A DNA stretch of 64,000 nt. Source: Ferribacterium limneticum. GTDB lineage: Bacteria > Pseudomonadota > Gammaproteobacteria > Burkholderiales > Rhodocyclaceae. The notes under the pieces are model-generated. The model was given only the letters and a program-made list of their open reading frames with translations. It made no database searches and was not told where the DNA came from. The position numbers were made by a program, and so were the translations under genes. Positions 1-64,000 of this stretch are shown here, piece after piece. Position 1 is the stretch's first letter, and every line of letters starts with the position of its first letter. The stretch covers positions 2,974,001-3,038,000 of the forward strand of contig NZ_CP075190.1 in the NCBI RefSeq assembly GCF_020510585.1. The letters are read 5' to 3'.

Positions 1-453
1 GGTGCCCGGCACGTATTCGACGCGTTCGACCAATTCGAGGTCAAGCAGGCCGGATTCGTCGATGTAGGCCTGGTTGAACAGGCTGTCCTGCGTTGCATAG
101 CCGTCGATGAGCAGCATGATCCGCCCGGCGTAATCGCCCGGCTCGCCGAAGCCGCGGCCGCCCAGATACTGATAGCGCCGATCGTAGGTGGTGGTCAGGC
201 CGCGCATGCTGTTGATCACGTCGGCCAGCGTCCGGTAGCCATAGGCGCGGATATCGGCTGCCGTGACGATGCTCACGGCCGACGGGGAATCACTGACTTG
301 CTGGGCGATTTGCGCAACCGGCACAGCCTCGCGGAGCATCAGCTGCTCGAAGGGCACCTCTGAGAGGTCGACATCCGGTTCGGCCAGCGCCGCACCGGCA
401 AGAAATGTCAGGCAAAGCGCAGCATTCAACCATTTCAGCCTGCCAAAACTCAT
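1..453 (-). CDS. TonB-dependent outer membrane receptor, N-terminal part (cut by window edge)
   Basis: The reading frame is open from an ATG at 453 to the window edge, 151 codons. It begins with a signal peptide ending in a typical Ala-x-Ala site (GAALA|EPD), then a stretch with the features of a TonB plug domain: SPSAVSIVTAADI, a tyrosine/glycine-rich segment YLGGRGFGEPGDY, LLIDGY and LDLELVERVEYVPGT. Such receptors bind a ligand at the cell surface and import it into the periplasm using TonB energy. The beta-barrel and the ligand specificity lie outside the window, so the substrate cannot be named. The gene is divergent from the DUF4124 gene. Confidence 0.85.
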   Translation of the reverse strand, partial: MSFGRLKWLNAALCLTFLAGAALAEPDVDLSEVPFEQLMLREAVPVAQIAQQVSDSPSAVSIVTAADIRAYGYRTLADVINSMRGLTTTYDRRYQYLGGRGFGEPGDYAGRIMLLIDGYATQDSLFNQAYIDESGLLDLELVERVEYVPGT

Positions 454-683
454 CCCGCCAATTTTCCCTGTGTCGTTGCCAGCACCTGCTCATGCATGAC
501 GCATGTCATGGCCGGTATTTTTGCCGATTTTATCAAAAGCAAAAACCAGCAACCAAGCAAAACATTTTTGTTATTTTACTCAAATAATACAAATAAATAG
601 GCGTATTGGGTCGGCAAGCCAGAACGCTTGCGGACAGCCCTCGCTGATACGCACCGAATGCATTTTTGGTGAATAATTACGCC
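454..683. other. AT-rich divergent intergenic region
   Basis: This 230-bp spacer separates two divergently transcribed genes. Its centre (about 530-600) is strongly AT-rich and probably holds promoters for both sides, but I see no convincing -35/-10 pair or operator. Confidence 0.4.
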
Positions 684-1238
684 ATGTTGAGAATTTTCAT
701 CGTCACCTTTGCCCTCATCTCGCTGCCCGCCCCGGCCAGTGCCGAAATCTACAAGTGCCGCCTGGCCAATGGCAAAACCGAGATAGCCAACGTCCCCTGC
801 CCGACGGGCAGCGGCACGGTGACCGTACGACCGGACGAACACGTTTCCGAAGCCACTCGCCGGGCAGCCGAGCAGGATGTCGAGCGGATGCGCAATTACG
901 TCGAGAAACGCGAGGCCGTGCAGCGCGCCGAAGAGGCGGCCGAGCGGGAAGAACGGGTGGCCAGCCAGCGCCAGCAAAACACGGCCAGTCGCGCCCCCCG
1001 CCAGTACGGCAACACCGACGAATGCCTGCGCAACATCGAGTCAATGATTCTGGAAGCGAGTCAGCGCGCCCAGATGGAGGCCGAATGCCGCAATCTGGTC
1101 AGCCCGCAGCCGGTTTACGCGCCCGTCGGCGTACCCGTCTATCCGCAACGTCACCACGTTCATCCGCTGCCGGCACCAGCCCCCAAGACCGAACCGCCCA
1201 GCGCGCCGAAAATTTCGGTACAACCCCTGAAAAAATAG
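684..1238 (+). CDS. DUF4124-type exported protein
   Basis: A 184-residue protein with a signal peptide (MLRIFIVTFALISLPAPASA, cleavage before EIYKC). The mature start EIYKC...NGKTEIANVPCP is the DUF4124 pattern, a small periplasmic domain common in betaproteobacteria whose function is unknown. A charged region rich in Glu and Arg (about residues 45-110, probable coiled coil) follows, then a second cysteine pair (DECLRN...AECRN) and a Pro/His-rich tail. The ATG at 684 is preferred over an in-frame TTG at 666 because it starts the signal peptide directly and has GGTGA about 11 bases upstream. Confidence 0.75.
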   Translation: MLRIFIVTFALISLPAPASAEIYKCRLANGKTEIANVPCPTGSGTVTVRPDEHVSEATRRAAEQDVERMRNYVEKREAVQRAEEAAEREERVASQRQQNTASRAPRQYGNTDECLRNIESMILEASQRAQMEAECRNLVSPQPVYAPVGVPVYPQRHHVHPLPAPAPKTEPPSAPKISVQPLKK

Positions 1239-1271
1239 CCGGACAAGTTCACAGCCAAACTTTCCGGAACC

Positions 1272-1307
1272 CTACGGTCAACCGGAAATTTTGCCCAATT
1301 TTGAAAT
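1272..1307 (+). repeat. Dispersed 36-bp repeat, copy 1 (intergenic)
   Basis: First of six copies of a 36-bp element starting with CTACGGTCAACCGGAAA and ending TTTTGAAAT. It lies in the spacer between the DUF4124 and DUF1415 genes. The other copies are at 18012, 25830, 33081 (reverse), 39326 (reverse) and 40802. Confidence 0.8.
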
Positions 1308-1353
1308 ACCCCGAGCGGCGCCAGCGTCGCCTCAACGCACGCCAAGGCCCGCC

Positions 1354-1926
1354 ATGTCCCAGCTTCTCCAGCCCTACCCTGACGCCGCTGCCGGCGAGGA
1401 AATGATCGCCAGCACGCAAGTCTGGCTGGAACGCGCCGTGATCGGCCTCAACCTGTGCCCCTTCGCCAAAAGCGTCTTCGTCAAAAAACAGGTCCGCTAC
1501 GCCCTGACGGCAGCCAGCACACCTGACGAACTATTGGCCGAGCTGGAGCATGAACTAACGCTGATGGTCGAAACCGACCCGAGCAAACTCGACACGACGC
1601 TGCTCATCCACCCGCTGGCGATGACGGATTTTCTCGACTTCCATTTCTTCCTCGGCGAAGTCGATGCGCTGATCCGCAATCTCGGCTACGAAGGCGTTTT
1701 CCAGATCGCCAGCCTGCACCCGCAATACGAGTTTGCCGGCAGCGAACCGGACGACATCGCCAACTACACCAACCGCTCCCCCTACCCGACCCTGCACCTG
1801 CTCCGCGAAAGCAGCATCGACCGCGCCGTGGCGGCCTTCCCCGATGCCGAAGCGATTTTCGAGCGCAACATCGAGACGATGGAACGCCTCGGCCACGAGG
1901 GCTGGAAAAAGCTCTGGCTGAGTTGA
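1354..1926 (+). CDS. DUF1415 family protein
   Basis: A 190-residue soluble protein with the conserved blocks of DUF1415: VIGLNLCPFAK (about residues 30-40), IASLHPQYEFAG and NRSPYPTLHLLRE. The biochemical function of the family is not established. The ATG at 1354 is chosen over the open upstream frame because the family starts here and because the upstream part is the dispersed repeat at 1272-1307. High GC and codon use match the core genes of the window, in contrast to the DNA that follows. Confidence 0.85.
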   Translation: MSQLLQPYPDAAAGEEMIASTQVWLERAVIGLNLCPFAKSVFVKKQVRYALTAASTPDELLAELEHELTLMVETDPSKLDTTLLIHPLAMTDFLDFHFFLGEVDALIRNLGYEGVFQIASLHPQYEFAGSEPDDIANYTNRSPYPTLHLLRESSIDRAVAAFPDAEAIFERNIETMERLGHEGWKKLWLS

Positions 1927-2239
1927 GCAAACGGCAATTTCGTGGCCGACCGGTCAGTGGCAAGAATTGGAAGCGGCCGTTCTCAGCCTGAATACAAAAT
2001 ACAAAAGCGGCCCCCAGCCATTGGAAGCGCCGACTTGTACCTCGACTCCCAGCCATAAAGGGCTATAGATGCATCGAAAAAACGAGTGGCACGCAAGCTT
2101 GCGTTTGCAATTAGATAGTGACCGCCCGACCATGATTGACGTGAGCAACTTGTTGGCCTCATTGATCATTCGATTTTGACTAGAGAAGGCGTCAACCTAT
2201 GGTTCGGTGCTCCTTCGAATTTGAGCGCCACCAAGTCAG
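1927..2239. other. Gene-free 313-bp stretch at the left edge of the low-GC region
   Basis: No open frame here resembles a known protein, and I see no RNA gene. GC content drops in this stretch relative to the DUF1415 gene, and low-GC genes follow up to about 24.8 kb. It may carry remnants of the junction where the catabolic region joined the chromosome. No clear direct repeat, tRNA end or transposase fragment was recognised. Confidence 0.4.
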
Positions 2240-3490
2240 TTACTTGAGAAAGCGGTATGGCGTCGGATCAATTTCAGGTGCTCTGCCAGCTACAAGGTGG
2301 GCAATGAGCTGCCCAGAACCGCAGGCCATCGTCCACCCAAGAGTGCCGTGCCCTGTGTTGAGAAACAGGTTGTCAAATTTTGCCCGACCGATCAGGGGCA
2401 CATTATTGGGCGTTGCCGGCCGTAAGCCCGCCCAGACCTCGTAGTTGTCACCTTCTATGGCTCTTGGGAAAACTGATCTGAAGCGATTCAGGATCGCCGC
2501 ACAACGCGCCTTGTTAATAGAGACGTCATAGCCGGCAAACTCAGCGGTGCCTGCAACTCGCAAACGATTACCCAGGCGAGAGATCACAATTTTTTGGCCA
2601 TCATCGGTGAGACTGACCGTTGGCGCGACGCTGTGCTTATCGAGAGGCACTGTGATTGAGTATCCCTTGGCCGGATAGACCTGTATTCCCATGCCCACTG
2701 TTTTCAGCAGAATTGGCGACCAGCTTCCGAGGGCGACGACAAATGCATCTCCTGTGAGGCATGTGCCATCTCCAAGTCGCACCTTTGCCACGCACTCGCC
2801 CTCTACCTCAAGTGCTTTGATTGTTTTGCCAAAAACGAAGGAAACCCCGATCTCCTTGCAATGCTGCGCCAGCGACTGGGTGAACTTGTGGGCATCTCCT
2901 GACTCATCGTCGGCGGTGTAGGTGCCACCAACGATGGGCACGCTTGATCCGATGAGCGCCGGCTCGATATCCAGGCATTCGCGGGGCTCCTTGACAACCC
3001 GTTCACAGCCGAACTCCCGCATCAGCGAGGCCTGAGACGTTGCCACGGCAAACTCCTGCTCGTCCGTATAAAAATGCAGGATACCGCGCGTCAACTGGTC
3101 ATACTCGAGCTTGAGTTGCTGGCGCAACATCCCCAGCTTTTCGCGGCTGTAAAGCGCCAGACGCAAAATATCGATGGTGTTTTTGCGCGCTCTTGCTGCC
3201 GAACATTCAACCAGAAAGCGCATGCCCCACGCCCACTGTGCCGGATCGGCACGGAGCCGCCACAGCAACGGAGCGTCCTCTCGCCCAAGCCATTTGGCGA
3301 CCTGCAAGGGCATTCCCGGATTGGCCCACGGCACGGCATGGCAGGCTGATATTTGGCCACCATTGGCAAAACTGGTCTCCATTGCCGGTTCTGCCTGACG
3401 GTCAATCACCGTCACCTCATGGCCATCCTCGGCCAAATACCATGCCGTAGCCACGCCGAGCAATCCGGCACCGAGGACGACCACTTTCAT
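2240..3490 (-). CDS. dadA: FAD-dependent D-amino acid dehydrogenase (DadA family)
   Basis: A 416-residue flavoprotein, the usual length for DadA. The N-terminus holds the dinucleotide-binding motif VLGAGLLGVATAWYLAE (GAGLLG, residues 7-12), followed by the family blocks FANGGQISACHAVPWANPGMP and, near the C-terminus, WAGLRPATPNNVPLIG and LFLNTGHGTLGWTMACGSG. Known members oxidise D-amino acids to 2-oxo acids and pass electrons to the quinone pool. It lies 19 bp downstream of acoL on the same strand, so it is probably the last gene of a glcG-acoL-dadA operon. Its role in acetoin catabolism is not evident and the true substrate may differ. No strong ribosome binding site is visible. Confidence 0.85.
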   Translation of the reverse strand: MKVVVLGAGLLGVATAWYLAEDGHEVTVIDRQAEPAMETSFANGGQISACHAVPWANPGMPLQVAKWLGREDAPLLWRLRADPAQWAWGMRFLVECSAARARKNTIDILRLALYSREKLGMLRQQLKLEYDQLTRGILHFYTDEQEFAVATSQASLMREFGCERVVKEPRECLDIEPALIGSSVPIVGGTYTADDESGDAHKFTQSLAQHCKEIGVSFVFGKTIKALEVEGECVAKVRLGDGTCLTGDAFVVALGSWSPILLKTVGMGIQVYPAKGYSITVPLDKHSVAPTVSLTDDGQKIVISRLGNRLRVAGTAEFAGYDVSINKARCAAILNRFRSVFPRAIEGDNYEVWAGLRPATPNNVPLIGRAKFDNLFLNTGHGTLGWTMACGSGQLIAHLVAGRAPEIDPTPYRFLK

Positions 3491-3509
3491 CTAGGTGGCA
3501 CCAATTAGC

Positions 3510-4973
3510 TTAATTGACGTTCGCCCGTGCTTTCGGCATGAACAGATCGGTGATCGATCCGTCAATGATCTCGGCAGCCAGCGCCACCGACTCCGAAAGC
3601 GTCGGGTGTGCATGAATTGCGTGCATCAGCGTGTGGATATCTGCGTCGGTTTCCAGCGCCAGAACAGCTTCGGCCAGAAGCTCTCCGGCATTTACCCCAA
3701 CAATTCCGGCACCCAGCAGTTTTTTGCTGACTGGATCAACCAGCAATTTGGTCAATCCATCCGTCCGTCCGTTAGCCAGCGCTCGCCCCGACGCAGCCCA
3801 CGGAAACACGCCTTTCTCATACTCAACGCCAAGACTGTCAGCTTCAGTTTCGGTCAAGCCAACCCAGGCAACTTCAGGGTCGGTATAGGCAATGCTTGGA
3901 ATGCTTTTCGGTGCAAAGCGCACGTCGCGACCAGCGATCGTTTCGGCCGCAACCCGTCCCTCGTGCGTCGCTTTATGGGCCAACATCGGACCGCCGACAA
4001 TATCGCCGATGGCGAAAATGTTCGGTACATTGGTACGACAACGATCGTCGACAGGAATAAAACCCCTCGCATCGACGTGCAGCCCAGCAAGCTCTGCACC
4101 AAGGCGCTTGCCATTTGGCTGACGCCCGACTGCAGACAATACTCGGTCGTATAGTTCTGGACCGGATGGTGCCTTGGCCCCTGTGAAATGCACCAACAGT
4201 CCTTCCTCCAGGGGCTCTATGCGCGCAACCCGGGTGCCAGGCATGATGGCCTCACAACGCTTGGCCAGTCGTCCCTGTAAAACTGCAACGAGATCCCGGT
4301 CGGCGCCTGGAATCAGCCCATCCGACATCTCGACGATACTGATACGGCTGCCAAGCGCCTCGTACACGGTTGCCATTTCCAGTCCGATGATGCCGCCACC
4401 CATGACCAGCATGCGTTTTGGTACGTCCGCCAACTCAAGCGCACCGGTCGAATCAATCATGCGCGGGTCGTCATAGGGCAGACCGGGAACGGTACTGGGT
4501 GACGAACCCGCGGCAACGATGCAATGAGAAAAGCTGATCTCGCAATTCGACTTGTTGCCAATCACGGTGACCGATTGCGGCGAACTGAAGCTGGCGGTTC
4601 CCTGCAGAATAGTAATCTTCCGCTGGCGCGCCAGCCCGGATAGTCCGCGGGTCAGTTTTCCGATGGTGATGTTCTTGTGGTTACGCAAGCCGGCAAGATC
4701 GATTTCAGGCGCGCCGAAACGTATGCCATGGCCTGCCATTGACTGGGCATCGGCAATCACTTTTGCGGCATGCAGAAGCGTCTTTGACGGAATGCAACCG
4801 ACGTTCAGACAAACGCCGCCGAGAGTTGCTCTCGAATCAACCACAACGACATTGCGCCCGAGATCCGCAGCGCGGAAGGCGGCCGTGTAGCCGCCCGGGC
4901 CGCCACCAATGATCAGGACCTCTGCATCCATTTCAACCATCGTCGGTTTTTCACTCATTTGGCCGGTCATCAA
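3510..4973 (-). CDS. acoL: Dihydrolipoyl dehydrogenase (E3) of the acetoin dehydrogenase complex
   Basis: A 487-residue FAD enzyme. Residues 22-27 (GGGPGG) form the FAD-binding loop, and GGVCLNVGCIPSK carries the redox disulfide C55/C60. A second nucleotide-binding loop (MGGGIIGLEMA) binds NAD, and the C-terminal HAHPTLSE supplies the catalytic His/Glu. It reoxidises the dihydrolipoyl group of AcoC with NAD. There is no N-terminal lipoyl domain, unlike some AcoL/PdhL proteins. The start overlaps the end of the GlcG-like gene by four bases (ATGA), which suggests translational coupling. Its place next to acoXABC makes it the dedicated E3. Confidence 0.93.
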   Translation of the reverse strand: MMTGQMSEKPTMVEMDAEVLIIGGGPGGYTAAFRAADLGRNVVVVDSRATLGGVCLNVGCIPSKTLLHAAKVIADAQSMAGHGIRFGAPEIDLAGLRNHKNITIGKLTRGLSGLARQRKITILQGTASFSSPQSVTVIGNKSNCEISFSHCIVAAGSSPSTVPGLPYDDPRMIDSTGALELADVPKRMLVMGGGIIGLEMATVYEALGSRISIVEMSDGLIPGADRDLVAVLQGRLAKRCEAIMPGTRVARIEPLEEGLLVHFTGAKAPSGPELYDRVLSAVGRQPNGKRLGAELAGLHVDARGFIPVDDRCRTNVPNIFAIGDIVGGPMLAHKATHEGRVAAETIAGRDVRFAPKSIPSIAYTDPEVAWVGLTETEADSLGVEYEKGVFPWAASGRALANGRTDGLTKLLVDPVSKKLLGAGIVGVNAGELLAEAVLALETDADIHTLMHAIHAHPTLSESVALAAEIIDGSITDLFMPKARANVN

Positions 4974-5485
4974 GCGCCTCCGCCATTGAGAACGTTTTTC
5001 ACCGCATCAACTGCGGCCTGAGCGCAGGCTTCATCTTGATCTGCCGTCCCACCGCTGACACCAATAGCGCCCAAATGCGCGGCCCCAGCCATGACCGGAA
5101 GGCCTCCAGCAAAAGCAATGATGCCTTTTACGTGTACCAGACCGGGCAGGACTGCGGGCTTACCTGCTTTTCCGTACACCAACTCTTCGATGACGCGTGT
5201 CGGAAAGGGAAATTTGGCTGACGTTTGTGCCTTGTTGAGCGCTATTTCACCAGCGCCCAAAAATGCATGATCCATCCGTTCAAATGCAATCAGATTGGCG
5301 CCGCCATCAACCACCGCGACGTTCATCTTCCAGCCCTTTGCGGTGGCCTGAGCCGCGCAAGCGTCGATCATTGTGCGCGCGACGGCGACGGTCAGTTCTG
5401 GTTGAGGCGCTGCAGCCTGAACGGTGGCATTGCTTATCAAAAGCACGGAGGCCAGGAAAAGACGTTTTCTGTTTAGATGAAGCAA
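4970..5485 (-). CDS. Exported GlcG/HbpS family (DUF336) protein
   Basis: A 171-residue protein with a signal peptide (LFLASVLLISNATVQA) followed by a GlcG/HbpS fold: MIDACAAQATAKGWKMNVAVVDGGANLIAFERMD, then the Gly-rich C-terminal part IAFAGGLPVM...GAIGVSGGTADQDEACAQAAVDAV. The family is found next to many oxidoreductase clusters; some members bind heme or cobalamin, but its role here is unknown. It is the first gene of the minus-strand operon, transcribed from a sigma-54-type promoter at 5556-5571, with a predicted leader of about 60 bases. Confidence 0.8.
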   Translation of the reverse strand: MLHLNRKRLFLASVLLISNATVQAAAPQPELTVAVARTMIDACAAQATAKGWKMNVAVVDGGANLIAFERMDHAFLGAGEIALNKAQTSAKFPFPTRVIEELVYGKAGKPAVLPGLVHVKGIIAFAGGLPVMAGAAHLGAIGVSGGTADQDEACAQAAVDAVKNVLNGGGA

Positions 5486-5555
5486 GATATATATCTCCGA
5501 TGGTCAATAGGCAGATGAGCGCGGGATCGTCACCCGGCTCTTTAACCATCGCTAG

Positions 5556-5571
5556 CGCAATCTCCATGCCA
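5556..5571 (-). promoter_or_regulatory. Candidate sigma-54 promoter for the glcG-acoL-dadA operon
   Basis: On the minus strand the sequence is TGGCATGGAGATTGCG: a TGGCATG -24 element and a TTGC -12 element with GG and GC exactly 12 bases apart, as the sigma-54 consensus requires. The predicted start of transcription is near 5545, 60 bases before the ATG at 5485. Confidence 0.75.
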
Positions 5572-5644
5572 CCCCTTCGGCCGGGAGGATTGCCGCGCCA
5601 GCCTCAGCAAAACGACCAAAAACTGCATCTATAGGCAATGCAGA

Positions 5645-5682
5645 TGTCGCACCCCGACTGCGACACCTGTATCTTTGTCGCA
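5645..5682. promoter_or_regulatory. Putative upstream activator sites (AcoR?) shared by two divergent sigma-54 promoters
   Basis: A perfect inverted repeat TGTCGCA (5645-5651) / TGCGACA (5659-5665), with 7 bases between the arms, is followed by a third half-site TGTCGCA (5676-5682). The cluster lies 75-110 bases upstream of both the minus-strand promoter (5556-5571) and the plus-strand promoter (5757-5772), the usual enhancer distance for a sigma-54 activator. Assignment to AcoR is an inference from its position in the cluster. Confidence 0.65.
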
Positions 5683-5756
5683 GCAATAGCGATAAATACT
5701 GACGATTTTCCTCTCGCCAGCCCCGGATTCGAGCAAAAAACCACAAATTCCCCGGT

Positions 5757-5772
5757 TGGCATGGTCATTGCA
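5757..5772 (+). promoter_or_regulatory. Candidate sigma-54 promoter for the acoXABC operon
   Basis: The sequence TGGCATGGTCATTGCA matches the -24/-12 consensus (TGGCAYG, four bases, TTGCA) with the correct 12-base GG-to-GC spacing. The predicted transcription start is near 5783, 20 bases before the acoX ATG, so the leader consists of little more than the ribosome binding site. Confidence 0.8.
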
Positions 5773-5802
5773 GTGGTACGGCTATCCAAGGAGCCTGCTG
5801 CA

Positions 5803-6882
5803 ATGTCACCTGAACAATTTCCCGGAACAGCCTGCGTTGGGATCATCGCCAACCCTGTTTCTGCGCGCGATATTCGCCGCATCGTTGCAAACGCCAGCAA
5901 CCTGCAGACATCGGAGCGGGTAAGCATCGTTTTGCGGCTTCTGTCTACGCTTGCCTCCTGTGGCGTTGAGCGCGTGTTGATGATGCCCGACAAGGCTGGC
6001 ATCAGCTCGATGTTGCTGCGCAGCCTGAACCGTGAGCGCAACCTGAATCACACCCTGCCGGAACTGGAATTTGTTCCCATGGACGTGACGTCCACGGTCG
6101 ATGACACCTTCTTTGCCGCTCGCTATATGCAGGCAGCCAATGTAAGCGCGATCATCGTCCTGGGCGGCGATGGGACCCATCGCGCAGTTGTCCGCGAGTT
6201 GATTCGCGGAGTCCGCCGCGGTAAGGCCGCAGTGCCGATCGCCGGTCTCTCCAGCGGGACAAACAACGCCTTCCCTGAAATGCGCGAACCCACCGTAACA
6301 GCGATGGCAGTAGGCCTCTATGCCAAGGGAAAACTAAGCGCCCAACAGGCATTGGCGGCAAACAAGGTGCTGGAGATTTCGATCGATGACGGTCTCCAGC
6401 AGGATATTGCAATCGTCGACGCCGTTATTTCGTCTGATCGATTTGTCGGTGCTCGCGCCCTCTGGAAAACACAGAGTCTTCGGGCTGTCTATTTGACCTT
6501 CGCCGACCCGGAGGTAATCGGCATGGCTGCGATTGGCGGCCTGTTAGAACCTCTAGCCAGAGCCGATGCCGGCGGCCTGGCAATCACTCTCAACAACGAT
6601 CCAGAACAATGCCGTCTGCATCTTGATGTTCCGATCGCCCCTGGAATGATCTGCGATGTCGGCATCGCAGATTGGCGGCCGATGCCTGCCGATCATCCAT
6701 TCATAGTTCCGCTCGCTGCCGGCGTTGTTGCTCTTGACGGTGAGCGAGAACTTCCTTTTGAAGCTGGTCAGCAAGTCAGGATCACGCTCCGCGAGAACGC
6801 TTTTTCGACGGTGGATATTGCCAGATGCATGCGGGTCGCCGCATCTGAAGGCCTTTTCCGCCATACATCACCACGCCAATAA
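5803..6882 (+). CDS. acoX: AcoX, ATP-NAD kinase-like protein of acetoin catabolism
   Basis: A 359-residue protein, the same length as known AcoX. The N-terminal block VGIIANPVSARDIRRIV and the glycine-rich IIVLGGDGTHRAVVREL and PIAGLSSGTNNAFPEM are ATP-NAD-kinase-fold motifs (GGDGT, TNN). AcoX occurs in proteobacterial acetoin operons but its reaction has not been defined. The ATG at 5803 has AAGGAG at 5788-5793. The open frame extends upstream to 5638, but that part would lie before the sigma-54 transcription start and run through the activator sites, so it is rejected. First gene of acoX-acoA-acoB-acoC-lplA-thiamine-binding protein. Confidence 0.9.
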   Translation: MSPEQFPGTACVGIIANPVSARDIRRIVANASNLQTSERVSIVLRLLSTLASCGVERVLMMPDKAGISSMLLRSLNRERNLNHTLPELEFVPMDVTSTVDDTFFAARYMQAANVSAIIVLGGDGTHRAVVRELIRGVRRGKAAVPIAGLSSGTNNAFPEMREPTVTAMAVGLYAKGKLSAQQALAANKVLEISIDDGLQQDIAIVDAVISSDRFVGARALWKTQSLRAVYLTFADPEVIGMAAIGGLLEPLARADAGGLAITLNNDPEQCRLHLDVPIAPGMICDVGIADWRPMPADHPFIVPLAAGVVALDGERELPFEAGQQVRITLRENAFSTVDIARCMRVAASEGLFRHTSPRQ

Positions 6883-6897
6883 CAGGAGACATCCATC

Positions 6898-7884
6898 ATG
6901 GCAGACAACAATCCCTTCCCTATGTCGCGCGAAGAGTTGCTCGCCGCCTACAGGAAAATGCGCACGATTCGAGAATTCGAGGAGCGACTGCACATCGACT
7001 TCGGTCGTGGTGACATTCCTGGCTTCGTGCATCTTTATGCCGGAGAAGAAGCTACGGCAACCGGAATCATGTTCCATCTGGGCGACGGCGACCGTATCGC
7101 AAGTACCCACCGCGGTCACGGCCATTGCATTGCCAAAGGCGTTGACGTTATCGGGATGATGAAAGAGATCTACGGCAAGAAAGGCGGCTCCTGCAACGGC
7201 AAGGGCGGCTCAATGCATATCGCCGACCTGAGCAAGGGCATGATGGGAGCCAATGGCATTCTCGGTGCCGGTGCCCCGTTGATCTGTGGTGCGGCTCTTG
7301 CCGCCAAATTCCGTGGCAAAGGCGAAGTGGGTGTCACTTTCACCGGCGATGGTGCATGCAACCAGGGTACCTTTCTGGAGAGCATGAACCTCGCAGCAGT
7401 GTGGAATCTCCCAGTGATCTTCGTTGTTGAAAACAACGGCTACGCTGAATCAACCTCACGCGACTACGGCACAGCGGTAGAAAGCTTTGTCGATCGTGCT
7501 GCTGGTTTCGGCATGCCCGGTGTCAGCGTTGACGGCACCGACCTGTTCGCGGTCTACGAGGCTGCCGGCGAAATGATCAAGCGCGCCCGCCAAGGTGGTG
7601 GCCCAGCTCTACTTGAATGCAAGATGGTTCGTTTCTATGGCCACTTTGAAGGTGATGCGCAGACCTACCGCGCTCCTGGCGAGCTTGACGATATTCGCGA
7701 AAACCATGACTGCATCAAGATTTTGGCGACACAGCTGAAAAGCTCAGGTGTTGTAAGTGCCGATGAGCTCATGGCAATCGATCAACAAGTGATCGAACTG
7801 ATCGAAACCGCTGTCAAGGAAGCCAAGGCCGCCCCCATGCCGACTCTCGCCGACCTGACAAGCGACGTCTACATCAATTACTGA
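6898..7884 (+). CDS. acoA: Acetoin:DCPIP oxidoreductase / acetoin dehydrogenase E1, alpha subunit
   Basis: A 328-residue E1-alpha protein. It carries the thiamine-diphosphate and Mg-binding motif starting at GDG (150-152), continuing CNQGTFLESMNLAAVW and ending at NN (179-180), plus the E1-alpha block STHRGHGHCIAKG. With AcoB it cleaves acetoin and transfers the two-carbon hydroxyethyl unit to lipoyl-AcoC, releasing acetaldehyde. It has a good AGGAG site in the 15-bp gap after acoX. Its need for thiamine diphosphate fits the thiamine-related genes in the same region. Confidence 0.95.
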   Translation: MADNNPFPMSREELLAAYRKMRTIREFEERLHIDFGRGDIPGFVHLYAGEEATATGIMFHLGDGDRIASTHRGHGHCIAKGVDVIGMMKEIYGKKGGSCNGKGGSMHIADLSKGMMGANGILGAGAPLICGAALAAKFRGKGEVGVTFTGDGACNQGTFLESMNLAAVWNLPVIFVVENNGYAESTSRDYGTAVESFVDRAAGFGMPGVSVDGTDLFAVYEAAGEMIKRARQGGGPALLECKMVRFYGHFEGDAQTYRAPGELDDIRENHDCIKILATQLKSSGVVSADELMAIDQQVIELIETAVKEAKAAPMPTLADLTSDVYINY

Positions 7885-7916
7885 AACGAATATACAAGAC
7901 AAATCAGGAGATAGAA

Positions 7917-8930
7917 ATGGCAAGAAAACTCAGCATGAAGATGGCTATCAACGAAGCGCTTGACCAAGCCATGCAGGCCGACCCGACAGTGATTGTATTG
8001 GGCGAAGACATTGTTGGTGGTGCAGGTGGCAACGGCGAAATGGACGCGTGGGGTGGCGTGCTTGGTGTCACCAAAGGGCTTTACGCCAAGCATGGCGACC
8101 GCCTGATGGATGCGCCACTATCGGAAAGCGCCTATGTCGGCGCAGCCATTGGTGCAGCAGCATGTGGCATGCGCCCGGTCGCTGAACTTATGTTCATCGA
8201 CTTCATGGGTGTCTGTTTTGACCAAATCTTCAACCAGGCCGCCAAGTTCCGTTACATGTTTGGTGGCAAGGCCGAGACGCCTGTCGTCATTCGGGCGATG
8301 GTCGGTGCAGGTTTCCGTGCCGCCGCTCAGCACAGCCAGATGTTGACCCCGCTGTTCACACACATCCCGGGTTTGAAAGTTGTTTGTCCGAGCAATGCCT
8401 ACGACACGAAAGGCTTGCTGCTCCAGTCTATTCGTGACAACGACCCGGTCATTTTTTGTGAGCACAAAAACCTATATGCACACGAGTGTGATGTACCGGA
8501 AGGCCCGTACACGATACCGTTTGGTGAAGCCAGTATTTCCCGTGACGGGAAACACTGCACTATCGTCACTTATGGCTTGATGGTACATCGCGCGCTTGAT
8601 GCGGCAACCAAGCTTGCCAAAGAAGGCATTGAAGTCGAGATCGTTGATTTGCGCACGCTTTCCCCGCTGGACATGGATACCGTCCTTGACAGCGTGACCA
8701 AAACAGGTCGCCTCGTGTGTGTCGATGAGGCAAGTCCGCGCTGCAATATTGCGACGGATATCTCGGCACAGGTCGCGATGCATGCCTTTGGCGCACTGAA
8801 AGCACAGATCGAAATGGTCTCTCCGCCGCATGCGCCAGTTCCTTTCTCGCCAACACTGGAAGATCTTTACATTCCTAGCGCCGATCAGATTGCCAGTGCG
8901 GTACGCAAGACGATGAAGGGGGCGAAATAA
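7917..8930 (+). CDS. acoB: Acetoin dehydrogenase E1, beta subunit
   Basis: A 337-residue transketolase-type beta subunit. Typical E1-beta blocks are visible: VLGEDIVGG (with the Glu that activates thiamine diphosphate), MDAPLSESAYVGAAIGAA, RAAAQHSQ and VEIVDLRTLSPLDMDTV. It forms the heterotetrameric E1 with AcoA. AGGAG precedes the ATG at 7917. The stop codon TAA shares its last base with the ATG of acoC. Confidence 0.95.
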   Translation: MARKLSMKMAINEALDQAMQADPTVIVLGEDIVGGAGGNGEMDAWGGVLGVTKGLYAKHGDRLMDAPLSESAYVGAAIGAAACGMRPVAELMFIDFMGVCFDQIFNQAAKFRYMFGGKAETPVVIRAMVGAGFRAAAQHSQMLTPLFTHIPGLKVVCPSNAYDTKGLLLQSIRDNDPVIFCEHKNLYAHECDVPEGPYTIPFGEASISRDGKHCTIVTYGLMVHRALDAATKLAKEGIEVEIVDLRTLSPLDMDTVLDSVTKTGRLVCVDEASPRCNIATDISAQVAMHAFGALKAQIEMVSPPHAPVPFSPTLEDLYIPSADQIASAVRKTMKGAK

Positions 8931-10039
8931 TGGCGGGCATCACTCCGATTGTTATGCCCAAGTGGGGCCTATCGATGAAGGAAGGCACCGTAACGGCATG
9001 GCTGGTTGAAGAAGGTACCGAGATTTCCGTTGGCATGCCTATTCTCGAAGTCGAAACCGACAAAATTGCCAACGCAGTCGAGGCTCCCGACCCTGGGCTG
9101 CTTCGCCGCCGAATCGCAAATGAGGGCGACCTTTTGCCTGTTAAAGCGCTACTCGGGGTATTGGCTGGCGACGACGTCAGCGATGCTGAAATTGATGCCT
9201 ACATTGCCAACTATGTCACGCCGGCAAGTGCTGACGAAGAGGAGGATGCCGGTCCGGCATATCAATACATTGAAGTTGATGGCATCCGCATCCGTTACGC
9301 ACGAAAAGGCGCCGCAGAAGGTGTTCCAGTGCTGTTCATTCATGGCTATGGGGGCGATCTGGACAACTGGCTTTTCAACATCGACGCCGTTGGCGAAAAG
9401 CTGCCCGTAATCGCACTCGACCTTCCCGGCCATGGTCAATCTGCGGTCAAACTGCCAGGGACAAGCATTGCCGAGCTAGCCCGCTTCGTTATCGGGTTCA
9501 TGGATGCCATCGGCAACGATCGGGCGCATCTGGTTGGTCACTCCATGGGCGGGGCAATTGCAACGCAGGTCTCACTTGATGCTCCTGCCCGTGTTGCCTC
9601 TTTAACCCTGATTAGCAGTGCCGGCTTTGGCACTGAAATCAATAACGGTTATACGGATGGCTTCGCAAAGGCGCCATCGAGACGTGAACTCAAACCTGTA
9701 CTGGAACTGCTGTTCGCCGATCCCACCCTTGTCAGCCGGCAGTTGGTTGACGACGTACTTAAATACAAGCGCCTTGATGGTGTCGGCGAGTTACTGGGTG
9801 AGCTGGGTGGTTCGCTGTTTGGCGAGGGCAAGCAAAGTGAGCAGCCCGGCCTGAAACTTGGCAACGTTACCCCCGTTCTGGTGATCTGGGGGCGAGATGA
9901 CCAGATCATTCCAGTGGCTCATGCGTCAAATATGCCCGCTGGTGCTACCGTCGAAATATTTGATGCCACAGGTCACATGGCTCAGATGGAGCGCGCCAAT
10001 GACGTCAATCGCCTGATCATTCGTCATGTTGGTGGCTGA
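8930..10039 (+). CDS. acoC: AcoC: lipoyl domain fused to an alpha/beta-hydrolase
   Basis: A 369-residue protein. Residues 1-78 form a lipoyl domain with the modified lysine K45 in ETDKIAN. After an acidic linker (ADEEEDAG, about 101-108), residues 113-369 are an alpha/beta-hydrolase with nucleophile S205 (VGHSMGG), acid D323 or D324 (WGRDDQIIP) and H349 (ATGHMAQ). The usual E2 acyltransferase domain and peripheral-subunit-binding domain are absent. This architecture is known for AcoC of acetoin dehydrogenase systems. It accepts the acetyl group formed by AcoAB. The start overlaps the acoB stop by one base. Confidence 0.93.
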   Translation: MAGITPIVMPKWGLSMKEGTVTAWLVEEGTEISVGMPILEVETDKIANAVEAPDPGLLRRRIANEGDLLPVKALLGVLAGDDVSDAEIDAYIANYVTPASADEEEDAGPAYQYIEVDGIRIRYARKGAAEGVPVLFIHGYGGDLDNWLFNIDAVGEKLPVIALDLPGHGQSAVKLPGTSIAELARFVIGFMDAIGNDRAHLVGHSMGGAIATQVSLDAPARVASLTLISSAGFGTEINNGYTDGFAKAPSRRELKPVLELLFADPTLVSRQLVDDVLKYKRLDGVGELLGELGGSLFGEGKQSEQPGLKLGNVTPVLVIWGRDDQIIPVAHASNMPAGATVEIFDATGHMAQMERANDVNRLIIRHVGG

Positions 10040-10829
10040 AAAGCAGATCCACTTCGCTGCTGACAAGACCTGCGCCCAGCCTTCCTGGACGCAGGTCTTG
10101 TGTCCGGCCGAGCCGATTGACGGTGAAATTGAACTGGAGTGGCTTGAGCTTGCACTTGAGGGCAAGTCGACTGCGGCGCTTTGGGTAGGTAAGCAAGGCT
10201 TGGTTGCGCCGATGTCCTACAAACGCAGTACTAATCTTCCAGAGGTCTGCGTCGACTCTGCCTCACGAGGGTGGCCGGTGAGACTGCGCCGTTCAGGTGG
10301 TGGCGTCGTACCACAAGGCCCGGGCATCCTTAACCTGAGTTTGGCCAAACCCTGTGAAGCTCCCCCTGGGGAGCTTGCCGAAAGCGTCTATGACGAACTA
10401 TGCCTGGTGCTTGCTCGAGCGCTTGCCGGACTAGGCATCAATGCCGCAGCTCGTGCGGTTTCAGGATCTTTCTGTGACGGCCGGTTCAATCTCGCCGTCA
10501 TTAGCGCCAAGGACGGAACCTGTCGAAAAATTGCTGGTACAGCTCAATACTGGCGTCATGCAGGCGGGCGACATGCTGTGTTGGCCCACGCGCTGCTGAT
10601 TGTTGACGCAGAACCCGCAACACTTACTGCAGAAGCAAACCGCTTCGAGACAGCGCTCGGTAGCGGAAAAAGCTATGAAAGGAACGCACTGACTAGCGTT
10701 TCTAAAGCATGGCGCGAGGCTCACCCAGGAAAGAAGGTCCCAACCGGTCTTTCGAACGAACTAAGAGAATCAATCGTCGCAATACTGACCCAACAATACC
10801 CAACAGGAGATTACGATGTTACTACTTGA
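10026..10829 (+). CDS. Lipoate-protein ligase A family protein, probably for AcoC
   Basis: A 267-residue protein of the biotin/lipoate protein ligase fold. RRSGGGVVPQGPGILNLSL (RRSGGG, residues 88-93) is the lipoyl-AMP-binding loop. GRFNLAV...CRKIAGTAQ contains the conserved lysine (K168) of lipoate ligases. It lacks the C-terminal extra domain of E. coli LplA, so it is of the short type. It overlaps the end of acoC by 14 bases, which points to attachment or salvage of lipoate for K45 of AcoC. The start could also be a GTG at 10032. Whether it uses free lipoate or transfers octanoyl cannot be told. Confidence 0.85.
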   Translation: MLVAEKQIHFAADKTCAQPSWTQVLCPAEPIDGEIELEWLELALEGKSTAALWVGKQGLVAPMSYKRSTNLPEVCVDSASRGWPVRLRRSGGGVVPQGPGILNLSLAKPCEAPPGELAESVYDELCLVLARALAGLGINAAARAVSGSFCDGRFNLAVISAKDGTCRKIAGTAQYWRHAGGRHAVLAHALLIVDAEPATLTAEANRFETALGSGKSYERNALTSVSKAWREAHPGKKVPTGLSNELRESIVAILTQQYPTGDYDVTT

Positions 10830-11124
10830 ATTTGCAATGTTTCCAACGAACCGAGGGGATAGTGTAAGTCCCTTTGTGGCCCGATCGCTGGACATCATCG
10901 ACAATTCTGGTCTGCCCTATCAATTGACGCCGATGGGCACAATAATTGAAGGTGAATGGGAAGACGTGATGGGTGTAGTCAAGGCCTGCTTTGATGCGAT
11001 GAGCACGGACTGTGAGCGAATCGCCACCAACATCAAGATCGACTATCGAGCTGGCTCCGGGGAAAGATTGAAGAGCAAGGTCGAGTCTGTACAGAAGAAG
11101 GTCGGTAGAAAGCTGTCAACTTAG
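10816..11124 (+). CDS. Thiamine-binding protein, MTH1187/YqgV family (DUF77)
   Basis: A 102-residue protein with the MTH1187 fold pattern: an initial strand LLLEFAMFPT, ARSLDIIDNSGLPYQLTPMGTIIEGEWEDVMGVVKACFDAM and a basic C-terminus. Family members bind thiamine. It overlaps the ligase gene by 14 bases and ends the acoX operon. Association with a thiamine-diphosphate-dependent E1 suggests local supply or buffering of the cofactor; this role is inferred. AGGAG precedes the ATG. Confidence 0.8.
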   Translation: MLLLEFAMFPTNRGDSVSPFVARSLDIIDNSGLPYQLTPMGTIIEGEWEDVMGVVKACFDAMSTDCERIATNIKIDYRAGSGERLKSKVESVQKKVGRKLST

Positions 11125-11167
11125 TTTTGTTGAGCGCCAAGCGGGCGATGATCACTACATGAAAATC

Positions 11168-11203
11168 CGAAGCAGACTCCCTTTTGATGGTGAGTCTGCT
11201 TCG
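11168..11203. terminator. Hairpin between convergent aco operon and acoR
   Basis: A perfect 12-bp stem CGAAGCAGACTC (11168-11179) / GAGTCTGCTTCG (11192-11203) with a 12-base loop. It sits between the stop of the thiamine-binding gene and the stop of acoR. On the minus strand a short T run follows (GGATTTTC), so it may end acoR transcription and act on both sides. Confidence 0.55.
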
Positions 11204-11245
11204 CCAGGAACGTAATGGAGTGGATGTGGATCAGGACACGCGATT

Positions 11246-13249
11246 CTATTGATGAGTAGGCGAGACGATGTTTAGCCGTTTCATCTGTCGATATACGGTT
11301 GCTCTACAAATACCAAGCTCGTGCGAAACGGCAGTAATGTTCCAACGATGTTTGCGCAGGGCAGCGTTCAGTGTTTCGGCAGCCGAAGAGTCATTGGAAC
11401 CAAAACTCTCGTCGGCTGACGAAATTGAAACAGAAGAAAGTGGTGTTGCTGCCCTTTGCGGCTTGGCCTCATGGAGATCGCGCTCGCAATCGTCGTAGAG
11501 TTCTTGGGGCAAATGGGCGGCTTCGATATGGCCACTGTCACTAATTGCTACGGCAAAGCGAATTACGTTACGTAGCTGGCGGATGTTTCCTGGCCAAGAA
11601 TAGTTTAGTAAGAGCTCAAGCGCTTCGTCATCAATTTGAACATCATGATCTATTTGTTCAGTCTCTTGCTCCAATACGCGGGAAATCACAAAGGTCTTGT
11701 CCGCGCGAAGGCGTAGCGGAGGCAGGAGGAGGGATGCGCCGCACAGCCGATAATACAAATCCTCGCGAAAAACACCTTCAGCAATCAGGCGGCGCAGGTC
11801 ACGGTGTGAGGCAGCAACAACAGACAGCTGCACGGGAATCGGTTTTTCGGCGCCGAGCGGCATGACCTCCTGTTCAGCCAATACCCGTAACAAGCGCGTC
11901 TGTAGCAGTAACGGCATATCGCCGATTTCGTCAAGGAAAAGCGTACCCCCATCGGACTGTTGAATCAGACCTCGCGCCCCTTTACTGCGTCCACCGGTAA
12001 AACTGCCGGCAACATAGCCGAACAGCTCGCTTTCGATCAGCGACTCGGGGATCGAGGCGCAATTTACTGCAATGAATGGCTTTCCTGCCCGGGTACTCGA
12101 ATCATGCAGGGCGCGGGCTACAACCTCTTTGCCTGTACCTGTTTCGCCATGCAAAAGAATATTGACCTTCTTGTTGACCAGTCGCTTGGATTGGTCGATC
12201 AAACGCTGCATCTGACTATCACTGCCCGCCAGACGATCAAGGGCCGGGCATGCAATATGCGGGCTTTCCAGAGCGCGCAGATCGCTGCGCATACTGCGAC
12301 TTGGCTGATTACGAGGAGGCCTTGCGGCCGCATAAAATAGTTCGAGACGGTGGGTGCTCAGCACCGCCCGATCTGTGCTTGAGGCTGACCGGGCAATTTC
12401 CCATATCTGATCCATGCCCCCCTTGAAGACATCGGACAGCAGATGGCCAACTATCGGGACAAATAAACCATCGGCGGACATGGCCGCGAGAATTTTTCGG
12501 GCTACGCTGTTGGCACCAACGATAACGCCGTCGGCATCAAAGGCAAGCATGCAATTGCCACTGATATCGACCAAAGCCCAGTCCACGCTGAGCCGAAGTA
12601 TCCATTTGTCGCTGAAATAGCGAACAAAATTAGCATCTTCAACCATCTGGGCAAACATTGTGGTCATATGGCCGGCGAGATGCTGGCTGGTTTTCTCAGA
12701 CGGAGAGGTAAGTGCAGAAATATCAAGCACCCCTATAAACTCACCTGTAGGGTCAAAAAGAGGAGCTGCGGTGCAGGTCAAACCGATGTGTGTCGCATCG
12801 AAATGATCGGTCTGATGACAGGTAACCGGCACACGCTCAACAATGCAGGTACCTACGCCACTGGTTCCGGAGTGCGACTCCTGCCAGTCAGCGCCAAGAC
12901 AAAGACCGGAGCGTTTAAGGTCACGATCCCATTGGTCGTTGCCTATGCAGTCAACAGCAACTCCTTGTGCATCGGTCAGTAACAGTACGTAGCCAAGAGG
13001 AGAAACTCTTTTATATAGCTGCTCCATTCCAGCACGAGCAACCCGCAAGAACGACTCAAGCTGATCCTGATGTTCGCGAAGGCGTGCAGCCTCCAGGACC
13101 CGAGCTGGCTGTGTCCTGGAGGGATCCAGGCCATGATCGGAGACGCAGCGCGCCCACGAGCGGGTAATAATATCGTCATCGGCCAGTCCCTCGGCATGAC
13201 GCGACGTTCTCTCAATAACCTCGTTGATATGCCGAGTTTGAGTGTTCAT
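11246..13249 (-). CDS. acoR: AcoR-type sigma-54-dependent transcriptional activator
   Basis: A 667-residue enhancer-binding protein: N-terminal GAF-like sensor (about 60-210, including LLLTDAQGVAVDCIG), a PAS-like segment (MLAFDADGVIVGANSVA, about 234-250), an AAA+ domain with Walker A GETGTGKE (368-375) and Walker B LFLDEIGD (437-444), and a Fis-type helix-turn-helix at the C-terminus (about 637-660). The sigma-54 contact loop reads GSFTGG (415-420) instead of GAFTGA. It is expected to activate the acetoin genes through sigma-54 promoters; several such promoters occur in the window. GAGGAGA precedes the ATG at 13249. Confidence 0.92.
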   Translation of the reverse strand: MNTQTRHINEVIERTSRHAEGLADDDIITRSWARCVSDHGLDPSRTQPARVLEAARLREHQDQLESFLRVARAGMEQLYKRVSPLGYVLLLTDAQGVAVDCIGNDQWDRDLKRSGLCLGADWQESHSGTSGVGTCIVERVPVTCHQTDHFDATHIGLTCTAAPLFDPTGEFIGVLDISALTSPSEKTSQHLAGHMTTMFAQMVEDANFVRYFSDKWILRLSVDWALVDISGNCMLAFDADGVIVGANSVARKILAAMSADGLFVPIVGHLLSDVFKGGMDQIWEIARSASSTDRAVLSTHRLELFYAAARPPRNQPSRSMRSDLRALESPHIACPALDRLAGSDSQMQRLIDQSKRLVNKKVNILLHGETGTGKEVVARALHDSSTRAGKPFIAVNCASIPESLIESELFGYVAGSFTGGRSKGARGLIQQSDGGTLFLDEIGDMPLLLQTRLLRVLAEQEVMPLGAEKPIPVQLSVVAASHRDLRRLIAEGVFREDLYYRLCGASLLLPPLRLRADKTFVISRVLEQETEQIDHDVQIDDEALELLLNYSWPGNIRQLRNVIRFAVAISDSGHIEAAHLPQELYDDCERDLHEAKPQRAATPLSSVSISSADESFGSNDSSAAETLNAALRKHRWNITAVSHELGICRATVYRQMKRLNIVSPTHQ

Positions 13250-13544
13250 TTTGATTGTCTCCTCTGTGAGCTTCAGCTTCTCTAGATCTTTCGCGACAGA
13301 AGCTCTTTTAGGCCCCTTGCAACACTATCTACGTATTTTCAAGCACTACAACATTGAAAATATCTCTATTTGCCTAACAAAAACGTGCCAAATACGATAT
13401 TTACTCCTTCGTTTCATGATGCAAGGGCACGACAGCTTATTACTTATAGCATAGTTGCAAAAATGCAGGTTTGCCAAACCAGGCAACAGTTACGTTCCTT
13501 GTTTGGCACAAAGTACTACGGTGCTTTCTCTCAACGCAGCTAGC
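13250..13544. other. Intergenic region between acoR and the cytochrome c gene
   Basis: A low-GC spacer that should contain the acoR promoter. I see no sigma-54 site and no TGYGACA motif here. An 8-bp inverted repeat TGCCAAAC (13472-13479) / GTTTGGCA (13501-13508) with a 21-base loop may be an operator or a weak terminator for the cytochrome operon; neither is certain. Confidence 0.4.
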
Positions 13545-13958
13545 TCATTTGTCAGGCGTTTGCGTCGAAAGATACATAATGTAAGCAACCAGTTCCCAGC
13601 GTTTTTCTGCTGAGAAACCATTGCCCCAAGCCGGCATAACATCAGCCCCGCGTCGTCCATGGGTAATTACCTTGAAAACAGCTTCTGCATTCAGATCCTT
13701 ACGTCCCTTGAACGATGGAACCTTACCCCCGCTACCTTCGTTTCCGTGACAATAGGCCGCACAATTTGCTCCGAAGCGGGCTTTGCCAGCTGCAATACGG
13801 GACTCATCGTCGAGTTTGAAAGGTGGTAGGCCATGTTCTGTGGACGTGGCTGCCTCTGTTGGCACAGAGTCAGCGGGGGGCGCTGCGGACTGCGCAGAAA
13901 AAGAGAAAGTCAGAAACAAAGACAGAACAGCCATGCGTGTTGTAGAAAATCGATCCAT
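13545..13958 (-). CDS. Exported c-type cytochrome with an unusual CX3CH heme site
   Basis: A 137-residue protein: signal peptide (MAVLSLFLTFSFSAQSA) then one cytochrome c domain. The heme site is C66-A-A-Y-C70-H71, with three residues between the cysteines instead of two; the codons TGT GCG GCC TAT TGT CAC confirm it. M108 in DVMPAWG is the likely axial ligand. It is the last gene of the porin-quinoprotein operon and probably takes electrons from the quinoprotein encoded upstream. The ATG at 13958 starts directly before the signal peptide; a TTG at 14015 would add an implausible leader. Confidence 0.82.
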   Translation of the reverse strand: MDRFSTTRMAVLSLFLTFSFSAQSAAPPADSVPTEAATSTEHGLPPFKLDDESRIAAGKARFGANCAAYCHGNEGSGGKVPSFKGRKDLNAEAVFKVITHGRRGADVMPAWGNGFSAEKRWELVAYIMYLSTQTPDK

Positions 13959-14036
13959 TATCCGGTACCAGAAAGCGTAAAAAAAGCGGGGTAGACCAGC
14001 GGTTTCCCCCGCCAAAGCTCAGGGAGAGTCTTGTGC

Positions 14037-15722
14037 CTATTCCAGCGTGAAGCCAATCAATGCAGCACCGCCCGGCAGGTTCTTGATTTCCGGGAAGGCG
14101 CCGGCGAGGAAGCCAGGGGCATGTGACCCAAGGCCGGTCGGAACAGCGATGTATTGTTTGCCATTCACCGCGTAGCTAACCGGGCCGCCGCGAACGCCAG
14201 AACCAGCGGCGAATTTCCACAGTTCTTTGCCATCGTTGGCATCAAAGGCATAAATGTTGCCGCGCATATCCCCGGAGAAGACCAGGCCGCCACCGGTAGT
14301 CAGGACGCTACTCAACGGGGGGAGATCAAAGCGTTTTTTCCACTTGACTTCACCAGTGATCGGCTCAAATGCGGCGAGGTACCCGTCAGCCTTTTTCCCC
14401 TTCGGGTTTAGCAACGTGATCTCCGAAAGCCCCAGAGAGAGGCCGCTAATCGCCCCAACCTCTTCTTGCTTGGCTGCGGTCACCGTATTGCATACCTCCA
14501 TCCCGCTCGAATACCAAAGCGCGGTCTTGGGGTTATAAGCGCCGTGGTTCCAGCTGCGCGCCCCGAGCAGATTAGGGCAGAACAGTTTCTGCTTCCCTAC
14601 TTCAGGGTAGTTGGGATTGCTGATAGCACCGGTCTTCGGGTCGATGCCGCTAGTCCAGTTCTGATTTTCGGCATATTGCCAAACGTTTTCCAGCTTGCCG
14701 TTATCCTTGTCCATGACGAAGACAAAGCCGCTTTTGTTAAGGTGGACCAGAACATCTTTGCCTTTATGCGGGACCAGCAGCGCCTCATATGCTGAGTCAA
14801 AGTCCCATGCATCATTCGGAATTTCCTGACGGTGCCACTTGAGCTTGCCAGTCTTTGGATCGATGGCCAGTAGCGAAGCAGTGTACAGGTTGTCGCCCAT
14901 ACGTTCGTCACGGTAGTAGTCAGGTGAAGCATTGCTGGTGCCAATGTAAATCGTGTCGGTTCGCGGATCATATGTTCCCGGCATCCAGGCGCTACCACCA
15001 GCCGCCTTACGGCTCTTGCCTGGCCAACTCTTCGGGTCGTCCTTTGGAATTTCAAACGTCCAGACACGCTCGCCAGTATCGGCATTGACTGCAAAAACCT
15101 TACCGATGATTGGCTGGTCACCGCCTGTCGTGCCTCCGAACAGAATGTTCCCAGCTAGCTGCGGCGGGGCTGAGAAAAGTGCGCCATACTCGTCCTTGAG
15201 ATTGCTCAACTGGGTAGACCAAATTTCTTTCCCGGACTTCTGATCAAGTGCAACAAAGCGGCCATCAAGGGTGCCAATGAAGACCTTTCCTCGGCCAACT
15301 GTGACACCTCGGCTTGCTGCAGCATAAAAAACTTCTTTCGACAACGGATCAAGTTTGGCCACATAGTGCCAAATCGTCTTTCCGGTAGCCGCATCGATCG
15401 CCCAAACGTTGTTATCGGCTGAGATTGTGTACATCACACCATCAATGACAATCGGCGTTGACTGCAAGCCATGGGTAATATTTCCAGGCTGGTGAATCCA
15501 CGCTACCTTGAGTTTCTTGACGTTGCTCTTGTTGATCTGGTTCAGGGGAGAAAATCGCCATGCATTGAAACTGCGGTGATACTGCGGCCAGTTGTTCGGA
15601 TCGTCATATCCAGGCCCGGTCTGCGCAGCCGCGGGCGCAATCATGAACCCGGATAGCGTCGAAAAAGCAGTCAGGGCTATAGCATTAACCTTCATGCGAA
15701 ACAGCTTTCGTTCGATTTTCAT
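14037..15722 (-). CDS. PQQ-dependent alcohol dehydrogenase (quinoprotein), periplasmic
   Basis: A 561-residue quinoprotein with a signal peptide (cleavage near PAAAQ) and an eight-bladed propeller with repeated AxDxxTGxxxW motifs (AIDAATGKTIW, ALDQKSGKEIW, AVNADTGERVW, AIDPKTGKLKW). The catalytic base region is AWDFDSAYE with D307 and D309; the second Asp is the one typical of lanthanide-type enzymes. The vicinal Cys pair found in many quinoprotein alcohol dehydrogenases is missing (Phe-Tyr near 132-133). It oxidises alcohols in the periplasm and passes electrons to a cytochrome c. GGAGA lies 8 bases before the ATG at 15722. The substrate is unknown. Confidence 0.9.
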   Translation of the reverse strand: MKIERKLFRMKVNAIALTAFSTLSGFMIAPAAAQTGPGYDDPNNWPQYHRSFNAWRFSPLNQINKSNVKKLKVAWIHQPGNITHGLQSTPIVIDGVMYTISADNNVWAIDAATGKTIWHYVAKLDPLSKEVFYAAASRGVTVGRGKVFIGTLDGRFVALDQKSGKEIWSTQLSNLKDEYGALFSAPPQLAGNILFGGTTGGDQPIIGKVFAVNADTGERVWTFEIPKDDPKSWPGKSRKAAGGSAWMPGTYDPRTDTIYIGTSNASPDYYRDERMGDNLYTASLLAIDPKTGKLKWHRQEIPNDAWDFDSAYEALLVPHKGKDVLVHLNKSGFVFVMDKDNGKLENVWQYAENQNWTSGIDPKTGAISNPNYPEVGKQKLFCPNLLGARSWNHGAYNPKTALWYSSGMEVCNTVTAAKQEEVGAISGLSLGLSEITLLNPKGKKADGYLAAFEPITGEVKWKKRFDLPPLSSVLTTGGGLVFSGDMRGNIYAFDANDGKELWKFAAGSGVRGGPVSYAVNGKQYIAVPTGLGSHAPGFLAGAFPEIKNLPGGAALIGFTLE

Positions 15723-15800
15723 CAATTTAGTCTCCAGTTATTCGAATTTGAACCTCCTTAAAACCCACCATGATCTGGGCTTTTGGAGGCGCTTAGTTAC

Positions 15801-16973
15801 TCAGAAGGTAAAGTTGAGACCAACATTCAGGAGAAAAGACTGTTCTCCGACAGCGGGGATGCCCGCGGCGACAATGCTGGTCTTGATCGTTGCAGCAGAG
15901 CCGGCGTCAACGTAGGCCATCTGGACATAAAACGTGGTGTCGGGCCTAAATGAAAAGTCATTGCTGAAGACAAGGTTACGGGTGTGATCATTTGAGTTCC
16001 GTTTGTCCTTGTTGTCGTAATAGGCAACGGTCGCCGTGTTTCGGGGGTGCCACTTCCAATCGACACCCACGCCGATTCCGTCTACGTCAGATACATTTGC
16101 ACCCGCTTTGGTGTCGTTCTTGGCATTCAGATAATTTCCCTTAAAGGTGAAATCGCCGAAAGGAATAGCAATACCAAGTCCGGCATGCTTCACGTTGCTG
16201 TGAGCGGTCGCCTCATCCTTAACTTCCTGATACGACGCTGAAAGGGTGACCGGACCGGTGTAAGTAGCGCCAAGTGCATACGCGCTGTTTTTTTCCATGC
16301 CCCCCTCTTTGCCACCAAGAGCCCAGAGGACGCCGAAATTCACGGGGCCAATAGTATTGCGGTACTGAATTGCATTGCTAAAAAATATACCAACGTCGTT
16401 ATTTGTATTTCGGTCAGTGCCAGGCCCACCCGCGGTGGCCGCATATTGGTTGTAGGCCCAGGCGTAGAGGTTGGAGAACTGCTCTTTGAATGCCCTGGGC
16501 TCAGTCGCTATATGTGCCAGCAGCGCCGGACCATATTGGCGACCAAGCGTGACACTGCCCCAATCTCCGCTCAGGCCGAGATTTGCCTGGCGACGGAAAA
16601 GCACGTTGCCTGTACCCGCGGCATCACCCGTACCATGAAAATTGCCGTTGTTTGTATCGAAGTGGGCTTCGAGGTTAAAGAAACCGCTCAGGCCTTTGCC
16701 CAAATCTCTATTTCCCTTGAAACCGAGTACGGATTGACGCAAGCCGCTCGTTTCCATCGATGTCTTGCTGCCACCGCCTCCTTGATCAGATTTGCTCTGA
16801 TAAAGGAATCCAGCATCAATAATCCCGAAGATTTCCACACCGGGCAGTCCAGTTTCTAAAGCCTGCGACGCCGGTACCATAGACAGCATCAGTACGGCCG
16901 CCGCAACGGTATTTTTCTTTGAGAAATTCGCATGAACGCGGATTCTGCAAGTTTTGCTTTTAGTAAAAGTCAT
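15801..16973 (-). CDS. Gram-negative porin (OmpC/general diffusion type)
   Basis: A 390-residue outer-membrane porin. After a signal peptide (VAAAVLMLSMVPASQA) come the betaproteobacterial porin blocks VEIFGIIDAGFLYQS, GLRQSVLGFKGNRDLGKGLSGFFNLEAHFD and FRRQANLGLSGDWGSVTLGRQYGPAL, and the protein ends in LNVGLNFTF with the terminal Phe needed for barrel assembly. It is the first gene of the operon with the quinoprotein and cytochrome, so it probably admits the alcohol substrate. AGGAGG precedes the ATG, and a sigma-54-type promoter lies at 17056-17071. Confidence 0.9.
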   Translation of the reverse strand: MTFTKSKTCRIRVHANFSKKNTVAAAVLMLSMVPASQALETGLPGVEIFGIIDAGFLYQSKSDQGGGGSKTSMETSGLRQSVLGFKGNRDLGKGLSGFFNLEAHFDTNNGNFHGTGDAAGTGNVLFRRQANLGLSGDWGSVTLGRQYGPALLAHIATEPRAFKEQFSNLYAWAYNQYAATAGGPGTDRNTNNDVGIFFSNAIQYRNTIGPVNFGVLWALGGKEGGMEKNSAYALGATYTGPVTLSASYQEVKDEATAHSNVKHAGLGIAIPFGDFTFKGNYLNAKNDTKAGANVSDVDGIGVGVDWKWHPRNTATVAYYDNKDKRNSNDHTRNLVFSNDFSFRPDTTFYVQMAYVDAGSAATIKTSIVAAGIPAVGEQSFLLNVGLNFTF

Positions 16974-17055
16974 TGTCCCCTCCTAATGTTAATACTTAAC
17001 AATTAATGGTTTAACGTAATGCTCGCGCTGCAAAACATTCGTTGATGGGACAGAG

Positions 17056-17071
17056 AGCAGAGTTCATGCCA
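17056..17071 (-). promoter_or_regulatory. Candidate sigma-54 promoter for porin-quinoprotein-cytochrome operon
   Basis: On the minus strand the sequence is TGGCATGAACTCTGCT. The -24 element matches fully and the -12 element is CTGC, with GG and GC 12 bases apart. Predicted start near 17045, 72 bases before the porin ATG. Confidence 0.65.
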
Positions 17072-17143
17072 GCACAAAAAGTGCTTAAAACTGGTCGTAA
17101 ACAGTGAATATTCAAAATTATTCGCTTAAATTTCAATATTCCC

Positions 17144-17203
17144 TGCGACAGTTGTAGCTTTGCGACATCTCCAGCAGCGACAGTTGTCTAAAGGCTGCGA
17201 CGA
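17144..17203. promoter_or_regulatory. Cluster of TGCGACA activator half-sites between porin and thiC
   Basis: TGCGACA occurs at 17144-17150 and 17161-17167, AGCGACA at 17176-17182 and TGCGACG at 17196-17202; GCGACAGTTGT is repeated at 17145 and 17177. The same half-site forms the inverted repeat upstream of acoX. The cluster lies 73-130 bases from the porin promoter and about 180-240 bases from the candidate thiC promoter. Confidence 0.6.
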
Positions 17204-17333
17204 AAAGACCAGATTTCAGGGCAGGCTTTAAGGATTGATATAACTGCCCTCGTCCCTCCCGGCTCACATTCCTCTTGATAAGCACCGAGGCGCTTGCTGC
17301 AACGAAGGCGTTCCCGGGCGCGCTAGCGCCTAG

Positions 17334-19412
<2,079 letters not shown>

Positions 19413-19507
19413 TTCAACACCCGTCCCGCCATTGCAACAGCCGCCTCATCGCACTTCCGAAGCATTTTTCTGACACTGAATAAACCTATTTCAACAGGAG
19501 ACATAAA

Positions 19508-19978
19508 ATGAAAATTACCCACGCACTCGGAACAAGCATCGCGCTGCTCGTCGCTTTCTGGGTTTACGTCAGCATCGGACACCCCGAACTGAAACTCTAT
19601 CCATGGATCGGTTTCGTCGCCTGGGCTGCTTTTTTTGCCGCCGGAGGGGGCCGCACCGGCTTGGTCAAACCTCTTGCCACCAGCACGGCTGGCATCGTTC
19701 TGACTGCGCTCACCATGTATGGCGTCGGTCAGTCTGGGAACGGCCTGGTGATACTTATGCTGTTGGTCGCGATCCTGGCTTTCGTGTTGGTGTTGATATC
19801 AGAAGTTGGCATTTTTTCATACACACCAGCAGCGTTCTTGGGTGCGGCAACGTATTTTGGCTCGGGGAGCAAAATAGACGAAAGCATCGTATTCGTCATT
19901 CTTTCGTGGGTTGCCGGGCTACTTCTCGGTTACGCATCCGAGGTAATTGGTAACAAGATCGCGCGCCCTGCAGTTTAG
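19508..19978 (+). CDS. DUF1097 family integral membrane protein
   Basis: A 156-residue hydrophobic protein with about five transmembrane segments (around residues 8-24, 28-46, 55-72, 80-100 and 130-147). The pattern is that of DUF1097, whose function is unknown. It lies between thiC and thiS, with an ACAGGAGA ribosome binding site, and ends just before the thiS start region, so it is probably cotranscribed with the thiamine genes. A role in precursor or vitamin transport would be a guess. Confidence 0.75.
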   Translation: MKITHALGTSIALLVAFWVYVSIGHPELKLYPWIGFVAWAAFFAAGGGRTGLVKPLATSTAGIVLTALTMYGVGQSGNGLVILMLLVAILAFVLVLISEVGIFSYTPAAFLGAATYFGSGSKIDESIVFVILSWVAGLLLGYASEVIGNKIARPAV

Positions 19979-19989
19979 TGAGGTATTGC

Positions 19990-20220
19990 ATGTCCGCGAT
20001 TAAATGCCAAGAGGCAAGTCAAGTTGTCACGGTCAACGGCGAAGCTGCCCTCTTTCCCCTTGACACCTCAGTTGCCGCCTTGCTGGCCGCGCGCGGAATG
20101 GCGGGAAAGCGCGTCGCTGTCGAGCGCAACGGCGAGATCGTTCCCCGAAGCAAGCATTCAGATACGACGTTGATTCATGGCGACCGTATCGAAATTGTCA
20201 TTGCTGTCGGTGGTGGCTGA
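19990..20220 (+). CDS. thiS: Sulfur carrier protein ThiS
   Basis: A 76-residue ubiquitin-like protein ending in Gly-Gly-Gly (IVIAVGGG); the C-terminal Gly-Gly is the site adenylated and thiocarboxylated during thiazole formation. The N-terminus is slightly longer than usual (typically about 66 residues). [39 protein letters not shown] and GDRIEIV match the family. GAGG lies 8 bases before the ATG at 19990. Directly followed by thiG. Confidence 0.92.
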
Positions 20221-20249
20221 AACGTTCTGGAACGCTAGGTGAATCAATA

Positions 20250-21047
20250 ATGGAAGATCCTCTGATCATTGCAGGCAAGAGCTACCGATCGCGCTTGCTT
20301 GTCGGAACGGGCAAGTACCGGGACTTTGCGGAAACAAAAGCGGCAATTGATCTCAGCGGTGCCGAGATAGTTACCGTTGCCATTCGTCGTACCAATATCG
20401 GTCAGGATACTAGCCAGCCATCACTGCTCGATTTCCTGCCGCCTTCCCGCTACACGCTATTGCCGAATAGCGCCGGGTGTTACACGGCGGCGGACGCAGT
20501 ACGCACACTGCGACTTGCTCGGGAACTTCTCGACGGACATAGCCTGGTAAAACTCGAAGTCCTGGGCGATGGCAAGACACTATTCCCTGATATGCCAGCC
20601 ACTCTTGAAGCCGCTAGCATCCTCGTCAAGGATGGTTTCAAGGTCATGGTCTATTGCGCTGACGACCCCATCCAGGCCAAGCGTCTGGAGGAGTTGGGCT
20701 GTGTCGCGATTATGCCTCTCGCCAGCTTGATCGGTTCGGGCATGGGGATTCTAAACCCGTGGAACTTAAGGCTCATTATCGACAATGCAAAAGTGCCTGT
20801 CATTGTCGATGCCGGTGTTGGCACCGCGTCAGATGCCACCATTGGCATGGAACTGGGATGCGCAGGAGTACTTATGAACACTGCAATTGCCAGTGCGAAA
20901 AATCCGCCATTGATGGCGAAGGCAATGAAAAATGCTGTTCAGGCTGGGCGCGAAGCGTACCTTGCCGGACGTATGCCGAAGAAACTCTATAGTGGAGATC
21001 CGTCATCGCCGACGGATGGGGTAATCGGTTCACCAAGCCACCGCTGA
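20250..21047 (+). CDS. thiG: Thiazole synthase ThiG
   Basis: A 265-residue TIM-barrel enzyme that builds the thiazole phosphate of thiamine from deoxyxylulose phosphate, dehydroglycine and ThiS thiocarboxylate. K101 in VKLEVLGD is the Schiff-base lysine, and [34 protein letters not shown] and [18 protein letters not shown] are family blocks. It follows thiS by 29 bases. No thiE, thiD or thiO/thiH follows, so the rest of the pathway must be elsewhere. Confidence 0.95.
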
Positions 21048-21334
21048 CGGACAAACCCAAAAGCTTGGCGAGTTACCCGGCAAAGCGACGCATGGGCGGG
21101 CGAAGCCGCTACCTCGCAGCCCATGGCTGACGCCCGCCCGTCGTCCCCCAGCCCCCTCTGGCAGGTGCGGCCGAGTTTGCGCGCCGGCCCATACCCCCCG
21201 CGCACGGCGCTTGCTGCCTCACCATGGCAAGCAAGCGTTCCTGCGCTGTCTTTCAGGCAACTTCCAGGCTATCGCGGCCGAAACGTCCGTGGAGAATTCC
21301 TCTCTGTGCCCTGATTCGCCCCCGGGAACGCGAC
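21048..21334. other. Gene-free stretch downstream of thiG with GC-rich inverted repeat
   Basis: Nothing here looks coding. A stem GGGCGGGCG (21093-21101) / CGCCCGCCC (21131-21139) can extend through GCGAC/GTCGT with a small bulge and encloses a second pairing GCCCATG with CATGGGC. There is no T tract, so it is not a classical terminator. It may still end or protect the thiG transcript. Confidence 0.4.
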
Positions 21335-21391
21335 TGTGACAGATGTATCCCATGTCACACATTTCCCTGTAATAGCAGATACAGATGTCAC
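21335..21391. promoter_or_regulatory. Putative activator sites upstream of the second quinoprotein operon
   Basis: An inverted repeat TGTGACA (21335-21341) / TGTCACA (21353-21359), 11 bases apart, and a third half-site TGTCACT (21386-21392). The half-site TGTGACA differs from the TGCGACA of the acoX and porin regions by one base. The cluster lies 52-108 bases upstream of the sigma-54-type promoter at 21443. Confidence 0.55.
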
Positions 21392-21442
21392 TTAATTCGC
21401 TGAAAAGCGCCAAAAACAGGCCTGTTAACGGCCTGTTATGCG

Positions 21443-21458
21443 TGGCATGGAACTCGCT
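21443..21458 (+). promoter_or_regulatory. Candidate sigma-54 promoter for the second quinoprotein operon
   Basis: TGGCATGGAACTCGCT has a full TGGCATG -24 element and a TCGC -12 element with the right 12-base spacing. Predicted start near 21469, 71 bases before the ATG at 21540. Confidence 0.6.
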
Positions 21459-21539
21459 AAAACCAGCTACGGGTATTGAACTCGTACGGCCGGCGGACTT
21501 GGCTGCTGGTTGAAAATCAGAGGAAAGAGGAGATTATTA

Positions 21540-23312
21540 ATGCAACACAGATCCGTGAAAAGGATACTTGCAAAGAGCCTGGTTATCAGTGCCGCTACAG
21601 CCATGCTGTCTCTTGCAAATACTGTCTTTGCTGCAGATGAAAAGGGCTCGGCCGATCCAGAGCCGCCGTTAGGCGTCAACGTTTTGGAGGCCACGTTCAA
21701 GTGGCGCCCCAACTACGTCTCGGAAGACATGCTTTTAAACGCCGACAAGGATGCAAACAACTGGCTCCACTACGGCAAGGACTACCAGGGGACACGGTTC
21801 AGCCAACTGCGCCAGATCAACCGCGAAAACGTCAGCAAGCTGGTTCCGGTGTGGAATCTTTCGTTTGGCGTCAATGATGCACAGGACAGCCAGGCAATGG
21901 TGGTCAATGGCCGAATCTATGTCACGGCAAGCCAGAACAAGGTTTTCGCCCTGGATGGAGAGTCCGGCCGCATGCGCTGGAAGTATGAGCGCTCCCTACC
22001 CGGAGACCTGGGGGCCCGTTTGTGCTGCGAAGCAGTTAACCGTGGTGTAGCAGTGTTCAAGAACATGGTTTACATGGCCACCCTGGATACGCATCTGGTT
22101 GCTCTTGACAACACGACTGGGCGTGTCGTTTGGGATGTCAAACTGGGCGACTACCAAACAGGTGAGATTTACACGTCAATGCCGCTGGTCGCCAACGGGA
22201 TGATCGTGGTCGGCAACTCCGGTGCAGACGTTGGGGGCAACGTTGGCAAGATTACGGCGCTTGATCCTGATACCGGCAAGATCATTTGGCAAACCAAGAC
22301 ACGCCCGACGAGCGCCAACGACCCTGCGGCCAAAACCTGGGCGAACGACTCCTGGCAGACGGGCGGAGCAGCGGCCTGGTTGACCGGCAACTACGACCCG
22401 AAGACCAAGACGATTTTCTGGGGGGTCGGCAATCCCACGCCGGACTTTGATCCACGGGTACGGGCCGGGGACAACCTCTACAGCAATTCGACGCTTGCCC
22501 TCGATGCCAACACAGGAAAAATCAAGCACCATTTCCAATACACCCCGAACGACTCGTGGGACTACGACGGAAATAACGAAACCATCCTGATCGACGACGA
22601 ACTGGGACGCAAGGTATGGCTGCATGCCGATCGCAACGGCCACGTCTATTCGATCAACAGGGATAGCGGCAAGTGCAACTGGGTGGTTCCGATCGCCCGG
22701 GTGAACTGGGTTACCGGCTTTAAGGACAACTGCCGCCCGATCGTCAATCCGGACAAGGTGCCAAGCTACGACAAGGTGGTCACCGATATCGCTCCGATTC
22801 TGGATGGTGGCAAGGAATGGCACCCGGCATCCTACAGCCCGCTGACAAAGTTCCTCTATGTGCCGTTTATCGACAGCTCAATGGACATCCAAGCCAAACA
22901 GATGAGCTGGAAAAAAGGCGAGTGGTTCTTGTCTTCCAAGGTCCTGAAGGCAAACCCCTATACCGGCGGCGTCAAGGCATTTGATGCGACAACGGGCAAG
23001 GTCGCCTGGTCCCGCCCCCAAAGCACCCCGGCAACCAGCGGCCTCTTGAGCACCGCCGGCGGCCTCGTTTTCTCGGGTGATGCAGAAGGTTATTTCTCGT
23101 CGATGCGTGACGACACCGGTGAGACGCTGTGGCAATTTAACGTGGGCACCGGCATTCACGGCAACCCGACGACCTTCAACGTCGATGGCAAGCAATATGT
23201 TGCGATTGTCTATGGGCCAGGGGGCGGCAGCTTGTGGCCGCTGGTCTATGGCGAGTTGTTCAAACACCAGAACCGGGGCGGCGGCATGATGGTCTTCGCT
23301 CTTCAAAAATAA
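21540..23312 (+). CDS. PQQ-dependent alcohol dehydrogenase (quinoprotein), ExaA/PedE/H-like
   Basis: A 590-residue periplasmic quinoprotein with signal peptide (AMLSLANTVFA|AD). It has the vicinal cysteine pair C162-C163 (RLCCEAVNRG), the propeller W-motifs (ALDGESGRMRW, ALDNTTGRVVW, ALDPDTGKIIW), the metal-site region GVGNPTPDFD (N298) and the catalytic segment WDYDGNNE with D341 and D343. The second Asp (D343) is the residue linked to lanthanide use; the usual Glu ligand of the SGxE segment appears as Asp (NSGAD). AGAGGAG precedes the ATG at 21540. First gene of an operon with an MxaJ-like protein and cytochrome c. Confidence 0.92.
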   Translation: MQHRSVKRILAKSLVISAATAMLSLANTVFAADEKGSADPEPPLGVNVLEATFKWRPNYVSEDMLLNADKDANNWLHYGKDYQGTRFSQLRQINRENVSKLVPVWNLSFGVNDAQDSQAMVVNGRIYVTASQNKVFALDGESGRMRWKYERSLPGDLGARLCCEAVNRGVAVFKNMVYMATLDTHLVALDNTTGRVVWDVKLGDYQTGEIYTSMPLVANGMIVVGNSGADVGGNVGKITALDPDTGKIIWQTKTRPTSANDPAAKTWANDSWQTGGAAAWLTGNYDPKTKTIFWGVGNPTPDFDPRVRAGDNLYSNSTLALDANTGKIKHHFQYTPNDSWDYDGNNETILIDDELGRKVWLHADRNGHVYSINRDSGKCNWVVPIARVNWVTGFKDNCRPIVNPDKVPSYDKVVTDIAPILDGGKEWHPASYSPLTKFLYVPFIDSSMDIQAKQMSWKKGEWFLSSKVLKANPYTGGVKAFDATTGKVAWSRPQSTPATSGLLSTAGGLVFSGDAEGYFSSMRDDTGETLWQFNVGTGIHGNPTTFNVDGKQYVAIVYGPGGGSLWPLVYGELFKHQNRGGGMMVFALQK

Positions 23313-23360
23313 GCAATATGGATGGCGCGCCCTCCCCGGGGCGCGCTCAGGAGTCTGGAA

Positions 23361-24176
23361 ATGAACAAGATGAAATTTTCGGCGTCCTACGCGCTGATGC
23401 TGGTTTTCGCCCTGTGTTTATCACATGCATATGCCAGCGATGCGCCAAAAACAGGGACCATGCCCGAACTGGTGGCGTGTTTGTCCGATGACAACGCACC
23501 GTTTTCGTCCTCGAATGGAGGAGGAATTGATGCAGAAATGTCGCGCCGCCTTGGAGAATTCCTCCATCGCCCAGTGCGTATATCTTGGATCGCGATTCCC
23601 GAACGTGGCGGATTAGGCAGGGCTCTGCGCATGGCGATGAAGCCAGGCAACTGCGATCTGTTTTTTGGCATCCCGGTGAATGGCACAGCGAATGAGGATG
23701 TGCTCGAACAACACCTGGAAACCTCAGAACCATACCTCTCTACGGGCTATGTACTCGTCGCCGCAAAGGGGAGCAACGTCAGGACACTTGATGATGCTCA
23801 AAGAGCCCAGCGGGTTGGCGTGGTTACCGCCACACCGGCCGATATGTACCTTCACAAACAACGTTTCAACAGAATTCCCTACGGCAATAACCGCGACCTG
23901 TTAGACGCCCTATCGGAGGGCGCCGTGAACGCAGCAGTCCTTTGGCTCCCAGCCTTGGCGAGTGCCGAGCAACGAGGCTTCGAGCTCTGGCCAAATGCCA
24001 TTCGAGATGAGCATCTTCCATCGCCCGAACTGGAGACACGCTTTGTCATTGCCATGCGGAGCGGCGAAGCCGACCTGAAAGCCAACCTCAATGTGGCGCT
24101 TGCTCACCTGCGCTCGGATGGATCACTGGACAGCATCCTGCGCCGCCACGGAATTGCCCGGACGCATGTCCAGTGA
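23361..24176 (+). CDS. Periplasmic substrate-binding-like protein associated with quinoproteins (MxaJ/XoxJ-like)
   Basis: A 271-residue protein with signal peptide (MLVFALCLSHAYA|SD) and an extracellular solute-binding fold of family 3: LVACLSDDNAPFSS, GGIDAEMSRRLGEFLHRPVRISW, NCDLFFGIPV, SEPYLSTGYVLVA and RVGVVTATPADMYL. Proteins of this type next to PQQ dehydrogenases (MxaJ, XoxJ) are thought to help mature or activate the enzyme rather than feed an ABC transporter, and no ABC genes are present here. AGGAG precedes the ATG at 23361; the open frame from 23322 has no such site. Confidence 0.8.
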   Translation: MNKMKFSASYALMLVFALCLSHAYASDAPKTGTMPELVACLSDDNAPFSSSNGGGIDAEMSRRLGEFLHRPVRISWIAIPERGGLGRALRMAMKPGNCDLFFGIPVNGTANEDVLEQHLETSEPYLSTGYVLVAAKGSNVRTLDDAQRAQRVGVVTATPADMYLHKQRFNRIPYGNNRDLLDALSEGAVNAAVLWLPALASAEQRGFELWPNAIRDEHLPSPELETRFVIAMRSGEADLKANLNVALAHLRSDGSLDSILRRHGIARTHVQ

Positions 24177-24220
24177 CGCTCATTTTTCCCAAAATCTCAA
24201 TCACTCTCTAGAAGCTACAG

Positions 24221-24703
24221 ATGGATAAACAACTCATTCAAAAGTGGTCAACCCAGGCATTTCATGGAAAACGACTGCTATCAGTCACCGCAATGATCAT
24301 GGCACTGGGCCTTGCCAGCATTGCCCATGCATTTGGCGTCCCCTCCGGAGACTCTGCAACACCTGCCGCCTCCGCCAATCCATTCGCGGGGAGCGCGGAG
24401 AAAGCGCGAAAGGGGGAGGAATTGTTTGGTCGAAATTGCCAGCAATGCCATAACACCAGGGGGCATGGCGGCAAGTGCCCACAACTTGTCCGGGGTGCCT
24501 GGGCGCCGGGTGGGGCAAACTCGGACCAATTCATGTTTGACACGATTACCAAGGGCCGCCCGAATACCCAAATGGGGGCTTGGGGCGAAGCCTTAAGCCA
24601 AAGCGAAATATGGGAAATAATTACCTTCTTGCGAGAGGAGGCCGTTCGGGTCAAGGTAATCGATGGCCGCAAGAAAACCGATGACGATGAGTCCTGGTAT
24701 TAA
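24221..24703 (+). CDS. Exported cytochrome c (XoxG/c550-like)
   Basis: A 160-residue cytochrome with signal peptide (ALGLASIAHA) and a normal heme site C73-Q-Q-C76-H77. M118 in TQMGAWG is the likely sixth ligand. The sequence GKCPQLVRGAWAPGG between heme site and Met ligand, and the charged C-terminal tail, resemble cytochromes partnered with quinoprotein alcohol dehydrogenases. Last gene of the operon, followed by a strong terminator at 24719. Confidence 0.88.
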   Translation: MDKQLIQKWSTQAFHGKRLLSVTAMIMALGLASIAHAFGVPSGDSATPAASANPFAGSAEKARKGEELFGRNCQQCHNTRGHGGKCPQLVRGAWAPGGANSDQFMFDTITKGRPNTQMGAWGEALSQSEIWEIITFLREEAVRVKVIDGRKKTDDDESWY

Positions 24704-24718
24704 TTTCTGAATCATGAG

Positions 24719-24743
24719 ACGGGCTGTCGGTGCAGCCCGTTTT
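24719..24743 (+). terminator. Rho-independent terminator after the second quinoprotein operon
   Basis: Stem ACGGGCTG (24719-24726) / CAGCCCGT (24733-24740) with a 6-base loop, followed by TTTT. It closes the operon 15 bases after the cytochrome stop. Confidence 0.85.
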
Positions 24744-24841
24744 CATCAATTGAGTTCGTACCCGATACTTGCCGCCAGACCAAATCGGAGAAGCGGATGA
24801 GAACGCTATCAACACTTGCTACAGCAACTGGATAAATAGAA

Positions 24842-25807
24842 ATGGCAGACAACGCAGGCAGCGTGAAACAAAAAGGCGTCAAGCAAAGAGGCGAACTCAA
24901 AACCGCGCGCATCCCCATCAAGATCGTGCCGGTCGACACCCCGCTGCGTAAACCCGAGTGGATACGCGTCAAGGCCGGCAACAGCGCCGGCCGCTTCGGC
25001 GAAATCAAGACCATGCTGCGCGAAAAGAAGCTGCACACCGTCTGCGAAGAAGCCGCCTGCCCGAATATCGGCGAGTGCTTCGGCCGCGGCACGGCGACCT
25101 TCATGATCCTCGGCGACATCTGCACCCGGCGCTGCCCGTTCTGTGACGTCGGCCATGGTCAACCCCTGCCGCCCAACCCGGACGAACCGCGCGAACTGGC
25201 CGAGTCGGTCGCCACGCTGAAGTTGCGTTACGTCGTCATCACCAGCGTCGACCGCGACGACCTGCGCGACGGCGGCGCCCAGCACTTCGTCGACGTCATC
25301 AGCAATGTCCGCAAACTGTCGCCGACGACCACCGTCGAGACGCTGGTCCCCGACTTCCGCGGCCGCATGGAAGTCGCCCTCGACGTCCTCGGCGGCGCCC
25401 TGCCCGACGTGCTGAACCACAACATGGAAACGGTGCCCCGCCTCTATAAACAGGCCCGCCCCGGCGCCGACTACACGCACTCGCTCGAATTCCTCAAGCA
25501 GTTCAAGGCGCGCTATCCGAACGTCAAAACCAAATCCGGCCTGATGGTCGGCCTCGGCGAAACTGACGAGGAAATCCTCGACGTCATGCGCGACCTGCGT
25601 GCCCACGATGTCGAAATGCTGACCATCGGCCAGTATCTGGCGCCGTCCGGCCACCACCTGCCGGTCACCCGCTACGTCCACCCCGACACCTTCAAGATGT
25701 ATCAAGAAGAGGCGAAGAAAATGGGCTTCACCGGCGCCGCCTGCGCGCCAATGGTCAGATCCAGCTACTGGGCCGACGAGCAGGCGCACAGCGCCGGCGT
25801 GGCCTGA
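24842..25807 (+). CDS. lipA: Lipoyl synthase LipA
   Basis: A 321-residue radical-SAM enzyme that inserts two sulfurs into protein-bound octanoyl groups. Auxiliary-cluster cysteines C68, C73 and C79 ([12 protein letters not shown]) and the SAM-cluster motif C94-x3-C98-x2-C101 (CTRRCPFC) are present, with the C-terminal RSSY. No clear ribosome binding site precedes the ATG at 24842. The usual neighbour lipB is absent: the 100 bases upstream follow the terminator of the low-GC quinoprotein operon, so lipA may have lost its original upstream region. LipA serves AcoC as well as the core 2-oxoacid dehydrogenases. Confidence 0.95.
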
Positions 25808-25829
25808 ACTCCAACCGACAGCAAGACTT

Positions 25830-25865
25830 CCACGGTCAACCGGAAAAACCGGCCAAAAATGAAAT
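25830..25865 (+). repeat. Dispersed 36-bp repeat, copy 3 (after lipA)
   Basis: CCACGGTCAACCGGAAAAA followed by GGCCAAAAATGAAAT, near the consensus. It lies 22 bases after the lipA stop, just before the end of the convergent gene at 25871. Confidence 0.85.
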
Positions 25866-25870
25866 CCTGA

Positions 25871-26185
25871 TCAGGCCGTTTCGTGCCCGGCGCCGTCCTT
25901 GTCCTGGCGGCCGAGCGTCAGTTCGGTGTTTTCGCTGAGGGCGAAGAAGAAGGCTTCGACGGCTTTCGGCTCACCTGAGGCGGCGAAGGTGGTCTGGCCG
26001 CATTCGCACTGGCCGACCCAGATCGCTTCGATGCCGCGCAGGCCGCGCGTGCTGACCGGGTTGATGGTCGTCACATCGCCGCCGCAGCCATTGCAGACCA
26101 GCTTTTCCGGGCGCGTCGACTCGAGTTTGGCTTGCGCCTGAGCGATGCGTTCTGCCTGCGAACCCCGATTATTGGCCTGTCCCAT
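25871..26185 (-). CDS. Small protein with putative zinc ribbon
   Basis: A 104-residue protein that I do not recognise. A CNGCG pair (about residues 31-34) and CECG (about 60-62) are spaced like a zinc ribbon. The N-terminus is basic (AERIAQAQAKLESTRPEKL) and the C-terminus acidic. GC content and codon use fit a real core gene. Convergent with lipA. Function unknown. Confidence 0.6.
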   Translation of the reverse strand: MGQANNRGSQAERIAQAQAKLESTRPEKLVCNGCGGDVTTINPVSTRGLRGIEAIWVGQCECGQTTFAASGEPKAVEAFFFALSENTELTLGRQDKDGAGHETA

Positions 26186-26235
26186 GTCTGTTCCCCGCGC
26201 TTTTCAAAGGCTGGCAGGATACAGGAGTTTCAATC

Positions 26236-27369
26236 TCACTGGGACAGGTGGTAACCCCGTTTGCCGGCTGCTTTGGCCCGGTACATCGACAGGTCGGCAC
26301 AGCGGATGATTGCCTCGGGCGTACTTTCCAGCCCCATCTGGGGAAACAGGCAGATGCCGATGCTGGCGCTAATCGGGGGCATATCGGGGAGGCTGGCGAC
26401 GGGTTCCTCAATGATCCGGATCAGCTTTTCAGCCAGATGGACGGCCGCGTCGCAGGAGCCAATGTCCTGCACGAGCAGGAAGAATTCATCGCCCCCGAGG
26501 CGCGAGATGGTGTCAGTTTCACGCGTCGCAGCGACCAGGCGGCGGGCGATTTCACGCAGTACCGTGTCGCCTACTTCGTGCCCGAGCTGGTCATTCACGT
26601 TCTTGAATCCGTCTAGATCGACAAAAAATCCGGCATGTCGCTCGGAGTCGCGCCGGGCCAAGGCCAGCGCCTGACTCATCCGGTCGTCGAGCAGGTCGCG
26701 ATTGGGCAGCCCGGTCAGCCGGTCATGCAGCGAGCGCTGAAGGTGCAGGCGACGCTCCCGATCGAGCTGCAGTTCGCGCAGGAAAAGCTGGCGCCGCTGG
26801 TATTCGACCAGGTAGCCGGCGGCGCCGCCGATCAGGTTGGCCGAGACCATGAAAAAATTCTGGCTGAGCAGCATCGGATCCGGATAGGCACTCACGAAGC
26901 CGAACAGCAGGTTATAAAGCAGCAGGACGAAAACGTTGATGCCGAGCGCCTGGATAAAGCGGGCGCCGACCAGGTTGTAGGTATAGAACGTAGCCAGCAT
27001 CAGCCCGGGGTAGTAGTAGGCGCTGCTCTCGACGGGCAGGTGCCAGAGCATGGCGATCAGGCCGAGCGAAGCCGACAGCCCGACCTGGGCGAGCAGGAAC
27101 TGGTTGGCTTTCTCGAACCACGTGGTGAAGGTCAGAACGAGAACCGACAGCGGTATGGCCAGCGCCAGCATGCGGATGACCCAGACCAGCCCGAGCTGAC
27201 TGGGCGGTACGAAAAGGTGATCGAGCGCGCCATAGACAAAGTACACAAAAACGCCAACGACGATCGCCGCCCGGCCTTGTAGACGCAGGCGCGGCAAGAG
27301 CTGCCGGAGGAAGGCACGCTCGGTTTCCGGGTCATGGAAACGCAAAGTGAGCGGATGCATTCTGTTCAT
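26236..27369 (-). CDS. Membrane-bound diguanylate cyclase (GGDEF)
   Basis: A 377-residue protein with about five or six N-terminal transmembrane segments (for example AAIVVGVFVYFVYGAL and IRMLALAIPLSVLVLTF) and a C-terminal GGDEF domain. The start DRLTGLPNRDLLDDRM, the metal-binding DLDGFKNVND and an intact active site RLGGDEFF are visible, so it should make cyclic di-GMP. The start MNRMHPL (27369) is preferred over an open frame from 27465, which would add a leader lacking homology. It is divergent from the DUF599 gene. Confidence 0.88.
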   Translation of the reverse strand: MNRMHPLTLRFHDPETERAFLRQLLPRLRLQGRAAIVVGVFVYFVYGALDHLFVPPSQLGLVWVIRMLALAIPLSVLVLTFTTWFEKANQFLLAQVGLSASLGLIAMLWHLPVESSAYYYPGLMLATFYTYNLVGARFIQALGINVFVLLLYNLLFGFVSAYPDPMLLSQNFFMVSANLIGGAAGYLVEYQRRQLFLRELQLDRERRLHLQRSLHDRLTGLPNRDLLDDRMSQALALARRDSERHAGFFVDLDGFKNVNDQLGHEVGDTVLREIARRLVAATRETDTISRLGGDEFFLLVQDIGSCDAAVHLAEKLIRIIEEPVASLPDMPPISASIGICLFPQMGLESTPEAIIRCADLSMYRAKAAGKRGYHLSQ

Positions 27370-27527
27370 TGATGGAACGCCTTGAAAATGCTTCGCGTCG
27401 GCAAAATGAAACGGTTTTCGGACAATGTGGCCCGAATATGACTTTGAGCATAAATCAATGTTCATGTCGCCGACAACAAGGGTTTACACGCTGTCGCAAG
27501 CGCCATGGGCTATGGCAATATGCGCAA

Positions 27528-28214
27528 ATGCATGCCCTGCCCCACCTTTCAGTAATCGACTGGATCTCGCTGGCCATCTTCTTTGCCAGTTGGGCCGGTT
27601 ACGCCTGGTATTCCGAACACAGCCGCTGGGGGGCCGGCGGCCTGATCCACACTGCCCAGCGCTACCGTCTGGAATGGGCCTACCGCATGCTCGAGCGCGA
27701 CCTGCGGGTGGCCGACTCGACGCTGATCGGCAACCTGGTGACCAGCGTTTCCTTTTACGCCAACACCACGATCTACATCATCGCCGGCCTCGTCGCCGCC
27801 CTCGGCGCCTCGGACAAGCTGCTCAGCTTTACCTCCGAACTGCCCTTCGGCGGCGCCGGCAACCGCGAACTGCTCGAAATCAAGCTCATGCTGCTGCTCG
27901 CCTCGTTTGTCTTCGCCTATTTCAAATTCACCTGGTCGCTGCGCCAGTTCAACCTGCTGTCCATCCTCGTCGGCGCCGCACCCTTCGGCAAGACCGGCGA
28001 ACCGGGCGTCGATGCGTACGCCCGCCGCGTCGCCGGGGCCAACAACCTGGCCGGCGACGACTTCAACCGCGGCATCCGGGCCTACTACTTCGGCCTTGCC
28101 GCCTCCGGCTGGCTGCTCAACCCGGCCATCCTCGGCGCCTTTGCCGTCGTCGTGCTGGTCGTGCTCTTCCGCCGCGACTACCGTTCGCCGGCGCTGCACA
28201 TCCTGCGCGACTAA
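27528..28214 (+). CDS. DUF599 family membrane protein
   Basis: A 228-residue protein with about four transmembrane segments: VIDWISLAIFFASWAGYAWY at the N-terminus, then segments around 75-95, 120-140 and 190-215. SVSFYANTTIYIIAG, LLLASFVFAYFKFTWSLRQFN and DDFNRGIRAYYFGLAA are DUF599 blocks. The function is unknown. The frame is open upstream, but the family starts near MHALPH. The rarD start codon follows five bases after the stop. Confidence 0.8.
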   Translation: MHALPHLSVIDWISLAIFFASWAGYAWYSEHSRWGAGGLIHTAQRYRLEWAYRMLERDLRVADSTLIGNLVTSVSFYANTTIYIIAGLVAALGASDKLLSFTSELPFGGAGNRELLEIKLMLLLASFVFAYFKFTWSLRQFNLLSILVGAAPFGKTGEPGVDAYARRVAGANNLAGDDFNRGIRAYYFGLAASGWLLNPAILGAFAVVVLVVLFRRDYRSPALHILRD

Positions 28215-28219
28215 ACGCA

Positions 28220-29113
28220 GTGCAGCCCAAAAGCCAACTGGCCGGCATCGGCTTCGGCCTGCTCGCCTACGGCATCTGGGGCTTCTTTCCGCTCTTCTTC
28301 CGCCAGCTTTCGCACATTTCGCCGATGGACGTGCTGTCCAATCGCGCTGTCTGGGCATTTGTCTTCGTCGGTATCCTGCTCACCCTGCGCGGCAGTTGGG
28401 GCAAGGTGCTCGCCGTCTTCTGTACGCCGCGCCAGTTCGCCATGCTGGCGCTCGCCGCGCTGCTCGTCGGCAGCAACTGGCTGATGTTCCTGTGGGCCGT
28501 CGCCCATGAGCAGGTCGTCGCCTCCAGCCTCGGCTATTTCCTGACGCCGCTGGTCAATGTGCTGCTCGGCCTCGTCGTGCTCAAGGAAAAGCTCAACCGG
28601 CTGGAATGGATATCGGTCGGCCTCGCCGTCGCCGGCCTGGCCAACGAAGTCATTTCGCTCGGCAGCCTGCCCTGGGTTTCGCTCTTCCTCGCCGCCACTT
28701 TCGGCACCTACGGCCTGGTTCGCAAGCAGGTACCGGTCGATGCGCTGTCCGGCCTGTGGCTGGAAACCCTGGCCATGCTGCCGGTGTGCGGCATTTACGC
28801 GCTGTGGATGGCACAGAGCGGCCATATGGTTTTTGCCGCCCAAGACACGTCAACCGCCGCCTGGCTGGTCGGCGCCGGCATCATCACCGCCCTGCCGCTC
28901 ATGGCTTTCGCCGCCGCCACCCAGCGCCTCGACCTGGCCACCGTCGGCATGCTCATGTACATCAACCCGACCATGCAATTCGCGACGGCCATCTGGATTT
29001 TCGGCGAACCGCTACAGATGGCGCGACTGGTCAGTTTCGGGCTGATCTGGCTCGGGCTCGGTTTCTTCAGCCTCAGCATGTGGCAGAAGCTGCACCGGGC
29101 AGGCGCCAGCTGA
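28220..29113 (+). CDS. rarD: RarD-type EamA/DMT transporter
   Basis: A 297-residue protein with ten predicted transmembrane helices and the RarD pattern: GLLAYGIWGFFPLFFRQL, VLSNRAVWAFVFVGILLT, NWLMFLWAVAHEQVVASSLGYFLTPLVNVLLG and MLMYINPTMQFATAIWIFGEP. RarD proteins belong to the drug/metabolite transporter superfamily; the substrate is not established (chloramphenicol sensitivity gave the name). The start is a GTG at 28220, which fits the family N-terminus; the frame is open far upstream but there it overlaps the DUF599 gene. Confidence 0.88.
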   Translation: MQPKSQLAGIGFGLLAYGIWGFFPLFFRQLSHISPMDVLSNRAVWAFVFVGILLTLRGSWGKVLAVFCTPRQFAMLALAALLVGSNWLMFLWAVAHEQVVASSLGYFLTPLVNVLLGLVVLKEKLNRLEWISVGLAVAGLANEVISLGSLPWVSLFLAATFGTYGLVRKQVPVDALSGLWLETLAMLPVCGIYALWMAQSGHMVFAAQDTSTAAWLVGAGIITALPLMAFAAATQRLDLATVGMLMYINPTMQFATAIWIFGEPLQMARLVSFGLIWLGLGFFSLSMWQKLHRAGAS

Positions 29114-29120
29114 GGCCGAC

Positions 29121-29753
29121 TCAACCGGCCGGCGACGCGGCTTTGTCCTTCTTCTTGCGCTCGCCTGCCCTGCGGGCCCGCTGCATGCGCATCAGCCGCC
29201 GGTGGATTTCATCGGAATCCATCCAGAGATCAGACCCCTTCAGGATGTTGGCAATCTCCGTTTCCGTCAGGAAAGGCGAGCAGAGGCGGCTCATGACCTT
29301 CTCGAACCAGTTGCCGACCGCCAGCACTTCGGCCTGCTGTTCGTTGCCCTTGCCGGCGAAAATTCCCGAGTAAATGTGGAACATCAACTGGCAGTTGTCG
29401 TGCACCACGAGTTCGTCACCGGACAGGAAAATCAGGGCCGCCATCGAATAGGCCCGCGCCTCGAGTATGGTCACCACCCGGGCATTCGAGGCTCGCACGT
29501 TGTTGATGATCTGCAGGCCGGTATTGAAGTCACCGCCGGATGAGTTGAGGTGGATATAGACCAGATCCGTCTCGGCGGCCGAACGCAGGGTATAGAACAA
29601 CTCGGTGTAGTACTGCGGCTCATGGATGTCGCCGCACAGGTAGTACGACACCTGGCGAACCGGCAACTGCTGTTCGTAGCGGATCAACCCGCGAAACGAT
29701 GTTCCCTCTTCAGCGATCATCTCGTCGTCTCGACCGTTCGGTTCTCGGTGCAT
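29121..29753 (-). CDS. ClpP-like serine protease family protein
   Basis: A 210-residue protein of the ClpP/crotonase fold. A catalytic triad can be drawn: S103 in ARAYSMAAL, H126 in LMFHIYSG and D175 or nearby in KGSDLWMDSDEI. YIHLNSSGGDFNTGLQIINNV matches the ClpP oxyanion-side block. It differs from housekeeping ClpP in having a shorter active-site motif and a basic tail (RRAGERKKKDK), and it is not next to clpX. GAGGAGA precedes the ATG at 29753, which decides that start over 29798. The partner ATPase, if any, is unknown. Confidence 0.72.
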   Translation of the reverse strand: MHREPNGRDDEMIAEEGTSFRGLIRYEQQLPVRQVSYYLCGDIHEPQYYTELFYTLRSAAETDLVYIHLNSSGGDFNTGLQIINNVRASNARVVTILEARAYSMAALIFLSGDELVVHDNCQLMFHIYSGIFAGKGNEQQAEVLAVGNWFEKVMSRLCSPFLTETEIANILKGSDLWMDSDEIHRRLMRMQRARRAGERKKKDKAASPAG

Positions 29754-29870
29754 GATCTCTCCTCGACTGTTTCGGCTCATTATGAGCCAGTTTTTCACCT
29801 TCAGGATGGGTGACCGCGACCGGTATCATGAGGGGGTTGAATCCATCGTCCGGCACGACAGGGAGAGAAC

Positions 29871-30995
29871 ATGCGAATAGGCGTTCCCAGGGAAATCAAG
29901 AACCACGAATACCGGGTTGGTCTGACCCCGGGCAGCGTCCGGGAAATCGTCGCCCACGGCCATCAGATCATCGTCGAGAAGGGCGCCGGCCAGGCCATCG
30001 GGCTGAGCGACGAACTTTATCGGGCGGCCGGGGCCGAACTGGCCGATAGCGCTACCGAAGTCTTTGCCCAGGCCGAACTGATCGTCAAGGTCAAGGAGCC
30101 ACAAGCCGAAGAGTGTCGTCTGCTGCGCCCGGACCAGGCCGTGTTCACCTATCTGCACCTGGCACCGGATCGTCGCCAGACTGAACTGCTCATGGCCTCC
30201 GGCGTTACCGCCATTGCCTACGAAACGGTCAGCGATGCCGGCGGTCGCCTGCCCTTGCTGGCACCGATGAGCGAAGTCGCCGGCCGGATGTCGATCCAGG
30301 TCGGGGCGGCCTGCCTGGAAAAACCGAAAGGCGGCTCAGGCGTGCTGCTGGGCGGCGTGCCGGGCGTTGCGCCGGGCAAGGTCGTCATCCTCGGCGCCGG
30401 CGTGGTCGGCGCCAACGCGGCCATGATCGCCGTCGGCATGGGCGCCGAGGTGACTGTCATCAACCGCTCGCTCGACCGCCTGCGCTGGCTCGATGAACAT
30501 TTCGGCAACCGGATCAAGACCCTGCTGGCCACTGGCGAAGCCATCGAAACCAGCCTGCTCGATGCCGACCTGATCATCGGTGCCGCGCTGATTCCCGGCG
30601 CCACGACGCCGCACCTGCTCCGCCGCGAACAACTGCGCCAGCTCCGTCCCGGCTCCGTGCTGGTCGATGTCGCGATCGACCAGGGCGGTTGTTTCGAGAG
30701 CAGCCGTCCGACTACCCACGCCGAGCCGACCTACATCGTCGACGACGTCGTCCATTACTGCGTCGCCAACATGCCCGGCGCCGTGCCGCGAACCTCGACC
30801 TTCGCCCTGAACAATGCCACCCTGCCCTTCGTCCTGGCCATCGCCGACAAAGGCTGGCGGCAGGCCCTGCTCGACGACCGTCATTTGCGCGATGGCCTGA
30901 ATATCCACCAGGGAAAAGTCACCTGCCCCGCCGTCGCGGCAGCACACGGGTTTGCTGCGGTCGACCCGGAAAAGGTGCTGAAAATGAAGGGCTGA
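29871..30995 (+). CDS. ald: Alanine dehydrogenase
   Basis: A 374-residue NAD-dependent enzyme that interconverts L-alanine with pyruvate and ammonia. MRIGVPREIKNHEYRVGLTP, K75 (VKVKEPQ) and H96 (YLHLA) are the substrate-binding residues of the family. VVILGAGVVGANAAMIAVGMGAEV is the NAD-binding loop, and VDVAIDQGGCFESSRPTTH and NMPGAVPRTST are further signatures. AGGGAGAG precedes the ATG. It is divergent from the ClpP-like gene. Confidence 0.95.
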   Translation: MRIGVPREIKNHEYRVGLTPGSVREIVAHGHQIIVEKGAGQAIGLSDELYRAAGAELADSATEVFAQAELIVKVKEPQAEECRLLRPDQAVFTYLHLAPDRRQTELLMASGVTAIAYETVSDAGGRLPLLAPMSEVAGRMSIQVGAACLEKPKGGSGVLLGGVPGVAPGKVVILGAGVVGANAAMIAVGMGAEVTVINRSLDRLRWLDEHFGNRIKTLLATGEAIETSLLDADLIIGAALIPGATTPHLLRREQLRQLRPGSVLVDVAIDQGGCFESSRPTTHAEPTYIVDDVVHYCVANMPGAVPRTSTFALNNATLPFVLAIADKGWRQALLDDRHLRDGLNIHQGKVTCPAVAAAHGFAAVDPEKVLKMKG

Positions 30996-31202
30996 AACGC
31001 CAAATGGATGGCCCGGTTCCTGCTGTTCAAGGGCTGCGCCAGCATGCAACGGACGCCTGCTGAAACCTTCCGTCAGGATCGTCTCGGACAGGTTACGGTC
31101 ATTGCCGTCGAACAGGCAGCTCAAATTCGCATTTGGCACAAGTTGCACCGCAACTGAACGGCAAAGGGGATAATTCCCTGACCGGATAACCCGAGGCACC
31201 GC

Positions 31203-32492
31203 ATGTTCGAGAGCACCCTGATCATCCTGCTGCTGATCGCCGCCAGCGCCTTTTTTGCCACCTCCGAAATTGCCCTGGCCGCCGCCCGCCGGATCAAGCT
31301 CGAACAACTGGCCGGCAACGGCGATGCGCGGGCCAGGCAAGCCTTGTCGCTGCAGTCGCAACCCGGCCACTTTTTCACGACCATCCAGATCGGCCTCAAC
31401 GCCGTTGCCATCCTCGCCGGCATTCTCGGCGAAGGTGCCTACGCACCCTACTTCACCACCCTGCTCACCCCGCATTTCGCCAGTCTCGACACCGCCGGCA
31501 CGCTGGCCACGGTGTTTTCCTTCCTGCTCGTCACCTCGGTTTTCATCCTCTTCGCCGACCTCGTGCCGAAGCGCATTGCCATCGTCGCCCCCGAGCGCAT
31601 CGCGCTGCGCATCGCCGGGCCGATGACCCTGTGCATCCGCATCCTGTCGCCGCTGATCTGGGCCTTCAACGGCATTGCCAGCCGCATCCTGTCGGCGCTC
31701 GGCCTGCCGCAGAAGCGCCCGGACGACGTCACGGCCGAAGACATCGTCGCCCTTGCCCAGGCCGGGGCCGATGCCGGCGTGGTTGCCGAGCAGGAGCAGC
31801 AGATGATCGAGAACGTGCTCGAACTCGACACCCGGACGGCGCCATCGTCGATGACGCCGCGCGACGGTATCGTCTGGCTCGACGTCGACGAGGAAGAGGC
31901 CAGCCTGCGCGCCAAACTGGCGACGCATCCGCACTCGAAATACCCGGTCTGCCGCGACGAAATCGACCAGCCACTCGGCTACGTCGACGCCAAGGACCTG
32001 CTCAGCCGCATCATCGCCGGCCAGCCGCTGGCGCTCGACACGCCGCTGGTCAATCCCGCCCTGATCCTGCCCGACACGCTGACGCTGTCGGAAATCCTCG
32101 GGCATTTCCGCGCCAGCCGCGAGGACTTCGCGCTGATCATCAACGAATACGCGCTGATCGTCGGCCTGATCACCCTCAACGACCTGACCAGCACGCTGGT
32201 CGGCGACCCGCTGATCGACAGCGACGAAGCCCAGATCGTCCGCCGCGACGCCGATTCGTGGCTGATCGATGGCCTGACGCCGATAGGCGATGTCGAGACC
32301 GAACTCGACCTGCCGCCCTTCCCGGACGACAGCCAGTACGAAACGGTGGCCGGCTTCATGATGTACATGCTGCGCAAGCTGCCCAAACGCACCGACAGCG
32401 TGGTGCATGGCGGCCTCAAGTTCGAGGTCATCGACGTTGATCGCAATCGCATCGACCAACTGCTCGTCACGCGCCTGCCGCCGACCGCTTAA
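31203..32492 (+). CDS. CNNM/CorC-type transporter (DUF21-CBS-CorC_HlyC)
   Basis: A 429-residue protein: N-terminal DUF21 domain (about 1-190) with four membrane segments and ALAAARRIKLEQLA, then a CBS pair (MTPRDGIVWLDV...SKYPVCRDEIDQPLGYVDAKDLLSRI...REDFALIINEYALIVGLITLNDL) and a C-terminal CorC_HlyC domain (SWLIDGLTPIGDVETELDL). Such proteins are implicated in Mg or Co export and metal resistance; older names are hemolysin-like. The ATG at 31203 gives the usual short N-terminus. Confidence 0.88.
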   Translation: MFESTLIILLLIAASAFFATSEIALAAARRIKLEQLAGNGDARARQALSLQSQPGHFFTTIQIGLNAVAILAGILGEGAYAPYFTTLLTPHFASLDTAGTLATVFSFLLVTSVFILFADLVPKRIAIVAPERIALRIAGPMTLCIRILSPLIWAFNGIASRILSALGLPQKRPDDVTAEDIVALAQAGADAGVVAEQEQQMIENVLELDTRTAPSSMTPRDGIVWLDVDEEEASLRAKLATHPHSKYPVCRDEIDQPLGYVDAKDLLSRIIAGQPLALDTPLVNPALILPDTLTLSEILGHFRASREDFALIINEYALIVGLITLNDLTSTLVGDPLIDSDEAQIVRRDADSWLIDGLTPIGDVETELDLPPFPDDSQYETVAGFMMYMLRKLPKRTDSVVHGGLKFEVIDVDRNRIDQLLVTRLPPTA

Positions 32493-32521
32493 ATCCAGCC
32501 GCCGCAGGCGATAATCGGGCG

Positions 32522-33859
32522 ATGTCCCGTTTCCTGATCTACGTCATCGTCTTCATCGAAGGCTTCTGCTCGCTCGGCGCCGAAGTCATCGCGCTGCGCC
32601 GGCTTGTGCCGCATGTCGGCAGTTCCATCGTTGTCACGGCGCCGACCATCGGCTTTTTCCTGCTCGCGCTGGCGCTCGGTTATGCCTCGGGGGCCAAGGT
32701 CGCCGGCAATTACCTCAACATCGTCGCCCGCAATTTCCTGATCGCCGCCGCGCTGGCTGGCATCGGGCTGGCCGGCATCAGCGTCGACTGGATGTTCGCC
32801 CACCTGCAGCCCGTGCTCGTCGCCTACCTCGTCTTCATCGGCGGCGTGCTCTGCCCGCTGGCCTGGCTGCTCGGCCAGACCGTGCCGATCCTGACCAATC
32901 TCATGAAAGCCGAACGCACCGGCGAGGCGAGCGGCCTGGCGCTCTACTGGTCGACGCTCGGCTCCTTCCTCGGGTCGATCAGCCTGTCGCTGCTCGTCAT
33001 GCAATGGCTGGGCGTTTCCGCCGCCGTCTTCGCCTGCGCGCTGGGCCTGCTCATCGGCGCCCTGCTGCTCGCCCAACGCAATTTCAAATTTTGGCTTTTT
33101 TCCGGGTTGACCGTGGCATTGGCCGCTGGACTGAACCTGCAGCACGCCGTCACCGCCGACACCGCCTACGCCGAGTACGTCATCGGAGACGTCGTGCTTC
33201 CCGGGCAAAAGGATCCGCGCGCCTTCCGGGTCAATAAATCGCTCGCCTCGCTGATTGACGATTCCGACCCGCCCAACTACACGCGCTACATCAAGCACCT
33301 GCGGCAAATCCTGCTCGACGACCTCGGCTTCTTCGACAAAGACATCCTCGTCCTTGGCGCCGGCGGCTTCACACTGTCGCACCGCGAACCGCTCAACCGC
33401 TACACCTACGTCGATATCGATCCGGCCATCAAGGCCATCGCCGAAAAGCATTTCCTGCGCGAGCCGGCCCGCGGCGAGTTCATCGCCGACGATGCCCGCC
33501 GTTTCGTGGCGACCAGCGAACGTCGCTTCGACGCCGTCGTCGTCGACGTCTACAGCTCGCACACCTCGATCCCCAGCCACCTCGTCACCCGCGAGTTCTG
33601 GGCCGGCACGCGCCGTGTGCTCAAGCCGGACGGCATCCTGCTCGCCAACCTGATCCTCGACGGCAAGCTCGAAACGCCCTACGCCCGCAACCTGCTGGCC
33701 ACCATCGACAGCGTTTTCGGGCGTTGTGCCGTCGACGTGCTGCACAAAGCCAAAGCTCTGGCCAACGTCGAAGTCAGCTGCTTCGCGAGCAGCCGGCCGG
33801 GGGAAACGGGCATTTACGTCGACGAGAAAAACCGGGCCGATCTCGACCGGGCAAGGTAA
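32522..33859 (+). CDS. Membrane protein fused to spermidine-synthase-like domain
   Basis: A 445-residue protein. Residues 1-200 hold about six membrane segments starting with IYVIVFIEGFCSLGAEVIALR. Residues 215-440 form a spermidine-synthase-type methyltransferase fold with ILVLGAGGFTLS, YTYVDIDPAIKAIAEKHFL, DARRF, VVVDVYSS and IPSHLVTREFW. Family members of this two-part type are common, but their aminopropyl transfer has rarely been shown. The membrane segment at residues 187-199 is encoded by a copy of the dispersed repeat. It starts 29 bases after the CNNM gene and may be cotranscribed. Confidence 0.82.
   Translation: MSRFLIYVIVFIEGFCSLGAEVIALRRLVPHVGSSIVVTAPTIGFFLLALALGYASGAKVAGNYLNIVARNFLIAAALAGIGLAGISVDWMFAHLQPVLVAYLVFIGGVLCPLAWLLGQTVPILTNLMKAERTGEASGLALYWSTLGSFLGSISLSLLVMQWLGVSAAVFACALGLLIGALLLAQRNFKFWLFSGLTVALAAGLNLQHAVTADTAYAEYVIGDVVLPGQKDPRAFRVNKSLASLIDDSDPPNYTRYIKHLRQILLDDLGFFDKDILVLGAGGFTLSHREPLNRYTYVDIDPAIKAIAEKHFLREPARGEFIADDARRFVATSERRFDAVVVDVYSSHTSIPSHLVTREFWAGTRRVLKPDGILLANLILDGKLETPYARNLLATIDSVFGRCAVDVLHKAKALANVEVSCFASSRPGETGIYVDEKNRADLDRAR
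33081..33116 (-). repeat. Dispersed 36-bp repeat, copy 4 (inside the spermidine-synthase-like gene)
   Basis: A reverse copy beginning ATTTCAAATTTTGGC and ending GGGTTGACCGTGG. In the gene's frame it encodes NFKFWLFSGLTVA, part of a membrane helix. Copy 5 encodes a closely related peptide in the same frame. Confidence 0.8.
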
Positions 33860-33861
33860 AT

Positions 33862-34125
33862 CTACGAATCGCCAGTCGGCGCTGGCAGGGTCTTGGCCAG
33901 ATCAAGCGGCGGCACGACAGCACGCTTGCGGACGCCATTGCCATGCCAGAAAAGCAACGCCCAGATCAACGACCCCAGGGGCAGCACCACGCCGATACCG
34001 AACAAGCCAATCTTGAGCGAACGCCCCCAGGACGACTGGGCAGCGAACATCATTCCGGTTGCTTGTGGCAACCGGCGAACCCAAACAGCATAGCCGCGCA
34101 CCAATGCGCCGGCGTTTCTTATCAT
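33862..34125 (-). CDS. Small membrane protein
   Basis: An 87-residue protein with one hydrophobic segment (IGLFGIGVVLPLGSLIWALLFW, about residues 39-60) between basic ends. I do not recognise a family. It is convergent with the spermidine-synthase-like gene, with two bases between the stops. Start and reality are uncertain. Confidence 0.5.
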   Translation of the reverse strand: MIRNAGALVRGYAVWVRRLPQATGMMFAAQSSWGRSLKIGLFGIGVVLPLGSLIWALLFWHGNGVRKRAVVPPLDLAKTLPAPTGDS

Positions 34126-34245
34126 GGCGGGAAAACCCTCGTCTAATCTGGACGGGATTATGGGTGCCGCTCATTGCCGGGAGATGACCGCCGCATCTCT
34201 TTCAGGTAGTCGGCTCATCAGCCGCATGAGAAAACCGTCGCCGGC

Positions 34246-34866
34246 TTACCCCTGCCGCCGCAACGCCACATGCATCGTGATCATCGCCGGAATCCGCTTG
34301 TCGATATCCGAGCCCTTCTGGCAACCGAGCATCAAGTGCAGGAGACCGCTGGTAAAGGCCCAGGTGTCGCGGGCCGTCGCTTCCGGGTCGAGCCCCTGAC
34401 GCAAGGTGCCCTTGTCCGCTGCCTTGCGGTAGTAGCGTTCCATCTTTTCGAGAAACTCGTAAGCCGGGCGGCCGGCCTCTTCCTGGACCGCAGCGAATTC
34501 ATCGACGTATTCGCAGCGCGAAATCATGATTTCGAAGACTTCGCGCACCACCGGGCAGTCGTCGAGGACGCGGAAAAATTCCTTGAGCGAGGCTTCAATG
34601 GCGTCAAGCGGATTTTCGTAGGCTTCGGAAAAGAGCAGGGAGTCGGTCCGTTCGACCATGGGGCGGAAGACATCCTCGCGCATGGCGAAAAACAACTCGG
34701 CCTTGTCCTTGAAATGCCAGTAGATTGCGCCGCGGGTGACGCCCGCTTCCTTGGCAATTTTTTCCAGCGTCGAACGGCTGACGCCGCACTCGTGAAACAC
34801 CGTGCGCGCCGATCCAATGATGTCCTGACGGGTTTTTTCCGCGTCTTCCTTGGTTTTTCTGACCAC
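34246..34866 (-). CDS. TetR-family repressor of the efflux operon (AcrR/TtgR-like)
   Basis: A 206-residue regulator. The N-terminal helix-turn-helix is standard for TetR: TRQDIIGSARTVFHECGVSRSTLEKIAKEAGVTRGAIYWHFKDKAELF (residues 14-60 region). The C-terminal part (FSEAYENPLDAIEASLKEFF, VREVFEIMISRCEYVDEF) is like AcrR/TtgR. Its divergence from the RND operon and the AcrR-like operator at 34947-34970 between them indicate that it represses efflux and is released by a toxic ligand. Confidence 0.88.
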   Translation of the reverse strand: MVRKTKEDAEKTRQDIIGSARTVFHECGVSRSTLEKIAKEAGVTRGAIYWHFKDKAELFFAMREDVFRPMVERTDSLLFSEAYENPLDAIEASLKEFFRVLDDCPVVREVFEIMISRCEYVDEFAAVQEEAGRPAYEFLEKMERYYRKAADKGTLRQGLDPEATARDTWAFTSGLLHLMLGCQKGSDIDKRIPAMITMHVALRRQG

Positions 34867-34946
34867 TTTGTCCTCTCCCGGCCTGGCAACTTTCTGGCTT
34901 GGCCGTTGCCAATGTTAAGCCATCAACTTCGACACCGAAAATATTT

Positions 34947-34970
34947 TACATACATTCGTGTTTGTATATA
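34947..34970. promoter_or_regulatory. AcrR-like operator in the tetR-RND intergenic region
   Basis: A 24-bp imperfect palindrome, TACATACATTCGTG followed by TTTGTATATA. It matches the E. coli acrAB operator (left half TACATACATTTGTG) with one difference in the first 14 bases and keeps the dyad. It lies between the divergent repressor and efflux genes, where a TetR repressor would act on both. Confidence 0.7.
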
Positions 34971-35006
34971 ATAGCCCAAACTTTTCTAAAATTGGAGTCC
35001 TTCCCC

Positions 35007-36182
35007 ATGATTTCCGGAAATCTGCTGCGGCGTACCACGCTTTCGACTCTTATCGGTGCAACGGTTCTTGGCACCGCCCTGCTCACCGGCTGCTCGGACA
35101 ACAAGCCGGCTGGCGGCCCACCGATGGGGCCGATGCCGGTCACCGTGCTGGAAGTTCAACCGCAGAAAGTACCCAGTTCCGTCGAGGTCATGGCGCAGAC
35201 TGAAGGCGCCCGAGAAACCGAAGTACGCGCCCGCGTCGCCGGCATTCTGGTCAAGCGCCTCTATCAGGAAGGCGAGACGGTCAAGGCCGGCCAGCCGCTG
35301 TTCCAGATCGACCGCTCGAGCTACGAAATCGCCCTGGCCGAAGCCAAGGCCAAGGCCGAGCAGACCAGCCGTGAAATGAATCGCCTGAAGAGCCTGATTG
35401 AAGCCAAGGCAATCAGCCAGAAAGAGTACGACGATTCCGCCTCGAATAACGCCATCGCCCAGGCCGCGCTGCGTCAGGCCGAGCTGAATCTGTCGTGGAC
35501 GATCGTCACCGCACCGGTTTCCGGCACCACCGGCCGCGCCGCCAAGTCCGAGGGCAACCTGATCACGGCCGGGGCCGACAGCCTGCTCACCTCGATCTAC
35601 CAGAGCAACCCGATCTGGGTCCGCTTCAGCCTCGGCGACAGCGATCTGGCCAAGCTGGCCGGCGGTCGCGTGACCAACAAGAATATCAGCGGCGTCGAGC
35701 TGATCCTGGCCGACGGCACGGTCTATCCGAAGACCGGCAAGCTCAACTTCCTGGCCAGCAACATCGACACCACGCTCGGCACCCAGGCCCTGCGCGCCGA
35801 GTTCGACAACCACGACAACCAGTTGCTGCCCGGCCAGTTCGTCCGCATCCGCCTGCTCACCGGCGAGCGTGATGGCGTTTTCCTGGTGCCACAGTCGGCC
35901 GTCGTGCAGACCGAGCAAGGCCCGCTCGTCATGCTCGCCGGCGAAGGCGACAAGGTTACGCCACGTCCGATCCAGGCTGGCGAATGGCGCGGCAAGGACT
36001 GGGTCATCCTCGGCGGTCTGAAGGCGGGCGACAAGGTCATCATCGACAACCTGATCAAGTTGCGCCCCGGCGCCCCGGTCGCTCCGCATGGCCCTGGCGA
36101 AAAGCCGGGCGCTCCGGCCCCGGCCAAGGACGCCGCCGCGCCGGCGAAGGAAGCTGCACCGGCACCGGCCAAGCAGGGTTAA
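35007..36182 (+). CDS. RND efflux periplasmic adaptor (membrane fusion protein), AcrA-like lipoprotein
   Basis: A 391-residue protein with a lipoprotein signal (GTALLTGCSDN; lipidated Cys near residue 29). The lipoyl/barrel-sandwich block (TEVRARVAGILVKRLYQEGETVKAGQPLFQID), an alpha-hairpin with AEAKAKAEQTSREMNRLKSL, and the second half-motif LSWTIVTAPVSGTTGR follow AcrA/MexA. The tail is Ala/Pro/Lys-rich. GGAG precedes the ATG at 35007; the open frame from 34899 runs through the operator and is rejected. First gene of the efflux operon. Confidence 0.93.
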   Translation: MISGNLLRRTTLSTLIGATVLGTALLTGCSDNKPAGGPPMGPMPVTVLEVQPQKVPSSVEVMAQTEGARETEVRARVAGILVKRLYQEGETVKAGQPLFQIDRSSYEIALAEAKAKAEQTSREMNRLKSLIEAKAISQKEYDDSASNNAIAQAALRQAELNLSWTIVTAPVSGTTGRAAKSEGNLITAGADSLLTSIYQSNPIWVRFSLGDSDLAKLAGGRVTNKNISGVELILADGTVYPKTGKLNFLASNIDTTLGTQALRAEFDNHDNQLLPGQFVRIRLLTGERDGVFLVPQSAVVQTEQGPLVMLAGEGDKVTPRPIQAGEWRGKDWVILGGLKAGDKVIIDNLIKLRPGAPVAPHGPGEKPGAPAPAKDAAAPAKEAAPAPAKQG

Positions 36183-36191
36183 GGAGCAGCC

Positions 36192-39100
36192 ATGTCCAAA
36201 TTCTTCATCAACCGGCCGATTTTCGCGTCGGTCATCTCGATCATCATCGTCATTGCCGGGCTGGTTGCCTCGCGCGTCCTGCCCATTGCGCAGTATCCGG
36301 AAATCGCGCCGCCGACCGTGCTGATCACCGCCACCTATCCGGGCGCTTCGGCCGAAACGCTGGCCAAGACTGTCGCTGCGCCGATCGAGGAGCAGTTGAA
36401 CGGTGTCGAGGGCATGCTGTATTTCAATTCCTCGGCAACTGCCAACGGCACGGTGACCATCACCGCGACCTTTGAGGTCGGGACCAACGCGGACCTCGCC
36501 GCGGTCAATGTCAACAACCGGGTCAAGGCCGCCGAGGCGCGTTTGCCAGCTGCCGTGCGGACCAACGGGGTGATCGTCCAGAAGCGCTCGAACGACATCC
36601 TGAACGTCGTCGCGCTGAAGTCGGAGGGCGGCAAGTACAGCACGCTGTTCCTGTCCAACTATGCCAGCCTGAACATCGCCGACGAACTGAAGCGGATCAA
36701 GGGCGTCGGCGACGTCACCATCTTCGGCGCCCAGGACTATTCGATGCGCATCTGGCTGAGGCCGGACCGCATGGCCCAGCTCGGCGTGACGACCAGCGAG
36801 GTCGCCGCCGCCATCGCCGCCCAGAACGCCCAGAACGCGGCCGGCAAGATCGGCCAGGAACCTTCGCCGGATGACCAGCAACTGGTCTATACGGTGACTG
36901 CCAAGGGCCGCCTGTTGAGCGAGGAGGAGTTCGGCAACATCGTCATCCGTGCCAGCGGCCCGGGCGGCCTGCTGCGCCTCAGGGACATCGCCCGCATCGA
37001 GCTCGGCGCCTACAACTACGACCAGCGGGTGACACTCGATGGCCAGCCGACCATTGCCATGGGCATCTTCCTGCAGACCGGCGCCAACGCGCTGGAAACG
37101 GCGGCATCCATCAGAACCAAGATGGACGAACTGAAGCTGCGTTTCCCGGCCGGCATGGACTACGTCATTCCCTACGATACGACGCACTTCGTCTCGGCCT
37201 CGATCAAGGAGGTCGTCAAGACGCTGGCCGAGGCCATGCTGCTCGTCCTCGCAGTCGTCTTCATCTTCCTGCAGAGCTGGCGCGCCACGCTGATCCCGAT
37301 GATCGCCGTACCGATCTCGCTGATCGGCTCCTTCGCCGGCCTCTGGCTGTTCGGCTTCTCGATCAACATGCTGACCCTGTTCGCCATGGTCCTGGCCATC
37401 GGCATCGTCGTTGACGACGCCATCGTCGTGCTGGAAAACGTCGAGCGCCTGATGGCCGAGGAAAAGCTGTCGCCCAAGGATGCGGCGATCAAGGCCATGA
37501 AGCAGGTGACCGGGGCGCTGATCGCCATCGTCCTGGTCCTGGTCTCGGTATTCATTCCGGTCGCCTTCCTCGGCGGCATCGCCGGCCAGTTGTACAAGCA
37601 GTTCGCGGTAACCGTCGCCGTCGCCGTCGTGCTCTCCGGCGTCGTCGCGCTGACCCTGACGCCGGCGCTGTGCGCCCTGCTGTTGAAGGCCCAGCATACT
37701 GAGAACAAGTGGTTCCGTCCCTTTAATCGACTGTTCGAGCGCTTTACCCGCTCCTACGTCAGCACTGTCAGCCTGACGCTAAAGCACGGCATCATCGGCG
37801 CCATCATTTTCGCACTGGTCGTCGCGTCGACCGTCGCCTACTTCCGCATCATCCCCGGCGGCTTCGTGCCGGCCGAAGACCAGGGTTACCTGATCTCGGC
37901 GCTGATCCTGCCCGACGGTGCGACGCTGAAGCGCACCGAGAAGACCGGCGAAGGCATGCGCCAGATGTTTGCCAAGGACGAAGCAGTGGCCCATACCTTC
38001 ATCGTTTCCGGCTTCGACCTGATCGGCGGCGGCAATAAGCCCAACGCCGGCACCATCTTCATCCCGCTCAAGGACTGGTCGGAGCGCCAGGGCAAGGCGC
38101 AGGACCTGGCCGGCAAGTTCATGGGCTTCGGCATGATGCAGCCGGATGGCCTCGGCCTGGTCTTCAATCCCCCGCCCATCCGCGGCCTCGGCACCGCCGG
38201 CGGCTTCGAGGTCTATGTCCAGAACCGCGTGGACGGCGATGTCCGCAAGCTCAACGAGGTCACCCAGCAGTTCATTGCCGATCTGCAGAAGCATCCGGAA
38301 TTCACCCGCATCAACACCTTCTTCCGGCCGACCGTGCCCCAACTGTTCGTCGAGGTCGACGAGCAGAAGGCGCTGGCGCTGGGCATCCCGATCGCCGACA
38401 TCTACTCGACGCTGCAAAGCACGATGGGCGCCCTCTACATCAATGACTTCAACAAGGCCGGCCGCGTTTACCGCGTGCAGTTGCAGGCCGAAGCCAACTC
38501 CCGGATGAAACCGGACGACATCGGCAAGGTCTATGTGAAGAGCGCAACGACCGGCGCGATGATTCCGCTCTCCGCGGTCAGCCAGGTCAGGAACATCGTC
38601 GGTCCTGAGCAGATCGAACGCTACAACGGCTTCACCTCGGCCAAGGTCCTGGGTGATAGCAAACCGGGTGTCAGTTCGGGCGACGCCATCAAGATCGTCG
38701 AGGAAGTCGCTGCCGCGACGCTGCCCGACGGCTTCGGCATCGCCTGGACCGGCCAGGTCTTCCAGGAAAAGCGCACATCCGGCTCGTCGCTGCAGGCCTT
38801 CGGCTTCGCCGTTGTGATGGTCTTCCTGATCCTCGCCGCCCAGTACGAGAAGTGGTCGCTGCCCATCGCCGTCGTGATGGCCGTGCCCTTCGCGCTGATG
38901 GGCGCGCTGACGGCGATCTGGCTGCGCGGCATGCCGAACGACATCTACTTCCAGATCGGGTTGGTGGTACTAATCGGGCTGGCCTCGAAAAACGCCATCC
39001 TGATCGTCGAATTCGCCGCCCAGAAATACGACGAAGGGATGACTGTCGCCGAGGCGGCCGTCGAAGCAGCACGCCTGCGCCTACGACCGATCATCATGAC

Positions 39101-39302
39101 CTCGCTAGCCTTCGTGCTCGGCGTCTTCCCGCTGGTCAAGGCCACCGGCGCCGGCGCCGGCGCCCGCCAGTCGATGGGGACCGGCGTCTTCGGCGGGATG
39201 ATCGCCGCCACCTTCATCGCTACCATTTTCGTCCCGCTGTTCTTCAAGTGGGTGGAACACGGCAAGCAGCAAAAGCCGACCACCCCGAAGGAGGAAAACT
39301 AA
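36192..39302 (+). CDS. RND efflux inner-membrane transporter, AcrB/HAE1 family
   Basis: A 1036-residue proton-driven drug pump with 12 membrane helices. MSKFFINRPIFASVISIIIVIAG is the canonical N-terminus, the helix-4 proton relay has the Asp pair in GIVVDDAIVVLENVER, and VPAEDQGYL, GFALMGALTAIW-like and IGLASKNAILIVEFA blocks match AcrB/MexB. It pumps hydrophobic and amphiphilic drugs from the periplasm or inner-membrane outer leaflet to the outer membrane channel. AAGGAG precedes the ATG, nine bases after the adaptor gene. Confidence 0.96.
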   Translation: MSKFFINRPIFASVISIIIVIAGLVASRVLPIAQYPEIAPPTVLITATYPGASAETLAKTVAAPIEEQLNGVEGMLYFNSSATANGTVTITATFEVGTNADLAAVNVNNRVKAAEARLPAAVRTNGVIVQKRSNDILNVVALKSEGGKYSTLFLSNYASLNIADELKRIKGVGDVTIFGAQDYSMRIWLRPDRMAQLGVTTSEVAAAIAAQNAQNAAGKIGQEPSPDDQQLVYTVTAKGRLLSEEEFGNIVIRASGPGGLLRLRDIARIELGAYNYDQRVTLDGQPTIAMGIFLQTGANALETAASIRTKMDELKLRFPAGMDYVIPYDTTHFVSASIKEVVKTLAEAMLLVLAVVFIFLQSWRATLIPMIAVPISLIGSFAGLWLFGFSINMLTLFAMVLAIGIVVDDAIVVLENVERLMAEEKLSPKDAAIKAMKQVTGALIAIVLVLVSVFIPVAFLGGIAGQLYKQFAVTVAVAVVLSGVVALTLTPALCALLLKAQHTENKWFRPFNRLFERFTRSYVSTVSLTLKHGIIGAIIFALVVASTVAYFRIIPGGFVPAEDQGYLISALILPDGATLKRTEKTGEGMRQMFAKDEAVAHTFIVSGFDLIGGGNKPNAGTIFIPLKDWSERQGKAQDLAGKFMGFGMMQPDGLGLVFNPPPIRGLGTAGGFEVYVQNRVDGDVRKLNEVTQQFIADLQKHPEFTRINTFFRPTVPQLFVEVDEQKALALGIPIADIYSTLQSTMGALYINDFNKAGRVYRVQLQAEANSRMKPDDIGKVYVKSATTGAMIPLSAVSQVRNIVGPEQIERYNGFTSAKVLGDSKPGVSSGDAIKIVEEVAAATLPDGFGIAWTGQVFQEKRTSGSSLQAFGFAVVMVFLILAAQYEKWSLPIAVVMAVPFALMGALTAIWLRGMPNDIYFQIGLVVLIGLASKNAILIVEFAAQKYDEGMTVAEAAVEAARLRLRPIIMTSLAFVLGVFPLVKATGAGAGARQSMGTGVFGGMIAATFIATIFVPLFFKWVEHGKQQKPTTPKEEN

Positions 39303-39303
39303 G

Positions 39304-40716
39304 ATGCATTCCCTGCCCCCGAAACATTTCAAATTTGGCCCAATTTTCGGGTTGACCGTGGCAATCGCCCTGAGCGGCTGCGCCATCGGCCCGAACTACT
39401 TCCGCCCGGCTTCGACCCTGCCGGAAGCGGCGCCGGCCGTCGCCACGGCTGAAGCTCCGGTCAACCCGACGTGGTGGACGCTGTTTGGCGACGCCGACCT
39501 CAACGCGCTGGTCGACCAGACACTGGCCGCCAACCAGGATCTGCAAGCCGCCATCGCCCGCCTCGAAGCGGCCGAAGCGGCGGCCCGCGAAGCCGGTGCC
39601 GACTACTTGCCGCGCATCGGTCTGGAAGCCAGCACCGGACGTAGCAAGAGCAGTGGCGAAACCTACAATGGCCGGAAACAGGGCAGCGCCACCTACGACA
39701 ACAATCGGGTTGCCGCGACGCTGAGCTACGAGCTCGACCTCTGGGGCCGCATCCGGCGCAGCAACGAAGCGGCGCGGGCCGAAGCGCTGGCCAGCCGTTT
39801 CGGCCGCGACAGCCTGCGCCTGACGCTGGTCGGCCAGGTTGCCAACGAGTACCTCAACCTGCGCAGCCTCGACGGCCAGATCGAAGTCACGGCCCAGACG
39901 CTCGAATCTCGCAAGCAGGCCCTCAAGATCGTCCAGGCCCGGCTCGATGCCGGCAGCGCCTCGGGCCTCGAACTGGCCCAGGCCGAAAGCGCCCTGAGCG
40001 GCGCCCAGGCCCAGTGGAGCCAGTTGCAACGCCAGCGCGCCCTGTCCGAAAGCCAGATCGGCCTGCTCAGCGGCCAGCCCGGCCTCAAGATCGGCGCCAC
40101 CGGCCTCGACAAGCTACCGTTGCCGCCGACCCCGCCGGCCGGCCTGCCCTCGGCCCTGCTCGAAGCCCGTCCGGACATCCGTCAGGCCGAGGAAAAGCTG
40201 GTCGCCGCCAACGCTCGCATCGGCGTCGCCAAGGCCGCCTACTACCCGACGATCAGCCTGACCGGGCTGTTCGGCAGCGAAAGCATGGCGCTGTCCAATC
40301 TGTTCACCAGCGGCGCCGGCATCTGGTCGGCCGCCCTCGGCCTCGCCATGCCGGTCTTCGACGCCGGCCGCACCGGCGCCCGGGTCGATCAGGCCACAGC
40401 CGTGCAGAAGGAAAGCCTGGCCAACTACCGGAAGACCGTGCAAACCGCCTTCAAGGAAGTAAACGACGCCATCGTCGGCCTGCGCGAATACAGCGAAGAA
40501 GAGGCCGCCTACTCGGCCCAGGTCGGCTCCTCGCAAAAGGCGCTCGATCTGGCCCAGAAGCGTTACGAGTCCGGCTATTCCGGCTACATGGACCTGCTCG
40601 ACGCCCAGCGCACGCTGAACGGCGCCCAGTTGCAGTATCTGGCCAGCCGCAAGAGCCGGCTCGGTGCGGCAGTCGATCTGTTCAAGGCATTGGGTGGCGG
40701 TTGGGTAGCCGGCTGA
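39304..40716 (+). CDS. RND efflux outer membrane channel, NodT/OprM family lipoprotein
   Basis: A 470-residue TolC-like lipoprotein. The signal ends at ALSGC (lipidated C26), followed by AIGPNYFRPA and the two outer-membrane efflux repeats (WWTLFGDADLNALVDQTLAANQDLQAAIARLEAAEA; KALDLAQKRYESGYSGYMDLLDAQRTLNGAQLQYL). Its N-terminal signal (residues 8-20, HFKFGPIFGLTVA) is encoded by a copy of the dispersed repeat. Third gene of the operon, one base after the pump gene. Confidence 0.94.
   Translation: MHSLPPKHFKFGPIFGLTVAIALSGCAIGPNYFRPASTLPEAAPAVATAEAPVNPTWWTLFGDADLNALVDQTLAANQDLQAAIARLEAAEAAAREAGADYLPRIGLEASTGRSKSSGETYNGRKQGSATYDNNRVAATLSYELDLWGRIRRSNEAARAEALASRFGRDSLRLTLVGQVANEYLNLRSLDGQIEVTAQTLESRKQALKIVQARLDAGSASGLELAQAESALSGAQAQWSQLQRQRALSESQIGLLSGQPGLKIGATGLDKLPLPPTPPAGLPSALLEARPDIRQAEEKLVAANARIGVAKAAYYPTISLTGLFGSESMALSNLFTSGAGIWSAALGLAMPVFDAGRTGARVDQATAVQKESLANYRKTVQTAFKEVNDAIVGLREYSEEEAAYSAQVGSSQKALDLAQKRYESGYSGYMDLLDAQRTLNGAQLQYLASRKSRLGAAVDLFKALGGGWVAG
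39326..39361 (-). repeat. Dispersed 36-bp repeat, copy 5 (encodes the signal peptide of the OprM-like channel)
   Basis: A reverse copy from ATTTCAAATTTGGCCC to GGGTTGACCGTGG. It is in the same frame as copy 4 and gives FKFGPIFGLTVA, the hydrophobic core start of the lipoprotein signal. Confidence 0.85.
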
Positions 40717-40745
40717 TTTGGTCGTCCCCGCTGCCTCGACACACC

Positions 40746-40782
40746 CGGGACTCCGCTTCGCGGCTGGCGAAGCGGAGTCCCG
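40746..40782. repeat. Perfect 16-bp hairpin downstream of the efflux operon
   Basis: CGGGACTCCGCTTCGC (40746-40761) and its exact reverse complement (40767-40782) flank a 5-base loop. There is no T tract, so it is not a standard terminator, though it may stop or stabilise the efflux mRNA. It lies 20 bases upstream of dispersed-repeat copy 6. Confidence 0.75.
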
Positions 40783-40801
40783 CCTGCCTGTGCCGGCACT
40801 T

Positions 40802-40837
40802 CCACGGTCAACCGGAAAAAATGGCCAAAAATGAAAT
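40802..40837 (+). repeat. Dispersed 36-bp repeat, copy 6 (intergenic)
   Basis: CCACGGTCAACCGGAAAAA then GGCCAAAAATGAAAT, almost identical to copy 3. It lies in the spacer between the efflux operon and the PAS-GGDEF gene. Confidence 0.85.
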
Positions 40838-40980
40838 CGCTGGCACAGCAAGGCCGGCCCCTCTTTGACACGACCAAAGTCATAGCGTAAGGTTGGCCAC
40901 ACAACAGACCGGCCGATGATCAGGCTGGCAATATTCCCCCGCGAGAACGCATTTTTTTATCCTCAGCAAGGAGAATATCG

Positions 40981-41958
40981 TTGGATTCCGGCACCCATAC
41001 GTTTGGCAGCGACATCGAACACAGCATGGCGGTGCGCCTGATGCAGCACTTGGTCGTTCCCACCTTTGTCCTTGATGCCGAACGCCGGGTGACCATCTGG
41101 AACCACGCCTGCGAACGTCTGACCGGTATTCCCGCTGCCGAAATGCTGGGCACCAAGGACCACTGGCGCGGCTTCTACAATGAACCGCGCCACTGCCTGG
41201 CCGACCTCATCGCACTCGAAAAATTTGACCAGCTCGCCGAGCTCTATGCCGCCCATACCACGCCCGGTGAATTCGGCTTCGGCCTGCGCGCCGAGAACTG
41301 GTGCGTCATGCCGGTCAAGGGCGAACGCCACTATCTGGCTGTCGATGCCGGGCCGATTTACGACGACCAGGGCAAGCTGATTGCCATCGTCGAAACGCTG
41401 CGCGACATGACCGACCAGAAACTGGCCGAAATGGCGCTGCAGAGCCTGGCGACCAAGGACAGCCTGACCGGTCTGGCGAATCGCCGCTCGCTCGATGACA
41501 AGCTCCAGCTTGAATGGAAATGCGGCCTGCGCGCCGGGACTTCGCTGGCTTTCATACTGGCCGATATCGATCATTTCAAGTGCTACAACGATCACTACGG
41601 CCACCCGAAAGGCGACGAGTGCCTGCGCTCGGTAGCCGGCGCCATTGGCACAGCGGTATTCCGACCGGCCGACATGACAGCACGTTACGGTGGCGAGGAA
41701 TTCGCCATCGTCATGCCCAACACTGATCAGGCCGGAGCCCACGCCGTAGCCGAACGCATCTGCGTGGCCATTCGCGCCCTGGCGATCCCGCATGCTGCCT
41801 CGGCGACGGCACCGCATGTGACGATCAGCGTCGGCGTTTCAGCCCTCGTTCCCGATTCCGGGAACAGTCTGGAAGCCCTGATCGCCGCTGCCGATGCGGC
41901 GCTCTACCGGGCCAAGGGTTCGGGACGAAACCGCACCGTCGTGGACCAACCCACCTAG
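40981..41958 (+). CDS. PAS-GGDEF diguanylate cyclase
   Basis: A 325-residue soluble protein. An N-terminal PAS domain (about 18-135; VPTFVLDAERRVTIWNHACERLTGIPAAEMLG) is joined to a GGDEF domain (about 155-320) with DSLTGLANRRSLDDKL, ADIDHFKCYND and an active GGEEF site (RYGGEEFAIVMP). It should make cyclic di-GMP in response to a signal bound by PAS. The start appears to be a TTG at 40981, supported by AAGGAG seven bases upstream; no ATG lies nearby in frame. Confidence 0.87.
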   Translation: MDSGTHTFGSDIEHSMAVRLMQHLVVPTFVLDAERRVTIWNHACERLTGIPAAEMLGTKDHWRGFYNEPRHCLADLIALEKFDQLAELYAAHTTPGEFGFGLRAENWCVMPVKGERHYLAVDAGPIYDDQGKLIAIVETLRDMTDQKLAEMALQSLATKDSLTGLANRRSLDDKLQLEWKCGLRAGTSLAFILADIDHFKCYNDHYGHPKGDECLRSVAGAIGTAVFRPADMTARYGGEEFAIVMPNTDQAGAHAVAERICVAIRALAIPHAASATAPHVTISVGVSALVPDSGNSLEALIAAADAALYRAKGSGRNRTVVDQPT

Positions 41959-41961
41959 CTT

Positions 41962-42693
41962 TCAGCCCAGGCGCCGACGCGCCTCGAACAGGCACACCCC
42001 GGCCGCCACGGAAACATTCAGGCTTTCGACACTGCCGTGCATGGGAATCTTGACCAGTTGGTCGCAATTCTCACGGGTCAGCCGACGCATGCCCTCGCCT
42101 TCGGCGCCGAGCACCCAGGCGGTCGCCTTCGGCCATTCGGCGGCATAAAGATCACTCTCCGCCTCACCCGCCGTACCGACCACCCAGATCTCGCGTTCCT
42201 GCAATTCGCGCAAGGTCCGCGCCAGATTGGTAACCATCACGTAAGGCATCGTTTCGGCCGCCCCGCAGGCCGTCTTGGCCGCTACATCGGTCAGACCGAC
42301 GGCACGGTCCTTCGGTGCGATGACGGCATGAACACCGGCCGCATCGGCCACACGCAGGCAGGCGCCGAGGTTGCGCGGGTCGGTGATGCCATCCAGCACG
42401 AGCAGAAAGGCCGGTTCTTCGAGCGTATCGAGCACATCGTCGAGATGCGCCAGCTTGCGATCACCCTCGATCAGGGCCAGAACACCTTGATGCCTAGCGC
42501 CCGGTGCCATGCCGTCGAGCCGCTTGCCGTCGGCCCCGATCACCTTGACGCCCTGCAACTCGGCGTGCGCCAGCAGATCACGCGCCCGCGCATCGTGGCG
42601 GGTGGCATCGATGACAATTTCCTTGACCGACTCCGGGTCGTGACGAAGTTTGGCGGTAACGGCGTGAAAACCGTAAATCAGGCGGGATGACAT
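41962..42693 (-). CDS. rlmB: 23S rRNA (guanosine-2'-O-)-methyltransferase RlmB
   Basis: A 243-residue SPOUT methyltransferase. The N-terminal substrate domain begins MSSRLIYGFHAVTAKLR. The C-terminal knot holds LVLDGITDPRNLGACLRVADAAG, WVLGAEGEGMRRLTRENCDQLVKIPMHG and VESLNVSVAAGVCLFEARR, the motifs for SAM binding and catalysis. It methylates 23S rRNA at G2251 (E. coli numbering). It often sits next to rnr in bacteria; here rnr is 1.6 kb away on the same strand, with the hemerythrin and HDOD genes between. Confidence 0.93.
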   Translation of the reverse strand: MSSRLIYGFHAVTAKLRHDPESVKEIVIDATRHDARARDLLAHAELQGVKVIGADGKRLDGMAPGARHQGVLALIEGDRKLAHLDDVLDTLEEPAFLLVLDGITDPRNLGACLRVADAAGVHAVIAPKDRAVGLTDVAAKTACGAAETMPYVMVTNLARTLRELQEREIWVVGTAGEAESDLYAAEWPKATAWVLGAEGEGMRRLTRENCDQLVKIPMHGSVESLNVSVAAGVCLFEARRRLG

Positions 42694-42763
42694 GGCTGCT
42701 TTCGAAAAACTGAAGGTCGAATTTTACCGCGCCGGCGCCATCGGCCGGAGATTGAGCATGCTC

Positions 42764-43327
42764 TTACAAATCCCTGAGCAGCGAATCCTCGCGGGCGATC
42801 CAGCGCGACAGGATCAGGTCATGCAGCGCGATGTGGTTGGTCTCCCAGCGGGCGAGCAAAGTATCCAGTTCGCGGATTCGCGAAACGATATGATGCGAGT
42901 CGAGCGACGAAACGATTTGCTGCACCGCCAATGAAATCGCCGCATGATCTTCCATGTGCGCCTCGCAGACATCACGGTCAACCATCAGCAGCAGCGAGTC
43001 GCGCATGACCATTTCTTCCGTCTTGAAATGGTCGAGGATAAAGGCGAAAACATCACCGAGCATGGCAATCACATCGGCCTCGCAACGCTGTTGCCGCTCA
43101 TCGCTGCAGCCTGTGCAATCCTTCAGATTGACGTGATCGATGCACACCCGGCGCAAGTTGGCGATGGCGGCAATCAGGAAACGATGCTCGGAATCGATCA
43201 GCTTGTGGCCGGTGACCAACTCCGCCGGCAACTCGCCAGTCGACAGCCAATGAGCCGTACTTTCGGACAAAACATCGACAGCAGCACCTGCCATGTGAGG
43301 AATGGAAACCACCCGCTGCTTCGTCAT
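42764..43327 (-). CDS. Bacteriohemerythrin-like protein with a cysteine-rich insert
   Basis: A 187-residue protein with all seven expected diiron ligands of hemerythrin in order: H48 (GHKLIDSEHRF), H100 and E104 (DHFKTEE), H124 and H128 (AHMEDH), H165 and D170 (NHIALHD). Between the first two helices is an extra segment with C62, C71, C74 and C82, including CTGC, which ordinary hemerythrins lack. It probably binds O2 or senses oxygen or redox state. The ATG at 43327 is chosen; 43354 is possible. It is divergent from the HDOD gene. Confidence 0.78.
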   Translation of the reverse strand: MTKQRVVSIPHMAGAAVDVLSESTAHWLSTGELPAELVTGHKLIDSEHRFLIAAIANLRRVCIDHVNLKDCTGCSDERQQRCEADVIAMLGDVFAFILDHFKTEEMVMRDSLLLMVDRDVCEAHMEDHAAISLAVQQIVSSLDSHHIVSRIRELDTLLARWETNHIALHDLILSRWIAREDSLLRDL

Positions 43328-43449
43328 CCCTATTCCGAAAGTAGTATAAAGCACTATTTTACCGTCCTAATTTGACTTGTTGATACGGTACTTGTTAATT
43401 TTGGTAATAAAATTCAGCAGCAATCCATTGTGCCAATCGGGGGAATCTC

Positions 43450-44313
43450 TTGCTGACGGAACACCAGAAACATTGGGGCGTTGATCAGTGGGCCGCCTAC
43501 CTCAGCAGCCAGGAGTTGCCCTGCATGCCGCGCTCAAAAGCGCGCCTGCTCGAACTCGAAGCCGAAAAGGGCGAACGACTGGCCGCTTGCGACCTGGCCG
43601 ACATCGCCGCCGCCGATCCCTTTCTTTGCCTGCGCCTGTTGCGTGAAGCGGAAAGCCACCGCGCCCAGCGCCTCGGACACGAAACGACCAGCCCGCTCGG
43701 CACCATCATGCAACTGGGTACCGATGCCGTGCACAAGTTGATGCTCGAGTGCCCGGAAACCGACGAATCGAACCTCGGCCTGGCCGAATGCGAAGCCCGT
43801 GCCCACCTGGCCAGCCGGCTGGCTCTGCGCTGGGGAGTGGCGCGCGCCGACATTTCGCCGGACGAAGTCGCCATGGCCGCCCTCCTTTCGGAAATCGGCG
43901 AACTGCTCCTCTGGTCCTTCGCCGCTGAGTTGCCGCTGGCTTCTATTGAAGCCCTGCATTCCGGTCGTTCGCCACGATCTCTGCAGGCGCAGGTAGACAC
44001 TTGCGGTTTCCGGTTCAAGGATCTGACGCTCAAATGCACCCTGATCTGGCACCTGCCATCGATCCTGACGCAACTGATCCGCGGCATCGACAACACTCGC
44101 GCCAACCTGTCCCGTCTTTGTGTCGACACCGCCCGCCATATCAGCAGCGGCCCGGACGACCCCGCCCTCCCCGCCGACATCGCCGCAGCCAAGGAGCTTA
44201 TCCCCGGCGCATCGCTGGAGTGGCTAACCGAACAGTTACCGGGACTCGACGAAGAGCACGTTTCCGCCATCGCGCTCAAGGCGGCAGATCTCCTCGACCC
44301 GACCCACCACTGA
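43450..44313 (+). CDS. HDOD-domain protein
   Basis: A 287-residue protein. ELPCMPRSKARLLELEAEKGERLAACDLADIAAADPFLCLRLLREAE and SPLGTIMQLGTDAVHKLML match the HDOD (HD-related output domain) fold, which lacks the metal-binding HD residues and acts in signalling. The start appears to be a TTG at 43450, with GGGGGAA upstream; no ATG is available nearby. It may be regulated together with the divergent hemerythrin gene. Its end lies 15 bases from the end of rnr (convergent). Confidence 0.78.
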   Translation: MLTEHQKHWGVDQWAAYLSSQELPCMPRSKARLLELEAEKGERLAACDLADIAAADPFLCLRLLREAESHRAQRLGHETTSPLGTIMQLGTDAVHKLMLECPETDESNLGLAECEARAHLASRLALRWGVARADISPDEVAMAALLSEIGELLLWSFAAELPLASIEALHSGRSPRSLQAQVDTCGFRFKDLTLKCTLIWHLPSILTQLIRGIDNTRANLSRLCVDTARHISSGPDDPALPADIAAAKELIPGASLEWLTEQLPGLDEEHVSAIALKAADLLDPTHH

Positions 44314-44328
44314 GCGCGACGGCGCCGG

Positions 44329-46806
44329 TCAGCGCTTTTTCGGCGCCGCTTTTTTGACCGGCTTGGCAGCAGCGGTCTTGCTGCGTGGTGCTGCCGATTT
44401 TTTGGCGACCGGCTTTTTGGCCGCAGGCTTGGCCTCACCCCTGACCGCCGGCTTCGCTGATTTTTTGGCAGCTGTTTTCTTGACGGCAGGCTTGGCCGCG
44501 GATTTATCCGACTTCGCCGACGCCTTGGCCAGCACCGGCGCCCTGGCCGCAACCGCCTTGGCTACGGGCCGCTGACTTACCGGCTTCACCGCCGTTTTCG
44601 GCACCGTTCTTCTCCCGGCGTACGACTTCTCGCTACCCGCCAGGACAAAATCGATCCGGTTCGACTCCAGGTCGGCCCGCACCAGCTTGACCCGCACGCG
44701 GTCGCCGAGCCGGAAACGCTCCCCGGTCCGCTCACCAAGCATCTGGTGCTTGATGTTGTCGAACTGGAAGTAATCGGCCCCCAGCTCGGAAACGTGCACC
44801 AGACCTTCGATATAAACCGTATCGAGTGCGACGAAAATACCGAAGGCAGTGACCCCGGAAATCGTCCCGTCAAACTCCTCGCCAATCCGCTCCTTCATGA
44901 AGAAGGTCTTCAGCCAGTTCTCAACATCGCGCGTCGCCTCATCAGCCCTTCGCTCGGTGCTCGAACATTGCAGGCCGATGTCGTCCCACGCCCGGTCCGG
45001 CGTATAGGTTTCACCGGCCAGCACGGCCTTGATGGCGCGATGCACGAGCAGATCGGGATAGCGGCGGATCGGCGAAGTAAAGTGGGTGTAATGCTCATAG
45101 GCCAGACCGAAGTGCCCGACATTGTCCGGGCTGTACATCGCCTGACGCAACGAACGCAGCATGACCGTCTGCAGCAACTGGAAGTCGGGGCGCTGCTTGA
45201 CCTTTTCGAGCAGGATGGCGTAATCCTTGGCGCGCGGATCGTCGCCGCCACCCAGTGCCAGCCCGAACTCACCAAGGAACGCGCGCAGGTTGGCCAGCTT
45301 TTCCTCCGACGGTGCCGCGTGGATACGGTACAGGCAGGTCTGCTTGTGCTCGGCAAGGAAATCCGAAGCACAGACGTTGGCCGCCAGCATGCACTCCTCA
45401 ATGATCCGGTGCGCATCGTTGCGCACCACCGGCACGATGTTTTCGATCTTGCCCTGCTCGTTGAACAACATCTGCGTTTCGGTCGTCTCGAAATCAATCG
45501 CCCCGCGCTGACCACGCGCCTTGTGCAAGGCGGCAAACAGCTTGTAGAGGTTCTGCACATGCGGCAGAACGCTGCGGTGCACATCGGTTTCCGGTTCTTT
45601 TTCACCGGACAGCCAGGACCAGACAAGGTTGTAGGTCAAGCGGGCATGCGACTTGAACACCGCCGGATAGAATTTGTATTTGCCGATCTTGCCAGTCGAA
45701 CTGATTTCCATGTCGCAAACCATGGCCATGCGCTCAACATCCGGATTCAGCGAACAAATGCCGTTGGACAGCTTTTCCGGCAGCATCGGAATTACGCGAC
45801 GCGGGAAATAGACCGAGTTGCCCCGCTCCACCGCCTCGCGATCAAGCGCCATGCCCGGCTTGACATAGTGCGACACGTCGGCAATCGCCACAATCAGACG
45901 CCAGCCACGGCCCTTCTTCTCGCAATACACGGCATCATCGAAATCGCGCGCTGTCTCGCCATCGATGGTGACCAGTGCGACATCGCGCAAATCGACACGC
46001 CCTTTCAAGTCAGCCTTGGTCACCTTGTCCGGCAAAGCCTTGTTTTCATCCAGCGCCGACTTGGAAAACTCGAAGGGCAGATCGTGCTTGCGCAGCGCGA
46101 TCTCGATCTCCATACCCGGGTCGGCATAATTGCCCAGTACCTCGATGATCTTGCCGATCGGCTGCGAGAATTTGCTCGGCTGCTCGATGATCTCGACCAT
46201 CACGACCTGACCGGACTGCGGCCGGTCCTTGGCCTTCGGCACGGGCGGCACCAGGATATCCTGGGAAATACGCTTGTTTTCCGGCGCCACGACAACGACG
46301 CCATGCTCGACGAAAACCCGGCCGACAATCCGCGTATTGACCCGCTCGGTCACTTCGACAATGCCGCCCTCAGGACGTCCCTTGCGGTCTGTGCCGGTAA
46401 CCCGGACCAGCGCCCGGTCGCCATGCAGCACTTTCCCCATCTGATGCTGATCGAGGAAGATATCGGCGCTGCCGTCGTCGGGAACCAAGAAGCCATAGCC
46501 ATCCGGATGTCCCTGAATGCGCCCCGGTGTCAGGCTGGCCCGCTCAGGCAGGATGTAGGCGCCCTTGCGGTTGCGCATCAACTGGCCTTCGCGCTCCATG
46601 GCCCCCAGCCGACGCTGGAACATCTCACGTTCGGTGTTGGTGATATCCAGCAGCTCAGTCAGCTCATTGAACTCAATGGGCCGACCTTCGTCAGCCAGCA
46701 CCTGCGAGACATATTCACGCGAAGGCAAAGGGAACTCGTAGCGCGCCAATTCACGCTCAAAGAAGGGATCAGCACGACGAATTTTTGATAGTTTTTTTCT
46801 TGACAT
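44329..46806 (-). CDS. rnr: Ribonuclease R
   Basis: An 825-residue 3'-5' exoribonuclease. Order: N-terminal helix-turn-helix (SREYVSQVLADEGRPIEFNELTELL), two cold-shock domains (GRIQGHPDGYGFLVPDDG), the RNB catalytic domain with DLRDVALVTIDGETARDFDDAVYCE (the Asp cluster that holds Mg) and an S1 domain (FDGTISGVTAFGIFVALDTVYIEGLVHV). The C-terminus is a long Lys/Ala-rich tail (about 100 residues), longer than in E. coli. The ATG at 46806 is chosen; an upstream extension would run into the tRNA gene. The start codon overlaps the tRNA-Leu promoter on the other strand. Confidence 0.95.
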   Translation of the reverse strand: MSRKKLSKIRRADPFFERELARYEFPLPSREYVSQVLADEGRPIEFNELTELLDITNTEREMFQRRLGAMEREGQLMRNRKGAYILPERASLTPGRIQGHPDGYGFLVPDDGSADIFLDQHQMGKVLHGDRALVRVTGTDRKGRPEGGIVEVTERVNTRIVGRVFVEHGVVVVAPENKRISQDILVPPVPKAKDRPQSGQVVMVEIIEQPSKFSQPIGKIIEVLGNYADPGMEIEIALRKHDLPFEFSKSALDENKALPDKVTKADLKGRVDLRDVALVTIDGETARDFDDAVYCEKKGRGWRLIVAIADVSHYVKPGMALDREAVERGNSVYFPRRVIPMLPEKLSNGICSLNPDVERMAMVCDMEISSTGKIGKYKFYPAVFKSHARLTYNLVWSWLSGEKEPETDVHRSVLPHVQNLYKLFAALHKARGQRGAIDFETTETQMLFNEQGKIENIVPVVRNDAHRIIEECMLAANVCASDFLAEHKQTCLYRIHAAPSEEKLANLRAFLGEFGLALGGGDDPRAKDYAILLEKVKQRPDFQLLQTVMLRSLRQAMYSPDNVGHFGLAYEHYTHFTSPIRRYPDLLVHRAIKAVLAGETYTPDRAWDDIGLQCSSTERRADEATRDVENWLKTFFMKERIGEEFDGTISGVTAFGIFVALDTVYIEGLVHVSELGADYFQFDNIKHQMLGERTGERFRLGDRVRVKLVRADLESNRIDFVLAGSEKSYAGRRTVPKTAVKPVSQRPVAKAVAARAPVLAKASAKSDKSAAKPAVKKTAAKKSAKPAVRGEAKPAAKKPVAKKSAAPRSKTAAAKPVKKAAPKKR

Positions 46807-46827
46807 CAGTTCTTCTTTCTCTATAAT
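46800..46827 (+). promoter_or_regulatory. Sigma-70 promoter of the tRNA-Leu gene, overlapping the rnr start codon
   Basis: A perfect -35 TTGACA (46800-46805) and a perfect -10 TATAAT (46822-46827) are 16 bases apart. The mature tRNA begins at 46847. The -35 element covers the start codon of rnr (46804-46806, opposite strand). Confidence 0.85.
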
Positions 46828-46846
46828 GGCGGCTCTTCGCACCTGT

Positions 46847-46931
<85 letters not shown>

Positions 46932-46944
46932 GCGATTTTGATAG

Positions 46945-46973
46945 AAGGCCTTGTTAAAACAAGGCCTTTTTTC
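46945..46973 (+). terminator. Terminator of the tRNA-Leu gene
   Basis: Stem AAGGCCTTG (46945-46953) / CAAGGCCTT (46960-46968) with a 6-base loop and a run of six T that includes the end of the stem. It lies 13 bases after the tRNA. Confidence 0.88.
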
Positions 46974-47160
46974 ATTTCTGCCGCCGGGCTTCGGTAACCG
47001 GCCAACACGGCCGACTGCCAATCGCGAACGCATTGTCTCATAGCCGGTGCTTTGCAGCACCGCCGTAACAATTGCTAACACTTGGGTACATAGGGTCGGT
47101 CATCCCCCGGCGACATGCCGCGTTACTCGGTTTATCCAAACGACAAATGCGAGTCGAACC

Positions 47161-47508
47161 ATGAAAAAGATTACCGCCCTGTTCATCGCCGCCACACTGG
47201 CCATGACCGTCACCACTTCCGCCCAGGCCGACTGGGGCCGCCACCATGGTGGACACGGACATGGTCATGGTTACCGCTCCGGACCCGGCTGGATTGGCCC
47301 GGCTACCGTGCTGGCCATCACTGGACTAGCCATAGGCGCCGCCGTAGCATCCCAGAACAGCTATGCCCCGGCTCCAGTTTATAGCGCCCCGCCCCGCCCG
47401 ATGCCAAGAGCCGACTACGGCACCTGGTACTACTGCGGTTCGTCAGGCCAGTACTATCCGTACACCAATGCCTGCCCGGAAGGCTGGCAGGCTGTACCAG
47501 CTCAATAA
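47161..47508 (+). CDS. Small exported protein with His/Gly-rich segment
   Basis: A 115-residue protein with a signal peptide (ALFIAATLAMTVTTSAQA|DW), a His/Gly-rich stretch (RHHGGHGHGHGYRSG), a hydrophobic Gly/Ala segment (VLAITGLAIGAAVA) and a C-terminal motif WYYCGSSGQYYPYTNACPEGWQAVP seen in many small exported proteins of Gram-negative bacteria. The two cysteines probably form a disulfide. The His-rich part may bind metal. Function unknown. Confidence 0.78.
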   Translation: MKKITALFIAATLAMTVTTSAQADWGRHHGGHGHGHGYRSGPGWIGPATVLAITGLAIGAAVASQNSYAPAPVYSAPPRPMPRADYGTWYYCGSSGQYYPYTNACPEGWQAVPAQ

Positions 47509-47516
47509 AAAATAAA

Positions 47517-47537
47517 AACGGGCCGAAAAGGCCCGTT
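47517..47537 (-). terminator. Terminator downstream of purA
   Basis: Stem AACGGGCC / GGCCCGTT with a 5-base loop. On the minus strand it is followed by a T-rich run (complement of AATAAAAA), so it ends the operon that finishes with purA; it may also end the convergent small gene. Confidence 0.75.
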
Positions 47538-47560
47538 GACCGCAGCAATCCGGCTTTCGA

Positions 47561-48871
47561 TCAGTTATTGAACGGGTGCTGCTTGAGAATGGTTTCATCG
47601 CGCTCCGGACCGGTCGACACGATGGCGATCGGCACTTCGCACAAAACTTCCAGGCGATTAAGGTAGGCACGCGCTTCGGCGGGCAGATCCTCCCAGCGCT
47701 TGACACCGAACGTAGTCGCACTCCACCCCGGCATCGTTTCGTAGATCGGCTCGCAACGGGCCACCTCATCGGCACCGATAGGGAGCAGGTCAATGACCTT
47801 ACCATCGAGCCTGTAGCCGGTACAGATACTCAGTTCCTTGAGGCCATCGAGCACATCCAGTTTCGTGATGCACAGCCCTGTCAGACCGTTGATACGACCC
47901 GAACGACGCAGGGCTGCGGCATCGAACCAACCACAACGACGCTTGCGGCCTGTAACAGTGCCAAACTCACGGCCAACCTGCGACATCTGGTAACCCGGCA
48001 CGCCTTCAGTCTCGATATCCAGCTCACTGGGGAAGGGACCACCACCGACGCGGGTACAGTAAGCTTTGGTAATGCCCAGCACGTAATGCAGCATGCCCGG
48101 GCCAATGCCCGAACCGGCAGCAGCCTGGCCGGCAACACAGTTCGACGAGGTAACAAATGGGTAGGTACCATGATCAATGTCGAGCAAGGTACCCTGCGCG
48201 CCTTCGAACAGGAGGTTAGAACCGGCCTTGTTGGCAGCGTAAAGGGCTGCAGAAACGTCGGTCACCATTGGCCGAATCTGCTCGGCATCGGCCATTGCCT
48301 GATCGTAAACCATCTGAAAATCGACCGCTGGCGCCTTGAAATACTGGGTCAGCACGAAGTTGTGATACTCCAGCACTTCCTTCAGTTTCTCGGCAAAACG
48401 TTCAGGATGGAACAGGTCATAGACGCGCAGACCACGGCGAGAAACCTTGTCCTCATAGGTCGGACCAATACCCTTGCCGGTCGTGCCAATTTTCTTGTCA
48501 TCCGACTTGGCGCCTTCGCGCGCCTGGTCAATGGCTGAGTGGTAGGGCAGAATCAGCGGACATCCCGGGCTGATTTTCAGGCGCGAACGAACGTCAATGC
48601 CGCCCTTTTCCAGTTCGGCGATTTCCGACAGCAGATGATGAATATCCAGCACGACGCCATTGCCGATATAGCATTCGACACCATCACGCACGATGCCCGA
48701 AGGCACCAGATTCAACTTGTAAACCTGTTCGCCGACGACCAGCGTGTGGCCGGCATTGTGACCGCCCTGAAAACGAACGACACCCTTGGCGTGATCGGTC
48801 AGCCAGTCGACGATCTTGCCCTTACCCTCATCGCCCCACTGCGTACCCACCACGATGACATTTTTTGCCAT
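47561..48871 (-). CDS. purA: Adenylosuccinate synthetase
   Basis: A 436-residue enzyme that joins IMP and aspartate with GTP in AMP synthesis. The N-terminal [18 protein letters not shown] is the GTP-binding loop, and [25 protein letters not shown] and [13 protein letters not shown] are family signatures. It starts three bases after hisZ, the usual betaproteobacterial arrangement. Confidence 0.97.
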
Positions 48872-48874
48872 TTT

Positions 48875-50029
48875 TTAGTCCTCTTGTATTGCTTCAATAA
48901 TCCAGTGTTCGCCAACCAGCGCCAGTTTTCGGTCACAGACCGGGCCTTCGCAGGCAGTTTCGCCTGGCAGCAACTGAACAACAATTTCGCCCTGTTCGCG
49001 CAGCGCGGCGATATGGGCAGCGAGGCGAGCATCGTGCCCGGCATGCGGCGCCAGAATTGCGCCGGATAATTTGCCAGCAGGTGCCAAGCGCGCCACTTCG
49101 CGCAAATCCATTGAAAAGCCAGTGGCCGGACGAGCCCGACCGAAGGCCTTGCCAGCTCCGTCGTAACGACCGCCCATCGCAATAGCCGCCGGGTAACCCG
49201 GACAGTACGCGGCGAAGACCACACCATTGTGATAGTGATAGCCGCGGAGGTCAGATAGGTCGATCGAAAAAGGCAGTTCAGGAGCAGCGGCCAGCACATG
49301 GCGCAGACCGTCCAAGGCAGCCGAAATCGTCGGCAATGCAGGCAACTCTAGCGCGGCCCTTTCCAGAACATCGGCACCACCGTACAGTAGCGGCAAACGC
49401 AGCAGTGCTTCGCGATAGGGTGACGGAACATCGACACATGCCTCTTCCAGACCCGGTACGTCTTTGGCCTGCAGAAGGCTCAGGACGGCATCTTCTGCTT
49501 CCTGCGACAACCCGGCGGCCTCAGCCAGCGACTGGAAAATTCCGACGTGACCAAGATCAATGCGACTGACAGGAAGTTTTACCCGCTCAAAAGCGCCGGC
49601 CATCAGGCGAATGACATCAAGGTCAGCCTCGATACCCGCGTAACCGTAGAGTTCAGCGCCAATCTGAAGCGGCTCACGACCAGCTGAAATCGTTGCTGGC
49701 AATGTATGCAGTACGCTGCCGCAATAGCACAAACGGGTAACGCCTTGATGGTTGAGAAGATGAGCATCGATGCGTGCTGCCTGCGGCGTTATGTCGGCGC
49801 GAACGCCCATGGTCCGACCAGAAAGCTGATCGACCAGCTTGAAAGTACGCAGTTTCAAATCCTGACCGGCACCAGTCAGCAACGATTCCAGATATTCCAG
49901 CATCGGCGGCATGACCAGTTCGTAGCCACGGCCGCGAAAATGGTCAAGAACAGTTCGGCGCAGATTTTCGATGCGCGACGCTTCTGCAGGCAGGGCATCG
50001 GCAAGGTATTCAGGTAACAGCCAATTCAT
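48875..50029 (-). CDS. hisZ: ATP phosphoribosyltransferase regulatory subunit HisZ
   Basis: A 384-residue HisRS-like protein without aminoacylation function. It activates and confers histidine feedback on short-form HisG. Class II synthetase-like motifs are visible ([72 protein letters not shown]). It overlaps the DUF2065 gene by four bases. The catalytic HisG is not in the window. Confidence 0.93.
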
Positions 50030-50211
50030 GAGAAAACAATCAGTAGGATCAGGCCAATCAGCATCGATGTCAGGCCAACGAAGCGAATTTGCCCATCCGA
50101 AAATTGAACAAGGCGACGGAAGGTTTCACGCCAGGCCGCCGGGGCAATAAAGGGCATGAGGCCTTCGAGCACCAACATCAGCGCGAAGGCCATCAGCAGG
50201 GTCGAAGTCAT
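50026..50211 (-). CDS. DUF2065 membrane protein
   Basis: A 61-residue protein with two transmembrane segments ([20 protein letters not shown] and [18 protein letters not shown]). DUF2065 proteins typically sit between hflC and hisZ/purA. Its function is unknown. It overlaps hflC by four bases and hisZ by four bases. Confidence 0.85.
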
Positions 50212-51095
50212 TTGCCTTTGTCAGCCCCACGTCCGCCACTCTTCATGTATTTGAAGAAGTCCGAACTGGGTTCAATAACCAGCAAATCGCTCTTGTTCTT
50301 GAAGCTGCCGCGATACGCCTCGAGACTACGATAAAAAGCATAGAACTCGGGGTTCTGGCCAAATGCCTGAGCATAGGTATTGGTCGCCTTTGCATCGCCC
50401 TCGCCCTTTATCTTCTGGGCGTCGCGATAGGCTTCGGCAACGATAATCTCACGCTGACGATCAGCATCGGCGCGGATTTTTTCGGCCTCGGCAGAGCCTT
50501 CCGAACGCAATTCATTGGCCACGCGTTTACGCTCTGCTTCCATACGACGATAAACAGCTTCACTGACCTCTGTCGGCAATTCCACGCGTTTTACCCGAAC
50601 GTCAACGATCTGCACACCGATCTTGCGCGCATCGGTGTCCGCTTTTTCACGCATCTGGTTCATGATCTTGTCGCGCTCACCGGAAACCACATCATGCACA
50701 GTACGTTTGCCGAATTCCTCGCGTAAACCGGCATTGACTGTCTGATTCAGACGGGTCTTTGCCCGCGATTCGTCGCCGCCCACCGAGATGTAATATAGCT
50801 GTGGATCGACAATGCGCCACTTGATGTAGGAATCGACCAGCACGTTCTTCTTTTCGGAGGTGATGAAACGCTCCGGCTCGGCGTTATCCAGCGTGATGAT
50901 CCGCTTCTCGAAATAACGGACGTTCTGAACCATAGGGATCTTGAAATAGAGCCCCGGCTCACTGATCGCCCGCTTGACCTCACCCAACTGAAAAACCACG
51001 GCGTACTGGCGCTGGTCGACGGTAAAAATCGACATGGCCATGACTACCAGCACTGTGGCGAAAACAGCACCCAACAAATTGATACGCGGACTCAT
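50208..51095 (-). CDS. hflC: HflC, SPFH-domain modulator of FtsH
   Basis: A 295-residue membrane protein with one N-terminal membrane anchor (LLGAVFATVLVVMAMSIFTV) and a prohibitin/SPFH domain (YAVVFQLGEVKRAISEPGLYFKIP), then a coiled-coil helix (AEKIRADADRQREIIVAEAYRDAQKIKGEGDAKA). With HflK it forms a periplasmic-facing complex around FtsH. It starts at the last base of the hflK gene. Confidence 0.95.
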   Translation of the reverse strand: MSPRINLLGAVFATVLVVMAMSIFTVDQRQYAVVFQLGEVKRAISEPGLYFKIPMVQNVRYFEKRIITLDNAEPERFITSEKKNVLVDSYIKWRIVDPQLYYISVGGDESRAKTRLNQTVNAGLREEFGKRTVHDVVSGERDKIMNQMREKADTDARKIGVQIVDVRVKRVELPTEVSEAVYRRMEAERKRVANELRSEGSAEAEKIRADADRQREIIVAEAYRDAQKIKGEGDAKATNTYAQAFGQNPEFYAFYRSLEAYRGSFKNKSDLLVIEPSSDFFKYMKSGGRGADKGK

Positions 51096-52405
51096 TAACG
51101 TCCCTCCCGATCACGCGAACGCAGCGAACCATCGCGCGAACTTGAAGAATACGAACCACCACCAACCTTCGGGGCCCCCTCAAGTTGTGGCGGGGCATCG
51201 TTGGACAACGGCGCTGTCGGCTTGGCTGTCGATGGCGCTACCGAAGCCTCGGGTGCAGCCTGCGCCGCAGTTGTCGCGCTGGCCGCCTGCATCAGCTTGT
51301 CAAGCGGCAGATAAAGTAGATTGCCCTGGCCCTTGGTGTCGACCATCACCTTGCTGGTATTGGCGTAAATTTGCTGCATGGTTTCCAGATACATGCGTTG
51401 ACGCGTCACCTCTGGTGCCTTGGCATACTCGGTCAGCACCTGCTTGAAGCGCGACGCATCACCCTCGGCCGAGGAAATGACGCGCTGCTTGTAACCATTG
51501 GCCTCTTCGAGCAGCCGCGCTGCCGTACCCTTAGCCTTCGGAATCACGTCGTTGGCGTAGGCTTGGCCTTCATTTTTTTGGCGCTCCCGATCCTGTCCTG
51601 CCTTCACTGCATCATCGAAAGCAGCCTGTACCTGCTCAGGTGGCTGTGCATTCTGCATGGTCACCTTGGAAATCATGATGCCACTCTGGTAGCGGTCAAG
51701 GATATCCTGCATCAGCTTCGCAGCTTGGGTAGCAATCTGCTCGCGACCTTCGTAGAGCACAAAGTCCATCTTGCTCTTGCCGACAATTTCGCGAACTGCC
51801 GTTTCTGCAGCACCCATTACCGCTTCATCGGTCGAACGGTTATTGAACAGGTATTCAACCGGATCTTTAAGAATGTACTGAACAGCAAACTGGATATTTA
51901 CGATGTTCTCGTCATCGGTCAGCATCAGCGCTTCTTTAAGCACCTTGTTACGCTCGCTCCCGCGGTAGCCAATTTCGATGGTGCGCACGCCGGTAAGATT
52001 GACCAGTTCGTGCGACTGGATCGGATACGGCAGGCGCCAGCGCAAACCAGGATCAGTCGCTTCCTTGAAACTGCCGAACTGAAGCACAAGGCCACGCTGC
52101 GAAGCATCCACAATGTAGAAACCAGATGCCAGCCAAACGATAGCCACCAATCCGACAAGCAAACCGACTCCACCACCGATGAATTTCGGATTGAAATCGA
52201 TATTCGGCATGCGGGGGCCATCGCCACCGCCATTGCCGCCACCACCGCCTTTTTTGCCGAACATGCCGGTTAGTTTGCGATTAAAGTCGCGCCACAGATC
52301 TTCAAGATCAGGCGGGCCATCGTTGGGTCGGCGAGGGCCACTACCGTTGGGTTTATCACCATCACTGCCACCGCGGTTGCCCCACTGAGGGTCATTGAGC
52401 GACAT
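51095..52405 (-). CDS. hflK: HflK, SPFH-domain partner of HflC
   Basis: A 436-residue protein: Gly/Asn-rich cytoplasmic N-terminus (WGNRGGSDGDKPNGSG, GGGGGNGGG), one membrane segment (FIGGGVGLLVGLVAIVWLASGFYIV), an SPFH domain (GLVLQFGSFKEATDPGLRWRLPYPI) and a C-terminal coiled coil, ending in an Ala/Pro-rich tail. The ATG at 52405 (MSLNDPQWG) is chosen; the open frame to 52600 would extend into hflX. Confidence 0.94.
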   Translation of the reverse strand: MSLNDPQWGNRGGSDGDKPNGSGPRRPNDGPPDLEDLWRDFNRKLTGMFGKKGGGGGNGGGDGPRMPNIDFNPKFIGGGVGLLVGLVAIVWLASGFYIVDASQRGLVLQFGSFKEATDPGLRWRLPYPIQSHELVNLTGVRTIEIGYRGSERNKVLKEALMLTDDENIVNIQFAVQYILKDPVEYLFNNRSTDEAVMGAAETAVREIVGKSKMDFVLYEGREQIATQAAKLMQDILDRYQSGIMISKVTMQNAQPPEQVQAAFDDAVKAGQDRERQKNEGQAYANDVIPKAKGTAARLLEEANGYKQRVISSAEGDASRFKQVLTEYAKAPEVTRQRMYLETMQQIYANTSKVMVDTKGQGNLLYLPLDKLMQAASATTAAQAAPEASVAPSTAKPTAPLSNDAPPQLEGAPKVGGGSYSSSSRDGSLRSRDREGR

Positions 52406-52442
52406 AAAAATACCTAGGGTCGGAATCATGGGTGTCGGGAAT

Positions 52443-53597
52443 TCAGTAATTGTAATCGTGTTGTGCTTCATGTTCAGCTTCAGCAATCGCCTTCTGACGG
52501 GCTTCAGCCTTCGCTCGGGCATATTCGGCCAAGGACTCACGCAGCAAATCCACGCCTTCTCCAGTACGCGCACTAACTCGAACGCGCGCGATATTATCAT
52601 ACTCGCCCCGCTCGACGCCTGGCATGGATTCGGTCATGTCTATCTTGTTCCAGACAATCAATTGCCTGACACGGTCAGCGCCAATTTCCCTGAGCACCTT
52701 GTTAACTTCATCGATCTGCTCGTCGCGAGCGTGACTCGCACTATCCACCACGTGCAACAGCAAATCCGCATGGGTTGCCACTTCCAGGGTTGCATGGAAA
52801 GCATCGACCAAAGAATGAGGCAGGTCACGAATAAAGCCAACAGTATCGGAAATCACTATATTTCCGGCCCCTTCGATCCACAGTTTGCGCGAAGTTGTGT
52901 CGAGCGTAGCAAATAACTGATCGGCAGCAAAAACGCCGGCGTGGGTAAGCGCATTGAATAAGGTGGATTTTCCTGCGTTGGTGTAGCCCACCAGCGAAAC
53001 ATTCAGGACATCACCGCGCATCCGTGCTTTACGCTGAACGCCTCGCTGCCTTGAGAGCCTTCCAAGCCTGTCCTTCAATAACTTGACGCGGTTGCCAAGC
53101 AAGCGGCGGTCCGTCTCCAGTTGCTTTTCGCCCGGGCCACGCATACCAATACCTCCACGCTGCCGTTCGAGGTGAGTCCAGCCACGCACCAAGCGTGTCG
53201 ACAGGTGTTCAAGCTGAGCCAGTTCGACTTGCAGCTTGCCCTCAGCACTGGTAGCACGCAAAGCAAATATATCGAGTATCAGACTGGTTCTGTCGATCAC
53301 TCGGCACTTTAACTCTCTCTCAAGATTGCGCTCCTGCGCGGGGGAAAGCTCGTGATTAAAAATCACCAGATCCGCTTCACCTGCCGCAACCATCGCACCG
53401 ATTTCGTCAACCTTGCCTTTCCCGGCAAACGTCTTGGGATCAGGACTCTGGCGCTTGCCAAAAACCTCAGAAATGACCGCGCCACCCGCCGACTCAGCCA
53501 GCAAGCGGACCTCTTCCAGTTGATCATCGAGATCGGACTGGCCAAAATCAAGTTGAACGATCACCGCACGTTCACCGGCGGCGGGTCGTTCAATCAT
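52443..53597 (-). CDS. hflX: GTPase HflX
   Basis: A 384-residue ribosome-associated GTPase. The N-terminal domain has NHELSPAQERNLERELKCRVIDRTSLILDIFALRA and GPGEKQLETDRR. The G domain shows G1 VGYTNAGKSTLFNAL, G3 DTVGFI and G4 NKID. HflX splits stalled ribosomes during heat or antibiotic stress. The start MIERPAAGE (53597) has GGAA upstream; MVGLRFF at 53633 is an alternative. Confidence 0.94.
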   Translation of the reverse strand: MIERPAAGERAVIVQLDFGQSDLDDQLEEVRLLAESAGGAVISEVFGKRQSPDPKTFAGKGKVDEIGAMVAAGEADLVIFNHELSPAQERNLERELKCRVIDRTSLILDIFALRATSAEGKLQVELAQLEHLSTRLVRGWTHLERQRGGIGMRGPGEKQLETDRRLLGNRVKLLKDRLGRLSRQRGVQRKARMRGDVLNVSLVGYTNAGKSTLFNALTHAGVFAADQLFATLDTTSRKLWIEGAGNIVISDTVGFIRDLPHSLVDAFHATLEVATHADLLLHVVDSASHARDEQIDEVNKVLREIGADRVRQLIVWNKIDMTESMPGVERGEYDNIARVRVSARTGEGVDLLRESLAEYARAKAEARQKAIAEAEHEAQHDYNY

Positions 53598-53660
53598 GGG
53601 CGTTTCCAGAAAGAAGAAGCGCAAACCCACCATAACGGCGGGTCGCTGGACAGGATTCGA

Positions 53661-53897
53661 TTATTCCGCAGCCTGTTCCTGCTGGAGGTTGACCGGACGC
53701 GCCGGAACCACCGTTGAGATGGCATGTTTATATACCATCTGCGTAACCGTGTTCTTGAGCAGCACAACGTACTGATCAAATGATTCAACCTGGCCCTGCA
53801 GTTTGATCCCATTCACCAGGTAAATTGAGACGGGAACATGCTCGCGACGGAGAGCGTTGAGGAAGGGGTCTTGTAAAAGTTGCCCTTTGTTACTCAT
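53661..53897 (-). CDS. hfq: RNA chaperone Hfq
   Basis: A 78-residue Sm-like protein. Sm1 ([36 protein letters not shown]) and Sm2 with the YKHAIST motif that contacts U-rich RNA are intact. The C-terminus is short (NLQQEQAAE). It heads the hfq-hflX-hflK-hflC cluster and mediates small-RNA regulation. Confidence 0.97.
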
Positions 53898-53973
53898 GGT
53901 GTGGACTCCATGTAATTGTTATGAGGGCCCTAATGTACCCAAATTTATAAAGTGCTGCCAAAGATTTTGTAGA

Positions 53974-55305
53974 TTATTTCTTGTCTTTGTCGGCAAACGG
54001 ATTTTTTGCGCTTACGCACTGGATGCGCAACGGCGTTCCCTGCAATTTGAACGCTTCACGGAAAGTATGTTCAAGGAAACGTCGATAACTATCCGTGATC
54101 TTGTCGACCGCATTGCCGTGAATGACGATGATCGGCGGATTCGAGCCCCCTTGATGGGCATAGCGCGGCTTGGGCCGGAATAGCCCATGCTTGGCCGGCG
54201 CCTGCTTGGCGACCGCATCGATCAGTACACGAGTCAGACGCGGGGTGGTCATTTTGGCCATCGCTGCGGCATATGCTGAGTCAACCGAGCGGAAGAGCGA
54301 TTCCAGACCGATATTGTCGCGCGCTGAAATGAAATGGAACTTGGCAAAACTGAGGAATTGCAACTTGCGTTGCAGGATCAGGCGAGTCTGTTCACGAACG
54401 TAGGAATCGAGACCATCCCATTTATTGACTGCAACGACCAGCGCTTTGCCGGATTGGACAATGAAGTCGGCGATATGCGCGTCCTGGTCGGACACGTCGG
54501 CCTGTGCGTCGACCATCAGGATGACCACATTGGCGTCCTCGATGGCTTGCAGCGTCTTGACCACCGAGAACTTTTCGATCGATTCGAAAACCTTGCCACG
54601 CTTGCGCATCCCTGCCGTATCGATTAGCACGTATTTTCGGCCGCTTCGCTCGAAATCAATCTCAATCGAGTCGCGTGTCGTTCCCGGGGCATCGAAGGCG
54701 ATAACCCGCTCTTCACCGAGCAAGGTATTGATCAGGGTCGACTTGCCAACATTCGGGCGACCGACGATGGCAACGCGAATGGCGTCAGAATGCCATTCGT
54801 CATCTTCGGGCTCGGGGAAGCCTTCGAGCGCCAGCTCAACCAGACCACGGACACCTTCGCCATGGGCTGACGAGATGGCATTGGGCTCACCGAGGCCGAG
54901 TTCATGGAACTCTGCCTCGACCATGCCGGAATTCATGCCTTCGGCCTTGTTGACGGCAACAATAACAGGACAGTCGACGCGGCGTAGTTTGTTGGCGATT
55001 TCCTTATCGTGCGGAGTCAGACCTGCACGACCATCGACCACGAAGATGATGGCGTCGGCTTCGGCAATCGCCTGTTCCGTCTGGCGAGCCATCTCGTGCA
55101 GGATGCCTTCCTTGATCAGCGGCTCAAAACCGCCAGTATCGACCACCAGGTGCGGCTTTTTGCCCAATTTTCCATGGCCGTAGTGACGGTCGCGGGTCAG
55201 ACCCGGCAGGTCGGCAACGATGGCGTCACGCGACTTGGTCAGGCGGTTGAATAGCGTGGATTTACCGACATTGGGTCGGCCAACCAGAACAAGCGTAGGT
55301 TTCAT
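53974..55305 (-). CDS. der: Ribosome biogenesis GTPase Der (EngA)
   Basis: A 443-residue protein with two tandem GTPase domains: G1 [12 protein letters not shown] at residues 8-19 and [12 protein letters not shown] near 187-198, with NKAE/NKWD G4 motifs, and a C-terminal KH-like domain. It is needed for 50S maturation. It overlaps bamB by four bases. Confidence 0.97.
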
Positions 55306-56462
55306 TGAGCCTCTATTGCGCTCACGCTGCCGCCCGTGGTCTGAACCAGAACAGCGTTACCGAGCATCTGAAGTGGCGCGCGAACCGGCGTGCCATCGGT
55401 TTTCTGGCGCGCGGCAAAGCTGCCATCGTCACGGGAAAGGAAGTGAACAATACCTTCGGCGTCAGCCACAGCGACCAGCCCCCGCTGCACGACAGGCGCA
55501 GAGAGGCGACGATTTTTGAGTTTGTCCTGTTTCCACAGACTGCTGCCGGACTGACGGTCGAGCGCATAGACGACGCCCTTGTCATCAGCGACGAATAGAT
55601 AGCGGCTATCCATGGACAGGCCGGCCACTGATGACAAGTCACGTGACCAAACCATTGCCCCGCCCTGCCCCATGTCGAAACAGGCAACGCGCCCCTGGAA
55701 GGCGACAGCACAGATCAGACGGCCATCGACAACGGGTGGCGCAACAATATCTGCCACCCGGTCAAGTTCGGTCGCGCCCTTGGGTAGGGCCACTGCGCCC
55801 TCCCAGACCGGCGCCCCGTTTTGTATCGAGAGAGCGACGATCTTGCCACCGGGGTACCCGACAAAGATATAGCGGTCAGCAAATACCGGCGAACCAGCAC
55901 TGCGTACGGACAATGACGGCGTCGAGCGTTGATAAACCCATTTGCGCCCACCATCGCCCGCGTCAAGCAGGTGAATGCGGTTGTCGCCGCTCTTCACTGC
56001 CACGCCATCGTCACCGACAACAGGTGCGGCGAGCACCTCGCTGGATACCTTGGCCTGCCAAAGCGTTTTGCCATCGTCGGCGGAGAAGGCCAGTACTTCA
56101 CCTTTCGAAGTACCGACAACCAGCAGGCGGCTATTGGCGCCTACACCAGCCGACAGGGGCTGGCCCACTTCAATTTTCCAGACGAGCTTGCCGTCTTCCA
56201 GCTTGAAAATCGTGCCGCTCCGGCTCGCCACATAGACAGCACTGCCGACCACTGCTGGTGTAAAAGTATAGTCACCTGCCTTGCCAACACTGGCCGACCA
56301 TGTGGTACGAACATCCGCTGTTGCGGTCAACGGCCCTAACGGAGCCATTTTCGGCCCGGCACTGGCAAACGGATTGATCGAATCGATCGTATCCGACACA
56401 GTCGCACAGCCGCCAAGCAAGAGGCCGGCAGCGGCAAACAGGGCAGCAAGTTGACGTGACAT
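55302..56462 (-). CDS. bamB: Outer membrane assembly lipoprotein BamB
   Basis: A 386-residue lipoprotein (signal ending LLLGGC) with an eight-bladed beta-propeller of PQQ-like repeats ([53 protein letters not shown]). It is part of the BAM complex that inserts outer-membrane proteins. The PQQ-like repeats here are structural, not cofactor binding. Confidence 0.94.
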
Positions 56463-57100
56463 CAGACGGCCTCACCCAGGTTGTCGAGTTTCTGTTGCAG
56501 CAATTCACGACCAGCGCCCTGCTTGCCAGTCATTTTTTCCAGTGCGGCCTTGTAGGCCGTCCGCGCTTCGGCTTTCTTGCCCTGAGCGGAGAGTGCATCA
56601 CCCTTCAATTCCTGAAAACGTGTATCAAATGCCGAGGAATGAGCAGCTTCGAGTTGCTTGAGCGCATCGTCGTAGGCCTGTTCATCAATTTGAACAGCGG
56701 CCAGACGCAGGCGAGCCAGATCCCTGATCTCGTCCTTCCCATTTTCAGCCACCCAGCCAAACTGGGTCTTGGCCGTTTTCAGGTCACCGGCTTCAAAAGA
56801 CTGCTTGCCAGCCAGCATCGCGCCCAGAGAGGCGTAGCTGGTGCTGCCGAACTTCTCGGCCAGTTCACCCGCCGCCGCTTTGACCTTCTGGGCATCGCCC
56901 GTCGCCGTCGCCTGTTCCAGCACGCCATAAATGGCTGCAGCTTGCGCCGATTGCCCGCGCTGGTACCAGTTCCAGCCTTGCCAACCGATAACCCCCAGCG
57001 AAGCAGCAACAACCACGCTCGTCACGAGGTTGCCATACATCTTCCACCAGGTCTTCAGGGTATCTATTTGTTCCTGTTCTTCGAGGTCGTAATGCGCCAT
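56462..57100 (-). CDS. YfgM-like SecYEG-associated TPR protein
   Basis: A 212-residue protein with a short cytoplasmic N-terminus (MAHYDLEEQEQIDTLKTWWKMYG), one membrane segment (NLVTSVVVAASLGVIGWQGWNWY) and periplasmic TPR-like helices. YfgM in E. coli works with PpiD at the Sec translocon. It lies between hisS and bamB as in other proteobacteria, sharing one base with bamB. Confidence 0.88.
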   Translation of the reverse strand: MAHYDLEEQEQIDTLKTWWKMYGNLVTSVVVAASLGVIGWQGWNWYQRGQSAQAAAIYGVLEQATATGDAQKVKAAAGELAEKFGSTSYASLGAMLAGKQSFEAGDLKTAKTQFGWVAENGKDEIRDLARLRLAAVQIDEQAYDDALKQLEAAHSSAFDTRFQELKGDALSAQGKKAEARTAYKAALEKMTGKQGAGRELLQQKLDNLGEAV

Positions 57101-57102
57101 GC

Positions 57103-58392
57103 TTATTCCTCTTCGTCCGAATCAATAATTTGATCGATGATGGCCTCAGCCAGTTCATCGACTTTCAGTTTACGTTGTTCAATGCCAGCCTGACGTAACG
57201 ACTTCAACTGGACCTCTCCGGTCGACGCTTCATCATCGCCAATAATCACCGCGAAAGTCGCGCCGCTGCCATCCGCTTTTTTCATCTGCGACTTGAAGCT
57301 GCCACCACCGCAATGCTGGAGCACATCGACGCCCTGATCACGCAAGCCTTCGGCGACGCGAAAGGCAAGGCGAGCTGCTTCCTCGCCCTGGTGCACGAGG
57401 TAAACATCCGGCGCCGGCGCCGCCGGCTCGCCGCCGGAATCCTTGATCAGGGCGATCAGGCGTTCGATCCCCATAGCAAAACCGCAGGCTGGCGTCGGCT
57501 TACCGCCGAGTTGCTCGACCAGGCCATCGTAACGGCCACCGGCGCAGACCGTACCCTGAGCCCCCAGTTTGTCGGTCACCCATTCGAAAACGGTGAGGTT
57601 GTAATAATCGAGCCCACGGACCAGGCGCGGATTGATCCTGAAGGGGATGCCGGCATCACGCAGGACACGCTGCACGCCTTCGAAGTGAGCCAGCGACTCA
57701 GTACCTAGGTAGTCGATCAGCTTCGGCGCAGCGATGCACAGGTCCTGCATGGCCGGATTCTTGGTGTCGAGAATGCGCAGTGGGTTGGTATGCAGGCGAC
57801 GCTTGGCATCTTCGTCAAGCAACTCCGCGTTTTCCTCGAAGTAGGTAATCAAGGCAGCGCGGTGTTGGGCGCGCTCCTCGGACTGACCGAGACTGTTGAG
57901 CTGCAGTTCAATGCCATCCAGCCCGAGGTCGTTCCACAGACGAGCACCCATCAGGATCATTTCGGCATCGATATCCGGGCCGGCCATACCGAAGGATTCG
58001 ACACCCACTTGGTGGAACTGGCGGTAACGCCCCTTCTGCGGGCGCTCATGACGGAACATCTGGCCAATGTAGTAGAGGCGCTGGGTCTGGCGGGCTGCCA
58101 GATTGTGTTCGATAACGGCGCGCACACAGCCGGCCGTGCCTTCGGGACGCAGGGTCAGCGCTTCGCCATTGAGGCCGTCGATGAAGGAATACATTTCCTT
58201 TTCGACGATGTCGGTGACTTCGCCTATTGCGCGCTTGAAAAGTGGCGTCGGCTCAACGATAGGCATGCGGATCGGGCGATAGCCGTAGCTCTTCAGCCAC
58301 GACCGGATGGTGTCCTCGAACAGCTCCCAGAATGCGGCTTCGTCGGGCAGGATGTCGTTCATCCCGCGGACAGCTTGCAAGGTTTGACTCAT
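57103..58392 (-). CDS. hisS: Histidyl-tRNA synthetase
   Basis: A 429-residue class II synthetase. Motif 2 region ([16 protein letters not shown]...[26 protein letters not shown]), the histidine-binding [15 protein letters not shown] and [29 protein letters not shown] are intact. The C-terminal anticodon-binding domain ends in an acidic tail. It overlaps ispG by four bases. Confidence 0.97.
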
Positions 58393-59618
58393 GACTTCAG
58401 TTTCTTGGTATAGGTGCGCTCGACATAGCGCTCTATGATTAGCTTGAATTCGTTGGCGATGTTGTCGCCCTTGAGGGTGACGGTCTTCTGGCCATCCTCG
58501 TAAACTGGCGCCGATGGTGCCTCACCGGTCCCCGGCAGGGAAATACCGATATTGGCGTGCTTGGATTCGCCGGGGCCATTGACGATGCAACCCATCACGG
58601 CCAGCGTCATGTTTTCGGCGCCATCATAGTGCAGCTTCCATTCCGGCATCTTGGCGCGCACGAAATCCTGGACTTCGCCGGCCAGTTCCTGGAACAAGGT
58701 GCTGGTTGTCCGGCCGCAGCCGGGACAAGCTGCAACCATCGGCGTAAAAGCACGCAGGCCCATCGTTTGCAGGATCTCCTGGCCAACGATGACCTCCTGG
58801 GTGCGCGAGCCACCGGGCTCCGGGGTCAGCGAAATGCGAATGGTGTCGCCAATGCCTTCCTGCAACAGAACGGACAACGCTGCGGTCGACGCGACAATCC
58901 CCTTCGAACCCATGCCCGCTTCAGTCAAACCGAGGTGCAGCGCGTAGTCGGCGCGCTTCGAAAGCTCGCGATAAATGGCGATCAGGTCCTGAACGCTGGA
59001 TACCTTGCAGGACAGAATAATCTTTTCGCCAGCCAAGCCAACTTCTTCGGCCTTGGCGGCAGACTCGAGGGCCGAGGCAACCATCGCATGACGCATGATC
59101 TCGGTTGCACCCAAAGGCTGCGGTCGACCGGAATTTTCGTCCATTATTCGAGCCAGCAGTTCCTGATCGAGGCTGCCCCAATTGACGCCAATGCGGACAG
59201 GCTTGTCGTACTTGCAGGCCAGTTCGACCATCTGGGCAAACTGTTCATCCTTTTTCTTGCCGAAACCGACGTTGCCTGGATTGATCCGGTACTTGGCCAG
59301 CGCCTCGGCGCAGGCCGGATGCTCGGTGAGCAAACGATGGCCGTTGTAATGAAAATCGCCGATCAGTGGCACATTGCAATTCATCCGATCGAGATGCTCA
59401 CGAATTTTCGGAACCGCAGCAGCGGCCTCCGGAGAATTCACCGTGATACGCACCAGTTCCGAACCGGCGCGGGCCAATTCGGCCGTTTGCAAGGCGGTGG
59501 CGAGATAGTCAACGGTATCGGTGTTGGTCATGGACTGAATGACCGTCGGGGCATCGCCACCCAGTTTTACATGGCCAACAAAACAGGACCGGGTCAAGCG
59601 TTTGGCAACTGCGCTCAC
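58389..59618 (-). CDS. ispG: 4-hydroxy-3-methylbut-2-enyl-diphosphate synthase IspG
   Basis: A 409-residue [4Fe-4S] enzyme of the methylerythritol phosphate isoprenoid pathway. The TIM-barrel part has [22 protein letters not shown] and [11 protein letters not shown]; cluster cysteines are in ACPGCGRTT and [17 protein letters not shown]. Its presence indicates the non-mevalonate route. Confidence 0.97.
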
Positions 59619-59621
59619 GGC

Positions 59622-60539
59622 TTACTCCAGAACCAGACGGGCCACATCGCCACGGGTATACGGTGCCAGATCAACAGCCTCGCCATGCCAGAACACACGA
59701 ACACCTGGCGCATAGCCAATGGTGATGGAAAGTGGTCCCTGCCCGGATAGTGACTGTTCAGTACCCGCGGTCAGCTTCTGGGAAAATACAACCTTGTTAT
59801 CTCGATCCCGAACTTCAAGCCACGAATCCTTCTCGAACAGGAAACGCATCTGCGGCGCACTGGCCGGCGCTGCACCAGACTCACGCGCTTCCGGGTTGGC
59901 TGGAAAGGCAGCGGAAGCAGAAGAGGGTGCCTGCACCTCGGCGGGCGCAAGTACTTGCGGGTTCATGACCTGCTGCGGCGTTGCCCCGGGCGGGAAAACC
60001 GGCTCTGCGGCGGTCGCAGCCGGCGCAGATGTCGATACTTCCTGGTCCTTGCGGGCCAGCGAGTCAAGCAAAGACTGCGTGCTTTCGCGCAGGGAAGAAA
60101 GATCGCCTGGCATCAGAAAATACGCCAGCGCCGCCAAGACGACCGATCCCACCCCGATCAACACGAACAGTTTGCTGCGCTGGGAACCGGCACTGCCGGA
60201 ATGCGGCATTGCTGCCGGCGTCATCTCGGAAACACCCAAGCTATTGACCGGTTTTTCCAAAACATCGTCGAGTTGCGCCATCAGCGGCACCGGATCGATC
60301 TGGATCAGGCGGGCATAATTGCGGACAAAGCCACGAATAAAGGTATTGCCCGGCAGACCTTTCCAGTCGCCCGCTTCCAGCGCTTCAACCTGCCGCGGCC
60401 CGAGTTTGAGCGTCTGGGCGATATCCGCCATCTCTAACCCGCGCGCCTCGCGCGCCAAACGTAACTGCTCGCCGACCGGCGGCCCGGACATCACGACATC
60501 TTCAGCGACGACGTCCTGGATATTCACCTGCTCACTCAT
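59622..60539 (-). CDS. rodZ: RodZ-like cell-shape protein (HTH plus DUF4115)
   Basis: A 305-residue protein: N-terminal Cro-type helix-turn-helix (VGEQLRLAREARGLEMADIAQTLKLGPRQVEALE), one membrane span (KLFVLIGVGSVVLAALAYFLM), an Ala/Pro-rich periplasmic linker and a C-terminal DUF4115 domain (FLFEKDSWLEVRDRDNKVVFSQKL). RodZ links MreB to the cell wall machinery. It overlaps pilW by four bases. Confidence 0.9.
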   Translation of the reverse strand: MSEQVNIQDVVAEDVVMSGPPVGEQLRLAREARGLEMADIAQTLKLGPRQVEALEAGDWKGLPGNTFIRGFVRNYARLIQIDPVPLMAQLDDVLEKPVNSLGVSEMTPAAMPHSGSAGSQRSKLFVLIGVGSVVLAALAYFLMPGDLSSLRESTQSLLDSLARKDQEVSTSAPAATAAEPVFPPGATPQQVMNPQVLAPAEVQAPSSASAAFPANPEARESGAAPASAPQMRFLFEKDSWLEVRDRDNKVVFSQKLTAGTEQSLSGQGPLSITIGYAPGVRVFWHGEAVDLAPYTRGDVARLVLE

Positions 60540-61336
60540 TCAAAATTACCTTTTAGGAATTCCTGATACTCCGGCGACGTCGGATAACGCCCGCGCAGTT
60601 GGGAGGCATAACCACCTTCACCAGCACGGTTACCCTGCTTGCGTTCGAGGCGCAGACCAAGCCAAAGGGCGTCAGCCGTCGGCGGCTCCATCATTTTCAG
60701 TGCTTCAGCTAAATAGATACGTGACTCTTCAAAATTTCCGCGCTTGTAAAAAATCTTGGCCAGTTGGAGGCGCGCCGACACAGCGCCGTCCTGCGAAAGT
60801 TGCAAGGCCTTGAGCAGGTAATTCTGCGCGCCATCGAAGTCACCCGCCTTGAAGGCACAGGTACCGGCATTGGTGTAGGCCTTGTCTGGGGTCTCGTACA
60901 ACGGGCTCTTCAGCGCATTGAGAAAATAGGCGATGGACTGACGTTCCTTGCCCGTTTCACAGAGGTACCAGCCATAGTTATTATTGACCTCGGGATCGTT
61001 CGGTGCGAGGTTCAGTGCCTGCCGAAAATCGTCTTCCGCCTTGTCGTACTCCTTCAGCGAGAGCCGGACCAGACCACGCACGCTATAGGCTTGAAAGTAG
61101 CCAGCATCCGCGCTCAGCGCAATGCGCAGCTCATCCAGCGCAACCCCGGGATTCCCGGCCTGAAAGTACATCGACCCCAGTTCGGTATGAATTTTGGCGC
61201 GATTGCGTGGATCAGTTGGGACCTTCGACTGACCAGTTGCCGAAGGATTAAATTCGTATTGCGCCTGAACAGGCAAAATGCTGAGCGCGCCCAGAAGAAC
61301 ACCTGCAATCCGGCTTTTCAGCGAAAAGATAGTCAC
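60536..61336 (-). CDS. pilW: Type IV pilus biogenesis lipoprotein-like TPR protein PilW/PilF
   Basis: A 266-residue exported TPR protein. The signal is [16 protein letters not shown] (no lipobox cysteine is visible, unlike PilF). Several TPR repeats follow ([57 protein letters not shown] region). PilF/PilW assembles the secretin PilQ. Operon position between rodZ and rlmN is conserved. It overlaps rlmN by four bases. Confidence 0.87.
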
Positions 61337-62427
61337 GATCTTGCCTCCACTAAGGGAATCACTCGTCCGGCGGTACGTTTGGTTTTATCCAGAACCTGCC
61401 CGGCCAACTGGCCACAGGCGGCATCGATATCGTCACCGCGCGTCTTGCGCGTCGTTGTAACGATACCGGCCTGCATCAGAATATCGGCAAACCGCCGCAC
61501 CCGCTCCGCCGGCGAACGCTTGAATGGCGAGCCGGGGAAAGGGTTGAAGGGAATCAGGTTGAATTTGCAATGCACGTTCTTGACCAGCGCCAGCAGTTCG
61601 CGGGCGTGGGCATCGCTGTCGTTGATGCCATCGAGCATGATGTACTCGAAGGTAATGAAATCGCGCGGCGCCTTGTCCAGATAACGCTGACAGGCCGCCA
61701 TCAGTTCTTTCAATGGATACTTCTGGTTGATCGGTACGATCTGGTCGCGCAGCTTGTCGTTCGGCGCATGCAGCGAGACAGCCAGGGCCACCGGGCACTC
61801 ATCGCCCAGACGATCCATGACCGGCACCAGGCCCGAGGTTGACACCGTGACACGGCGGCGTGAAAGACCGTAGGCGTTGTCGTCGAGCATCAGCTTCAAG
61901 GCGGCAACAGAATTTTCAAAATTGGCGAGCGGTTCGCCCATGCCCATCAGCACGACGTTGGAAATAACCCGTTCGTCGCCGTGGACCGCACCAAGTGCAT
62001 GGTTGGCCTGCCAGAGCTGGCCAATGATTTCCGCCACCGTCAGGTTACGGTTGAAGCCCTGCTTGCCGGTCGAGCAGAAAGCGCAGTCGAGGGCACAGCC
62101 GGCCTGCGTCGAAATACACAGCGTGCCGCGGTCGTCTTCGGGAATGAACACTGTTTCGACGGCATTGCCGTTGCCGACATCGATCAGGAACTTGCGTGTG
62201 CCGTCATCCGACAGCTTGTCGGAGACGATGGCAGGCGGCGCCACGACCGCCTTCGCCTTGAGCTTCTCGCGAAGGCTCTTGGCGATGTCGGTCATGGCAT
62301 CGAAATCCGCCACGCCGGAACGATGGATCCAGCGCAAGACCTGCTTGGCGCGGAAGGGCTTTTCGCCCTGCTCGGCAAACCAGGCAGTCAGGCTTTCGCC
62401 ATCGAAATCCAGCAGATTGACGGTCAT
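61333..62427 (-). CDS. rlmN: Dual-specificity RNA methyltransferase RlmN
   Basis: A 364-residue radical-SAM enzyme that methylates C2 of A2503 in 23S rRNA and A37 of some tRNAs. The cluster motif [19 protein letters not shown] has the CX3CX2C cysteines, [16 protein letters not shown] is the SAM motif, and a C-terminal cysteine ([10 protein letters not shown]) is the methyl-accepting residue. Confidence 0.96.
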
Positions 62428-62437
62428 TTGGTATTGA

Positions 62438-62866
62438 TTAGCGACCGGCGTAAACGTTCAGGCCCGGGAAGAAGAAAGCAACTTCTACAGCGGCGGTTTC
62501 CGGGGCATCAGAGCCGTGCACGGCGTTCGCATCGATCGATTCAGCGAAGTCGGCGCGAATGGTACCGGCGGCGGCTTCCTTCGGATTGGTGGCGCCCATC
62601 AGTTCGCGGTTCTTGGCGATGGCGTTTTCGCCTTCGAGCACTTGAACCATGACCGGACCGGAGGTCATGAAGGAAACCAGATCCTTGAAGAATGGACGAG
62701 CCTTGTGGACAGCGTAGAACTGGCCGGCTTCCTGTTCGGACAACCAGACCATCTTGGAAGCAACGATCTTCAGACCATTGGTTTCAAAACGGGAGTAAAT
62801 CTTGCCGATAACGTTCTTGGCAACAGCGTCGGGTTTGATGATGGAGAGGGCGAGTTCGATAGCCAT
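62438..62866 (-). CDS. ndk: Nucleoside diphosphate kinase
   Basis: A 142-residue enzyme. The phosphorylated histidine lies in [35 protein letters not shown] and [22 protein letters not shown] complete the family pattern. It balances nucleoside triphosphate pools. It starts the minus-strand ndk-rlmN-pilW-rodZ-ispG-hisS-yfgM-bamB-der run. Confidence 0.97.
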
Positions 62867-62938
62867 TTAATTGCTCCGCAAAAGCTAGTCAGTTGAAAAA
62901 CGGGCAATTTTAGCAGATTCAGAACACGAACGCCCGAA

Positions 62939-63625
62939 TCACTGCGCTGGCGATTTCTCGCCTTCGAGCTTGTTCAGCGGCTCGCGTAGCTCGGCGAAAT
63001 TACGCGGTGCGACGTATTGCAACAGCTCCTTGCCATCGCCGTCGACCACAACATCGAGGCCTTTTTCAGGATAGAGCAAATGAACCCGCTTTTCCGACAC
63101 GGCCAGTCGTTCGCCCGGCGGCCCGAAGCGCTGGATCACCGTCGCTTCGTCGAGATTCACCGATGGAATGACGCTAATCGCCTTCACCGCCATTTTTTCG
63201 ATCGCCACAAGATCATCCGGATTCAGGGTGATCTTGTGCGTCGAGCTTTCCATGTGCTTGGCCCTCAGGGCGCGATCACGCATTTCTGAAATAAGCTCTT
63301 TTTTCGCGTCGACCGTAACAATCACCTTGGCCAGTACAAAACCGAGCGCCACTTGCGAGTAATAACCTTCAAGCGTACCCATTTCATTTGGCTCAGCGAT
63401 GATCGCCACGTCCATCTCGCTACCGAACTTCTGGCGCACATCGCCCACGGTGCTAATGCCCGGGCGCAGACCGAAAACCGAACTACCGCCCTGGGCATCG
63501 AGTTCGATCTGCCACGGCAGATTGGCATTGGGATCGACGCCTTCCTGCTTGCCCAGCCCCGGAACCAGGAAGGGAACGATTAAAGCAATGGCGATCAGCG
63601 CGATTATCGAGAGTGCGAATTTCAT
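62939..63625 (-). CDS. Membrane-anchored protein of unknown function
   Basis: A 228-residue protein with one N-terminal hydrophobic segment (FALSIIALIAIALIVPFLVPGLG), probably a membrane anchor or uncleaved signal. A periplasmic domain with VFGLRPGISTVGDVRQKFG, VIQRFGPPGERLAVSEKRVHLLYPEKGLDVVVDGDGKELLQYVAP follows; the two 'GP...ERL' and 'PGISTVGDV' segments look like a repeated beta-strand unit. I do not recognise a named family. Confidence 0.75.
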   Translation of the reverse strand: MKFALSIIALIAIALIVPFLVPGLGKQEGVDPNANLPWQIELDAQGGSSVFGLRPGISTVGDVRQKFGSEMDVAIIAEPNEMGTLEGYYSQVALGFVLAKVIVTVDAKKELISEMRDRALRAKHMESSTHKITLNPDDLVAIEKMAVKAISVIPSVNLDEATVIQRFGPPGERLAVSEKRVHLLYPEKGLDVVVDGDGKELLQYVAPRNFAELREPLNKLEGEKSPAQ

Positions 63626-63681
63626 GATTTCCTAACGGACTTTCCGGGGACAGGATTGTGCCACACCCACCCCACAAAAAA

Positions 63682-63709
63682 ACAAGCCCCGAACGGGGTC
63701 GGGGCTTGT
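63682..63709. terminator. Bidirectional terminator near 63.7 kb
   Basis: Stem ACAAGCCCC (63682-63690) / GGGGCTTGT (63701-63709) with an inner CGAACGGGGTCG region. A run of A precedes it on the plus strand, so the minus-strand transcript (TRAP permease) ends in hairpin plus T7. Confidence 0.85.
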
Positions 63710-63729
63710 CAATTGCGGGAAGGCCAGTC

Positions 63730-64000
63730 TTAAATCATGCCCAGCCGCTGCGGCAACCAGAGCGACAACCCCGGCCAGTAAGTCACTACCATCAGGAAGC
63801 ACAACATGGAGAGCAGCCATGGCCAGACAGCCACGGTCAGCTCGGTAATACCCATCTTGGTAATGCCCGATGCGACATAAAGGTTCAGACCAACGGGTGG
63901 GTGACACATGCCGACCTCCATGTTCACCACCATCAGGATGCCGAAGTGCACCGGATGGATACCGAGTGCCATGGCCACTGGGAAGAGGATCGGCGCGAAG
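63730..64000 (-). CDS. TRAP transporter large permease (DctM family), C-terminal end, cut by window edge
   Basis: Ninety codons of the C-terminus remain. IHPVHFGILMVVNMEVGMCHPPVGLNLYVASGI and the last membrane span LSMLCFLMVVTYWPGLSLWLP are typical of DctM/SiaM permeases, which import dicarboxylates or related acids with a periplasmic binding protein. The rest, and the partner genes, lie beyond 64000. Confidence 0.88.
   Translation of the reverse strand, partial: FAPILFPVAMALGIHPVHFGILMVVNMEVGMCHPPVGLNLYVASGITKMGITELTVAVWPWLLSMLCFLMVVTYWPGLSLWLPQRLGMI

Follow-up and report, generated by a model that had tools for sequence, protein, structure and literature searches.

The 64-kb stretch of Ferribacterium limneticum DNA analyzed here (the window) carries a block of catabolic genes that includes the components of an acetoin dehydrogenase complex, namely E1 alpha and beta, a hydrolase-fold E2, E3 and AcoX, with E2 and E3 both scoring over their model cut-offs. 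On the minus strand, the genes for a GlcG/HbpS-like protein (4970-5485), dihydrolipoyl dehydrogenase (lpd, 3510-4973) and a DadA-type FAD oxidoreductase (2240-3490), all assigned by NCBIfam/Pfam models, probably constitute one operon (2240..5485), because they share a strand and are separated by gaps of at most 19 bp. The plus strand carries acoX (5803-6882), recognized by its position and NAD-kinase-like domain, followed by acoA for E1 alpha (6898-7884; below the cut-off of its pyruvate dehydrogenase model), acoB for E1 beta (7917-8930; just above a subfamily cut-off), acoC (8930-10039), which passes the acetoin dehydrogenase E2 model NF011457, and a lipoate/octanoyl-transferase-like gene (10026-10829) that scores under the cut-offs of its models. 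Linked to acoXABC, which has an enhancer upstream, is the minus-strand gene acoR (11246..13249), encoding an AcoR-type enhancer-binding protein with an AAA+ sigma-54 activation domain (PF00158), a lid and a Fis-type helix-turn-helix domain (PF02954). As had been predicted earlier from the window, AcoR is its sole match to the sigma-54 activator domain; of the 27 PF00158 matches of the whole genome, 20 score above 200 bits, among them an AcoR paralogue (37%; C1:1178625-1180520), and one more reaches 86. The sigma-54 contact loop reads GSFTGG instead of GAFTGA, and a search for an N-terminal GAF-type sensor domain gave no Pfam GAF match at 0.001.

Two further gene groups encode PQQ-dependent alcohol oxidation. 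Genes for a porin (15801-16973), quinoprotein alcohol dehydrogenase 1 (14037-15725) and a cytochrome c (13545-14015), all on the minus strand, probably form one operon (13545..16973), while quinoprotein alcohol dehydrogenase 2 (21540-23312), a MoxJ-like periplasmic protein (23322-24176) and another cytochrome c (24221-24703) are encoded on the plus strand. Both quinoproteins belong to the quinoprotein methanol/ethanol dehydrogenase family (TIGR03075 scores of 434.3 and 552.4, respectively below and above the cut-off of 480.05), and the best PDB match of both is the quinoprotein ethanol dehydrogenase 6zcv. Quinoprotein 2 has CC and WDYD, and quinoprotein 1 has WDFD without CC; we take CC to be the vicinal disulfide, and WD[FY]D to mark the lanthanide Asp, of PQQ alcohol dehydrogenases.

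Second copies of cofactor synthesis genes lie among and beside these genes on the plus strand. Besides thiC, described below, they comprise thiG (20250..21047), adjoined by a gene for a DUF1097 membrane protein (19508..19978) as in the related loci L107 and L160, and lipA (24842..25807). With 71% nucleotide identity to the resident thiG, a recent conversion of thiG is ruled out. The second lipA is 96.5% identical to the resident gene over the matched part, and its 33 mismatches over 938 aligned bases are spread along the whole length, so the mosaic argument made below for thiC was not extended to it. A 138-bp gap precedes lipA, whose membership of the transcript from the 21443 site is uncertain; a terminator scan listed nothing in this gap, but an inverted repeat with four T after it can be made out there by eye. 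Both lipA and the lipoate-transfer-like gene are part of the picture, and neither appeared in the original prediction.

The block looks acquired, as supported by its lower GC content (0.554 vs. 0.600 in 26-64 kb) and by the presence of an AcoR orthologue in just one of 75 other congeners. Outside the family, AcoR was found at E 1e-180 in one of 368 other genomes of the class, and among 398 genomes sampled from the order, three others had a quinoprotein 1 match at E 1e-200. Two of the latter, from other families, were fetched, and G868 alone shows most of the block, in a very similar form and with no acoR within its 20-kb stretch.

Candidate sigma-54 sites and enhancers of the window

Five sigma-54 sites had been proposed in the block, and all were recovered with the claimed positions and spacing, with GG and GC 10 bases apart in a TGGCAYR-N4-TTGCW context. 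They are TGGCATGGAGATTGCG (5556..5571, minus strand, toward glcG-lpd; score 16.3), TGGCATGGTCATTGCA (5757..5772, plus, toward acoX; 19.3, the best in the window), TGGCATGAACTCTGCT (17056..17071, minus, toward the porin; 16.4), GGGCATGGCTTTTGCT (17381..17396, plus, toward thiC, with the ATG at 17490 following after 109 bp; 15.2) and TGGCATGGAACTCGCT (21443..21458, plus, toward quinoprotein 2; 15.6). The thiC site is the weakest and has G instead of T at its first position. On the gene map made here, all five are intergenic and each lies 46-109 bp from the gene start to which it points. The scores come from a weight matrix of general sigma-54 form that was drawn up once the sites had been seen, though not fitted to them; it ranks these sites 1-5 in the window (15.2-19.3; next best 12.8). 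Dinucleotide shuffles of the window (n = 60) yielded on average 0.85 sites as good (maximum 4), or 1.58 (maximum 5) with a matrix variant preferring C at the CATG position. Matrix scores replaced a plain consensus scan, which at 3 mismatches showed no enrichment in the window (177 matches vs. 191.6 expected). The pattern GGCATGN5YGCW occurs four times in the window, always at a claimed site; the fifth site (5556) ends in G. In the genome, TGGCATGN5YGCW occurs 21 times vs. four times for the reversed pattern.

The clustering of TGYGACA half-sites was likewise borne out, with seven of the 18 occurrences in the window falling in the three intergenic regions that hold the claimed sites. The corresponding candidate enhancers are located at 5645..5682 (TGTCGCA, TGCGACA, TGTCGCA), between the divergent glcG and acoX promoters, at 17144..17201 (TGCGACA, TGCGACA, AGCGACA, TGCGACG), between the porin and thiC, and at 21335..21359 (TGTGACA...TGTCACA), upstream of quinoprotein 2. 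A 24-base pattern, TGYGACANNNGTANCNNTGYSRCA, has two exact matches in the 4.42-Mb genome, both in the window, at the first two enhancers; a 25-base variant with one extra base between the half-sites has a single match, which is exact, at the third (21335), and its control also has one at up to 2 mismatches. Exact matches alone were counted, since neither pattern beats its reversed control once mismatches are allowed: at up to 3 mismatches the 24-base pattern has 21 matches vs. 37 for the control, with no excess genome-wide. The aco, porin and quinoprotein-2 promoters have the same enhancer at the same spacing. Among the 21 TGGCATGN5YGCW sites of the genome, at least two TGYGACA within 400 bp upstream are found only at three, all in the window; three others (L049, L052 and L061) have one half-site and 15 have none.

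Conservation in related loci and covariation with AcoR

The original prediction hinged on the motifs being kept among relatives, and they are: sigma-54 sites and a GNGACA-NN-YGT enhancer occur there at porin/quinoprotein, thiC and aco promoters. Across 35 promoter regions from the window and 15 related loci, the enhancer core is present in 33 and a sigma-54 score of at least 11 in 32, counts that are not independent, as divergent genes share regions and L117 and L118 are one contig. Low scores include those of acoX in L106 (9.9) and of the porin in L099 (3.7, with a guessed start); no core was found at thiC of L087 or acoX of L097. The core density is 4.04/kb in the promoter regions vs. 0.059/kb elsewhere in these loci, the core having been defined by looking at several of the 35 regions. 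Loci not used for its definition contain 20 distinct cores in 299 kb vs. four in 281 kb of controls (p = 0.0013), or 18 vs. four (p = 0.0011) without L032 and L089, which had been seen earlier for half-sites; the core is absent from five of the 16 test loci (L091, L092, L095, L128 and L161). In L160, from a genome of another family, DUF1097-thiG follows a strong sigma-54 site.

Loci with a window-like AcoR contain 23 GCGACA vs. two GAGACA half-sites, whereas loci with an AcoR of ~40% identity contain 17 vs. 47 (Fisher p = 2e-8, sites within one locus not being independent). The two clades also differ in their recognition helices, of the CRATVYRQ type in window-like regulators and of the SRATFYRK type in the others. 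The contact loop reads GxFTG[GA] in close relatives of the window's AcoR and GAFTGA in the 40% clade wherever the motif was found. This covariation of the half-site base with the AcoR clade and recognition helix points to AcoR, rather than another activator, as the protein to which the enhancers belong.

The second thiC gene

The thiC gene of the block (17490..19412, plus strand), the second copy in the genome, is a mosaic without a TPP riboswitch: a search of the window for RF00059 at the gathering score found none, and the resident thiC has one. In the genomes with both copies, the riboswitch is present at five of five resident and none of five cluster copies; the expression of the cluster thiC should therefore not be shut off by TPP. 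The window copy is diverged up to ~17891 and resident-like over 17892-19396 (99.07%); the 1.4 kb of 17955-19363 differ from the resident gene at a single base. This near-identical tract is internal, between a foreign 5' end and a diverged 3' end, and the mosaic is best read as gene conversion by the resident copy. In all five genomes with two complete thiC copies, one of them in the block, the tree places the cluster ThiC nearest to the genome's own resident ThiC; this count excludes G001, G009, G043, G078 and G145, in which both thiC matches, or one of the two, are partial. Apart from the genome of the window, the other four have copies that are 90-100% alike in every 100-nt window. The original prediction was silent on the riboswitch-free second thiC, on the mosaic and on the acquired look of the block.

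Upstream of seven cluster thiC copies, sigma-54 scores are 8.8-15.2 vs. at most 10.1 in 32 others (p = 4e-5), and half-sites number 2-7 vs. 0-3 (p = 1e-5). The gene is divergent to the porin in seven genomes, with half-sites in all seven, and the best sigma-54 site toward it, at -73 to -185, scores above the best of the 32 others in six of the seven; some relatives have a degenerate site (8.8 in L108, 11.6 in L100). The thiC near the block of G044 keeps its riboswitch. Second thiC-thiG copies located elsewhere in G049, G067 and G139, each thiC preceded by a membrane-protein-like open frame and with thiG alongside, are riboswitch-free and show no sign of a sigma-54 site or enhancer, which rules out that every second thiC is a member of the regulon. 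They pair with their own resident gene (weakly in G067), and thus neither a spare thiC nor its likeness to the resident copy is unique to the regulon.

Proposed regulon and alternative readings

We consider it likely, with a probability of about 0.75, that the block is an acquired AcoR/sigma-54 regulon for the use of acetoin and of 2,3-butanediol or a similar alcohol, with its own supply of thiamine diphosphate and lipoate. A joint regulon of alcohol oxidation, acetoin cleavage and cofactor synthesis under AcoR, as originally predicted, is supported at the sequence level by motif conservation and by the covariation of half-sites with AcoR. The block would be under the control of its own AcoR via sigma-54. 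We infer that the signal for AcoR is acetoin, 2,3-butanediol or some related alcohol, and that the regulator binds GCGACA-NN-TGT enhancers lying ~80-110 bp before the sites of acoX, the porin and quinoprotein 2; two of these enhancers (5645-5682 and 17144-17201) would each serve a divergent promoter pair. AcoR would then switch on the porin and the two quinoprotein dehydrogenases with their cytochromes c for periplasmic diol/alcohol oxidation, and AcoABC with lipoamide dehydrogenase for acetoin cleavage. Induction of the second thiC and thiG, with the second lipA nearby, would provide the thiamine diphosphate and lipoate needed by AcoABC, to the presumed benefit of flux. Gene conversion would have replaced most of the coding part of the cluster thiC with resident sequence and left its foreign control region in place.

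More tentatively, and at slightly less than an even chance, we propose a substrate-induced cofactor module that evades feedback: a spare thiC would have an enhancer and sigma-54 site instead of the TPP riboswitch, so that the catabolism of a ThDP-demanding substrate would call for vitamin synthesis. Recombination with the resident thiC would fit the enzyme to its host but leave the foreign control untouched, and the block would be mobile, its vitamin gene being refitted each time. If true, a substrate could drive the synthesis of the very vitamin that its breakdown requires, overriding an end-product riboswitch; the AcoR enhancer code could be tested in two clades; and a thiC refitted by resident recombination would bear on the way in which acquired blocks become established in new hosts.

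An acetoin cluster with thiamine genes is already known from Pelobacter carbinolicus. Its 28-gene cluster, mostly upregulated on acetoin, holds acoABC, acoX, acoR, the lipoyl synthase gene acoS and five thiamin synthesis genes, with redundant thiamin genes elsewhere in the genome (PMC3543383), and in joining thiamine and lipoyl synthase genes to acoABC, acoX and acoR it resembles the window. The idea of linking thiamine genes to acetoin catabolism is therefore not new. The passages on this cluster (PMC3543383) mention neither a quinoprotein dehydrogenase nor a porin, give no map of sigma-54 enhancers, do not compare riboswitches and describe no gene conversion. In a regulon reconstruction for Clostridiales, AcoR likewise accompanies aco genes with a sigma-54 promoter and an upstream enhancer, but the table of that account gives acoABCL as its only targets (PMC6615313). 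Pseudomonas putida, as described, also has AcoR with the aco genes (PP0552-0557); unlike in the window, the quinoproteins PedE and PedH (PP2674, PP2679) are encoded apart from them (PMC8427195). BmoR of Thauera butanivorans, likened to AcoR by description only, is a sigma-54 activator that responds to alcohols and has an upstream inverted repeat; unlike in the window, it controls an alkane monooxygenase promoter (PMC8899819). A Thauera locus is among the named relatives of the window's AcoR.

The regulon might be narrower than proposed. That AcoR drives the aco promoter only, with the porin, thiC and quinoprotein sites answering another sigma-54 activator with a similar palindrome, seems improbable to us; the genome offers 20 strong activator domains, the AcoR paralogue among them, and single TGYGACA half-sites precede three sigma-54 sites outside the window, but the aco, porin and quinoprotein-2 promoters share both enhancer and spacing, and the enhancer base tracks the AcoR clade over the pooled regions. 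We give similarly little credence to the view that thiC and thiG are constitutive or otherwise controlled and lie here by chance, with a fortuitous thiC site. The G at its first position, the weak sites of some relatives and the three non-cluster second copies without a sigma-54 sign fit this view; the divergent thiC/porin arrangement in seven genomes, with half-sites in all and six outscoring the 32 other copies, argues against it, as does the sigma-54 site before DUF1097-thiG in another family (L160).

The history of thiC and the substrate of the block leave more room for doubt. That the resident gene was recently duplicated in each genome on its own, rather than an inherited cluster copy being converted, seems to us the less likely history: the pairing of cluster and resident ThiC in five of five genomes, seen also for non-cluster second copies, and the even 90-100% likeness in four genomes would suit such duplications, but a simple duplication would not yield the internal tract of the window gene with its foreign 5' and diverged 3' ends, and the position and control-region type of the cluster thiC are common to the genomes. 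Conversion of an inherited copy remains our preferred reading. About equally doubtful is a block for ethanol or longer alcohols, in which the ThDP enzyme would act on another ketone and AcoR would sense alcohols as does BmoR, an alcohol-regulated sigma-54 activator by the account of PMC6366067. The best structural match of both quinoproteins, an ethanol dehydrogenase, agrees with such a block; the proposed role in 2,3-butanediol and acetoin use is favored by acoC, which passes the acetoin dehydrogenase E2 model, and by the reported conversion of (2S,3S)-2,3-butanediol to acetoin by PedE and PedH of Pseudomonas putida (PMC8427195).

Gene content of the block and the proposed route

The single-contig genome of F. 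limneticum (G000, 4.42 Mb) encodes at 2.2–25.8 kb of the window a block of genes that were assigned by family models. These include a dadA-type oxidoreductase, lipoamide dehydrogenase (lpd) and a GlcG-like protein; the divergent acoXABC genes with a lipoate-transfer-like gene, followed by acoR; a porin, a quinoprotein dehydrogenase and a cytochrome c; thiC, DUF1097 and thiG, divergent from the porin group; and a second quinoprotein, a MoxJ-like protein, a cytochrome c and lipA. The lipA gene (24842–25807) is a second copy with 96.5% nucleotide identity to the resident lipA, and the window thiG is a more distant second copy, 71% like the resident thiG. This second lipA copy is surrounded by DNA with a higher GC content than that of the block. 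The DUF1097 membrane protein adjoins thiG in three loci (window 19508–19978, L107 and L160) and is possibly linked to thiamine or thiamine precursors.

Both quinoproteins have the quinoprotein ethanol dehydrogenase 6zcv as their best match and share the WD[FY]D motif, which we take to be a mark of lanthanide use. Quinoprotein 1 (14037–15725) falls short of the TIGR03075 cut-off and, unlike quinoprotein 2, has no vicinal cysteine pair. The P. putida enzymes PedE and PedH are reported to convert (2S,3S)-2,3-butanediol to acetoin (PMC8427195). A route from 2,3-butanediol via acetoin to acetyl-CoA would account for the gene set and for the demand for thiamine diphosphate and lipoate; acetoin, 2,3-butanediol or a related alcohol is the putative inducer. 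In P. carbinolicus, the acetoin cluster likewise includes genes for thiamin synthesis and for lipoyl synthase; most of its genes are upregulated on acetoin, and redundant thiamin genes lie outside the cluster (PMC3543383). The acetoin–thiamine link is thus already known. Among the matches listed from the open-licence literature, seen in part, we found no precedent for quinoproteins under AcoR, for a riboswitch-free thiC copy, or for a thiC mosaic.

Predicted sigma-54 promoters and the proposed AcoR enhancer

The original prediction joined alcohol quinoproteins, acetoin dehydrogenase and thiamine synthesis in one AcoR/sigma-54 regulon, and its five sigma-54 sites were all found where it had placed them, at 5556 (glcG-lpd), 5757 (acoX), 17056 (porin), 17381 (thiC) and 21443 (quinoprotein 2), each 46–109 bp from the gene start. 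They are the five top-scoring sites of the window with a neutral matrix and also when C is favoured above T at the CATG position, the matrix having been written once the sites had been seen. In 60 shuffles, the neutral matrix gave at most four equally good sites and never five, and the C-preferring matrix at most five; a plain consensus scan of the window found no excess of matches. The exact sequence TGGCATGN5YGCW occurs 21 times in the genome, and at least two TGYGACA half-sites within 400 bp upstream accompany only the three occurrences in the window, where half-sites start at −79 to −112 relative to the site in all three cases. Two further strong sigma-54 sites in the genome (L049, C1:1180714; L052, C1:1610075) have one half-site each, at −111 or −91, and an activator-domain protein or match at about 0.2 and 2.4 kb.

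Across the window and 15 related loci, the palindromic core GNGACA-NN-YGT is present in 33 of 35 promoter regions, and a sigma-54 score of at least 11 in 32. In 31 regions, no more than 6% of same-locus windows score equally high, the exceptions being acoX of L106, thiC of L108, the porin of L099 (start guessed) and acoX of L119 (just over 6%). Since the core had been defined from such promoter regions, it was tested on 16 unused loci: these contain 20 distinct cores in 299 kb, compared with 4 in the 15 control loci, which total 281 kb (p = 0.0013). Five of the control loci (L104, L124, L126, L129, and L130) contain a distant AcoR homologue of 31–40% identity, and L124 alone accounts for two of the four control cores. 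No core was found in 5 of the 16 test loci.

The variable base of the half-site follows the AcoR clade. In hand-chosen regions, loci with a window-like AcoR have GCGACA (23 C, 2 A, 3 T, 2 G; seven regions, four loci), whereas loci with an AcoR of about 40% identity have mostly GAGACA (47 A, 17 C, 2 T, 2 G; 16 regions, 11 loci). The AcoR recognition helices differ in step with this base between the two clades, which ties the enhancer by sequence to AcoR (11246–13249, minus strand) as its predicted binding protein. In the window clade (window AcoR, L029, L030, L087, and L088), GSFTGG, GTFTGG or similar replaces the sigma-54 contact loop GAFTGA, which is retained in the other clade wherever the motif was found.

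Distribution of the block

Six of seven named AcoR relatives in genome contigs are Betaproteobacteria by title, with Thauera and Rhodoferax among them, and the remaining one matches only distantly. In the family sample, 10 of 149 other genomes carry an AcoR ortholog with at least 58% identity, as does 1 of 75 other congeners, and the class sample yielded one match at E 1e-180 (50% identity) in 368 other genomes. The acoR and aco genes are accompanied by more block parts in at least 11 other genomes (G028, G133, G044, G005, G060, G118, G140, G104, G070, G030, and G094), a lower bound from the subset of AcoR homologues inspected; around several of these homologues (e.g., L092, L095, L124, L126, and L161) the remaining block genes were not found. 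As in the window, thiC is divergent to the porin in six of the 11 (G028, G133, G005, G060, G118, and G140), the contig ending before or within thiC in several related genomes. The order lipA then thiG is seen in eight (G133, G044, G005, G060, G118, G094, G070, and G030), with DUF1097 in between in G060. A very similar block of quinoproteins, aco genes, lpd, glcG and DUF1097-thiG is present in the 1.5-Mb genome G868 from another family of the same order, where acoR and thiC were not found in the 20 kb fetched (L160).

Second thiC copies and their origin

The cluster thiC (17490–19412, plus strand) encodes a protein 92% identical to that of the resident thiC (C1:4126928–4128799), which has a TPP riboswitch; none was found in the window. 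Two complete thiC copies occur in 8 of 150 family genomes, one of them being located inside the block in five (G000, G005, G060, G118, and G133) and outside it, as a thiC-thiG pair, in three (G049, G067, and G139). The riboswitch is absent from all five cluster copies, all three non-cluster second copies and the cluster thiC fragments of G028 and G140, and precedes the resident gene in all five genomes with a cluster copy and in G067 and G139; by the G049 copy in L103, no riboswitch at or above the gathering score was found. The thiC near the block of G044 retains its riboswitch. Among 20 genes from genomes with a single thiC match, 9 have the riboswitch within the upstream stretch covered, which was about 0.8 kb or less; positions such as those in G067 and G139, about 1 kb upstream of thiC, lie outside this reach.

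In the ThiC tree, all five cluster copies are sister to the resident ThiC of their own genome (ultrafast bootstrap 96–100), and each non-cluster second copy likewise groups with the resident gene of its genome, though only weakly in G067. The window thiC is a mosaic: its 5′ part has 45–80% identity to the resident gene, followed by 98–100% per 100 bases, with one mismatch over 17955–19363, and by final bases that diverge again. The foreign part has a GC content of 0.507 and the resident-like tract one of 0.617, and no such identity step was found in the resident thiC compared with a congener. The window thiC is most simply explained by gene conversion of the cluster copy by the resident one; for the cluster thiC of the other four genomes, repeated duplication is possible.

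The thiC-thiG pairs of G049, G067, and G139 represent another route to a spare thiC, with no sigma-54 or enhancer signs found at these loci (L102, L105, and L111). Each of these riboswitch-free pairs is preceded by a membrane-protein-like open frame.
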